From Methanomassiliicoccaceae archaeon (GTDB lineage: Archaea; Thermoplasmatota; Thermoplasmata; Methanomassiliicoccales; Methanomethylophilaceae): a stretch of DNA of 39,020 nt. Each line of letters begins with the position of its first letter. The first letter of the stretch is position 1. This document shows, piece after piece, positions 1 to 39,020 of the stretch. A program made the position numbers and the translations under genes. The notes below the pieces were generated by a model. That model made no database searches and was not told the DNA's origin. It saw only the letters and a list, made by a program, of their open reading frames with translations. Where the stretch lies: positions 1 through 39,020 of the forward strand of contig JAEEOP010000018.1 of the NCBI GenBank assembly GCA_016284295.1. The letters run 5' to 3'.

Positions 1-66
1 GCCCAGATTTGAACTGGAGTTACGTGCACCCCAAGCACGAAGGATACCAAGCTACCCCACGGGCCC
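1..66 (-). tRNA. tRNA-Pro (anticodon GGG), 3' end cut by window edge
   Basis: On the minus strand the acceptor 5' strand GGGCCCG (66 to 60) is followed by a D arm with GGTAGCTTGGTA, then an anticodon stem-loop CGTGC-TTGGGGT-GCACG, which puts GGG at positions 34-36. The T arm has GTTCAAATC. The 3' side of the acceptor falls outside the window. A TATA-like stretch lies about 25 bp upstream of the 5' end. Confidence 0.93.
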
Positions 67-89
67 GACAGAATCGGGGTAATCTGTTT

Positions 90-99
90 TTATTTAAAT
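90..99 (-). promoter_or_regulatory. TATA box for tRNA-Pro
   Basis: The minus strand reads GATTTAAATA here, about 25-30 bp before the tRNA 5' end at 66. That is the archaeal TATA-box distance, and the flanking DNA is AT-rich. Confidence 0.6.
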
Positions 100-114
100 C
101 TTTATTGGTTAAGT

Positions 115-148
115 CCCTGCCTGGGAATGGCTCCCAGACAGGGTTTTT
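115..148 (+). terminator. Hairpin with T5 tract
   Basis: CCCTG-c-CTGGGA (115-126), loop ATGG plus one base, then TCCCAG-a-CAGGG (132-143) form an 11-bp stem with one mismatch. TTTTT follows on the plus strand. The hairpin sits just beyond the 3' end of rpoN, which runs on the other strand, so it could serve as an mRNA 3' structure for the ribosomal operon. The T tract favours termination of plus-strand transcription. Confidence 0.45.
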
Positions 149-155
149 GACGGTT

Positions 156-347
156 TCATCCTAGAGGCGCGATCTCGCCGATCAGATCAGCATGAGAGAC
201 GATCATCCTGCGGCAGCAGTATCTCTCGAAGCCGAGGTCGTCCAGGACGTCCTTGGCGTTCTCGCCTGCTTTGACGCGCTTAGCGTACTCGGGGTAGGCG
301 GAGCCCACGACCTTTCCGCATGTGAAACATCTCACTGGAATTATCAT
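156..347 (-). CDS. rpoN: RNA polymerase subunit N (Rpb10 homologue)
   Basis: This 63-residue protein matches the small zinc-binding subunit RpoN/Rpb10 of archaeal RNA polymerase along its whole length. It begins [13 protein letters not shown] and has the second cysteine pair in RYCCRRM; CxxC plus CC is the family's zinc site. It is the last gene of the cluster rpl18e-rpl13-rps9-rpoN, an arrangement common in archaea, and starts 9 bp after the rps9 stop. The stop codon is TGA. The bacterial sigma-54 gene of the same name is unrelated. Confidence 0.97.
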
Positions 348-356
348 GCTATCACT

Positions 357-758
357 TCAACGGTAGGACTTCTGCTTCTTTGCACGTGCTCCGGGTCCCT
401 GGGGGTTCTTAGGCAGTTTCCTCCTGTCATCGTTGATGATAAGAGTCCTGTCGTAAGCCCTGAAGACAGCCTCGAGCTCTTCGTCCTTGTAGAACTGGAC
501 GAGTCCCCTGGCGATAGCGGTCCTTGCTGCGGCCGCCTGACCCATGACTCCTCCACCGTTCACAGTGACGGCGATGTCGACTTTCTCTGCCTTCTCCGGG
601 ACGAGACCGAGGGGCTCCTCGATCTTCAGCCTTGCGAGCTCGGGCGTGAAGACATCGATAGGGACCTTGTTGATGGTGACCTTTCCGGTACCTGCCTTGA
701 CGACGGCCCTAGCGATAGCGGTCTTCCTCTTTCCACTTGTGTTTACGCACTCAACCAT
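357..758 (-). CDS. rps9: 30S ribosomal protein uS9
   Basis: This 133-residue small-subunit protein starts MVECVNTSGKRKTAIARA, the typical archaeal uS9 opening. It ends with the basic tail (GARAKKQKSYR) that reaches toward the P-site tRNA. The alanine-rich GQAAAARTAIARGLV segment is the conserved core. The ATG at 758 lies a few bases after the TGA of rpl13, so the pair is very likely co-translated. Stop TGA. Confidence 0.97.
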   Translation of the reverse strand: MVECVNTSGKRKTAIARAVVKAGTGKVTINKVPIDVFTPELARLKIEEPLGLVPEKAEKVDIAVTVNGGGVMGQAAAARTAIARGLVQFYKDEELEAVFRAYDRTLIINDDRRKLPKNPQGPGARAKKQKSYR

Positions 759-762
759 GGGA

Positions 763-1188
763 TCATCTCACTTTTGAACCCAGGAATTTGGATACGGCTC
801 CCAGGGTCGTGTAGTAACCGCCGAACTTCTTGACTGCTCCCTCAGGCTTCTCCATCTCGACTTCCTGGAACTGTTTGGGGGTTCCGACGAAGACGTGGAG
901 TCTCCTGTAGGCATCTCTTCCGCTGGTGGATGTCCAGGGGATCATTCCTCTGACACACCTCTTGAACAGGAGATCTGCCCTGCGGGGGTAGAACGGTCCT
1001 TTCCTCTTGGTTGTGTCTCCGCGGTCGACCTTTGCCTTGAAGTCGGCGAAGATGGTCTCCTTCTTTCCGGTGATGACAATGGCCTCTGCATTGACGACGA
1101 CGATCTCCTCGCCGTTCATTATCCTCTTCGCGACGATGGCTGCGAGCCTGCCGTGAATCAGATTCCTTCCGTCGATAACTGTAACCAT
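763..1188 (-). CDS. rpl13: 50S ribosomal protein uL13
   Basis: This 141-residue protein has the uL13 opening MVTVIDGRNLIHGRLAA and the conserved GPFYPRRADLLFKRCVRGMIP segment. I start it at 1188 rather than three codons upstream at 1197, because GAGGTGA lies about 6 bases before the ATG at 1188. The stop of rpl18e (1194-1196) falls within this leader, giving tight operon spacing. Stop TGA. Confidence 0.96.
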   Translation of the reverse strand: MVTVIDGRNLIHGRLAAIVAKRIMNGEEIVVVNAEAIVITGKKETIFADFKAKVDRGDTTKRKGPFYPRRADLLFKRCVRGMIPWTSTSGRDAYRRLHVFVGTPKQFQEVEMEKPEGAVKKFGGYYTTLGAVSKFLGSKVR

Positions 1189-1193
1189 GCAAA

Positions 1194-1553
1194 TCACCTC
1201 ATGATCCTGACACCGGTTCCCTTGGGGTTCTCCTTTGCGAGCTCCTCGATGGACAGTGTCTTTCCGCCAGCGGCTACGATTGCTTTTGCGGCAGCATCGG
1301 AGAAGCTGTATGCGGCTACTGTTACCTTCTTGCTGATGCTACCTGCTGCGAGTACCTTACCAGGGACGAGGATTGTCTCTCCATCCTTGGCATATCTCTC
1401 GATTTTGCTGAGATTCGCTTCGGCCCAGTTCCTCTTGGGTTTCTCGAGCCTAAGCGCGATGTCTCGCCAGATAGCAGCGTTGTTGTCCCTGGTGATTGCC
1501 TTCAGATTATCGATCGTGGCAACCAACTGGGGGTTTGTCTTTGTTGCTGTCAT
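1194..1553 (-). CDS. rpl18e: 50S ribosomal protein eL18
   Basis: This 119-residue archaeal/eukaryotic-type protein carries NPQLVATIDNLK near the start, the LEKPKRNWAEANLSKI segment, and the VPGKVLAAG and GVRIMR motifs of eL18. The frame stays open for 24 codons upstream, but that part has no family similarity and contains the promoter. The ATG at 1553 is preceded by GGGAG about 10 bases away. It is the first gene of the ribosomal/RNA polymerase cluster. Stop TGA. Confidence 0.96.
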   Translation of the reverse strand: MTATKTNPQLVATIDNLKAITRDNNAAIWRDIALRLEKPKRNWAEANLSKIERYAKDGETILVPGKVLAAGSISKKVTVAAYSFSDAAAKAIVAAGGKTLSIEELAKENPKGTGVRIMR

Positions 1554-1599
1554 TTTTCTGACTCTCCCGACATTGGGTAACCGCTTGTATACACGTCCC

Positions 1600-1609
1600 C
1601 AATATAAAC
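1600..1609 (-). promoter_or_regulatory. TATA box of the rpl18e operon
   Basis: The minus strand reads GGTTTATATT, about 50 bp before the eL18 ATG. This leaves room for a short leader holding the GGGAG ribosome-binding site. Transcription would run through rpl18e-rpl13-rps9-rpoN. Confidence 0.6.
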
Positions 1610-1651
1610 CTAACCCTGATTTCACTTACGTACGCGCGTATGGAGGAATCA

Positions 1652-2998
1652 CTATCCTTCGCGGTACGCCAGGGCCTTCCGGAGGAAGTTGTAGGGGACG
1701 TCGGGGTTCGAATAGAAGTACAGATGAGGGTATCCTGCGACCAGGCCGCCCTCCTCGTGCATACACATGTACTCCTTGCCGTTGGTCTTGACGGCCTTCC
1801 AGGAATCCCCGCAGTTGTCACTGTCCCAGTAGTGGAATTCGTGACCTTTGACAGGACCGTCCCTGAGCACCGATCCGGGGTCGTCGGAGGACACGGTTAT
1901 GTATCCGAACCTGGAGAGCTTCCCTGTGTTCCTGACCTCCCCGCGGATGACGCCGCAGGCGTCATGCATGTTGCCGTCCGCATCCTCGAGCCTATCGTGA
2001 AGGTACATGAAACCGCCGCATTCGGCGAGGCAGGGCATCCCGGCGGCGATATGCTCGCGGATGTCCTTCATCATCGATTTGTTGGCGCACAGCTTGGAAG
2101 CGTGCAGTTCAGGGTATCCTCCCGAGAGGACTATGGCGTCCACATCGGGCAGATGCTCATCATTGAGAGGGGAGAACTCCACGATCTCCGCGCCCATGGA
2201 CCTCATGATCTCCACGTTGTCCTCGTATGTGAAGCAGAACACGTCGTCCTGCGCGAGGCCTACCCTGACGGGCCTATCGAGCCTCCTGATCTCAGGGGCC
2301 TTGGCCTCCATCTCCGGAGCGGAGGATGCGAGGTCGATGAGGGCATCTATGTCCAGTGACTCCTCCAGGACCTCCGCCAGCTGGTTGAGCTTCTCGCGGA
2401 GCTCCTCTATCTCGTTGGGAAGGACCAGACCCAGATGCCTGCTCTCCAGCACCAGGTGGCTGACCTTGGGGACGTACCCTATCGGCCTGATGCCCATCTT
2501 TTCCACCTCAGGAGCGATCATGTCGAAGACCTTCTGGGACATCTGGTTGAATATGACGCCCCTGATGTTGTTCTCCGTGAAACCCAGGAATCCCTTCAGC
2601 GTGGCGAGGTTGGATATGCTCGCCCCTTTAGCATTTATCAGAAGCACCACGGGGGCGTCGAGCTTCCTCGATACGTCGTGGGAGCTTGCCTCCATGCTGA
2701 GCACGCTGTTGCCGTCGTAGAAGCCCATGACCCCCTCGATAACGGAGATGTCGTTCTCGGATGCGGTCCTGGAGAACAGGTACCTGAGGGTGTCGTCGTC
2801 CACGAAGAACGCGTCCAGGTTCTTGGACCTGGTCCCGATGACCCTGCTGTGGAACATCGGGTCGATGTAATCCGGGCCGCACTTGAAGGATGCGACCTTT
2901 AGTCCTCTGTTGACCAGCGCCTGCAGGATACCGCAGGTCACGAGGGTCTTCCCGCTGCCACTCGAAGGCGCGGCTATCAAGAACCTCGGGAGAGTCAT
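1652..2998 (-). CDS. cbiA: Cobyrinate a,c-diamide synthase (ends TAG-TGA)
   Basis: CbiA amidates the a and c carboxylates of cobyrinate using glutamine and ATP, the last corrin step encoded in this window. The N-terminal half is a dethiobiotin-synthetase-like ATPase with P-loop APSSGSGKT (about residues 9-17) and KCGPDYIDP. The C-terminal half is a class I glutamine amidotransferase with the nucleophile region MPCLAECGGFMYL and a late HFHYWD/HLYFYSNP region. It has 448 residues, normal for the family. The ATG at 2998 overlaps the cbiT stop as ATGA; the frame stays open further upstream only as an antisense-like artefact of the CbiT region. The frame meets TAG at 1652-1654 and TGA at 1649-1651, so if UAG is read as an amino acid the protein gains one residue. 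Confidence 0.95.
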   Translation of the reverse strand: MTLPRFLIAAPSSGSGKTLVTCGILQALVNRGLKVASFKCGPDYIDPMFHSRVIGTRSKNLDAFFVDDDTLRYLFSRTASENDISVIEGVMGFYDGNSVLSMEASSHDVSRKLDAPVVLLINAKGASISNLATLKGFLGFTENNIRGVIFNQMSQKVFDMIAPEVEKMGIRPIGYVPKVSHLVLESRHLGLVLPNEIEELREKLNQLAEVLEESLDIDALIDLASSAPEMEAKAPEIRRLDRPVRVGLAQDDVFCFTYEDNVEIMRSMGAEIVEFSPLNDEHLPDVDAIVLSGGYPELHASKLCANKSMMKDIREHIAAGMPCLAECGGFMYLHDRLEDADGNMHDACGVIRGEVRNTGKLSRFGYITVSSDDPGSVLRDGPVKGHEFHYWDSDNCGDSWKAVKTNGKEYMCMHEEGGLVAGYPHLYFYSNPDVPYNFLRKALAYREG

Positions 2999-4977
2999 CT
3001 GCCCCTCACCACTGCGATGTACACCGGATTCTGAGCAGTCATCAGATGGTACCTTCCGAGCTTCCTCGCCTTGGAGACGTTGATGCATGAGAAGTCCTCC
3101 TCCACCAGGCCGAACTCCTTTATGACCTGGGTGGTCTCCTCCAGGGTCTCGATGGTGACAGAGTTGATCACGATCCTTATGTCGGGGTTCTTGTCCAGGA
3201 GGCACTTCACGATGTCCTTCAGGTTGCCCGAGGATCCTCCGATGAACGCGTGCGTCGGGACGGGGAGGTCCGTCATGGCCTCCGGTGCCAGACCCCTTAT
3301 CACCTGCAGGTTCGGCGTCTTGAACTTCAGCTTGTTGACCTCTATCAGGTCGGCGGCGGGATCCTCCTTCTCTATCGCATAGACCATTCCGTTCACGGCG
3401 CAGAGCGCCATCTCGATCGAGACGGAGCCGGTACCCGCCCCGATATCGTAGATCACCGAATCGTCGCTGAGCTTCAGCTTGGCCACGGACAGCGCCCTGA
3501 CCTCGCTCTTCGTCATGGGGGCGTCGCCCCTGGTGAACTCCTCGTCGGGGATGCTTATCGGGTTCGATGTAACTGGGGAATCGTTCTCGATCAATGCCAC
3601 GCAGAGCTTGCCGAAATGCTCCTCCAGGATCTGCTGCGGTGTGCCGGTGAAGACCTTCTCCGTCTCGTATCCGAAGTCCTGGCCGACGGTGATCCTGACG
3701 TCCATCCCGTACTCGATGAACTACCTCGCCATGGCGTGGACGGTGTCCTCCTCGGACAGCAGCGTGAACAGCTTGCGGTGGATCCTGCTGAGGCCTATGA
3801 GGTTTGCGTCCCTTCCGTGGGCGCTCGTCATGTACACGTCCTGCCAGGATACGCCTATCTTGGAGCACAGGTACACCGCTGATGATATGCCCGGTTCGGT
3901 GTGGACGTCGAACTCGTCGCGGTCGATGCTGTCGAGAAGCTTCCTGGCCCCACTGTAGAACCCTATGTCCCCGGACATCAGGACCGCCACGTTGCGGTAG
4001 TTCGGATTGTCCCTCAGGTACGCGATTATCGCATCGGACCTGTACTCCTCAAGCACGGTCTTCCCCATGGCCACCGATTCGACCATCCTCTTGGCCCCGA
4101 CCACCAGGTCGGAGCAGTCTATCCTCTGCTTGGCGGAGAGGGTCAGCCCGTTGCCGCCCATCCCGATGCCGATTATGCTTATCTGCCTCTTGGCCGAATC
4201 ATCTGTCCTGTCCATCTTCAATCCCAACCTGCCCTCCAGGAGCTCCAGTACCTCTCCGTAGGTCCTGCCCTCCTCCTTGGGCCTCTCTATGAGCACCACG
4301 GTCGCTCCGGCCCTGATGGCCGCCCTGACCTTGTCCTCGTATCCGCCGGATGTCCCCGAATCCTTGGTGACCAGGTACTTCGCCCCTATCTGCTTCAGCG
4401 TGGCGTAGTTGGTCTCCTCGGAGAACGGCCCCTGGGCGCAGATCAGGTTCTTGCCTGAGAACCCGTACTCGGCGCACTTCTGGACCGATTCGATCGTAGA
4501 CAGGACCCTTGCGGTCACCCTCTCCTTGTAGTCCGGGATCTGGGTGTAGAGGGCTATGTCCTTGGACCCCGTGGACGCCAGTATGTTGCCGTCCTTGTCC
4601 TTCAGGTAATCGACCGCCTCCTGGACGGACGACACCTTCACTATGGAATCGGAATCCGTGTCGGACTCCGACCTCTTCAATCTGATGTATTCTGCACCGG
4701 TGGCCTCGCAGGCCTGCCTAATATGCTCGGTGATGTTCATCGCGTACGGATGGGTGGCGTCGACCACGATGCCGTAGCCGTTCTTGCGTATGACATCGGC
4801 TATCCCCTCCGCGCCCCCGCAGCTCCCGACCTTGACGTCGATGTTGGGATCATAGCCCATCACCTCGGCGCCGTACTCGGTGGCCACCCTGACATGGACG
4901 TCCGCTCCCGCGTCCGCCAGCGCCTTGGACAGCCTCCTCCCCTCGGATGTACCGGAGAAGATGAACACACTGTTCAA
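2995..4977 (-). CDS. cbiJET: CbiJ-CbiE-CbiT fusion with in-frame UAG (codon 419)
   Basis: One continuous frame of 660 residues if UAG is decoded. Residues 1-252 are CbiJ (precorrin-6A reductase, cobalt pathway): FSGTSEGRRLSKAL, DATHPYAMNITEHIR. Residues about 264-465 are CbiE (C5 methyltransferase): ISIIGIGMGGNGLTL, MSGDIGFYSGAR, TEPGISSAVYLC, TSAHGRD. Residues about 473-660 are CbiT (C15 methylation and C12 decarboxylation): the Rossmann motif DIGAGTGSVSIEMA at 511-524. The TAG (3721-3723) lies in the C-terminal half of CbiE; after it the same frame gives FIEYGMDVRITVGQDFGYET, the expected end of CbiE, and then CbiT. A conventional reading makes a CbiJ-truncated-CbiE protein (3721-4977) and a CbiT with a stray CbiE tail (2995-3705). 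The start is TTG, overlapping the cbiG stop as TTGA. Confidence 0.9.
3721..3723 (-). other. In-frame UAG in CbiE domain (candidate pyrrolysine codon)
   Basis: The minus strand reads GCC ATG GCG AGG TAG TTC ATC GAG. The frames on the two sides are identical, since the two halves start 1272 bases (424 codons) apart, so no frameshift is involved. The residue falls in the helix before the last strands of CbiE. Confidence 0.85.
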
Positions 4978-6002
4978 AGGAACTTCACCTCCATCGGCCT
5001 GCGGCAGATGGCGATGGTCATGCCGTCCTTCGCGGTCTTCCTCCTGATCAGCTCGCCGCCGAACGGCCTGACGGCCGACCTCTCGCAGACGCAGTCCACG
5101 GACGTGACTGATTTTACGAACTCAGACTTAGAGAAATCCCCTTCGAGGGACATTAGCTCCTCCGACGTGTAGAAGTTGGCCGGCACCCTGTACCTTCTGG
5201 CGAGTGACAGGATCGCCTCCTCGTCCTTCTTCAGGTCCACGCTGCATACGGCCCCGACGCGCTGGGATGGTATGCCGTCCTCCTTGAGGACGGACTCCAC
5301 GAACTCCTGCATCTTCCCGGGATCGGTGCCGCGCTTGCAGCCCACCCCCAGTATGATGTCCATGGGCACCAGCCTCATGGTAGTCCCGAATGGTTCTTTC
5401 GCGATGTCCATAGAGATGCTGACCCCGAACTCGCCGGAATCCGCCCTGGTCAGTCCGGCCGGCAGGTCCCCTGCGACGGGTATGTCTGATGTGAAACCGA
5501 CGAACGCATCGTCCAGTACCCTGACTGAAACATCCTGCGCCGTCCTGAGCCCCATGATCCTCAGGTTGTTGACCGTTGCGAACGTATCGACCGAGAACTT
5601 GCCGTTGAGGTCCGTGGCCGTCGTGATTATGGGCTCGGAGCCCAGGCGCTCCGCGATCCTCGCGGTCAGGGCGTTGGCACCTCCAATATGCCCTGCCAGA
5701 AGGGCGACGGCCCAGCGGCCGTGCTCGTCCATGCCGATGATGGCCGGGTCAACCGTCTTGGCCCTGATGTACGGCGCGATGTACCTGACGGCTATCCCTA
5801 TGGCGCCGATGTAGACTATCGCATCGCACTCCTCGAAGGACTTCCCTGTCCATTCTCCTGCCTTCTCCTCGATGCGCTGCACGCCCAGCGTGTCGCATTG
5901 CGTCTTGGCGAATATCCTGAGATCCTCCTCGGGGAACGCCTCCTTGAGCCTGATCACGGTCCTGCAACCGTTGGTTGAGAATGCTATCGCGTTGATCCTC
6001 AT
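4974..6002 (-). CDS. cbiG: Cobalt-precorrin-5A hydrolase
   Basis: CbiG opens the delta-lactone of cobalt-precorrin-5A and releases acetaldehyde. The 342-residue protein has the central domain signature MDEHGRWAVALLAGHIGGAN with LTARIA following, and the C-terminal domain opens with ILGVGCKRGT, as in the CbiG/CobE fold. The ATG at 6002 overlaps the cbiD stop as ATGA, and its own TGA overlaps the TTG start of cbiJET, so the genes appear translationally coupled. Confidence 0.95.
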   Translation of the reverse strand: MRINAIAFSTNGCRTVIRLKEAFPEEDLRIFAKTQCDTLGVQRIEEKAGEWTGKSFEECDAIVYIGAIGIAVRYIAPYIRAKTVDPAIIGMDEHGRWAVALLAGHIGGANALTARIAERLGSEPIITTATDLNGKFSVDTFATVNNLRIMGLRTAQDVSVRVLDDAFVGFTSDIPVAGDLPAGLTRADSGEFGVSISMDIAKEPFGTTMRLVPMDIILGVGCKRGTDPGKMQEFVESVLKEDGIPSQRVGAVCSVDLKKDEEAILSLARRYRVPANFYTSEELMSLEGDFSKSEFVKSVTSVDCVCERSAVRPFGGELIRRKTAKDGMTIAICRRPMEVKFL

Positions 6003-7132
6003 AACGACTCCTTCCTGATCTCGTCCAGCATCTCGTCGGCCAGGCTGGTCTTTCCAAGCAGCCCGTACACCGATGAGAACATCACCGCCGCGGTCCTGAT
6101 GCTACCGCCCGTGCGGTGGTTCATGTAGAACTCTATCTTGTCTATCAATAGTTTGGAGACATCCTCGATGAGATGCTCCTCGTTGATGACGTCCAACGCG
6201 TCATCCGTGGATATGCAGTCCATTATGCGGGTGACCGCGGTCATGCTCGCACCCGCCACAGCCGCATTCGCCGCCAGGATCTCCATCCTCGCATCGGCGT
6301 TGCGGGAGTGCGTGTTCATTATGCCTGCTGCGACCTTGACTATCTTCCCCAGGTTGGACACCAGCACGATGTCGCGCTTGATCTCGCATGCATAGTCGAG
6401 CATCTCACCGACGAAGTTGCTGCACTTCACCGCGGTCTCCGGGTCTATCCCCGGAAGGCTCTCGGAGAACTCCTTGCCGTAGTTGCCCGGCACCACCAGC
6501 AGGACCTGGTTGCCCTGGGAGCGCATGTTCATCTCGGTCTTGATCGTGTTCACCAGGGCTGTCTCGCTCATTGGTTCCACGATACCACTCGTTCCCAGGA
6601 TGGATATCCCGCCCACTATTCCAAGGCGGGGATTGAACGTCTTCTGCGCGATCTGCTCCCCCTCCGGCACGGATATGACTATGTCGAACCCGCCTTTGTA
6701 ATCGCTGGAGAAGCGCACGTCCTCAACGGCCTCCGCGATCATGCTCCTGGGGACGTGGTTGATGGCGGCGTTCCCGACGGGCTGGTCGAGTCCCTTCCTG
6801 GTGACCCTTCCCACACCGATGCCTCCGTCAATGCTTATCCCGGATTCCGCCTTGGTCACCTTGGAGTACACCAGCGTCCCATGGGTCGCGTCTATGTCAT
6901 CCCCGCCATCCTTCCTGACGGCGCACGATACCGAATCGCCTTCGAAGCGCATGTCCTCCACCGGCAGATCGAGGATGATCCCCTTCGGAGTGTGTATGCT
7001 CACGCGCTCCACCTTCTTCCCGGTCAGGAGCGCTTCAGTAGCGGCCTTCGTGGCCGCTGCGGCGCATGTACCGGTGGTGTGTCCGCGCTTAAGCATCTTG
7101 TTGTTCACGAAAACGTAGGAGTCATCACTCAT
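5999..7132 (-). CDS. cbiD: Cobalt-precorrin-5B C1-methyltransferase
   Basis: CbiD methylates C1 of the contracted corrin in the anaerobic pathway. The signature LKRGHTTGTCAAAATKAA lies near the N terminus, followed by DGGDDIDATHG, GGIGVGRVTRKGL and GTSGIVEPMSE, all typical of the family. Starting at 7132 gives 377 residues, the usual length; an ATG at 7150 would add six. No clear ribosome-binding site precedes either start. An AT-rich promoter lies 10-45 bp upstream, so a leaderless or near-leaderless message is likely. It is the first gene of the leftward cobalamin operon. Stop TGA. Confidence 0.95.
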   Translation of the reverse strand: MSDDSYVFVNNKMLKRGHTTGTCAAAATKAATEALLTGKKVERVSIHTPKGIILDLPVEDMRFEGDSVSCAVRKDGGDDIDATHGTLVYSKVTKAESGISIDGGIGVGRVTRKGLDQPVGNAAINHVPRSMIAEAVEDVRFSSDYKGGFDIVISVPEGEQIAQKTFNPRLGIVGGISILGTSGIVEPMSETALVNTIKTEMNMRSQGNQVLLVVPGNYGKEFSESLPGIDPETAVKCSNFVGEMLDYACEIKRDIVLVSNLGKIVKVAAGIMNTHSRNADARMEILAANAAVAGASMTAVTRIMDCISTDDALDVINEEHLIEDVSKLLIDKIEFYMNHRTGGSIRTAAVMFSSVYGLLGKTSLADEMLDEIRKESL

Positions 7133-7209
7133 GTTGCAAACCGTATCCATCCTATATACTACACTATTTATTTCTGTTTGGATTACCCATCCCAATAGAA
7201 GTTGAGTGC
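7133..7209. promoter_or_regulatory. Divergent cobalamin promoter region (cbiD / cbiL)
   Basis: This 77-bp AT-rich stretch separates the two opposed cobalamin operons. Rightward, CTATATACTA (about 7152-7161) lies about 50 bp before cbiL. Leftward, AGAAATAAATAG (about 7164-7175 on the minus strand) is about 25 bp before the possible ATG at 7150 and about 40 bp before that at 7132. I saw no cobalamin riboswitch; the space is too short for one. Confidence 0.55.
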
Positions 7210-7917
7210 ATGAAAGGTAAGTTATTCGGAATCAGTGTGGGGCCAGGAGACCCAGACCTGCTGACCCTGAAGGCCAAGCAGATATTGGATGAGTGCGACA
7301 TAATCGCCTACCCGGTGAAGACCGCGGGTGAAGGCAGCGTCGCACTCAACATCATCAAACCCAACGTCGACCTGTCCAACAAGGAGGTCAGAGAGTACGT
7401 GTTCTCCATGAACCCCGACTACACGGTCCGCGAGCAGGGCTGGAAGAAAGCCTACGACGACATCGCGTCGGCACTGGAGTCCGGGAAGGATATCGCCATG
7501 ATCACTCTCGGCGACCTCAGCATATTCAGCACCTACATGCGCATTGACAGGATGATCAAGTCGAGGGGGTTCGAGACCGAACTGGTCCCCGGAGTGCCCT
7601 CGTTCTGCCACGGCGCGTCCCTGGCCGGCATACCCCTGACCATGGGCGAGGAGGCCCTGGTCGTCATCCCGTTCAACACCGACAGGTCGGAGGCCCTCGA
7701 GAACGCCCTGGACAACTACGAGAACATCGTTGTCATGAAGGCCTTCAAGTCCGTCGACAGGATCGCGGACATGGTCGTCTCCAAAGGGAGGGACATCTCC
7801 TGCATCACGGTCATGAGCAACATCGGGATGGATGACGAATACATCGGACCCGTCATCAGGGGACGCGAATACGGTTACTTTACAACGCTTTTAATCAAGA
7901 AGGAGATGAAGGAATGA
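7210..7917 (+). CDS. cbiL: Cobalt-factor II C20-methyltransferase
   Basis: CbiL transfers a methyl group from SAM to C20 of cobalt-factor II. The 235-residue protein has the tetrapyrrole-methylase N terminus GISVGPGDPDLLTLKA, the second motif ITLGDLSIFSTYMRI and the central ELVPGVPSFCHGASLAGIPL, which fits the CbiL/CobI subgroup. It is the first gene of the rightward operon, and its TGA overlaps the cbiF ATG as ATGA. Confidence 0.95.
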   Translation: MKGKLFGISVGPGDPDLLTLKAKQILDECDIIAYPVKTAGEGSVALNIIKPNVDLSNKEVREYVFSMNPDYTVREQGWKKAYDDIASALESGKDIAMITLGDLSIFSTYMRIDRMIKSRGFETELVPGVPSFCHGASLAGIPLTMGEEALVVIPFNTDRSEALENALDNYENIVVMKAFKSVDRIADMVVSKGRDISCITVMSNIGMDDEYIGPVIRGREYGYFTTLLIKKEMKE

Positions 7918-8678
7918 TTACTTTTATCGGAGCAGGACCCGGAGACCCGGAATTGATCACAATCAAAGGAAAGAACAAGATCCTCGAGGCGGACGTCATC
8001 ATCTACGCCGGATCGCTGGTCAACCCCGCGGTCCTCGACGGTCACAAGGCCGATGCGAAGATCTACGACAGCGCATACATGCACCTGGACGAGGTCATCG
8101 AGGTCATGAAGAAGGCCGAGGACGAGGGCAAGAAGTGCGTCCGCGTGCACACCGGCGACCCCGCCATCTACGGCGCCCACAGGGAGCAGATGGACAGGCT
8201 CGACGAGCTGGGAATCGACTACGAGGTCATCCCCGGAGTCAGCTCCGCGTTCGGTACCGCCGCCGTCCTCAAGAAGGAGTACACCCTGCCCGGAGAGAAC
8301 CAGAGCCAGACCGTCATCTTCACCAGGATGGAGGGAAGGACCCCCATGCCCCCGGGAGAGAAGCTTGTCGACCTCGCGAGGCACAGGGCAACGATGGTCA
8401 TCTTCCTGTCCGTCGGATTCCTCGACGAGCTCTCCAAGCAGTGCATCGAGGGAGGATATCCCCCGGAGACCCCCGTCGCCGTCGTCTACAAAGCGACATG
8501 GCCCGACCAGAAGATCGTCATCGGAACGCTTGCCGACATCGAGCAGAAGGTCAAGGAGGCAGGCATCACCAAGACCGCCCTCACCGTGGTCGGAAACTTC
8601 CTGCAGGGCGACTACAACCTTTCGAAGCTCTACGACAAGCACTTCACCACCGAGTTCCGCAAGGCGGTGGATGAATGA
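7914..8678 (+). CDS. cbiF: Cobalt-precorrin-4 C11-methyltransferase
   Basis: CbiF methylates C11 of the corrinoid. This 254-residue tetrapyrrole methylase has FIGAGPGDPELITIKGK, VIIYAGSLVN, VHTGDPAIYGAHREQMD, and EVIPGVSSAFGTAAVL; the AGS and GDP.IYGA motifs are characteristic of CbiF/CobM. It overlaps cbiL upstream and cbiH downstream by 4 bp each. Confidence 0.95.
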   Translation: MITFIGAGPGDPELITIKGKNKILEADVIIYAGSLVNPAVLDGHKADAKIYDSAYMHLDEVIEVMKKAEDEGKKCVRVHTGDPAIYGAHREQMDRLDELGIDYEVIPGVSSAFGTAAVLKKEYTLPGENQSQTVIFTRMEGRTPMPPGEKLVDLARHRATMVIFLSVGFLDELSKQCIEGGYPPETPVAVVYKATWPDQKIVIGTLADIEQKVKEAGITKTALTVVGNFLQGDYNLSKLYDKHFTTEFRKAVDE

Positions 8679-9409
8679 AGGGAAGGCTGCACGTCGTCGG
8701 ATTCGGTCCCGGCGGCAAGGAGCACATGACATTCAAGGCCGCAGAGGTCATCCAGAACGCCGATGTCGTCACCGGATACACAACATACGTGAACATCGTC
8801 AAGCCCTACTTCCCCGACAAGACCTACAAGGCCACCGGGATGATGAAGGAGGTGGACCGCTGCAGGATGGCCATAGAGGACGCCATGGAAGGGAAGGACG
8901 TCGCCATGATCTCCTCCGGAGACTCAGGCATCTACGGCATGGCCGGCATCATCTACCAGCTGGCCGACGAGATGAATGCGGACATCGAGATCGACACCGT
9001 CCCCGGGATCACCGCAGCATCCACGGCCGCATCAGTTCTCGGGGCGCCCCTCATGCACGACCTGGCAATCATCAGCCTCTCGGACCTGATGACCCCCATC
9101 GACCTCATCATGAAGAGGGTCGACTGCGCCGGCATCGGGGACATGATCGTCTGCCTCTACAACCCCAAGAGCAAGGGCAGGACGGAATACCTGAATCAGG
9201 CTCAACAGATATTGTTGAAACACCGCTCGGCCGACACCCCTGTCGGTATCGTCCGCAACGCCGGACGCGATGACGAGCATAAGGAGATCACCACCCTCGG
9301 TGAGCTCCACAATGCGGAAGTGGACATGTTCTGCATGGTCATAATCGGCAACTCGCAGACCTACGTGTCCAACGGCCGCATGATAACCCCCAGAGGATAC
9401 AGAATCTGA
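8675..9409 (+). CDS. cbiH: Cobalt-factor III C17-methyltransferase (ring contraction)
   Basis: CbiH methylates C17 and contracts the macrocycle to the corrin skeleton. The 244-residue protein has VVGFGPGGKEHMTFKA, VVTGYTTYVNIVKPYF, ISSGDSGIYGMAGIIYQL, and VCLYNPKSKGR near the end, the CbiH/CobJ pattern. It starts inside the cbiF stop (ATGA). A 9-bp gap with GAGG precedes cbiC. Stop TGA. Confidence 0.95.
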   Translation: MKGRLHVVGFGPGGKEHMTFKAAEVIQNADVVTGYTTYVNIVKPYFPDKTYKATGMMKEVDRCRMAIEDAMEGKDVAMISSGDSGIYGMAGIIYQLADEMNADIEIDTVPGITAASTAASVLGAPLMHDLAIISLSDLMTPIDLIMKRVDCAGIGDMIVCLYNPKSKGRTEYLNQAQQILLKHRSADTPVGIVRNAGRDDEHKEITTLGELHNAEVDMFCMVIIGNSQTYVSNGRMITPRGYRI

Positions 9410-9418
9410 GGTGAGGAA

Positions 9419-10048
9419 ATGGCAATAGAGATAGTGAGACCAGAGGACATCGAGAAGAGGAGCATGGAGATCATCACCTCCGAACTGAACGGAAGGACAT
9501 GGCCCGAGCCCCAGTTCTCGATAGTGAAGAGATGCATACACACCTCCGCGGATTTCGATTACGCGGACAACCTGAGGTTCTCGAAGGATGCCGAGATGAT
9601 CGGCGTCAACGCCCTCAGGAACGGTGCGCACATCGTGACGGACACCAAGATGGCCGCAGCGGGCATCAACAAGAACAAGCTGAAGGAGTACGGTGGGGAG
9701 GTCCACTGCTTCATCAGCGACGACGATGTCGTCAAGGCCGCCAAGGAGAGGGGATGCACCCGCGCCACGATCTGCATGGAGAAGGGAGCGGAGATAGCGA
9801 AGGACCACCCGGTCATCTTCGCCATAGGCAACGCCCCCACCGCGCTTGTCAGGCTCGCCGAGATGATCGATGCCGGAGAGGTCAAGCCCGCTCTGATCAT
9901 CGGTGCGCCCGTCGGATTCGTGAACGTGGTCGAATCCAAGGAGCTCATCCTCGAGAGGGATGTGCCGTACATCGTCCCCGTCGGAAGGAAAGGCGGATCC
10001 AACATCGCGGCCACAATATGCAATGCCATGATGTACTACAAGGGCTGA
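9419..10048 (+). CDS. cbiC: Cobalt-precorrin-8 methylmutase
   Basis: CbiC moves the C11 methyl group to C12, giving cobyrinate. The 209-residue protein carries the catalytic-histidine region IVKRCIHTSADFDY, DTKMAAAGIN, and the C-terminal GAPVGFVNVVESKE and GRKGGSNIAATICNAM motifs of CbiC/CobH. GGTGAGG lies a few bases before the ATG. Stop TGA. Confidence 0.96.
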   Translation: MAIEIVRPEDIEKRSMEIITSELNGRTWPEPQFSIVKRCIHTSADFDYADNLRFSKDAEMIGVNALRNGAHIVTDTKMAAAGINKNKLKEYGGEVHCFISDDDVVKAAKERGCTRATICMEKGAEIAKDHPVIFAIGNAPTALVRLAEMIDAGEVKPALIIGAPVGFVNVVESKELILERDVPYIVPVGRKGGSNIAATICNAMMYYKG

Positions 10049-10061
10049 ATGGAGAGATAGC

Positions 10062-10856
10062 ATGACCAAGGTGATATTGGTAGTCAGTTTCGGGACCAGT
10101 TACAAGGAGACCCGCGAGAAGACCATCGATGCGGTCGAGAAGGCCGTGGCCGAGAACTACAAGGACTGGGAGGTCAGAAGAGCCTTCACGAGCAAGATGA
10201 TCATCAAGAAGCTGAAGGAGCGCGACGGTATCTGTATCGACTATATCACCGAGGCGCTGCAGAGGCTCGTCGATGACGGCGTGAAGGAGGTCGTGGTGCT
10301 CCCGACGCACATCATGAACGGCATCGAGTACGACGACGTCGCACGCATCACCGCATCCTTCGCGGACAAGTTCGACTGCATACGCATGAGCAAGCCTCTG
10401 CTCACATCAGAGAAGGACTACGACGACGCCATCGAGGCCCTGAACGAGAGCTACTTCAAGAGGATCTTCAAGGACTCCTCCCTCGGAAAGGCCATCGTGT
10501 TCATGGGACACGGTTCCGAGCATTATGCGAACGCATCCTACTGCCAGCTGCAGATGAAGCTGCTGTCCCTGGGATACGACCATGTGTACGTCACCACGGT
10601 GGAGGGCTACCCCAGCTTCGACGACACCATGAGGTTCATGTCGGGCCACAAGTACTCCAAGGTGTGCCTGATCCCGTTCATGCTCGTCGCCGGCGACCAC
10701 GCCGTGAACGACATGTCCGGGGACGACGAGGATTCCCTCAAGTCCAAGTTCGTGTCCGCCGGATGCGAGGTCGAGTGCCTCCTCGAGGGACTCGGCGAGC
10801 AGAAGGCCTTCCAGAGCATGTTCCTGAAGCATCTGAAGGATGCGATGGAACAGTGA
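10062..10856 (+). CDS. cbiK: Sirohydrochlorin cobaltochelatase, CbiK type
   Basis: This 264-residue class II chelatase would insert Co2+ into sirohydrochlorin, the entry step of the pathway. It has the opening ILVVSFGTSYKETREKTID, then VFMGHGSEHYANASYCQLQ, and PFMLVAGDHAVNDMSGDDED, whose histidines match the two metal-binding histidines of the CbiK family. It is of the long, two-lobed CbiK type rather than the short archaeal CbiX, suggesting a lineage-specific chelatase. It ends the rightward operon just before a strong GC hairpin. Stop TGA. Confidence 0.93.
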   Translation: MTKVILVVSFGTSYKETREKTIDAVEKAVAENYKDWEVRRAFTSKMIIKKLKERDGICIDYITEALQRLVDDGVKEVVVLPTHIMNGIEYDDVARITASFADKFDCIRMSKPLLTSEKDYDDAIEALNESYFKRIFKDSSLGKAIVFMGHGSEHYANASYCQLQMKLLSLGYDHVYVTTVEGYPSFDDTMRFMSGHKYSKVCLIPFMLVAGDHAVNDMSGDDEDSLKSKFVSAGCEVECLLEGLGEQKAFQSMFLKHLKDAMEQ

Positions 10857-10886
10857 AGAAACAATAATCGAAAACAGATTTTGAAA

Positions 10887-10912
10887 GGGGGGGGGGTCAT
10901 CCCCCCTGTTTT
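10887..10912. terminator. G-tract/C-tract hairpin between convergent genes
   Basis: Ten consecutive G (10887-10896), TCAT, six C (10901-10906) and then TGTTTTA form a perfect GC stem followed by T residues. On the minus strand the stem is followed by a less clear T-rich stretch. It lies between the ends of cbiK and the leftward MscS gene and probably terminates at least the cobalamin transcript. Confidence 0.6.
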
Positions 10913-10918
10913 ATCCTA

Positions 10919-12517
10919 TCAGCTCTGAGTGCTGTCGCTCAGGATATCGATCTGCACCCTGCTGTAGGGGATCTCGATGCCGTTGTCCCTGAACGACTGG
11001 GTGATGACCTCCCTGAGGTCTCCCATGATTCCCTTGCTGGAATCGAAGTCGTCCACGTAACAGGACAGACGGAGCTGAATTCCGGAATCCAGCCATTCAG
11101 TCAGCGTGACCGAGGGCTCGCTGAAGCTGCCGTCGAGGATCACGTTGGGATGCTTGTTGGCCGCCTCGAGCATCAGCGCCTTGGCCTTGGGGATGTCCGT
11201 GTCATATGCGACAGAGACGAACACATTGATCTTGGCGACCTTGTTGCCCCTGGTCAGGTTGATGATCTTGGCACTTGCCACGGTGTTGTTGGGCATGGTG
11301 ACGATCTGGTCCTTACCCCAGTTGGCGAACTCGGTGTACATCAGCCTGACCCTCCTGACGATGAACACGTCGTCGCCGATCTGGATGAAGTCGCCCGCTT
11401 TGAAGGGACGGGTGGCGAGGAGGATCAATCCGCTGAAGAACTGTCCGAGTATGTTCTGGGCCCCCAAGGTGATACCTAAGCTGACCACTCCTGCGCTCAC
11501 CAGCAGACCTGCGAGGTCCACGCCGAACGATGCGAGGATGAAGGTCACGGTGAACACGGCGATGATGAGCCTTCCGAGGAGCTTGAACAGGGGTATGAGG
11601 GAGCTGTCCTCGTTGTTGATGGTCTTCTCGACACCGCCGACGACACGGAGGACGATGAACATGTACACATACCATGCGAGCATCGCACCGGCCAGGGTGT
11701 AGATGACCTTGGATATCGTCTGGACCGAATAGTAGAAGTCGAGGTTGACGCCGTAGATCAGCAGCGCCTGGTTGAAGGCGAACACGAACGATGCCACCAT
11801 CGTCATGGCCACAACGCCTCTCTTTAGATGGGTGTAGTCCTCTCCGGACCTCTTGACCCTCAGCACGCTGAGGATGGCAGGGATGATCAGGAGGCTGATG
11901 CACCACATTATGAACACGATCAGCACGAAGGAGATGAAGGCGGTGACGAACGGCTTCGACAGATCACCAGGAAGGGTGTTGGGGATGATCCCGAAGAACT
12001 TGTTGAAGCAGTCACCGGTGTCGGTTGCGGATTTCACGGTGACGGCCAGCGTCATCTCCACTATGGCGAAGCTGCTGTCATCCAGGTTCTGGAGGTGCAG
12101 GACGAGCGGGACGCTCCTGGACCCGGAGTTCATGTAGGAATCGGCCTTCATCGTGAAGAACAGGTACGCAATGTCAGAGCTGTCGGAGGATCCGGCAGGC
12201 TTCAGGATGATAGGGGAGACGTCCACCGGGGAGATTCCCACATCCTTGTCGGATGATGAGGTCGACTCGATATAGATCGAATAGCGGCTGTCTGACTTGT
12301 TCACGACGAACATCGTGAGACGCTCGGACTTACCGCTCTCCAGATCCACCTTGACTTCCTCCGTCAATGGGTCCACATCGTAGCCCTGTATGGATACTGT
12401 CACATCACTCGATGTTGCTGCATCGAGGGACAATGCATTCAAAGGGACCGCCAAAAGGAGAGCGGTCACAGCGATCAACAGCCATTTCGACCTGTTCATG
12501 ACGCTCGCAAACAACAT
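10919..12517 (-). CDS. MscS-family mechanosensitive channel with extracytoplasmic domain
   Basis: This 532-residue membrane protein has an N-terminal signal-like segment (KWLLIAVTALLLAVPL), then about 150 residues predicted outside the membrane and rich in beta strands. Four to five membrane segments follow, then the MscS pore and beta domain: GVVSLGITLGAQNILGQF, FSGLILLATRPFKAGDFIQI, and IVTMPNNTVASAKIINLTRG. The family gates on membrane tension and releases solutes. A paralogue with the same layout lies at 21126-22766. The start may be the ATG at 12499, which would give a more usual signal-peptide N terminus. TGA is followed directly by TAG. Confidence 0.88.
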   Translation of the reverse strand: MLFASVMNRSKWLLIAVTALLLAVPLNALSLDAATSSDVTVSIQGYDVDPLTEEVKVDLESGKSERLTMFVVNKSDSRYSIYIESTSSSDKDVGISPVDVSPIILKPAGSSDSSDIAYLFFTMKADSYMNSGSRSVPLVLHLQNLDDSSFAIVEMTLAVTVKSATDTGDCFNKFFGIIPNTLPGDLSKPFVTAFISFVLIVFIMWCISLLIIPAILSVLRVKRSGEDYTHLKRGVVAMTMVASFVFAFNQALLIYGVNLDFYYSVQTISKVIYTLAGAMLAWYVYMFIVLRVVGGVEKTINNEDSSLIPLFKLLGRLIIAVFTVTFILASFGVDLAGLLVSAGVVSLGITLGAQNILGQFFSGLILLATRPFKAGDFIQIGDDVFIVRRVRLMYTEFANWGKDQIVTMPNNTVASAKIINLTRGNKVAKINVFVSVAYDTDIPKAKALMLEAANKHPNVILDGSFSEPSVTLTEWLDSGIQLRLSCYVDDFDSSKGIMGDLREVITQSFRDNGIEIPYSRVQIDILSDSTQS

Positions 12518-12626
12518 GTCATAATAACGCTTTTCGTTCGTTTTACACGACAGTACAGCTGAAATCCCTCATTTTTTAAAGTCCGTTTTTTTATAATATG
12601 GCTGAGATACCGAGCAAAGTGATTTC
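12518..12626. promoter_or_regulatory. Divergent promoter region, MscS gene / TIM-barrel gene
   Basis: On the plus strand, TTATAATATG (about 12590-12600) is a TATA-like box about 30 bp before the ATG at 12627. A T-rich block (12571-12592) lies upstream. The leftward promoter for the MscS gene cannot be placed with confidence. Confidence 0.5.
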
Positions 12627-13664
12627 ATGATAAGATTCGGTCCGGCGGGAATCCCACTTTCATGCAAAGGACGCACACTTCAGGACGGTATCGAGGACGT
12701 ACACAACCTGAGTCTGAGCGCACTCGAAATTCAGATGGTCAGGTCCAACGCGTATTCCAGGCCTCCGGATGACGAGGAGATCGGCCTTACGCTGAAGGAT
12801 GTGGAGGACGGATTCGTATTCCAGATCATCAGGGACGGCGAGGAGATCAGCGACCCGGACGAGCCCATCGAGGAGGATGACGACCTCATGTACATGCCTT
12901 CAGGGATATCCGGCACCTACGGGGACCTCTTCTGGACCAACGAGATGGCCAAGAGACTCGACGTCAACCTTTCCATTCACACCCCTTACTACATGGACCT
13001 CGGGTCCAACACAGAGCTCACCGAAAACTGCCTGAACAGCATCAGATACGCCGGTCTGATTCTCAACGCGCTGGGAGGGGACGTCGTCGTCACCAGCCTC
13101 GGGCTGTACGACGGCAAGATGGACCGCGAGGAGGTGGACAACAACATCTTCGAGAACGTGGCCATGGTCATGGACTGGTGGAAGGGTCTCGGACTCACGC
13201 CCAGGCTCGGTATCGAGATCACAGGGCAGGAGGATGTCTACGGCTCCCTCGACCAGGTGCTCGACATATGCGGAGAGTTCGACGGACTCGTCCCCGTAGT
13301 CAACTTCTCACACCACCACTCCCGTACGGACGGTTCGCTCCTCGAGGTCGACGACTTCCTCGATGTGCTGGAGCAGGTCGAGCCCTACAGCGACGGCAGG
13401 CTCCACACGGCGTTCGCCGGCGTCGAATACGAGAACGGCAACGAGAGGAGGCTCACCCCCATCAAGAAAGGGGACCTCAAGTTCGAACCCCTTGCAGAGG
13501 CAATCATCGAGATGAAGCCCAACATCACGGTCATCTCCACATCACCTCTCCTCGAGCACGATGCGATGTACATGAAGATCATCCACGAGAGGGTCCTGGC
13601 CAAGAAGGTCTCCAAGGACCTCAAAGAGAAGAAGAAGGCTGAGATGGCAGCCACCGGTGAGTGA
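12627..13664 (+). CDS. Xylose isomerase/endonuclease IV-like TIM-barrel protein
   Basis: This 345-residue protein resembles the AP endonuclease family 2 / xylose isomerase-like fold. It has an N-terminal barrel strand IRFGPAGIP, NLSIHTPYYMDLGS (metal-ligand histidine region), RLGIEITGQ (conserved Glu), PVVNFSHHHSRTDG (His pair) and LHTAFAGVEYENG (His, Glu). These match the usual order of the zinc ligands of endonuclease IV. An acidic insert (about residues 48-92) and a lysine-rich tail (KDLKEKKKAEMA) are additions. DNA repair at abasic sites is possible, but a sugar-related role also fits, because the next gene is a sugar-phosphate isomerase overlapping it by 8 bp. Stop TGA. Confidence 0.7.
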   Translation: MIRFGPAGIPLSCKGRTLQDGIEDVHNLSLSALEIQMVRSNAYSRPPDDEEIGLTLKDVEDGFVFQIIRDGEEISDPDEPIEEDDDLMYMPSGISGTYGDLFWTNEMAKRLDVNLSIHTPYYMDLGSNTELTENCLNSIRYAGLILNALGGDVVVTSLGLYDGKMDREEVDNNIFENVAMVMDWWKGLGLTPRLGIEITGQEDVYGSLDQVLDICGEFDGLVPVVNFSHHHSRTDGSLLEVDDFLDVLEQVEPYSDGRLHTAFAGVEYENGNERRLTPIKKGDLKFEPLAEAIIEMKPNITVISTSPLLEHDAMYMKIIHERVLAKKVSKDLKEKKKAEMAATGE

Positions 13665-14205
13665 TTTGAAGGCACCTAAGGAACTGATCGCGTACTGCGA
13701 GAGGGCCGTCGAATCCATAGACGAGGGCGTCAAAGACGAGCTAATAGACGCAATCCTCAAGAGCCGCAGGACGTTCATCTACGGCTCCGGCAGGTCGGGG
13801 CTCATCGGTCAGTTATTCGCTGTGCGTCTGGTGCAGTTGGGATTCGATGTGCACTTCGTCGGAGAGATGACGACGCCGATCATCACCAAGGACGACCTCA
13901 CGCTTCTGATCTCATACACCGGAAAGACATCATCCGTCGTCCAAACCGCGAAGATCGCCAAGGAGAAGGCCGGCAGCAAGATCATCTCGGTCACGGGCAA
14001 ATGCAACAGCGCGCTCGCCAAGACCTCCGATGTGACGATCTGCATGGACGTCGCCTCGGACGAGGAGACCAGCAGGATCGCCCCCCTGGGGACCATCTTT
14101 GAGGATTCAGCGCACCTGTTCTTCGAGTGCGTCGTCTGCGACATAATGTCCAGGGAGAACATCTCCGAGGAGGAGATGCGCGGCAGACACGCCATTTGGG
14201 TCTGA
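13657..14205 (+). CDS. hxlB: SIS-domain 6-phospho-3-hexuloisomerase
   Basis: This 182-residue protein of the PHI/HxlB family isomerises 6-phospho-3-hexulose and fructose 6-phosphate in the ribulose monophosphate route. Archaea use that route in reverse to make pentose phosphates. It has the SIS motifs FIYGSGRSGLIGQLFAVRL, LTLLISYTGKTSSVV, the conserved EMTTP loop and APLGTIFEDSAHLFFE. The start is uncertain: GTG at 13657 overlaps the upstream gene, while TTG at 13666 is preceded by GGTGA at good spacing. No HxlA synthase partner lies in the window. Stop TGA; the 3' end overlaps the convergent gene by 99 bp. Confidence 0.88.
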   Translation: MSDLKAPKELIAYCERAVESIDEGVKDELIDAILKSRRTFIYGSGRSGLIGQLFAVRLVQLGFDVHFVGEMTTPIITKDDLTLLISYTGKTSSVVQTAKIAKEKAGSKIISVTGKCNSALAKTSDVTICMDVASDEETSRIAPLGTIFEDSAHLFFECVVCDIMSRENISEEEMRGRHAIWV

Positions 14206-14601
14206 TCGCTCGACGAAGAGGACGGTCGCGTCCTCCACCTCGTCGCCTATCATATAGAAAGAGAACTGATGGGCGAAAACATCGACCTTCATCATTATCC
14301 CACGCTCCATCATCCTCTTGAACGTCATCAGGTCATCGTCCGTGGGCTCGGTGCCCCCGTCCTCGGAACCGATGCACAGCCCGATCGGGGAATCCGATGA
14401 TATCCCTCCCACACGGTAGTACGTCCCGTTGGTGTCGGAGCACAGCTCCCCGCCAATGCCTACGCCGGCCAGTGGTGCGTCCAGGAGCATGGAGTCTATC
14501 GTCTCCAGCAGCTTCCCAAGCAGTGATTCCGTTATCAGGATGTCCGCGGATGTGCCCAGTCTTCCGACCATGCGCCCCCATATATGATAGAATATAATCA
14601 A
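14107..14601 (-). CDS. Possible JAB/MPN-like protein next to a ubiquitin-like protein
   Basis: A 164-residue protein of uncertain family. Its order of elements resembles a JAB/MPN domain: ILITESLLGKLLETI, then GVGIGGELCSDTNGTYYRV, then GLCIGSEDGGTEPTDDDLMT, where active JAMM enzymes have HxHPxxxxPSxxD. Here the two histidines are missing (GSED instead of HSHP), so any such domain would be catalytically dead. The TTG start at 14601 overlaps the stop of the upstream ubiquitin-like gene as TTGA; an ATG at 14571 is an alternative. The last 33 codons run antisense to hxlB. Existence is well supported by coupling and codon pattern; the fold is an inference. Confidence 0.5.
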   Translation of the reverse strand: MIIFYHIWGRMVGRLGTSADILITESLLGKLLETIDSMLLDAPLAGVGIGGELCSDTNGTYYRVGGISSDSPIGLCIGSEDGGTEPTDDDLMTFKRMMERGIMMKVDVFAHQFSFYMIGDEVEDATVLFVERSDPNGVSAAHLLLGDVLPGHYVADDALEEQVR

Positions 14602-14834
14602 ACCTTTCCGAGATGCCTCAGGTCCGGGAGGACGTCTATGACATCCCCTCCGTCCAATGCGTTCCCTATCGTCATCTCCGGATCCAGGATATGGTACCCG
14701 TTGACGAAGAGCACCCTGTCCTCTCCCCAGACGCCCGACACGACCTCCCTTAGATTGGAGAGCGGATTGTCGCTCGGCACATCCATCTTGATGCTGAATT
14801 CCTTCAAACCATCCCTCAATGTGAATCTGACCAC
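14598..14834 (-). CDS. Small ubiquitin-like (beta-grasp) protein
   Basis: This 78-residue protein looks like a ubiquitin-fold domain. Strands VRFTLRDG and FSIKMDVP are followed by a helix (NLREVVSGVWG), then RVLFVNGYHILDPEMTIGNA and the closing GGDVIDVLPDLRHLG; the VNG...L.D..TI...L..GD.I.VLP pattern is typical of ubiquitin/ThiS/SAMP-like proteins. It does not end in Gly-Gly (ends HLGKV), so it is not an obvious conjugated modifier unless processed. The start is GTG, preceded by GGGGAT. It is the first gene of a two-gene unit with the JAB-like gene and diverges from the Zn-ribbon gene. Confidence 0.6.
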   Translation of the reverse strand: MVRFTLRDGLKEFSIKMDVPSDNPLSNLREVVSGVWGEDRVLFVNGYHILDPEMTIGNALDGGDVIDVLPDLRHLGKV

Positions 14835-14883
14835 ACTATCCCCAGGATCAGAACGGACCTGATGATAATAAACCAGACCCCAT

Positions 14884-14913
14884 TTTTATAATACCCTTAA
14901 AGCCTAGAGGGTG
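14884..14913 (+). promoter_or_regulatory. TATA box and ribosome-binding site of the small Zn-ribbon gene
   Basis: TTTTATAATA (14884-14893) lies about 30 bp before the ATG at 14918, and GAGGGTGA (about 14906-14913) ends four bases before it. On the opposite strand a TTTATTATC stretch near 14855-14865 could serve the leftward ubiquitin-like gene. Confidence 0.55.
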
Positions 14914-14917
14914 ACCG

Positions 14918-15121
14918 ATGGCCACCATAAGACTGCCCGATCACTCGCACTGCGCTTACTGCGGAGACCCCATACCCTTCGGGGAGGAATACTGCAACGA
15001 GGAATGCAGGAACAACGAGAGGATCAGGGTCGCCAAGGAGAAGAGGAAGGATTACATCTTCTACGGGGTCGCTGTTGCGACCATCCTCATCCTCTTCGCG
15101 ATAAGGGCCTTAACACGCTGA
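14918..15121 (+). CDS. Small Zn-ribbon membrane protein (DUF2116-like)
   Basis: This 67-residue archaeal protein has a treble-clef zinc site, CAYCGDPIPFGEEYCNEEC, at residues 12-30, a charged linker (NNERIRVAKEKRKDY), and one C-terminal membrane helix (FYGVAVATILILFAIRAL). The cysteine pattern CxxCGxPIPxGexYC matches the DUF2116 family, of unknown function. The zinc domain would face the cytoplasm with the helix as tail anchor. Its 3' end overlaps the C-terminal coding region of folP on the other strand if folP is read through its UAG. Stop TGA. Confidence 0.85.
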   Translation: MATIRLPDHSHCAYCGDPIPFGEEYCNEECRNNERIRVAKEKRKDYIFYGVAVATILILFAIRALTR

Positions 15122-15887
15122 CCGTACGGGCCACGTCGTGCACGCGGACTATGTCCGCTCCGGAATCCACAGCCATCTACGACACCATTGCGGATGCGTC
15201 GTCCACGTCCATATCGGGATAGAACTGCCTGACGAACCTCTTGCGCGAGACCCCGACCAGGATTGCGTGGTCCTTCCCGAGGAAGGAGCAGTCCTTAGCT
15301 ATGGACAGGTTCTGATCCGGCGTCTTCCCGAATCCGATGCCGGGATCGACGATTATCCTTCCGTCGGGTATGCCGGCATCCACCGCCCTGGCGATTTGGC
15401 GGTCCATGAAACCTTTGATCTGTTCCCTGTAATCGGCACCCATCTCAGTGCTGTGCGTGTCGACGGGACTGCCGTTCATGTGCCCGATGATGACGGTCGC
15501 ATCCGAACCGGCGCAGACCTCCATCATGCCCTGCGCGCGGAGGCCGTTGACATCGTTTATGATGTCGGCGCCCATGGAGATGCATACGGATGCCACCTCG
15601 GGCTTCATCGTATCGATGGATATCGGAACGGACACCGACGGCAGAAGATCCCTTAGAACCGGCTCCAGACGGTCCAGCTCCTCCGAGGAGGATACCGGCT
15701 CGCTGCCGGGACGGGTGGATTCCCCGCCGATGTCGATTATGTCGGCACCCTGATCGATCATCTCGAAGGCATGCTCCAATGCCTTGTCCCTGTCGGTCCA
15801 TCTGCCGCCGTCCGAGAAAGAATCTGGCGTCAGATTGAGGATGCCCATCACCAGGGGGGCGGTCCCCCCTAAGATGATACGGCTCAT
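15087..15887 (-). CDS. folP: Dihydropteroate synthase with in-frame UAG (codon 237)
   Basis: FolP condenses a pterin pyrophosphate with p-aminobenzoate. The motifs run in order: GILNLTPDSFSDGG (15-28), IGGESTRPG (53-61), ADIINDVNGL, GHMNGSP, DPGIGFGKT (181-189) and GVSRKRF. At codon 237 the frame meets TAG (15177-15179), then continues in the same frame as MAVDSGADIVRVHDVARTV to a TGA at 15087. RVHD (248-251) is the strictly conserved pyrophosphate-binding end of the family, so termination at UAG would remove part of the active site. Full length is 266 residues, normal for FolP. The ATG overlaps the stop of the upstream HdrD-like gene (ATGA). The extended end overlaps the convergent Zn-ribbon gene by 35 bp. 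Confidence 0.9.
15177..15179 (-). other. In-frame UAG in FolP (candidate pyrrolysine codon)
   Basis: The minus strand reads ATG GTG TCC TAG ATG GCT GTG GAT. The protein family continues directly across it, at the start of the last helix before the GADIVRVHDV strand. Confidence 0.85.
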
Positions 15888-16984
15888 ACCATGAGTTCGT
15901 CGATGATCTCGACCAAGTCCCTGACCTGGACCTTCCTGTCACCGACGGCCGCCTGCAGGTTGTTGACGCAGAACGGGCAGGTGGTGATGATGAGGTCGGC
16001 GAACTCCGCCTCGTCCAGCCTGGTCTCGGCGATGTCCTTGGACACCTCGGGATAGGCGGACCTGACGCCTCCTCCGCCTCCGCAGCAGTGGCTGGTCTTG
16101 CGGTTGTAGGTCATCTCCCTGAAGTCCAGCTCCGGGATCTTCTTGATGACCTCTCTCGGGGGCTCGAAGACCTCGCAGTGCCTTCCCAGGTGGCAGGGGT
16201 CGTGGTATGTCGCGACCACTCCGGCCATGGGCTTCAGCTTCAGATCCTTCTTTGCCAGATACTCCGTGATGTGAAGCACCTCGAAGGGCACCTCCACGTA
16301 CTTGGGGTACTCGATCTTGAACATCCTGTAGCATCCGGCGCAGGCCAGCACCAGGGTCTCGACCCCGAGCGCCTTGATAGCCTCGACATTCTTCTTGAAC
16401 AGCTCTGTGATGTCATCCTGGGGCCATCCGACCCTCTGGGCGACGGAACCGCAGCAGACCTCGTCGATGGTAGTGAAATCGTCCCCGAGCTTGTCCAGGA
16501 TGGACAGGGTTGCCTGGGCGGTCTTCTTGGACCTGTATGTGGCGGTGCATCCCACATAGTATCCGACCTTGGCCTTGTGTGGCTTCCTTCCGAGGGCCTC
16601 CTCCCTGGGCTGGGTCTCGCCGAACGGGTTGCCGCACTCCATGATCTTCTCGCACATGGCCTCGTGCTTCGGGAGGATGTGCCCGTTCTTCACCAGGTCC
16701 GCACGGCAGAGCTCGATGATGTCCACGATGTTGACCTTAGAGGGGCATCTCCTCACGCAGTCCGCGCAGGTGGTGCATGTGTACATGTTCTGGATCAGGG
16801 CATCGTCCGCATCCAGGTCACCGTTGAGCAGACCGTAGGACAGCGTGATGCGTCCTCTCGACAACGCGGTGTCCCATCCGATCGCCTTAAACGAGGGGCA
16901 CACGCTCTTACAGAAACCGCACATGGTACAGACGTTGACCGCCTTGCGTACCTCTTCCAGATTATCGATCTCGAATCCTGACAT
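15884..16984 (-). CDS. HdrD/GlpC-like iron-sulfur protein with two CCG domains
   Basis: This 366-residue protein has two N-terminal 4Fe-4S motifs, CTMCGFCKSVCP (19-30) and CTTCADCVRRCP (70-81). Two cysteine-rich CCG domains follow: CCGSVAQRVG with ACAGCYRMF, and SHCCGGGGGVRSAYPEVS with TCPFCVNN. This is the HdrD / GlpC / HdrB-type architecture for two-electron thiol or quinone-linked redox chemistry. Heterodisulfide reductase subunit D is one candidate. Its coupling to a LarA-family gene makes a role with a lactate-like or other 2-hydroxyacid dehydrogenase equally possible. The ATG follows directly on the larA TGA; its own TGA overlaps the folP start. Confidence 0.8.
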   Translation of the reverse strand: MSGFEIDNLEEVRKAVNVCTMCGFCKSVCPSFKAIGWDTALSRGRITLSYGLLNGDLDADDALIQNMYTCTTCADCVRRCPSKVNIVDIIELCRADLVKNGHILPKHEAMCEKIMECGNPFGETQPREEALGRKPHKAKVGYYVGCTATYRSKKTAQATLSILDKLGDDFTTIDEVCCGSVAQRVGWPQDDITELFKKNVEAIKALGVETLVLACAGCYRMFKIEYPKYVEVPFEVLHITEYLAKKDLKLKPMAGVVATYHDPCHLGRHCEVFEPPREVIKKIPELDFREMTYNRKTSHCCGGGGGVRSAYPEVSKDIAETRLDEAEFADLIITTCPFCVNNLQAAVGDRKVQVRDLVEIIDELMV

Positions 16985-18226
16985 TCATTCCACCCTCGGG
17001 ATAGTTACGCTTCCGTCCATGAGCACGATGACGCGCGCGTCGGGCTTGTCCTTCAGCGCCTCCTTGACCGCATCCGCCACGGTAGGGAAGGGCCTGATGT
17101 TCGCTTTGGAGAGGATCTCCGGATCCAGTCCGGTGACGGCCCAGACGGATGCCCATGTGGCGATCTCCGCCATCTTCGCCGCCTTGTGGTATCCCAGCTT
17201 GTACTCCTTCCTGAGGTTCTCGAGGACCTCGTTGGGGTCGCTGGAAGATGAGAGCTGATTGAGGAACGTGGGATGGCCTATGCCCTCCCTGCACTTGGAG
17301 ACCATGATGATCTTGCCGCCTTCCTTGAGCGCCCACTTCCCGTTGTCCAGCGCCTTCTGCGACTGGTAGAGGTCGACGTCCATGGGGTAGGGGGCAACGG
17401 TGATGACGATGTCCGCCTTCTCCGGGATCGGGACCGAGAACACCTCGTTCGCATACTTGACGGCCTCGTAGAAGGATGCGTTGAGCTCTCCGGACACGAC
17501 CTTGTAGATGTTCTGGTGCCTGTCCAGGACGGTCTCGATGGCGAAGATCTGCTTGCCCTTGACGACCTCCAGCGCATCCATCATGTCCTCGTGGACCGGG
17601 TTTCCCTCGAGGGCCAGCGCCTGGGCCTCCTTCCTCATGGCGAGCTTGTGGTTGGTCTCGACGGTCTTGAACGACGCCACTCCGGGCAGGAAGGACTTCC
17701 TTCCTCCGGTGTATCCCGCGAAGTAGTGGGGCTCGACGGATGTGATGATGACCAGACGGTCCGCATCTACGGCCATCTTGTTGACCTCCATCGGGGTGCC
17801 GTTCTTCGATGTCCCGAGGAACACGCACTCGGAGTTCTTGGCATCGTGACAGTAGATGCGGTCCTTGAGCTCCTGGTAGTGGCTGCCGAACACGAAGTTG
17901 TACTCCTCCTCGGTCATGTCCCTGTGGGTTCCGGTGGCTACGAGGTATCTGGCCTTCCTGAGGTCCATCCTCTTCGACAATGCGTCCAGGACCTTCGCGG
18001 TGGGCGTGGGACGGGTACCGTCGTTGACGATGAAGACTATGTCCTCGCCTCCGGCCAGGAAATCCTCCATGGAGCCGTACCCGATCGGATCGTCGATGGA
18101 CTTGCCTATGACCTCATCCGGATCGCCACATTCCACATCCTTGGGGTAGAATGTGCCTATGTAGTTCTGATCAGGTATCTCGACCTTCTGCACTTCGTCT
18201 TTCCCGTATTTGACGTCGATTATCAT
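16985..18226 (-). CDS. larA: LarA-family nickel-dependent racemase/epimerase
   Basis: This 413-residue protein matches LarA. LarA enzymes use a nickel-pincer nucleotide tethered to a lysine to racemise 2-hydroxyacids by hydride transfer. Visible motifs: DGTRPTPTAKVL (69-80), VATGTHRDMT with His101, EPHYFAGYTGGRKSFLPG with His167 and Lys177, and NHKLA with His193. From memory of the Lactobacillus plantarum enzyme (His108, His174, Lys184, His200) these are all offset by seven, so the catalytic set looks complete. The substrate may not be lactate. The cofactor genes larB, larC and larE are not in this window. It is the first gene of the larA-hdrD-like-folP unit, with a TATA-like box just upstream. 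Stop TGA. Confidence 0.85.
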   Translation of the reverse strand: MIIDVKYGKDEVQKVEIPDQNYIGTFYPKDVECGDPDEVIGKSIDDPIGYGSMEDFLAGGEDIVFIVNDGTRPTPTAKVLDALSKRMDLRKARYLVATGTHRDMTEEEYNFVFGSHYQELKDRIYCHDAKNSECVFLGTSKNGTPMEVNKMAVDADRLVIITSVEPHYFAGYTGGRKSFLPGVASFKTVETNHKLAMRKEAQALALEGNPVHEDMMDALEVVKGKQIFAIETVLDRHQNIYKVVSGELNASFYEAVKYANEVFSVPIPEKADIVITVAPYPMDVDLYQSQKALDNGKWALKEGGKIIMVSKCREGIGHPTFLNQLSSSSDPNEVLENLRKEYKLGYHKAAKMAEIATWASVWAVTGLDPEILSKANIRPFPTVADAVKEALKDKPDARVIVLMDGSVTIPRVE

Positions 18227-18345
18227 TTGGACCGGCTTGTACTCTCCATCCTATTAATAAAAAGTTTCGTGCGCGCGGTGGCCCTTCCGACCTTCGGATG
18301 TCCTCCAGCACATTATTTTAGGCTGAATCGGTTATTCCTCTGAAG
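18227..18345. promoter_or_regulatory. Divergent promoter region, larA / thiL
   Basis: Leftward, the minus strand reads CTTTTTATTAATAGG (about 18251-18265), about 30 bp before the larA ATG. Rightward, CATTATTTTA (18311-18320) is about 27 bp before the thiL ATG, suggesting a leaderless or near-leaderless thiL message. Confidence 0.55.
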
Positions 18346-19278
18346 ATGTCCACTTTGGAAGAGAGAGGCGAGCGTCAGCTCATAGAGGATTTCAAGACGT
18401 TCCTCAGACCCGAGGGCCGCGTAGGCCCCGGGGACGATGCGGCCGTGATAGACAAGGATATCGTGGTCACCACCGATGTCGTCACGTTCGACAGGCACTT
18501 TCCCGCGGGGATGACCTACGAGCAGTTCGGATGGTACGCCGCGGCGGTCAACTTCAGCGACCTTGCCGCGATGGGCGCCAGGCCCATAGGCTTCACCGCA
18601 GCACTGGCCCTGCCGCCGATACTCGAGTGCCAGGCCGCGTACGACATCATGAGCGGGATCGACCAGTGCGCCGAGTTCTGCGGCACCGGCATCATCGGAG
18701 GGGACACCAAGTCCGGCCCCGGGATCGTCGCAGGAACTGCCATAGGAACGATGGACGGGAGGAAGCCCATGCTCAGGAGCGGTGCGCGTCCAGGGGACAT
18801 AGTTGCCGTTACCGGCCCCCTGGGAGGACCCGCCGCAGGGTTCCAGGCCATAGAGCACGGGATAGACTGCCAGGAGGCCAAGGAGGCGCTGTACATGCCT
18901 GTACCCCGGGTGTCCGAGGGTATGGAGCTGTCCGCTTCCGGCATTGTGTCGTCGTGCATGGACCTGTCCGACGGATTGGGAACGGCGCTGAACACTCTGT
19001 GCGGAGCATCCGGCGTGGGGATCGACGTGGAATACAGCTTCCTTCCCCATGAGCAATACGTGGAGGACATCTCGGAGAAGACCGGCGTGTCCTTGCAGGA
19101 CCTGATGCTGGGATGGGGCGGGGAGTACGAGCTCGTGTTCACAGCAGACCCGGACCGCCTGAAGAGGCTGTACGACCGCGAGGTGGAGTTCTCGATCATA
19201 GGCGTCGTCAACGACGGCGACCATCCGGAGCTTGTCAAGGAAGGCAAGAGGAGCACCATAGGATATGGCGAATACTGA
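18346..19278 (+). CDS. thiL: Thiamine-monophosphate kinase
   Basis: ThiL phosphorylates thiamine phosphate to thiamine pyrophosphate. The 310-residue protein has the opening ERGERQLIEDF, the ATP/Mg motif GPGDDAAVID, TTDVVTFDRHFP, NFSDLAAMGARPIGF, IGGDTKSGPGI, CMDLSDGLGTAL and GGEYELVFT, all in the AIR-synthase/ThiL order. The final codons overlap the start of the radical-SAM gene by 14 bp. Stop TGA. Confidence 0.94.
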   Translation: MSTLEERGERQLIEDFKTFLRPEGRVGPGDDAAVIDKDIVVTTDVVTFDRHFPAGMTYEQFGWYAAAVNFSDLAAMGARPIGFTAALALPPILECQAAYDIMSGIDQCAEFCGTGIIGGDTKSGPGIVAGTAIGTMDGRKPMLRSGARPGDIVAVTGPLGGPAAGFQAIEHGIDCQEAKEALYMPVPRVSEGMELSASGIVSSCMDLSDGLGTALNTLCGASGVGIDVEYSFLPHEQYVEDISEKTGVSLQDLMLGWGGEYELVFTADPDRLKRLYDREVEFSIIGVVNDGDHPELVKEGKRSTIGYGEY

Positions 19279-20275
19279 ACGCGTGGAGGCCAGATACTAC
19301 CGCCGCAACGGCGACGCATACATATGCGAGCTCTGCCAGCAGAAATGCTACATCAGGAAGGGCGAGTTCGGATACTGCGGCACCCGCAGGGCCGATGATG
19401 ACATCCTGGCATCCAACTCGTACGGGAAGATATCCTCCCTGTCGGTGGACCCCATCGAGAGGATGAACCTCTACCATTACAAGCCCCATTCCAAGTGCCT
19501 GTCGGTCGGCAGCGTCGGCTGCAACATGAACTGCAGGTACTGCAAGAACTACCCGATAGCCAAGCTCACCATCGGGAAGAAGCGCGCCACGTTCAAAGGC
19601 CCCGAGGAGCTTGTCCAGATGTGCAGGGACGAGGACATGGACACGATATCCTTCACATACAACGAGCCGGCCGTCTGGTTCGAGTACATCATGGACGTAG
19701 CCGCAACGGCGCCGGACCTGGATCTGGTGCTGATGACCAACGGCCTGATCAACGACGGCCCTCTGAGGGAGCTCTGCGAGGTCGTGAAAGCGATGAGCAT
19801 CGACGTGAAATCCTTCAGCGACGGATTCTACAGGGACGTGTGCGAAGGCGACCTGAGCGATGTCCTGACCACAGTCCGCAACGTCTACGACCGCAGGGTG
19901 CACATAGAGCTCAACTACCTTGTGATCCCGGGGATGAACGACAGCGACCAGGAGATCTCGGACTTCTGCGAATGGGTGAGGGACGAGCTCTCCGAGGACG
20001 TCCCCGTGCATTTCAGCAGGTTCCATCCCGACTACGAGATGAGGGACATCCCCCTGACCCCGATAGACTCCCTCCTGCACTGCAGGGACATCGGCATGGA
20101 CAGGGGACTGAGCTTCGTCTATGTCGGCAACACCCTTCTGGACGATGCTGACGATACCGTGTGCCCCGAGTGCGGGGAGCTGAACATCCGCCGTCTCGGG
20201 TACTCGGCGCACCTGATAGCCCTCGACGGAGGGTCCTGCTCCAGATGCGGAAGGTCCCTCAACATCAGGAGATGA
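19265..20275 (+). CDS. amrS: AmmeMemoRadiSam-type radical SAM protein
   Basis: This 336-residue protein belongs to the PflA-like group found with AMMECR1 and Memo proteins (AmmeMemoRadiSam system), widespread in archaea and of unknown substrate. An N-terminal zinc-like site, CELCQQKC..., leads to GYCGTRR. The radical SAM cluster motif is GCNMNCRYCKNYPIA (about 82-96), followed by FTYNEPAVWFEY and IDVKSFSDGFYR. The C terminus adds a rubredoxin-like pair of CxxC motifs (CPECG, CSRCG). No AMMECR1 or Memo gene lies nearby. It overlaps thiL and the convergent peptidase gene by 11-14 bp. Stop TGA. Confidence 0.88.
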   Translation: MANTERVEARYYRRNGDAYICELCQQKCYIRKGEFGYCGTRRADDDILASNSYGKISSLSVDPIERMNLYHYKPHSKCLSVGSVGCNMNCRYCKNYPIAKLTIGKKRATFKGPEELVQMCRDEDMDTISFTYNEPAVWFEYIMDVAATAPDLDLVLMTNGLINDGPLRELCEVVKAMSIDVKSFSDGFYRDVCEGDLSDVLTTVRNVYDRRVHIELNYLVIPGMNDSDQEISDFCEWVRDELSEDVPVHFSRFHPDYEMRDIPLTPIDSLLHCRDIGMDRGLSFVYVGNTLLDDADDTVCPECGELNIRRLGYSAHLIALDGGSCSRCGRSLNIRR

Positions 20276-21074
20276 GCAGGTTCAGCGGGGTCCCGAGCAT
20301 CACGGATGCGACGAGGCCTATCGCCAGCATCGGTATGAACGGGATCATGGGCGTCACCCTGACCTTCTCGAATCCATGCTGCTTCAGGCAATCGTAGATC
20401 CTCTGAGCATCGTCCGTGACGGATATCCTCACCCTCCTGCCGTCGATGATATCCTCCGCAGGCCACACGAAGGACCTCCGGGCATCGTCGATGTCCATCA
20501 CGTATTGCCCGACAGGGCATCCTCCGGATGTCCCCAACCTGTGGACGACGCACAGCGTCCACACCACCGAGAGCACCAGGGCAATCGCCGCTGCCGAGAA
20601 CACGGGGTTGAACACGAGGTCCGCAGGATAGACCGCGGGCCACAACATGCATCCGAATCCCGGGTACATCGGGTAAAGCAGTGAAAGGGAGATCAATGCC
20701 TTGGCATCCGCACCGCCCCTTATCATCCCTGTCGCATACATGACGTTCGCAGACACGGCCATCGCGGCGGAGACTGTCGTCGAGGGGTCCGACGTCATCA
20801 GATGGACTGCGATAAGCAAGGCTGCAGCGACGGACACGACCGCCACTGAGATCGACCCGGTCACCCTCGGCGAGAACATGAACATCCCGAGGAGGATGAC
20901 CGCAGTAACCCGCATCTCCGCCTCGATCCATTCCGCGGTCATGAGACAATCAAGAACGGCCAATGCGAGCAATGCGATCCAGCACCAGTCGGAGACCTCC
21001 CTCCTCCAGATATCCTGGACCGATGCCAGCACCATTATGGCCGTAGCCGCTACGAAAACAGTCGATTCGTACAT
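20265..21074 (-). CDS. Archaellin/prepilin-type peptidase (A24 family)
   Basis: This 269-residue polytopic membrane protein has the two aspartates of GxGD-type peptidases: one in SVQDIWRREVSDW near the N terminus, the second in RGGADAKALI. The C-terminal VRVTPMIPFIPMLAIG motif is found in archaeal preflagellin/prepilin peptidases (FlaK/PibD). It would cut class III signal peptides of archaellins, pilins or binding proteins. A soluble stretch (about 180-230) sits between the membrane parts. The ATG is about 25 bp from an AT-rich TATA-like element shared with the divergent MscS gene. Stop TGA. Confidence 0.85.
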   Translation of the reverse strand: MYESTVFVAATAIMVLASVQDIWRREVSDWCWIALLALAVLDCLMTAEWIEAEMRVTAVILLGMFMFSPRVTGSISVAVVSVAAALLIAVHLMTSDPSTTVSAAMAVSANVMYATGMIRGGADAKALISLSLLYPMYPGFGCMLWPAVYPADLVFNPVFSAAAIALVLSVVWTLCVVHRLGTSGGCPVGQYVMDIDDARRSFVWPAEDIIDGRRVRISVTDDAQRIYDCLKQHGFEKVRVTPMIPFIPMLAIGLVASVMLGTPLNLLIS

Positions 21075-21093
21075 CGCGTACGATTCGTGACTG

Positions 21094-21106
21094 ATTATTA
21101 TTTAAG
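21094..21106. promoter_or_regulatory. Single AT element shared by two divergent, leaderless-looking genes
   Basis: ATTATTATTTAAG on the plus strand reads CTTAAATAATAAT on the minus strand. Its centre is about 26 bp from the ATG at 21126 (plus) and about 26 bp from the ATG at 21074 (minus), the archaeal TATA-to-start distance in both directions. Confidence 0.55.
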
Positions 21107-21125
21107 GGCGTGCGTATGCCGCAAC

Positions 21126-22766
21126 ATGCACTACAGATCATTAACAGTCCTTGCGGTCGTGCTGATGATGTTCGGCATCGTGTCCCCGGCCTTCCTGGCC
21201 GGGAGCTCCGCCGACGACAGCACGGTCGCGGTCGCGGGGGATTCCGATGAGGATTACTTCTACATCACAATCCCCGGCACGCAGGCTCCGGACCAGCCCG
21301 TGGATGTGGACCTCGGGAACGGCAATAGCGCGACATGGAACGTCTATATCGTCAACAACTCCGACAAGTATCTGGACGTCACGTTCAACTCATCCACGGA
21401 CGACAGCGATGTCAAATTCGCGACTACCCCTTCTGGCTCCCTCCTGGTGCCCCAAGGCTCCACCGACGGCAAGAGCATCAACGAGGGAAAGGTCGTTATC
21501 GAGGTCTCCGATGTCTCCGGGGCCCACAAGAGCGTCACGGCCACGATGGTCATCACCGTCACCGAGATTGGCGAGAACGTCTCGGTCACGAAGACGGTGA
21601 CGTTCAACGTCCATGTGAAATCCATCTACGACACATCGGGAAGCTACAACAAGTTCCTCGGCATATTCGAGAACACCCTCCCCGCACCTTTCGACAGCCC
21701 GTGGATCCCCTTCGTCGCCACCATCCTGTTCTGGATCATAATCGCCGAAGCGGCCTGCATCGTCATCGCGCCCAGGCTCGCGAAGCTTCTGGACAAATGC
21801 ACAACCGATGACGACGCGAAGAGGTTCGAGCATGTCATAGCCAGGCTCATAGCGATCTTCGTGTTCTTCCTGTCGCTGAACGAGGGGCTGCACATCCTCG
21901 GGGCAGAGGCGGAGTTCATCGCCAAGCTCACCGAGATATCGATGATCGTGTACCTCGTGCTGACGCTGGTCATCCTCTGGAAGGTCTACCTCCTGATCGT
22001 GGAGGGCATCCTCAGAAGGTTCGAGACAAACGAGGACACCAGCATCGACATGACCCTCATGCCACTGTTCCGCATGATCGGAAAGCTCATCTTCTGGATT
22101 GCCGGTGCCACAGGGATCCTGTCCTTCTTCGGAGTGGACCTCCAGGGGATCCTGGTCAGCGCGGGAGTCATATCCTTGGGTATCACCCTGGGAGCCCAGA
22201 ACGTCCTCTCGCAGTTCTTCAGCGGTATCGTCATCCTCATGACCAGGCCGTTCAAGAAGGGCGACTTCCTGAAGATCAACGACAAGGTCTACATCGTCAA
22301 CAAGGTCAAGCTGATGTACACCGAGTTCCTGAGCTGGGACAAGGACCAGATCATCACCATGCCCAACAACGTGGTGTCCTCCGCGACGATCGTCAACCTC
22401 ACCAAGGACGATGACGCGTACAGGCTGTACGTCTACTTCTCCGTGGCATACGGGTCCGACCTGAAGAAGGTCGAGCGCGTTATGCTCGACGTGGCAGAGA
22501 AGAGCCCTGTCGTCCTGCACGACGACGTGCATGCGGCACCCAACGTCAGGATGACCAACTTCCAGGATTCTGGTATCGAGCTCAGGCTGGGAGTCACCGT
22601 CCAGGACTTCAACGGCAACATCACCGCCGCATCGTCCCTGAGGATGGACGTCTACCAGGCGTTCGTGGACAACGACATCGAGATCCCCTACAACAGGCTG
22701 GAGGTCACGATGCTGAACGACTGCTTCAAGGGGGAGAAGAGACCCGGGGACCACGTCGCGGACTGA
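21126..22766 (+). CDS. MscS-family mechanosensitive channel, second copy
   Basis: This 546-residue paralogue of the gene at 10919-12517 has the same plan. A signal-like segment (LTVLAVVLMMFGIVSPAFLA) is followed by an extracytoplasmic beta-rich domain of about 150 residues, then membrane helices (about 200-375) and the MscS pore: GVISLGITLGAQNVLSQFF, TRPFKKGDFLKI, MPNNVVSSATIVNLTK. I start it at the ATG at 21126, because the GTG at 21087 lies within or upstream of the TATA element and adds an unrelated N terminus. A hairpin and T tract follow its TGA. Confidence 0.88.
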   Translation: MHYRSLTVLAVVLMMFGIVSPAFLAGSSADDSTVAVAGDSDEDYFYITIPGTQAPDQPVDVDLGNGNSATWNVYIVNNSDKYLDVTFNSSTDDSDVKFATTPSGSLLVPQGSTDGKSINEGKVVIEVSDVSGAHKSVTATMVITVTEIGENVSVTKTVTFNVHVKSIYDTSGSYNKFLGIFENTLPAPFDSPWIPFVATILFWIIIAEAACIVIAPRLAKLLDKCTTDDDAKRFEHVIARLIAIFVFFLSLNEGLHILGAEAEFIAKLTEISMIVYLVLTLVILWKVYLLIVEGILRRFETNEDTSIDMTLMPLFRMIGKLIFWIAGATGILSFFGVDLQGILVSAGVISLGITLGAQNVLSQFFSGIVILMTRPFKKGDFLKINDKVYIVNKVKLMYTEFLSWDKDQIITMPNNVVSSATIVNLTKDDDAYRLYVYFSVAYGSDLKKVERVMLDVAEKSPVVLHDDVHAAPNVRMTNFQDSGIELRLGVTVQDFNGNITAASSLRMDVYQAFVDNDIEIPYNRLEVTMLNDCFKGEKRPGDHVAD

Positions 22767-22812
22767 ATCTACGGAAATCGATAGATTATTAAACTTTTTA
22801 CTACTTTTTTCC
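22766..22812 (+). terminator. Hairpin and T-rich terminator after MscS gene
   Basis: AATCTA (22766-22771) can pair with TAGATT (22782-22787). The following sequence contains TTTTTA and TTTTTT tracts up to about 22811. T tracts alone terminate archaeal RNA polymerase. Confidence 0.55.
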
Positions 22813-22861
22813 TCAATTTGGCTACGAAATTCATAATAATTTCTACGTTTTCCTGTCAGAT

Positions 22862-22870
22862 TTTATATAC
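22862..22870 (+). promoter_or_regulatory. TATA box of the lysine operon
   Basis: TTTATATAC lies about 27-30 bp before the GTG/ATG cluster at 22895-22904, which suggests a leaderless or nearly leaderless lrp message. Confidence 0.65.
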
Positions 22871-22897
22871 CATGAGCCTTTAGCATGGGCCACAGTG

Positions 22898-23326
22898 ATG
22901 ATCATGATCGATAACTTGGACAAGAAAATCATCGAGATCCTAAAGAGGGACTCGAGATGCCCCTACGTCGAGATAGCGAATCAGCTCGGAGTATCCGAGG
23001 GGACCATCCGCAGCAGGGTCCACAGGATGACCGACGAGGGCATTATCCGCGGATTCACGATCAAGACCAGCTCCAGGAACGTCAAGGCGCTGGTGGAGAT
23101 CAGGATCGACGTGAACACGGACACCCAGGGCATCGCGAAAGAACTGGCCAGCTACGACGGCGTAACCGAGGTCTTCGAGGTGACCGGCGACCAGGATATC
23201 ATCGCGATCGTCGATGTGGAATCATCACAGTATCTGAACGAGATCATCGAGCGCATCAGGCGCTACGACAACATCCTCAGTACGCGTACACGCATCATAC
23301 TGAAGGAGCACTTTGGAGAGGCATGA
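22898..23326 (+). CDS. Lrp/AsnC-family regulator of the lysine operon
   Basis: This protein of about 142 residues has a winged helix-turn-helix (DKKIIEILKRDSRCPYVEIA, LGVSEGTIRSRVHRM) and a C-terminal RAM effector domain (ALVEIRIDV, VTEVFEVTGDQDIIAIVDVE). Lrp/AsnC proteins form octamers that sense amino acids. Its position as first gene of a lysine operon suggests a LysM-like lysine sensor, an inference from context. Possible starts are GTG 22895, ATG 22898 and ATG 22904. Its TGA overlaps the dapA ATG. Confidence 0.9.
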   Translation: MIMIDNLDKKIIEILKRDSRCPYVEIANQLGVSEGTIRSRVHRMTDEGIIRGFTIKTSSRNVKALVEIRIDVNTDTQGIAKELASYDGVTEVFEVTGDQDIIAIVDVESSQYLNEIIERIRRYDNILSTRTRIILKEHFGEA

Positions 23327-24201
23327 AAATGTTTGCAGGAACAGGAACAGCCCTGGTAACGCCGTTCAAGAGGGACGGCACGATTGACGAGGAAGCACTG
23401 AGGAGACTCGTGAACTTCCAGGAGGAGAACGGAGTCGACGTCCTGCTGCCGTGCGGTTCGACGGGAGAATCCGCCATGCTATCGCATGAGGAGCACATAC
23501 ACGTCGTCGAGATCGTGAGAGATGAGGCCAAGAGGGCCAAGGTCCTCGCGGGTGCGGGAAGCAACTGCACATCCGAGGCTGTCATGCTTAGCAAGGGCGC
23601 CGAGGACCTGGGAGCGGACGGTATCCTGTCCATCTCCCCGTACTACGTCAAGCCCACCCAGGAGGGGCTGTACCAGCACTACAAGGCCATCCAAGATGCC
23701 ATCGACATCCCGGTCATCGTGTACAACGTCCCGGGAAGGACGAGCGTCAACGTCAGCGTCGACACCCTCATGAGGCTGGCCGAGCTGCCCGGCATCACCG
23801 GTGTGAAGGAAGCCAGCGGCAACTTCTCGCAGATCATGGAGATCCTCGCCAGGAAGCCCGACGACTTCGAGGTCCTGAGCGGTGACGACGGTCTCACGCT
23901 GGGTCTGCTCTGCCTCGGTGCGGACGGAGTGCTATCTGTCGCAAGCAACTGCGTGCCCGGGCTCATGACCAAGATGGTGAAGAGCGCGAAGACGGAGGAC
24001 GTATCTGAGGCCAGGGAGATCCACGAGAAGCTCCTGCCGCTGTTCTCCGCACTGTTCTGCGAATCCAACCCGATCCCCATCCAGTACACGATGGGAAGGA
24101 TGGGATACGGCAACGGCGAGCCGAGACTGCCGCTCACACCCCTGAGCGAGAAGGGAAGGTCCGTATTGGACCCGGTCCTCAAGAACCTGGGTCTGATCTG
24201 A
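23323..24201 (+). CDS. dapA: 4-hydroxy-tetrahydrodipicolinate synthase
   Basis: DapA condenses aspartate semialdehyde with pyruvate, the first committed lysine step. The 292-residue TIM-barrel protein has GTGTALVTPFKRDG, LPCGSTGESAML, the catalytic tyrosine in VIVYNVPGRT, the Schiff-base lysine in ITGVKEASGN, and LSGDDGLTL. The ATG at 23323 overlaps the lrp stop (ATGA); the second ATG at 23329 is an alternative. Stop TGA, followed one base later by the GTG of the dapB remnant. Confidence 0.96.
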   Translation: MKMFAGTGTALVTPFKRDGTIDEEALRRLVNFQEENGVDVLLPCGSTGESAMLSHEEHIHVVEIVRDEAKRAKVLAGAGSNCTSEAVMLSKGAEDLGADGILSISPYYVKPTQEGLYQHYKAIQDAIDIPVIVYNVPGRTSVNVSVDTLMRLAELPGITGVKEASGNFSQIMEILARKPDDFEVLSGDDGLTLGLLCLGADGVLSVASNCVPGLMTKMVKSAKTEDVSEAREIHEKLLPLFSALFCESNPIPIQYTMGRMGYGNGEPRLPLTPLSEKGRSVLDPVLKNLGLI

Positions 24202-24202
24202 G

Positions 24203-24559
24203 GTGTTCCGGTTGATCGGTGCTGTCGTCGGTCATACAGGTGCATCCGTCCGCCATTGCGATGGCAGAACATCGGAAAACGTGTCCTTAGGGGACGTAAT
24301 GTCCCCCAAAGGACCGCATTGCGCCACGGAATACCTACATCATTACTATGTAACGCGCAAAAGAGAAATATGCCCTCATTCAATCCGCGCCGTTATCAAG
24401 ACAGGCGACCACACTGTGACATTCGCCAGAACGAAAGAGAGGGTCGGACCCGGAAGCAGGGTCATCCCCTACGGCATCCCTTTCGGGGGGCCGTCGGACC
24501 CGATGATCTCCGCCACGCACGGAACGGCCCCAAACAAGAGCGAGGTGCTCGGACTATGA
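24203..24559 (+). pseudogene. Eroded dapB-like remnant or short unknown protein
   Basis: An open frame of 118 codons fills the slot where dapB is expected. The second half resembles the C-terminal domain of dihydrodipicolinate reductase: ICPHSIRAVIKTGDHTVTFA matches the family's I.IHSIR.G..VGDH.V.F, then ERVGPGSRV, and it ends SEVLGL like DapB. EYLHHYY recalls the catalytic HH segment, but the K.D.PSGTA motif, most of the N-terminal NAD(P)H domain and over half the usual 250 residues are absent. The stop overlaps the lysC ATG (ATGA) and the GTG starts right after dapA, so operon geometry is kept. I favour an internally deleted dapB; a functional dapB elsewhere is likely. Confidence 0.5.
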
Positions 24560-25899
24560 TAACCGTCATGAAATTCGGGGGGACCAGTGTCGGTTCCGCA
24601 GAGGCCATGCAGAGAGTGGCCAATATCATAATCAATACGAAAGGGGACAAGGTCGTCGTCGCTTCGGCCATGTCCGGTATCACGAACTTCCTGGTCGGGG
24701 TCGTCGACGATCCCACGAGGGACATCGACGAGGTCGTCCGCCAGTTCGCCGAGAAGCATCTCATGGCCGCCGAGCAGATGTTCGACGAGAAGACCATGTC
24801 CGAGTTCAAGGTCGAGTTCAACAAGAGGCTCGAATCCTTCAAGGAAGCCCTGAAGAGCGACCCCAACGATGCGTATTACAAGGACCTCATCACCTCCCAG
24901 GGAGAGAGGTTCTCAACCCTGATGATCTCATTCTATCTCAGGAAGCTCGGATACAAGTCCGAGGCGCTCACCGCGGAGACCGCAGGCATAGCCGCGATCG
25001 GACTCCCCCTGTCCGGATCGGCCGACCTGGTCGCCACCGCGAACGGCATGACCATGAAGGTCAGGCCCCTGCTCTACAAGGGCATCATACCCGTCATCAC
25101 GGGATTCTACGGCATCAAGGACGGCGCACCCCTCACGTTCGGAAGGGGTGGATCGGATTACTCCGCGGCCGTCGTCGCCAACGCATTGGACGCGGACATG
25201 CTGGAGATCTGGACGGATGTGGACGGTTTCATGACCGCCGACCCCAGGATCATCAAGGATGCCATCAAGATCGAGGAGATGACCTTCGGCGAGGCCGCTG
25301 AACTGGCCTACTTCGGTGCCAAGGTCCTCCACCCCAGGACCATCGAGCCCGTGAGGCTCAAGCACATACCCCTGAAGGTCAGGAACTCCTTCAGGCCCGA
25401 GGAGCCCGGTACCCTCATCCACACCCTTAGGAAGAAAGGGAAGGGCCTCCTCAAGAGCGTGGCCACCAAGAACGACCTGGCGATCGTCACTGTAAGCTCG
25501 GCGGAGATTGCGTACAGGCCGGAGCTCGTCTCCATGATCATCGGCAAGATCGCCGAGGAGAACATCATCATCTATTCCATCTCAACATCGCTCTCGACCA
25601 TCGCCATGCTGATCAGCAACGACGAGGTCTCCACCATCATCAGGAGGCTCAACGAGTTCTCCGGAGGCATCATCGAGAGGATCGATGTCAAGAACAACGT
25701 CTCCCTGGTCTGCTGCGTAGGCGACGATCTGCTCTCCAAGTGCGGGGTCACAGGGGACATCTTCACCGCGGTGAAGGAGGCAGGGGTCAATGTCGAGATG
25801 ATATCGGAGGGTGCCTCCGAGGTATCCCTGAACTTCGTCGTGCCTATGGGCATGGTCATGGACGTGGTCGCTGCCCTGCACGCCAGATACATTGGGTGA
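24556..25899 (+). CDS. lysC: Aspartate kinase
   Basis: This 447-residue aspartokinase phosphorylates aspartate at the head of the lysine/threonine/methionine pathways. The kinase domain has the start VMKFGGTSVGSAEAMQRVA, then SQGERFSTLM, TFGRGGSDYSAAVVA and EIWTDVDGFMTADPR. The C terminus has two ACT domains (about 300-447; VTVSSAEIAYRPELV, VCCVGDDLLSKCGVTG, with EMISEGASEVSLNFVV), consistent with feedback control by an amino acid. Being in the lysine operon suggests lysine as effector. Stop TGA. Confidence 0.95.
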   Translation: MITVMKFGGTSVGSAEAMQRVANIIINTKGDKVVVASAMSGITNFLVGVVDDPTRDIDEVVRQFAEKHLMAAEQMFDEKTMSEFKVEFNKRLESFKEALKSDPNDAYYKDLITSQGERFSTLMISFYLRKLGYKSEALTAETAGIAAIGLPLSGSADLVATANGMTMKVRPLLYKGIIPVITGFYGIKDGAPLTFGRGGSDYSAAVVANALDADMLEIWTDVDGFMTADPRIIKDAIKIEEMTFGEAAELAYFGAKVLHPRTIEPVRLKHIPLKVRNSFRPEEPGTLIHTLRKKGKGLLKSVATKNDLAIVTVSSAEIAYRPELVSMIIGKIAEENIIIYSISTSLSTIAMLISNDEVSTIIRRLNEFSGGIIERIDVKNNVSLVCCVGDDLLSKCGVTGDIFTAVKEAGVNVEMISEGASEVSLNFVVPMGMVMDVVAALHARYIG

Positions 25900-25905
25900 T
25901 TACGA

Positions 25906-27162
25906 ATGATGCGCGATTTCGAATGCAAGGACGGGGTCATGCTCATCGGCGGGAAGTCCGCCGTGGAGCTGACCGAGGAATTCGGTTCACCGATCTATGT
26001 CTGCGACGAGGCCAGGATCAGGGAGAACTACAGGAACATACACGGCGCCTTCTCCAGGTACATGGACACGAGGATACATTACGCATGCAAGGCCAACACC
26101 AGCCTCGCCATCCTCAAGATCCTCGAGCAGGAGGGCGCTGGGATCGACGCCGTCTCCATCGGAGAGGTCAAGACCTGCCTCAAGGCGGGATTCACCCCCG
26201 ACAGGATCATGTACACCGGCGTCAACGTCAGCGACAAGGAGCTGAAGGAGGTCGCGGACCTCGGAGTGATGATCAACATCGACTCCGTATGCGAGATGGA
26301 GAGGCTGGCGGAGATATCCCCTCAGCACGAGATATCCTTCCGCATCACCCCCGGGGTCGGCTCCGGGCACAGCGACAAGGTCATCACCGGTTCCAAGGGA
26401 GCCAAGTTCGGTATCCCCCTGGACGAGGTCATCGACACGTACGCGAGGGCCAAGGACCTCGGATTCAAGATCAAGGGCATACACGCCCACATAGGATCGG
26501 GAGGGCAGAGCGTCGCCCCGTTCCTCGACATGATGGAAGTGATCGTAGAGCTCGTCAACGAGATCAAGGGCCTGGGCATCGACCTGGAGTTCATCGACAT
26601 GGGCGGAGGAATCGGAGTCCCGTACAAGCCCCAGGAGGACGAGATGGACCTAGCCGAGCTCGCATCCGAGATCACGGACATGATCGAGCAGCAGACCGAC
26701 GTCAGGACACTGGTCATAGAGCCCGGAAGATACATCGTCTGCGATGCGGTGGTCCTTCTCACAAGGGTCAATGACATCAAGGATGCCGGCACCAAGAAGT
26801 ACATCGGATGCGACGCGGGATTCAACACCCTGATCAGGCCCGCGTTCTACGACTCGTTCCATTACGTCACCATAGCGAACAAGTTCGGCAAGGCATGCAC
26901 CGACAGGTACGACGTCGTCGGGCCCATCTGCGAGTCCGGAGACTACCTGGCCCACAACCGCGTCCTTCCCGAGCCGACCGTCGGGGACATCGTGGCGGTC
27001 TACAACGCCGGAGCCTACGGATTCTCCATGTCCAGCAACTACAACTCCAGACCCCTCTGCGGAGAGGTCCTCGTGAACGACGGCAAAGCGGAGCTCATCC
27101 GCGAGCCCGAGACGGTCGAGGAGCTCTGGAGGCACCAGATAATCCCGAAGAGGCTGATGTGA
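25906..27162 (+). CDS. lysA: Diaminopimelate decarboxylase
   Basis: LysA is a PLP enzyme that decarboxylates meso-diaminopimelate to lysine. The 418-residue protein has the PLP-lysine motif HYACKANTSLAIL, GKGI-like GSKGAKFGIPLDE, HAHIGSGG, DMGGGIGVPY, EPGRYIVCDA, the active-site cysteine region GPICESGDYL and GAYGFSMSSNYNSRP. It uses ATG at 25906 or the adjacent ATG at 25909. It ends ATG-TGA; that TGA shares one base with the dapF ATG. Confidence 0.96.
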   Translation: MMRDFECKDGVMLIGGKSAVELTEEFGSPIYVCDEARIRENYRNIHGAFSRYMDTRIHYACKANTSLAILKILEQEGAGIDAVSIGEVKTCLKAGFTPDRIMYTGVNVSDKELKEVADLGVMINIDSVCEMERLAEISPQHEISFRITPGVGSGHSDKVITGSKGAKFGIPLDEVIDTYARAKDLGFKIKGIHAHIGSGGQSVAPFLDMMEVIVELVNEIKGLGIDLEFIDMGGGIGVPYKPQEDEMDLAELASEITDMIEQQTDVRTLVIEPGRYIVCDAVVLLTRVNDIKDAGTKKYIGCDAGFNTLIRPAFYDSFHYVTIANKFGKACTDRYDVVGPICESGDYLAHNRVLPEPTVGDIVAVYNAGAYGFSMSSNYNSRPLCGEVLVNDGKAELIREPETVEELWRHQIIPKRLM

Positions 27163-28004
27163 TGCACTTCTGGAAGTATCACGGCATAGGCAACGACTTC
27201 GTCCTCCTGGACGGATCAAAGGGGGACCTGGAGGTCGACATGGAATGGTGCAGGGGAGCCTGCGACCGCCACTTCGGGATCGGAGGGGATGGTGTGCTCT
27301 ACATTCTTCCCGGAGAGGGAACGGACATCACCATGAGGATCATCAACGCCGACGGCACGGAGGCGGAGATGTGCGGCAACGGCATCAGATGCGTCGCCGT
27401 GCACGCCTACAACTACGGCATCGTGGACAAGGAGGAGTTCTCCATCCACACCATGGCAGGGGACCTCAAGGCGAAGGTCACCCTGGAGGACGGCAAGGCC
27501 GTCGCGGCCACCATAGACATGGGCGCGCCCATCCTCGAAGGCAGGGAGATCCCCCTGGACTGGGACGGACGCTACATCAACGAGGACTTCTCGTGCCTCA
27601 GGTACTACTTCAAGGCCAACGCCGTGTCCATGGGCAACCCGCACTTCATCACGTTCCAGGAGATGGACGACCCCACGATCGACAGGCTCGGGCCCATACT
27701 CGAATGCCACAGGATGTTCCCCAGGAAGACCAACGTGGAGTTCTGCAGGATCATCGACGGCAAGATCTACATCAGGGTCTTCGAGAGGGGGGCGGGCTGG
27801 ACGCTCGCATGCGGCACGGGAGCCTGTGCCAGCACCGTCGCGGCGGCACTGAACGGACTGGTCCCGTTCGACGAGCCAGTGGACGTGCACCTCCCCGGCG
27901 GATGGCTGAAGATCACCGTCGACAAGGACCTCAATTACGTTATGATGGAGGGACCTGCGGACCTCGTGTTCGAGGGTGAGCTCTCCAGCGAATACTCGGA
28001 GTGA
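27162..28004 (+). CDS. dapF: Diaminopimelate epimerase
   Basis: DapF converts LL- to meso-diaminopimelate with two cysteines. The 280-residue protein has FWKYHGIGNDFVLLDG, the first catalytic cysteine in AEMCGNGIRC, GNPHFITF, and the second in ACGTGACAS. Both cysteines are present. The start overlaps the lysA stop (TGATG), and its TGA lies just before the dapL start. A GAG-TGA sequence there doubles as a ribosome-binding site. Confidence 0.96.
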   Translation: MHFWKYHGIGNDFVLLDGSKGDLEVDMEWCRGACDRHFGIGGDGVLYILPGEGTDITMRIINADGTEAEMCGNGIRCVAVHAYNYGIVDKEEFSIHTMAGDLKAKVTLEDGKAVAATIDMGAPILEGREIPLDWDGRYINEDFSCLRYYFKANAVSMGNPHFITFQEMDDPTIDRLGPILECHRMFPRKTNVEFCRIIDGKIYIRVFERGAGWTLACGTGACASTVAAALNGLVPFDEPVDVHLPGGWLKITVDKDLNYVMMEGPADLVFEGELSSEYSE

Positions 28005-28009
28005 TTCCA

Positions 28010-29176
28010 ATGACGAACTATGAGCAGGCAGACAGATTGAAGCAGATCCCCCCGTACCTCTTCGTGAGGCTCGAGAAGCTCTTCGCGGAGAAGAAGGCGC
28101 AGGGATGGGACATGATCGACTTCGGTATCGGCGACCCGGACCTCCCGGCACCCGACAGCATCGTGCAAGCGATGTGCGAGGCGTCCAAGGTCAACGACAA
28201 CCAGAAGTACTCCTCCTCGGCAGGGGAGAAGGACCTCCGCGTCGCGGTGGCGCAGTGGTACAAGAGGAGATACGGCCTCGACATCGACCCCGACACGCAG
28301 GTGTGCATCACGATCGGTTCCAAGGAAGGCATCTTCAACATCGCCCAGGCCTTCGTGAACCCCGGCGACACGATCGTCGCACCCTCGCCCGGATACCCCG
28401 TGTACTCCGGAGCGGCGACCATATTCAACGATGCCAAATGCGTCAAGATCCCCCTCAGGGCGGAGAAGGACTGGCTCCTGGACGTGGACGAGTGCCCCAA
28501 GGGCGCGAAGATGCTGTACCTCAACTACCCCAACAACCCCACGGGAGCGACCTGCGATCTGGCGTACCTGAAGAAGGTGTACGACTGGTGCCAGCAGAAC
28601 GGCACCATCATGTGCTACGACAACGCCTACTGCGAGATGGTCTACGACGGTTACAAGGCCCCGTCCGCGCTGCAGGCCGGACCGGACTGCATCGAGTTCG
28701 GATCCTTCTCCAAGACGTTCAACATGACCGGGTTCAGGCTCGGATACGCCGTCGGACACCCCGACCTCATCGCCGGGCTGAAGAAGTGCAAGGGACAGAT
28801 CGACTCAGGAGCGCCCATCTTCATCCAGAAGGCCGGCATCAAGGCGCTGAGCCTCTACGGGCCCAACGGGGAGACGCCCAAGGACATCTCCGACAACATG
28901 GCCATCTACTCCGAGAGGAGGTCCGTGCTGGTCAACGGGCTCAGGGAGCTGGGCTTCGACGTTAAGATGCCCAAGGGAACATTCTACGTCTGGTTCGACT
29001 GCGGCATGTCCTCCTCGGACTTCACGCAGAAGATGGCGGACATCGGCGTCATTGTCACCCCCGGAAGCGGTTTCGGCGAATCCGCCGAGGGCTACATCAG
29101 GATGACCGTGACCGAGCCTGTCGAGCGCATAAGGAAGGCGCTCGAGAGGATGAAGCAGAACAAGTACATCGAATGA
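28010..29176 (+). CDS. dapL: LL-diaminopimelate aminotransferase
   Basis: DapL makes LL-diaminopimelate directly from tetrahydrodipicolinate, bypassing the acylated intermediates; methanogens often use this route. The 388-residue fold type I PLP enzyme has FGIGDPDLPAPDSIV, SSSAGEKDLRVAVA, YLNYPNNPTGA, the PLP-lysine region GSFSKTFNMTGFRLGY and EGYIRMTVTEP. I choose ATG at 28010 because GGAGTGA lies 6 bases upstream; a GTG at 28001 would overlap the dapF stop as GTGA. Last gene of the operon. Stop TGA. Confidence 0.93.
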   Translation: MTNYEQADRLKQIPPYLFVRLEKLFAEKKAQGWDMIDFGIGDPDLPAPDSIVQAMCEASKVNDNQKYSSSAGEKDLRVAVAQWYKRRYGLDIDPDTQVCITIGSKEGIFNIAQAFVNPGDTIVAPSPGYPVYSGAATIFNDAKCVKIPLRAEKDWLLDVDECPKGAKMLYLNYPNNPTGATCDLAYLKKVYDWCQQNGTIMCYDNAYCEMVYDGYKAPSALQAGPDCIEFGSFSKTFNMTGFRLGYAVGHPDLIAGLKKCKGQIDSGAPIFIQKAGIKALSLYGPNGETPKDISDNMAIYSERRSVLVNGLRELGFDVKMPKGTFYVWFDCGMSSSDFTQKMADIGVIVTPGSGFGESAEGYIRMTVTEPVERIRKALERMKQNKYIE

Positions 29177-29181
29177 AACCG

Positions 29182-29205
29182 AGGGGGAACACCCCTCCCT
29201 TTCCA
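29182..29205 (+). terminator. Terminator-like hairpin after dapL
   Basis: AGGGG (29182-29186), loop GAACA, CCCCT (29192-29196), then CCCTTTCC, just past the dapL stop. The pyrimidine tract is short of T, so termination is plausible but not certain. Confidence 0.4.
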
Positions 29206-29209
29206 CTTT

Positions 29210-29295
29210 CGGGACCCGCTCCCTAAGGAGCCTAGCGGCCTTGGCGACTGACAGTCCCGTCCAGCATTTTCTGATTCTAAGCCAGGTAGTCTGGC
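29210..29295. ncRNA. Structured intergenic region, possible small RNA
   Basis: CGGGAC (29210-29215) pairs with GTCCCG (29254-29259). Inside it CCG-CTCC-CTAA-GGAG-cctag-CGG forms a nested hairpin (29216-29238). GCCAG-GTAGT-CTGGC (29281-29295) forms another, followed by ACA. It lies between dapL and radA, with no credible reading frame. The fold recalls a small structured RNA, but it does not fit tRNA, and I found no clear C/D box set or promoter of its own. Low confidence. Confidence 0.2.
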
Positions 29296-29336
29296 ACAGC
29301 AGATCGTCCGTTTCACTTTCGGTCACCCCCTTCTCA

Positions 29337-29346
29337 ATTTTAAATA
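29337..29346 (+). promoter_or_regulatory. TATA box of radA
   Basis: TTTTAAATAC lies about 35 bp before the radA ATG. A GAGG ribosome-binding site follows 7 bases before the start. Confidence 0.6.
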
Positions 29347-29378
29347 CGGAATCTGCGATGGTGAGCTGAGGAATCACA

Positions 29379-30320
29379 ATGGCCACAAAAACCCTTGAAG
29401 ACATACCAGGAGTAGGACCAGCCATAGCAGAAAAACTCCGTGAAGCAGGATACAACGAACTGATGGCCATCGCAGTCGCTTCCCCGTCCGAGCTCTCAGA
29501 AGCTTGCGAGATAGGTGAGAAGAAGGCAATGGACATCATAGAGGGTGCCAAGCTTTGCGCGGACATTGGCGGTTTCGAGACAGGAGAAGACATCCTGGAG
29601 AGGCGCAAGCAGATAACCAAACTCACCACCGGATCCAAGGCGTTCGACGAACTCCTCGCGGGAGGACTCGAGACACAGTCGATCGTCGAACTCTTCGGAG
29701 AATTCGGAAGCTGCAAGACACAGGTCTGCTTCCAGCTGGCGGTCAACGCCACCCTGCCCGAGGAGAGGGGAGGATTCGATTCGGATGTCATAATCATCGA
29801 TACTGAGAACACGTTCAGGCCCGAGAGGATCATCCAGATGGCCAACTACCTCGGCGTGGACCCCGACGAGACCCTCAAGAGGATCCACGTCGCCAGGGCG
29901 TTCAACTCGCAGCACCAGGTGCTCCTTGTGGACAAGGCACTGGAGCTTGCTCAGACCCTGAAGGTCAAGCTGCTGATCGTGGACTCGCTCACATCGCATT
30001 TCAGAGCGGAGTACGTGGGAAGGGGAGCGCTCGCCGAGAGGCAGCAGATCCTGAACCGTCACATGCACGACCTGCTCAACTTCGCTACGCTCAACAACGC
30101 GGTCATCGCGGTCACCAACCAGGTCGCCGCCAAGCCCGACGCGTTCTTCGGGGACCCCACCAGGCCCATCGGAGGACACATCGTCGGACACACCGCGACG
30201 TTCCGTATCTACCTCAGGAAGGGAAAGGCCGGCAAGAGGATCGCAAGGTTGATCGACTCGCCCAACCTGCCAGAGGGAGAGGCCGTCTTCATGGTCACCG
30301 AAGATGGTATTAAGGACTAA
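29379..30320 (+). CDS. radA: DNA repair and recombination protein RadA
   Basis: RadA is the archaeal Rad51/RecA recombinase that forms filaments on single-stranded DNA. The 313-residue protein has the N-terminal helix-hairpin-helix domain ([20 protein letters not shown]), the linker motif, [20 protein letters not shown], Walker [16 protein letters not shown], Walker [16 protein letters not shown], and the L2 region with [18 protein letters not shown]. The Walker A reads GEFGSCKTQ, so the usual glycine before Lys-Thr is a cysteine. Start ATG at 29379 with GAGG 7 bases upstream. It is the only gene in the window with a TAA stop, and a perfect GC hairpin follows. Confidence 0.97.
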
Positions 30321-30329
30321 ACGCTAAAC

Positions 30330-30345
30330 GGGGGCGTGTGCCCCC
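30330..30345 (+). promoter_or_regulatory. Hairpin holding the GTG start of the next gene in its loop
   Basis: GGGGGC (30330-30335), GTGT loop, GCCCCC (30340-30345) form a perfect 6-bp GC stem. The GTG start of trmG10 (30336-30338) is the first three bases of the loop. The stem lies 10 bp after the radA stop, so it could end the radA message or mask the next start. Confidence 0.45.
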
Positions 30346-31331
30346 AATACTTCTTTGAGACATCTGGCGAATCGAAGGAGATGCCCCTTGCCGAGATCAA
30401 GGGGTGCCTCAGAGCCGAGACCGACACATGCGACATCGTCGCCACCGGCCCCGGATACGCGATAGCATCCTTCGATGAGGACATGCTAGGCCCCATAGCG
30501 GACCGCATAGCCATGTCCCACAGCGTCGGCAGATACCTCGGAGAGTACACCCCCGACGACATATCCGGGCTGGCCGACATAGAGCTCCCGGAAGGCACCT
30601 TCGCCATCAGGGCGAAGAGGTTCGAAGGGATGATGAGGGACGTCGATTCCCAATCGCTGATCCGCAAGGCCGGAGGCCTGCTGTCCAAGCACAACGACGT
30701 GAACCTGAAGGATCCGGACATAGTCGTCCGCATGCAGATGTGCGACAAGGTGCACCTGTATCTGGAGGAGAGGGTCACCGAGACCGACCTCCTGGAGAAG
30801 AGGAAGGTGGCGGAGAGGCCGTTCTTCTCGCCGATATCCCTCCACCCGAAGTACGCCAGGGCGCTCATCAACATGGCCGAGGTCAAGAGGGGCCAGACCG
30901 TACTGGACCCGTTCTGCGGAACAGGGGGCATAATGATCGAGGCTGCCCACATGGGCATGAAGGCCGTCGCCTCCGACTTCGACGAGGAGATGATCTGCGG
31001 ATGCCAGGAGAACCTGGACTTCTACGGCCTGAAACTGCACGACTTCGACGTCCTGGACATCGGCGACATAGCCGACAGGTTCCCGGAGATGGATGCCGTG
31101 TGCACGGATCCTCCCTACGGCAGGTCCACCAAGACGGGCGGCGAGACCATCGCCAAGCTCTACCAGAGGGCCGGCGACGTGATACCGAAATGCCTCAAGA
31201 AGGGCCACCTGGCGGGAATAATCCTGCCCAATCCCCTGAAGATCGAGGGCATGGAGCTACAGCAGATGTTCGAACAGAGGGTACACGGCACGCTGACAAG
31301 GCATTACCACATATTCCGCAATCCGCAATGA
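30336..31331 (+). CDS. tRNA (guanine-N2) methyltransferase, TrmG10/Trm11 type
   Basis: This 331-residue protein combines an N-terminal THUMP-like RNA-binding part (residues about 1-150) and a C-terminal Rossmann methyltransferase: VLDPFCGTGGIMIEAA, ASDFDEEMI, and the catalytic AVCTDPPYGRSTKTGG. That is the arrangement of archaeal TrmG10, which makes N2-(di)methylguanosine at tRNA position 10. The GTG start is chosen because CPQYFFETSGESKEMPLAEI aligns with the family's N terminus; the next ATG (30381) would lose it. Stop TGA. Confidence 0.88.
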   Translation: MCPQYFFETSGESKEMPLAEIKGCLRAETDTCDIVATGPGYAIASFDEDMLGPIADRIAMSHSVGRYLGEYTPDDISGLADIELPEGTFAIRAKRFEGMMRDVDSQSLIRKAGGLLSKHNDVNLKDPDIVVRMQMCDKVHLYLEERVTETDLLEKRKVAERPFFSPISLHPKYARALINMAEVKRGQTVLDPFCGTGGIMIEAAHMGMKAVASDFDEEMICGCQENLDFYGLKLHDFDVLDIGDIADRFPEMDAVCTDPPYGRSTKTGGETIAKLYQRAGDVIPKCLKKGHLAGIILPNPLKIEGMELQQMFEQRVHGTLTRHYHIFRNPQ

Positions 31332-31353
31332 TGTTCGACAGAATGCGTATTGG

Positions 31354-31361
31354 TTTTATAT
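31354..31361 (+). promoter_or_regulatory. TATA box of the GGGP synthase gene
   Basis: TTTTATAT lies about 65 bp before the ATG at 31422, leaving a leader of about 35 nucleotides. Confidence 0.5.
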
Positions 31362-31421
31362 GAAACGGACAATCAACGATTACGCGCGGGTATAAACTCC
31401 GTCGCGTTGACGTGATAGACG

Positions 31422-32159
31422 ATGACAGTCAAACAGTACATGCTCGATAAGATTGCGAAAGGCACCATGCACGCCGCACTCATTGACCCCGACAAACAGC
31501 CCGCAGAGGAGGCCGGAAAGCTGGCCAAGACCATGAAGGCGGCTGGAACCGACATCATCTTCGTCGGCGGATCGAGCGGAATCACCATCGAGAACCTCTC
31601 CGCCACAGCCAAGGCCGTGAAGGAGGCTTCCGGACTGCCCGTCATTCTTTTCGGAGGAACGCCCGAGTCCATCAACAAGGAGCTCGATGCGGTGTTCTTC
31701 ATGCAGATCGTCAACTCCGCAGACCCCAGATTCGTGACGTTCGGCCAGGTCATGGCCGCACCCGTCATCGCGAAACTCGGCCTCGAGTCCATCTCAATGG
31801 GTTATGTCATCGTCGAACCCGGAATGACCGTGGCCCGCGTCACCAGCGCCAAGGTCGTAGGACAGGATGAGATCGAGAAGGCCGTCGCATACGCCATGGC
31901 CTGCAAGATGTTCGGATTCGAGTTCATCTACTTCGAGGCCGGATCCGGAGCGGACAGGCCTGTTCCCCCCGCGATGATCAAGGCCATCAAGAGCTGTGTG
32001 GACCTCCCCCTCATCATCGGAGGAGGCATCAGGACGCCCGAGGCCGCCGAAGCGGCGAGGCTTGCAGGCGCGGACATCGTCGTCACCGGAACCCTCATCG
32101 AGCAGGGTGCGGACGATGCGAAGCTGAAGGCGGTAGTATCCGCAGCAAAGGGTAACTGA
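31422..32159 (+). CDS. Geranylgeranylglyceryl phosphate synthase
   Basis: This 245-residue prenyltransferase of the PcrB/GGGPS family joins geranylgeranyl diphosphate to sn-glycerol-1-phosphate, the first ether bond of archaeal lipids. The TIM barrel shows ALIDPDKQPAEEAGKLA, TDIIFVGGSSGIT, PVILFGGTPESI, FIYFEAGSGADRPVP, PLIIGGGIRTPEAAE and ADIVVTGTLIEQ, which are the phosphate-binding and Mg motifs of the family. Its presence is good evidence that the window is archaeal. One base separates its TGA from the next ATG. Confidence 0.95.
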   Translation: MTVKQYMLDKIAKGTMHAALIDPDKQPAEEAGKLAKTMKAAGTDIIFVGGSSGITIENLSATAKAVKEASGLPVILFGGTPESINKELDAVFFMQIVNSADPRFVTFGQVMAAPVIAKLGLESISMGYVIVEPGMTVARVTSAKVVGQDEIEKAVAYAMACKMFGFEFIYFEAGSGADRPVPPAMIKAIKSCVDLPLIIGGGIRTPEAAEAARLAGADIVVTGTLIEQGADDAKLKAVVSAAKGN

Positions 32160-32160
32160 G

Positions 32161-32526
32161 ATGTCATACGACGACCAGCCCAGCTACAACACGCCGATCT
32201 CCCCCCGCCAGTTCATTTGGAACACTCCGGAGGAGAGGGCCGCCGGGATCAACAACGACCTCAAGGTCGCTGCACGCAGGTACCTGTGCCCCAACTGCGG
32301 AAGGGAGTTCAGCCTCTTCCAGTCCAGGGCGATCGCCTGCAAATACTGTCCCAAAGCGGATCAGAACTGCCCCAACGTCAGATGCCCCTACTGTGACAAG
32401 GAATACCCCATCAGGGGATTCATCGTCCCCGACAACAACCCGGGAGCGAAGGCGGATCAGGTGCACATGACTAACTATGCGCAGGACGTCTTCAACCGCT
32501 TCTCCGACTCGTACAACAGAAGATGA
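32161..32526 (+). CDS. Zinc-ribbon protein of unknown function
   Basis: A 121-residue hypothetical protein with three closely spaced cysteine pairs: CPNCGREFSLF (43-53), ACKYCPKADQNCPNVRCPYC (59-78). This suggests two zinc ribbons. The ends are polar and likely disordered. It follows the GGGP synthase gene by one base, so it is probably co-transcribed, but nothing in it points to lipid metabolism. Its TGA abuts the stop of the convergent ATPase gene with no spacing. Confidence 0.75.
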   Translation: MSYDDQPSYNTPISPRQFIWNTPEERAAGINNDLKVAARRYLCPNCGREFSLFQSRAIACKYCPKADQNCPNVRCPYCDKEYPIRGFIVPDNNPGAKADQVHMTNYAQDVFNRFSDSYNRR

Positions 32527-34158
32527 TCATCTCTTCTGGATCGCAAGCATCTGAGGATGCCTGTTGACGACCGCAGCTACGTCTATCGCCCTTATCTGAG
32601 CATGGTGCATGCCGGTGCCGCTGTCCTTTGCGTCATCGGTCTCTCTAAGCATCGCTATTGCCGCGTTGCAGGTCTCCAGCATGTTCCTGGACCCGTCCAT
32701 GAGGTCCTTCATCACTGCGATGGCATCGGCCACGGTGCTAGTCTGAGAAATATCGTAAAGGGCTGCTACGGGCACGTGGACCTTGAACTCGCCTATCTCT
32801 ATGGTCCTAATCTCCTGGGCCACGACGTTGACGTCCCTGTGACCCTTCTCGAAGACCATCCCCTTGGAAACTGGCGACCTCTCTATCGGCCTGCGGTACT
32901 CCGCGGTGAGAGGCTTCCTCTCCACGTCGATACCCTTGACTTTCATCCCTTCCACGAGCAAGACGTTGTCCGCGGCCCTTATGACGGATTCGTCACCGGA
33001 TACGACCATCAGTGAGATTCCATTAGCAGCCATGGATCCGGCCAACTCGGACACTGATACCATCGATTCCTCTCCCAGGAACGATCTTCTGAGGACGCAA
33101 GGGTTGGAGTACTCCTCATCCATCAGGATCAGCTCGGAGCCCATCTCCACCGCCTCGGATATCGACAGGAGCTCGGACATCGGGGAAGATACGAACTCCC
33201 TCTTCGCCGCGGACGTGTCCTCGAACTCTGCGGAGTTCTCGACGAACATCGATATGTCCACGGAATCCGCCGGGCGGTTGGGCTCTGCGATGACGTAGGC
33301 CGCATCAGGGGATGTGACCACATATTCCCTTCCGTCGCCGGGGATGTGCGCGTAGACGCCCGACAGGATCGAATCGAGCAGTGTGGACTTCCCGCTCCTG
33401 CTCGGCCCGGATATGACTGTGAATCCCTTGGGAATGCCCATTCCCTGGATCGAGTCGCCGTAGGGCACCTCGAACGTCACCCTGAACCTCTGGTCGGACT
33501 CGAAAGGCACGGCATCGACCATCGGGGCCATGTCGTCCTCGCGTCTCGGAAGGATGGAGCCATCAGCGATGAATGCGACGAGCCCCTTCTCCTTCAATTG
33601 GGACCTTATGTACTCCGCATTCTCATAGGTCTGCAGATGGTTGTAGACCTTGGACTGCTTGTATGCGGAGTAGTACAATGATTCTGAGATGATCGTCTTG
33701 ATCCTCTCTATCAGGAGGTTCATCGCCGCCGCGCTGACCTTGTTGCCGTCCGCGGGAAGATCGGCGGTGAAGCGGGCCTCCACATAGTACTGCGTGATCC
33801 TGATGCTCCCCCTCTCCAGGATCTCCTGGCCGGGACGGGGGATGAACACCTCCCCTCCGGAGGTCTTCGGTATAGGTGAACGTGCATGCGTGCGGGCTGA
33901 CTCCCTGAAGCGCCTGGCGATGAGGTCCCTGAGGGCGATCTCCCTCAGCTTGGTGTCGTACATGTCCGCCGGGAACCCCGCCTTCTTCATCGGGACCCTG
34001 ATGCGGATGTTCGTATGGCCCATCCTGTCGTTCTGGATGTCGTCGAAGATGAGCTCGAAATCGTCGAAAACGAAATTGTTCTGAATGCCCTTGTACTTCT
34101 GGAAGGGTTTTCCATCGGCATTCTTGAGAGTCTTGAAGAGGATCTCTTCGGATGCCAT
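32527..34158 (-). CDS. ABC-class ATPase (COG3044-like)
   Basis: This 543-residue protein resembles the predicted ATPases of the ABC class (COG3044), widespread and poorly understood. The N-terminal domain has the FDDFELIFDDIQNDRMG and GQEILERGSIRITQYYVEAR patterns of the family. The Walker A is ISGPSRSGKSTLLDSILSGV, followed by the family's YAHIPGDGREYVVTSPDA. LILMDEEYSNPCVLRR takes the Walker B position. No membrane segments are seen, so it is cytosolic and not a transporter. It lies 13 bp after the Lys/Pro/Ala-tailed gene, probably in one transcript. Stop TGA. Confidence 0.8.
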   Translation of the reverse strand: MASEEILFKTLKNADGKPFQKYKGIQNNFVFDDFELIFDDIQNDRMGHTNIRIRVPMKKAGFPADMYDTKLREIALRDLIARRFRESARTHARSPIPKTSGGEVFIPRPGQEILERGSIRITQYYVEARFTADLPADGNKVSAAAMNLLIERIKTIISESLYYSAYKQSKVYNHLQTYENAEYIRSQLKEKGLVAFIADGSILPRREDDMAPMVDAVPFESDQRFRVTFEVPYGDSIQGMGIPKGFTVISGPSRSGKSTLLDSILSGVYAHIPGDGREYVVTSPDAAYVIAEPNRPADSVDISMFVENSAEFEDTSAAKREFVSSPMSELLSISEAVEMGSELILMDEEYSNPCVLRRSFLGEESMVSVSELAGSMAANGISLMVVSGDESVIRAADNVLLVEGMKVKGIDVERKPLTAEYRRPIERSPVSKGMVFEKGHRDVNVVAQEIRTIEIGEFKVHVPVAALYDISQTSTVADAIAVMKDLMDGSRNMLETCNAAIAMLRETDDAKDSGTGMHHAQIRAIDVAAVVNRHPQMLAIQKR

Positions 34159-34171
34159 CTGGGAAACCTCT

Positions 34172-34648
34172 TCAGCGGAACTTACTGTACCTGTCCAGCA
34201 ACTTGCAGATCTTGTCGTACTCGTCCTTGGAGAGGTCGTCAGCGTCGAGGAAGGTCTTCGCGAACTCCTTCGCGGCCTTCGTGGAGATACGGGATGCCTT
34301 CGCGATGACCGATGCGAGGAACGATGATGCCTTCGCAGGATCCATCCTTGAAGCGGACAGGATCTCGTTCATGTCGTACTTGAAGGGGGCCAGCTTGTGC
34401 GTGTTCAGCATCGACTGCTTCTTGGTCGATTCCTTCGTCTTCACAGGCTTGTTCTTCTTGGGACCCTTGTCGCCGCCGTACGAACTGCCGGTCTGGGGGA
34501 CAGGCTTCTGTACAGTCTTCTGTACCGGCTTCTGTCCGGTCTTCTGGGCAGGCTTCTGCGCGGGCTTCGACGCCGGTTTGGTCGCCGGTTTGGTCGCCGG
34601 CTTCTGTGCGGGCTTTGCGGGCCTTGTCTTTTCTGTATCTCCAGGCAA
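34172..34648 (-). CDS. Lys/Pro/Ala-tailed small helical protein
   Basis: A 158-residue protein of unknown family. Residues 9-54 are a low-complexity tail of KPA(T/Q/S) and QK(P/T)V repeats. Residues 60-80 are a basic linker, and residues about 85-158 look helical (DMNEILSASRM, ASSFLASVIAKASRISTKAA, DEYDKICKLLDRY). The tail resembles histone H1-type or nucleic-acid-binding tails by composition only. The start is TTG, with GGAG about nine bases upstream and a TATA box about 40 bp upstream; no ATG precedes the conserved part. It is the first gene of a pair with the ABC-class ATPase. Stop TGA. Confidence 0.65.
   Translation of the reverse strand: MPGDTEKTRPAKPAQKPATKPATKPASKPAQKPAQKTGQKPVQKTVQKPVPQTGSSYGGDKGPKKNKPVKTKESTKKQSMLNTHKLAPFKYDMNEILSASRMDPAKASSFLASVIAKASRISTKAAKEFAKTFLDADDLSKDEYDKICKLLDRYSKFR
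34499..34624 (-). repeat. Degenerate 12-bp repeats encoding KPAx units
   Basis: The DNA here is a run of imperfect 12-base units coding K-P-A-T, K-P-A-S, K-P-A-Q and related tetrapeptides (residues 9-50). Two adjacent units at about 34575-34599 are nearly identical, so slippage can change the copy number. Confidence 0.7.
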
Positions 34649-34683
34649 GAGTATAACTCCGTTGGACGTCGAAAAGTGCTTTA

Positions 34684-34695
34684 CCTATATAAATA
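34684..34695 (-). promoter_or_regulatory. TATA box of the Lys/Pro/Ala-tailed protein gene
   Basis: The minus strand reads TATTTATATAGG, about 40 bp before the TTG start at 34648. Confidence 0.55.
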
Positions 34696-34744
34696 CGCTA
34701 TTATAAAGCCAAACTTTTCACAGATGTGCACGGAATTCGCGAGT

Positions 34745-34826
34745 GCGGGGGATGGGATTCGAACCCATGAACCACTAAGGACTGGATCTTAAGTCCAGCG
34801 CCTTTGGCCAACTCGGCTACCCCCGC
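34745..34826 (-). tRNA. tRNA-Leu (anticodon UAA)
   Basis: This 82-base class II tRNA is on the minus strand. The acceptor GCGGGGG pairs with CCCCCGC read from the two ends, the D arm has AGCCGAGTTGGCCAAAGGC, the anticodon stem-loop is CTGGA-CTTAAGA-TCCAG (anticodon TAA), a variable arm follows, and the T loop has GGTTCGAATCC. CCA is not encoded. No intron. Confidence 0.96.
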
Positions 34827-34847
34827 CTGAGTGTCAATCGTATCATG

Positions 34848-34857
34848 GTTAATAAAG
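34848..34857 (-). promoter_or_regulatory. TATA box of tRNA-Leu
   Basis: The minus strand reads CCTTTATTAA, about 27 bp before the tRNA 5' end at 34826. Confidence 0.55.
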
Positions 34858-34903
34858 GGTACACGGTCACTGTCGGCCGTTCATACCAGCATATGAGAAA
34901 TAC

Positions 34904-35317
34904 ATGCATGCCAATCACTTAGCGATGGCCTACAGGATACCCAGGGACGATGATGTTTCGAAGGCGATAGACAACTGCCTCACCCGCTCACCCAGGGTCA
35001 AGTCGCTCAAGGTTCTGACCGACCTCGTCCAGACTGAGCTCCTGTGCATCGACGAGGGGTACCGCGTGAGCGGCGAGCGCATCAGGCGCGTGGGCATCAA
35101 AAAGGGACTTTTCGACCTGGAGATCAGGTATGCGCATACCAACAGGACCGTCCCCTACGAGAGGTGCCCGGTATGCAGGAACAAGCTGGAATCCGTGAGG
35201 AACAGGACCCTTGACTGGAAGACCGTGGAGCTGTCCCGCGACTGCAAGGTGTGCGGCTATTCGGCGAAGGCGGATGCCGGCAGGCCCGCCAGGTACATCA
35301 TCACCAGAAGGAACTGA
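34904..35317 (+). CDS. Hypothetical protein: helical (HTH-like) domain plus Zn ribbon
   Basis: This 137-residue protein (130 if the ATG at 34925 is the start) is of unknown family. The N-terminal part is helical and resembles a small winged-helix (SKAIDNCLTR, SLKVLTDLVQTELLCID, VSGERIRRVGIKKG). The C-terminal part has four cysteines in CPVCRNKL and CKVCGYSAK, a Zn ribbon. This suggests a nucleic-acid-binding protein. Its TGA is followed one base later by the ATG of the next gene. Confidence 0.7.
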   Translation: MHANHLAMAYRIPRDDDVSKAIDNCLTRSPRVKSLKVLTDLVQTELLCIDEGYRVSGERIRRVGIKKGLFDLEIRYAHTNRTVPYERCPVCRNKLESVRNRTLDWKTVELSRDCKVCGYSAKADAGRPARYIITRRN

Positions 35318-35318
35318 C

Positions 35319-35585
35319 ATGGACCGCATCGCCGATCTGAAGAGGGCGGAGCAGCTGCTCAACGAGGCGGCGGACCTCATCGATTCCTCGCTCAGGATGT
35401 CCGGCATGGAATCGCGTACCGGCGACAGCACGGAAACGATCAGGAGGATCGCCTCCGATAAAGATGATGCAGGCAGCCTCCGCAACATCATCCTGGACAT
35501 GGAGTACCGCGAGAGGGAGCAGCCCTTATGGACACAGCCCCTTACATCCCCCAAGCATCAGTTCGAATTGAAGAAGGACGAATGA
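35319..35585 (+). CDS. Small acidic helical protein
   Basis: An 88-residue protein of unknown function. It is mostly helical and charged (ADLKRAEQLLNEAADLID, TETIRRIASDKDD). It starts one base after the upstream stop and is probably co-translated with the HTH/Zn-ribbon gene, so the two may act together. The codon use matches its neighbours. No family recognised. Stop TGA. Confidence 0.65.
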   Translation: MDRIADLKRAEQLLNEAADLIDSSLRMSGMESRTGDSTETIRRIASDKDDAGSLRNIILDMEYREREQPLWTQPLTSPKHQFELKKDE

Positions 35586-35699
35586 CCGTCCTTTGATGTT
35601 CAAGAACAGGAGGCCGTGAGGCCACTTTGTCAGGTTTATCGTTGGAGCCTCCGAGATGGTGAATGATGCCTGCATCCGCTCCGACACCAAACGCGAAGG

Positions 35700-35706
35700 T
35701 ATATGA
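35700..35706 (+). promoter_or_regulatory. TATA-like element before the ACT/Cdh-like operon
   Basis: TATATGA lies about 37 bp before the ATG at 35741. A weak GAAGGG ribosome-binding site lies between them. Confidence 0.45.
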
Positions 35707-35740
35707 CGGGCGAGGGTGTTAGGGTGCTGAAGGGTCTCCG

Positions 35741-36649
35741 ATGAAGATTTGGGAATTCGCGAAAGTAAATGGATCGTCCATCAAGGTGGACAATTGGATC
35801 TCGGACACGATAGGCATAGTGGACGGGGGATGCGTGTACAGCACCCTCTTCAAACACCCGGCCCAGGGACCCAAGGATTATGAGATCATGCTCTCCATGT
35901 TCCCTCAGGAGAACTACCGCACCCTCACCCACATCACGATGTACCTCGACGATGTGCCAGGCTCCAGTGCTCAGGCCGCTCATTTCCTGGCCGAGAAGGA
36001 CATCAACATCCTCAACTCCGTATCGCTCAACGGCATCTCCGACACGGTCATCGTGTGGAAGCTGATGGCGGACATGAACTTCGCCGGCGAAGGGGAGCTC
36101 CTGCTCGAGGACTTCAGGAACCTCAAGGACAACGGCGACCCCTCGGTCTCCAAAATCAAGAGGATCGAACTCAAGCCGGCAGAGGTCGGAAGGCTGTTCA
36201 AGGGCAAGGTCGACGAGGCCGGCAAGGAGGAGATCAGGCGCGGATACCCCACCACGATCAAGAACGGATGCTTCGACATAGCCGAGGTCTACGGGGACAT
36301 CCTCCCGGACCTGGACGGAAAGAACGTCCTCATCACCATGGATGCGGACTCGTGGATATGCTCCATCACGCTGTTCAAGGAAGAGACCAAGCTCGTCAAG
36401 GTCGGCCTGGAGATCCCGGACTGCCCCGGAAGCATCACGCAGGCCCTCAGCGTCATCGCCGACTGGAACGTGAACCTCATCTCGGTGTTCAGCAAGGTCA
36501 AGATCTGCTACGAGACCATGAGCCTGGAGCTGGTCATGGATGTCTGCAAGAGCAACAAGACCGCCTCCGAAATCAGGGACCTGCTTCCGACATGCCTCGA
36601 GAAGCTCAACGGCATATTCGTGCTCAAAGAGTTCGTAGAACTCATGTGA
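35741..36649 (+). CDS. Protein with two ACT domains
   Basis: This 302-residue protein shows two ACT-like regulatory domains. One is at about 65-112 (ITMYLDDVPGSSAQAAHFLA, DINILNSVSL). The other is at about 224-270 (VGLEIPDCPGSITQALSVIA, VNLISVFSKV), with the ligand-loop glycine present in both. The DxPGS start of each domain is the usual amino-acid-binding turn. No catalytic domain is seen, so a small-molecule sensor or regulator is likely. It is four bases upstream of a CdhD-like gene and probably regulates or accompanies that pathway. Stop TGA. Confidence 0.75.
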   Translation: MKIWEFAKVNGSSIKVDNWISDTIGIVDGGCVYSTLFKHPAQGPKDYEIMLSMFPQENYRTLTHITMYLDDVPGSSAQAAHFLAEKDINILNSVSLNGISDTVIVWKLMADMNFAGEGELLLEDFRNLKDNGDPSVSKIKRIELKPAEVGRLFKGKVDEAGKEEIRRGYPTTIKNGCFDIAEVYGDILPDLDGKNVLITMDADSWICSITLFKEETKLVKVGLEIPDCPGSITQALSVIADWNVNLISVFSKVKICYETMSLELVMDVCKSNKTASEIRDLLPTCLEKLNGIFVLKEFVELM

Positions 36650-36653
36650 TATC

Positions 36654-37487
36654 ATGGAACTCCCGAGGACCTCACGCTCCTACGGATCAGAGATAGAGGA
36701 GCTCATCGTCGGCAAAGGCGATTACATCATTGGAGGCGCCCGCAGCCCCCCGTTCCTGGAGCTGGACAACGCGAGGAACCGCAGGCCCGTCATCTTCGGG
36801 GAGGCCTACGATGATTTGGGACTCTACAACGAATCGGCAGCCTCCATGTTCTCCGGCCGCCAGAACGACATCGAGGAATGGGCGGTCATGTGGAAGGAGC
36901 TGGGCGCCGACGGCATATGCCTGAGGCTCACCAGACCAGACTCCCAAGAACTGGTCAAGCGCATAGCTGACAGGACCAGGATCCCCGTGATGGTCTCCGC
37001 AGATACGGACATCCTCAAAAAGACCGCGTCCGAAGTAGACGATTCCATCCTCATCCTATATTGCAGGGACGAGGCTCAGAGCCTGGAGATGTCCTCATAC
37101 TCCAACAATCACATACTGGTCGCCAACTGTGGCGACACCGATCCGCAGACCCTCTGTAGACGCATGCAGGAGCTTGGTGCCAGCAACATCATCGTGGACC
37201 TCGGCAAAGGGAAGATGGGGCCGTCCTTCAAGACCCTCAGGTCGAGGATCTCCTCCTACCGCATGGACGGTCTGAACGGTGTGCCGGACTCGCAACACAA
37301 CATAATCTGCGATGCCACGCCCTCGTGGGACGAGCACGGCCACGACGTTACCGCGAGGAAGGCATCGATGATCGAGGCCATGACCGCGCTGGGTGCGATG
37401 ATGGCCGGAGCCGACGTGATCGTCGTGAAAGGCCCCGGAGCCGCCGACATGGCGCGCGTGTACGGGGAGGAGCTGGCGGACCTATGA
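36654..37487 (+). CDS. CdhD-like TIM-barrel protein (CODH/ACS delta-subunit-like)
   Basis: This 277-residue protein resembles the TIM-barrel small subunit (CdhD/AcsD) of the corrinoid iron-sulfur protein of acetyl-CoA synthase. It has the opening GGARSPPFLELDNARNRRPV, then WAVMWKELGADGICLRLTRP, IPVMVSADTDILKKTASEVD, ILVANCGDTDPQTLCRRM and IIVDLGKGKMGP. It is shorter than CdhD (over 350 residues in complete systems) and no other CODH/ACS subunit is nearby. The assignment rests on motif order only. Its TGA overlaps the ATG of the CdhE-like gene. Confidence 0.65.
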   Translation: MELPRTSRSYGSEIEELIVGKGDYIIGGARSPPFLELDNARNRRPVIFGEAYDDLGLYNESAASMFSGRQNDIEEWAVMWKELGADGICLRLTRPDSQELVKRIADRTRIPVMVSADTDILKKTASEVDDSILILYCRDEAQSLEMSSYSNNHILVANCGDTDPQTLCRRMQELGASNIIVDLGKGKMGPSFKTLRSRISSYRMDGLNGVPDSQHNIICDATPSWDEHGHDVTARKASMIEAMTALGAMMAGADVIVVKGPGAADMARVYGEELADL

Positions 37488-38122
37488 TAGCACTAACGAT
37501 CTCCGACCTCATGGATGCGGACATGGCGGTCCTCCGCCTGTCGGAACTCAGGAAGAGGGTCTGCGACCACGGCGTCCCCGAAGCGGTCTGCATAAGGAAC
37601 GACAGCTTCTCGGACGAACCCTTCGTGACCATGACGGAACTTATAGGGACAATATGGGACGGCGTCCTGATCCTGGAGACGTCCGACCCGTCCATCGCAT
37701 CCAAGGCGCTGGTCCGCGTGATGGGCCGCAGGCCGATCCTGCTGGGAGCGACCGCGGACAACATCGATCAGTTCTCGATGACCGCCACGCTCTTCGACTG
37801 CCCCCTGTGCGTCAGCGCAGAGAGGCTGGAGGACCTCATGGACCTGTCCGCGAAGGCCTCATCGCTGGGGGTAGAGAACATCCTCCTGGACCCGATGATG
37901 AGGAACATGAAGCAATGCCTGGAGGTCTGCACGGACCTTCAGCGCCTGTCTGAAAGGATGCCTGATGCCGACCATCCAGTGATGGTCAGGACCTGGTCAG
38001 GAGAGTACGCCATGACGATGGCGGCCGTGTCCATCCTGTCGGGCGATGCGGTGGTCGTCACAGACGACCTGGACGAGGACAGCTGCGAGACCCTCGGGGT
38101 GCTCCAGGAATCTGTGAGATGA
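37484..38122 (+). CDS. CdhE-like TIM-barrel protein (CODH/ACS gamma-subunit-like)
   Basis: This 212-residue protein resembles the central TIM barrel of CdhE/AcsC, the large subunit of the corrinoid iron-sulfur protein. It has PILLGATADNIDQFSMTATL, DCPLCVSAERLEDLMDL, LGVENILLDPMMRNMKQCLE and MVRTWSGEYAMTMAAVSIL. The family's N-terminal 4Fe-4S domain and C-terminal B12-binding domain are missing, so it is about half the usual length. The ATG at 37484 overlaps the upstream stop (ATGA). Stop TGA. Confidence 0.65.
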   Translation: MIALTISDLMDADMAVLRLSELRKRVCDHGVPEAVCIRNDSFSDEPFVTMTELIGTIWDGVLILETSDPSIASKALVRVMGRRPILLGATADNIDQFSMTATLFDCPLCVSAERLEDLMDLSAKASSLGVENILLDPMMRNMKQCLEVCTDLQRLSERMPDADHPVMVRTWSGEYAMTMAAVSILSGDAVVVTDDLDEDSCETLGVLQESVR

Positions 38123-38126
38123 TACG

Positions 38127-38690
38127 TTGCACATCTCGAGATACACCAGGATCGACACTGTGACCGTCCCGGACTAGTTCATGTCCGTGATAACAGTGTC
38201 ATCGGACGGACCAGAGATAGATGCGGAGACGATAAGGGCCGGACTGGAGAAGGACAGGGAATCCCTTGACTACCTGGCAGTAGCCTCGGACACGGATCCG
38301 CTGGATTTTCCGGACCTCTACAAGGCGATCAAATCCGTAAGGCCCCGCGGACTGGATGTCCTGATAATCACTGGCGGGCACGACCCTCAGGTCCTGGACG
38401 ACACGGTGGGAGCAGGTTACGCCCATGCCGCCGACCTCCTGCTCGGAAGGGAGACCACCGAGGAGCAATTGGAGTGCCTGTCGATCCTTAGGGACAACAA
38501 ATGCAAGTTCGCCCTGACAGTGAACGCATCCGAGCACGACGAGGATTCCCTCAAGACCTTAGCGGAGAGATGCGGCAAATGCGCCATGTTCATCCTCAAG
38601 CAGGACAGAAAACATCCTGTGGATGCCAACAACATGTCCAAACTCACGGCTGCGGCCAAGAAGAGCAGCTGGAATGTCAAAGTGATATGA
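38127..38690 (+). CDS. Unknown protein of the Cdh-like operon, probable UAG-containing N terminus
   Basis: From the ATG at 38181 this is a 169-residue protein of unknown family, with alpha/beta character (LDVLIITGGHDPQVLDD, RETTEEQLECLSILRDNKCK, FALTVNASEHDEDSLKTLAE, CGKCAMFILKQD). Upstream, the same frame stays open back to a TTG at 38127, four bases after the previous stop, except for one TAG (38175-38177). The 15 codons after the TTG end in G or C in 13 cases, like real genes here and unlike intergenic DNA. I therefore favour a 187-residue protein with UAG as codon 17, an inference weaker than for CbiE and FolP. Stop TGA. Confidence 0.6.
38175..38177 (+). other. In-frame UAG near the start of the last gene
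   Basis: The frame reads GTC CCG GAC TAG TTC ATG TCC GTG. It is decoded only if the gene starts upstream of the ATG at 38181. Confidence 0.5.
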
Positions 38691-39020
38691 ACCTGATTAC
38701 CATCGGCACACCGTCAACTGATACGTCTTCTCTTGTTATCCGATGCCAGATGGTTAAGCCGATGTGTATTCCGAATTCGATCCTGGCAGTTATCAAAGTT
38801 AGTATATAAACCACTTTGATAAAACTGTAGTTAAAAAAGTTGTTTATATACTCGGTTTGACAAAAAACGATGGATTGGGGAATGTTCACCTCCTGGATTA
38901 TCGCAAAAGCTAAAATCGAAATATCATAGATTTCTGGTCACCGTGAGAGCAAACTGTTTGCTGTTAGAGAACCCGTACACGATGATAGCTGATAGACGAA
39001 CAGATGAAAGATGTCAGCCA
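38691..39020. other. Gene-free stretch with inverted-repeat, promoter-like sequences
   Basis: No convincing coding region. GTATATAAAC (about 38802-38811) is the exact reverse complement of GTTTATATAC (about 38842-38851), giving a TATA-like box on each strand pointing outward. TATCAAAG and CTTTGATA flank the first box as a perfect 8-bp inverted repeat. Rightward transcription would begin near 38870, where an ATG opens a short frame (19 codons, TAG, 20 codons, TGA at 38990); its codon use is not gene-like. Past 38980, motifs such as GATGATAG and CTGA resemble C/D boxes, but the window ends there. Confidence 0.5.

What the first reader, a model, noticed from the sequence alone, without database searches (positions are those of the whole stretch)
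1652..38690. UAG appears to be a sense codon across the whole window
Of 45 protein genes called, 43 end in TGA, one (radA) in TAA and none clearly in TAG. The one TAG-ending gene has TGA as its next codon. Two enzymes with well-known domains are split by TAG in one unchanged frame. If TAG were an ordinary stop, a share of genes should end in it. The Methanomassiliicoccales make pyrrolysine, so the simplest reading is that UAG is decoded as pyrrolysine in ordinary metabolic enzymes, not only in methylamine methyltransferases.
Basis: partly seen in the sequence, partly recalled or inferred. Interest (0 to 1): 0.92.

Follow-up and report, generated by a model that had tools for sequence, protein, structure and literature searches.

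The report
Amber codon read as pyrrolysine genome-wide
In this archaeon, from a group of gut methanogens, the codon UAG has all but ceased to be a stop signal and appears inside everyday metabolic enzymes, almost certainly to insert the rare amino acid pyrrolysine, a behaviour already reported for its close relatives.

Summary
My gene caller finds 40 ORFs in the window: 36 end in TGA, 1 in TAA, 3 in TAG. Two of the three TAGs lie inside conserved domains (CbiE of a CbiJ-CbiE-CbiT fusion; dihydropteroate synthase); the third is followed at once by TGA. One contig carries tRNA-Pyl(CUA), pylS, pylB, pylC, pylD and an mtmB with an in-frame TAG. In a 741 kb sample (40% of the genome) 14 of 602 ORFs end in TAG, against 67 of 428 in nine sampled relatives without a detected pylS. 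Of the 14, 7 have a domain model running across the TAG, 2 more continue on other evidence, 2 are uncertain, and 3 meet another stop after at most six further codons. So UAG is very probably translated as pyrrolysine throughout; no protein data exist here. This is published for relatives (Ca. M. alvus 2014, ISO4-H5 2016), and I recall a 2025 Science paper on a 'Pyl code' that the library searches did not find. Hence a new member of a known kind. Possibly new: the pattern across the family and release-factor changes (aromatic 56 to Q/E/S, Ser59 to Ala) in one TAG-poor clade; suggestive only.

The parts
2995..4977 (-). CbiJ-CbiE-CbiT fusion (precorrin-6A reductase + C5,15-methyltransferase), 660 aa with TAG read through
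   Evidence: dN/dS after the TAG 0.06-0.11 against four relatives
3721..3723 (-). in-frame TAG (codon 419) in CbiE
   Evidence: 29 fetched homologues have CAG (8), GAG (12) or other sense codons (9) in this column, none TAG
15087..15887 (-). dihydropteroate synthase, 266 aa with TAG read through
15177..15179 (-). in-frame TAG (codon 237) in dihydropteroate synthase, shortly before the conserved GADIVRVHDV segment
1649..2998 (-). CobB (cobyrinic acid a,c-diamide synthase) ending TAG TGA
1652..1654 (-). TAG with TGA as the next codon (1649-1651)

Best explanation
UAG is routinely translated, by tRNA-Pyl(CUA) charged by PylS with pyrrolysine made by PylBCD, wherever it occurs in an ordinary reading frame. 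TAG has been almost cleared from gene ends, so single mutations such as CAG, GAG, AAG or TCG to TAG inside a gene are tolerated at positions that accept many side chains, and a few ordinary enzymes carry one. Shown here: the pyl genes, the scarcity of TAG ends in the sample, in-frame TAG within conserved domains, purifying selection downstream in one gene, and sense codons at the same site in relatives. Inferred: that the inserted residue is pyrrolysine, that read-through is efficient in cells, and that the unsampled 60% of the genome behaves alike.
For: pyl cassette and tRNA-Pyl on contig C36 with mtmB, in the order mtmB, pylT, pylS, pylB, pylC, pylD. TAG ends: 14 of 602 in own sample, 10 of 324 in four other genomes of the genus, 4 of 303 in six pylS-bearing genomes of other genera of the family, against 33 of 207 in six members of the family and 31 of 179 in two of family f2 without a detected pylS. 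Of own 14 TAG ends, 7 have a family model crossing the TAG: CbiE, DHPS, Cys_Met_Meta_PP, MtmB, Oxidored_nitro twice, citrate synthase. The citrate synthase is collinear with solved structure 1vgp across the TAG, and a GxGHxxYxxxDPR stretch shared with it lies after the TAG. Control: the 3 'coding extension' cases among the 64 TAG ends of the eight pylS-lacking genomes, read by eye, are neighbouring genes or antisense. dN/dS after the CbiE TAG is 0.06-0.11, before it 0.13-0.17, against four relatives. Homologous codons: the six closest CbiE homologues have CAG x3, GAG x2, CTG x1; the six nearest DHPS read have R/A/K/K/S/S, with AAG twice and TCG twice. The only CUA tRNA that ARAGORN found in the window and the 40 stretches is tRNA-Pyl.
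Against: No protein data. Only 40% of the genome was read for gene ends and tRNAs. L080 8592-9164 may be an ordinary TAG end; L085 and L072 rest on a motif or on coding signal only. Three TAG ends keep a second stop soon after, which would also fit partial termination at UAG; such nearby second stops are common after TGA too (144 of 525). In G045 of the TAG-poor genus g13, 3 of 47 ORFs end in TAG, two of them near-identical copies of a transposon-type gene ending at the same place, which look like ordinary TAG ends. The release factor keeps E55 and Y125, residues reported to matter for UAG recognition (PMC4698671, passages).
Confidence: 0.9

Rival explanations
1. Dual use: UAG is read as pyrrolysine in competition with an unchanged release factor, so a sizeable share of CbiE, DHPS and similar chains is truncated. 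This is natural suppression with codon avoidance, not a reassigned codon. (It overlaps with the best explanation and differs in degree.)
For: aRF1 has one full-length match, intact, and keeps E55, NIKS and Y125. Three TAG ends retain a second stop. The review PMC9499178 (passages) describes competition between Pyl-tRNA and the release factor as the likely general mode. G094 of genus g21 has 0 of 52 TAG ends with an ordinary aRF1. G045 may use some TAG ends.
Against: In-frame TAG persists in genes of central metabolism (citrate synthase, DHPS), in one tested case with purifying selection after it (CbiE-CbiT), and few TAG ends remain to be protected.
Confidence: 0.35
2. UAG is an ordinary stop. 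The low count reflects GC-driven preference for TGA, and the split genes are pseudogenes or assembly errors.
For: TGA is the commonest end in 24 of the 25 genomes sampled (tied with TAA in G127; 38-96% of ends). The CbiE and DHPS TAGs were not found at the same site in any homologue read, so an error at a single site cannot be excluded.
Against: Most relatives of equal GC without the TAG shortage use it for 11-20% of ends. Frames stay open and conserved after TAG in seven genes with domain models; dN/dS 0.06-0.11 in the one tested. pyl genes present. Other species of the genus also show in-frame TAG (by eye).
Confidence: 0.03
3. UAG is translated as a standard amino acid by a suppressor tRNA other than tRNA-Pyl.
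For: The CbiE site is Gln or Glu in 21 of 29 homologues, and CAG or GAG to TAG is one step.
Against: The only CUA tRNA in the window and the 40 sampled stretches is tRNA-Pyl. The two sites differ in their usual residues (Q/E against K/R/S/L), as expected of tolerant positions. The other 60% of the genome was not scanned for tRNAs.
Confidence: 0.04

Closest known systems
'Candidatus Methanomethylophilus alvus' (Borrel et al. 2014, PMC4153887; passages read)
   Same: TAG ends 1.6% of genes; 16 predicted Pyl proteins besides methyltransferases, some highly conserved; pyl genes present
   Different: The passages name DGGGP synthase, MtxX, Cas1 and DUF531; I did not see CbiE, DHPS or citrate synthase there, but did not read the full table
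Rumen archaeon ISO4-H5 (PMC5011839; passages read)
   Same: 46 genes with in-frame amber codon, including a predicted nitrogenase gene and central metabolism genes; conserved pyl operon
   Different: Different species and, as far as the passages show, a different set of genes; 10 of its 46 are insertion sequence elements
Archaeal 'Pyl code' (Kivenson et al., Science 2025; recalled, seen in no call; library searches did not find it)
   Same: As recalled: all TAG codons read as pyrrolysine, supported by proteomics
   Different: I could not check whether this genus, or release-factor changes, are treated there
Methanosarcina-style pyrrolysine decoding
   Same: Same enzymes and tRNA, mtmB with in-frame TAG
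   Different: There about 4-5% of genes end in TAG (PMC4153887 passage); here hardly any true TAG end was found in the sample

Membership tests
Archaeal Pyl code (UAG = pyrrolysine throughout) | tRNA-Pyl(CUA), PylS and PylBCD encoded | tested here: met
   the four proteins are over their curated cut-offs
Archaeal Pyl code (UAG = pyrrolysine throughout) | TAG nearly absent as a gene end | tested here: met
   14 of 602 ORFs, of which 7 to 9 are really internal; sample is 40% of the genome
Archaeal Pyl code (UAG = pyrrolysine throughout) | in-frame TAG within conserved domains of proteins other than methylamine methyltransferases | tested here: met
   6 of the 7 domain-spanning cases
Archaeal Pyl code (UAG = pyrrolysine throughout) | pyrrolysine detected at UAG by mass spectrometry | not testable with these tools
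   no protein data
Archaeal Pyl code (UAG = pyrrolysine throughout) | no other CUA tRNA in the genome | tested here: inconclusive
   none besides tRNA-Pyl in the window and 40 stretches; rest not scanned
Full codon reassignment (release factor no longer reads UAG) | aRF1 altered at residues known to be needed for UAG | tested here: inconclusive
   E55, NIKS and Y125 kept; neighbours 56 and 59 changed in the clade, but similar residues occur in other archaeal families
Methanosarcina-style limited Pyl decoding | a real share (about 4-5%) of genes ends at TAG | tested here: not met
   3 TAG ends with a second stop soon after and 2 uncertain among 602 ORFs of the sample

The most novel reading that the evidence does not exclude
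UAG was reassigned step by step in one family of gut methanogens. TAG stops were cleared first (one sampled genome each of genera g21 and g22, which keep Tyr at aRF1 position 56). Then, in the clade of genera g1 and g13-g16, the only release factor changed beside the codon-reading residue E55 (aromatic 56 to Gln/Glu/Ser, Ser59 to Ala), weakening UAG termination and turning suppression into true reassignment to a 62-sense-codon code. Genera that lost pylS (g12, g18, g20) reused TAG as a stop.
Probability: 0.2. Interest if true: 0.75.

Novelty: new member of a known kind. Interest (0 to 1): 0.4.

Why it matters
Annotation with table 11 will cut citrate synthase, DHPS, CbiE-CbiT and nitrogenase-like proteins of such archaea in two. 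The family also offers a natural series (pyl absent with TAG stops; pyl present with TAG stops; pyl present with hardly any TAG stops; release factor changed) in which the order of events in a codon reassignment can be tested.

Tried and rejected
PylS N-terminal family: not found; a shortened synthetase is reported for this order (PMC3941956, abstract passage), so no evidence against. 'Coding extension' as a stand-alone test: the eight pylS-lacking genomes also give 3 such cases among 64 TAG ends, which read by eye are a neighbouring gene or antisense, so I relied on domain models instead. Second-stop enrichment: not present overall (own TAG 3 of 14, own TGA 144 of 525), so dropped as an argument. 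aRF1 signature: position 56 (human numbering, recalled; gapless by eye) is Q/E/S in 35 of 35 rows of the g1, g13-g16 clade and Y/F in 36 and L in 2 of the other 38 rows, but H/A/V with Ala59 occurs in 3 of 19 readable sequences from outside the order (20 fetched, 1 failed my pattern) and H with A in solved structure 4af1; the change has one origin in the aRF1 tree, so it cannot be separated from descent. Shared TAG sites: none seen for the window's sites. CbiE: 29 homologues fetched, none TAG at the site; 34 of 60 genomes had a match and only G000 an internal TAG. DHPS: of 116 of 120 genomes with a match only G117 besides G000 has a TAG, and its position was not looked up, 26 of 30 loci (own included) were read, 4 failed my pattern. 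The nitrogenase-like fusion: none of its close homologues shares a TAG; some distant copies carry one. Gene names for other species' cases are by eye. Some called ORFs there look antisense (G007 L031, G013 L037), so the caller has a few false genes. PMC8629427 (Codetta): passages only; the word Methanomassiliicoccales does not occur in its main text.
Full report
Observation. The window is contig C16 of an assembly of 1,857,069 bases in 45 contigs, 94.97% complete. With TAG counted as a stop, my codon-usage gene caller (ORFs of at least 90 aa, scored against codon use of long ORFs) finds 40 ORFs in the window: 36 end in TGA, 1 in TAA, 3 in TAG. One splits CbiE inside a CbiJ-CbiE-CbiT fusion (minus 2995-4977, TAG 3721-3723). 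One lies near the C-terminus of dihydropteroate synthase (minus 15087-15887, TAG 15177-15179). One ends cobB and is followed directly by TGA (1649-1654). Models run across the first two TAGs: CbiE TIGR02467 over residues 268-458 with the TAG at 419, DHPS TIGR01496 over 13-260 with the TAG at 237 (also Pfam).

Machinery. PylS (C-terminal family, 261 bits), PylB (438 bits), PylC (312 bits) and PylD (201 bits) are above their curated cut-offs and follow a tRNA-Pyl with anticodon CUA and an mtmB with one in-frame TAG, all within the first 7 kb of contig C36. ARAGORN found no other CUA tRNA in the window or in the 40 sampled stretches.

Genome-wide use. In it 602 ORFs were called: 531 TGA, 57 TAA, 14 TAG, or 2.3% TAG (a stricter threshold gave 13 of 588). 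The 14 were read one by one (13 of them first). Seven have a family model spanning the TAG: CbiE, DHPS, a Cys/Met PLP enzyme, MtmB, a NifH-NifD-like fusion, a NifK-like protein next to it, and citrate synthase. Two more continue on other grounds: L012, where the stretch across the TAG repeats an earlier part of the same protein (by eye; no Pfam match), and L072, a TPR protein with 938 further codons of coding character. L085 is a short ORF that looks by eye like the end of a tyrosine recombinase (no Pfam match), and L080 is unclear and may be a true TAG end. The remaining three (cobB, purD, and a short ORF in L029) meet another stop after 0, 1 and 6 further codons.

Comparison. The same caller on 24 other genomes of the order (20-100 kb each) gives TAG ends of 10 of 324 in four further genomes of the genus, 4 of 303 in six pylS-bearing genomes of other genera (g13, g14, g15, g16, g21, g22), 6 of 89 in two g19 genomes (one of which, G107, has no detected pylS), 14 of 75 in two pylS-bearing g17 genomes, 33 of 207 in six members of the family without a detected pylS, 31 of 179 in two genomes of family f2 without one, and 29 of 162 in two pylS-bearing f6 genomes (pylS). 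GC does not explain the split. pylS alone does not predict it either: g17 and f6 have pylS and still use TAG as a stop, and G107 without detected pylS uses little. Absence of pylS in incomplete genomes may be a gap in the assembly. Three of the four TAG ends in the pylS-bearing non-g1 genomes come from G045 (g13): two are near-identical copies of a transposon-type gene with the same end, the third may continue; the fourth, in G060, has a second stop 10 codons on. Among the 64 TAG ends of the eight pylS-lacking genomes 3 had a coding-like extension, read by eye as neighbouring genes or antisense; of the 5 such f6 cases two look like methylamine methyltransferases.

What relatives have at the sites. 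In CbiE, of 29 homologues 8 have CAG, 12 GAG and 9 another sense codon; CAG and GAG are each one step from TAG. In DHPS the column is free: R, A, K, K, S, S in the six nearest that were read, then L, R, K, W, C, V and others; AAG and TCG, both one step from TAG, occur in near relatives. Of 116 genomes with a DHPS match only one besides this one, G117, has a TAG in the gene. dN/dS between this genome and four relatives is 0.06-0.11 after the CbiE TAG and 0.13-0.17 before it, so the downstream part is under selection as protein. The sites look like tolerated chance mutations, not catalytic pyrrolysines (inference).

Release factor. aRF1 has one full-length, open match in this genome (a second, weak match covers only part of the model). 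In an alignment of 73 sequences the residue next to E55 is Gln, Glu or Ser in all 35 rows of the clade g1, g13-g16 and Tyr or Phe in 36 (Leu in 2) of the 38 others; position 59 is Ala in the clade, in g22 G118 and in f2 G036, and Ser in the rest. E55, the NIKS motif (NIRS in one row) and Y125 are kept. Published work holds E55 and Y125 to be needed for UAG, with E55Q lowering release at UAG most (PMC4698671, passages). The change has one origin in the aRF1 tree, so it may simply be descent. Non-aromatic residues with Ala59 also occur in 3 of 19 readable sequences from outside the order and in solved structure 4af1; TAG use there was not examined. G094 (g21) and G118 (g22) have 0 of 52 and 0 of 63 TAG ends with Tyr56, so TAG clearance does not need the change, and G045, which has the change (Glu56), may keep some TAG ends. 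This remains an idea for test.

Known or new. Borrel et al. 2014 already report 1.6% TAG ends and 16 extra predicted Pyl proteins in Ca. M. alvus, against about 11% in M. luminyensis with none (PMC4153887, passages), and the ISO4-H5 genome paper lists 46 genes with in-frame amber, including a nitrogenase gene (PMC5011839, passages). I recall a 2025 Science paper that names this the Pyl code on proteomic evidence; library searches did not find it. The present genome is thus a new member of a known kind. The closest named records are MAGs titled Thermoplasmata archaeon SIG9, SIG3 and SIG4 and Candidatus Methanomethylophilaceae archaeon from goat rumen and roe deer omasum, at up to 85% identity in CbiJET (the window's own record may be left out there). 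Release-factor changes in this clade did not turn up in one narrow library search on aRF1 with pyrrolysine and UAG (two papers listed, neither opened), which proves little.

Noticed in passing
L078 7832-11184 (G000 C7): A NifH-NifD-like fusion and a NifK-like gene lie side by side and each carries one in-frame TAG; the fusion has 4 matches in this genome and several in other genomes of the genus, some distant copies also with a TAG.
   Followed up: partly
family f1, genera g17 and g19: pylS is patchy within these genera, and two g17 genomes with pylS still end 14 of 75 ORFs in TAG: pyrrolysine genes with TAG kept as a stop.
   Followed up: partly
L034 6783-20000 (G007): A giant NRPS-like gene of another species of the genus has at least two in-frame TAGs (name by eye).
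   Followed up: no
L194 6173-7408 and 15857-17092 (G045): Two near-identical transposon-type genes end in TAG with non-coding-looking sequence after it: mobile genes may keep TAG as a stop in a TAG-poor genome.
   Followed up: no
G000 C27:4460-4621 and C36:4-165: Equal-scoring mtmB start fragments at two contig ends, suggesting further mtmB copies that broke the assembly.
   Followed up: no
window 2995-4977: CbiJ, CbiE and CbiT form one three-domain protein; long matches to the whole fusion occur across the genus and in a few other genera.
   Followed up: partly
L080 8295-9164: OmdA-family gene whose frame meets TAG after 190 codons with a weakly coding 98-codon extension; possibly the one ordinary TAG end in the sample.
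   Followed up: partly
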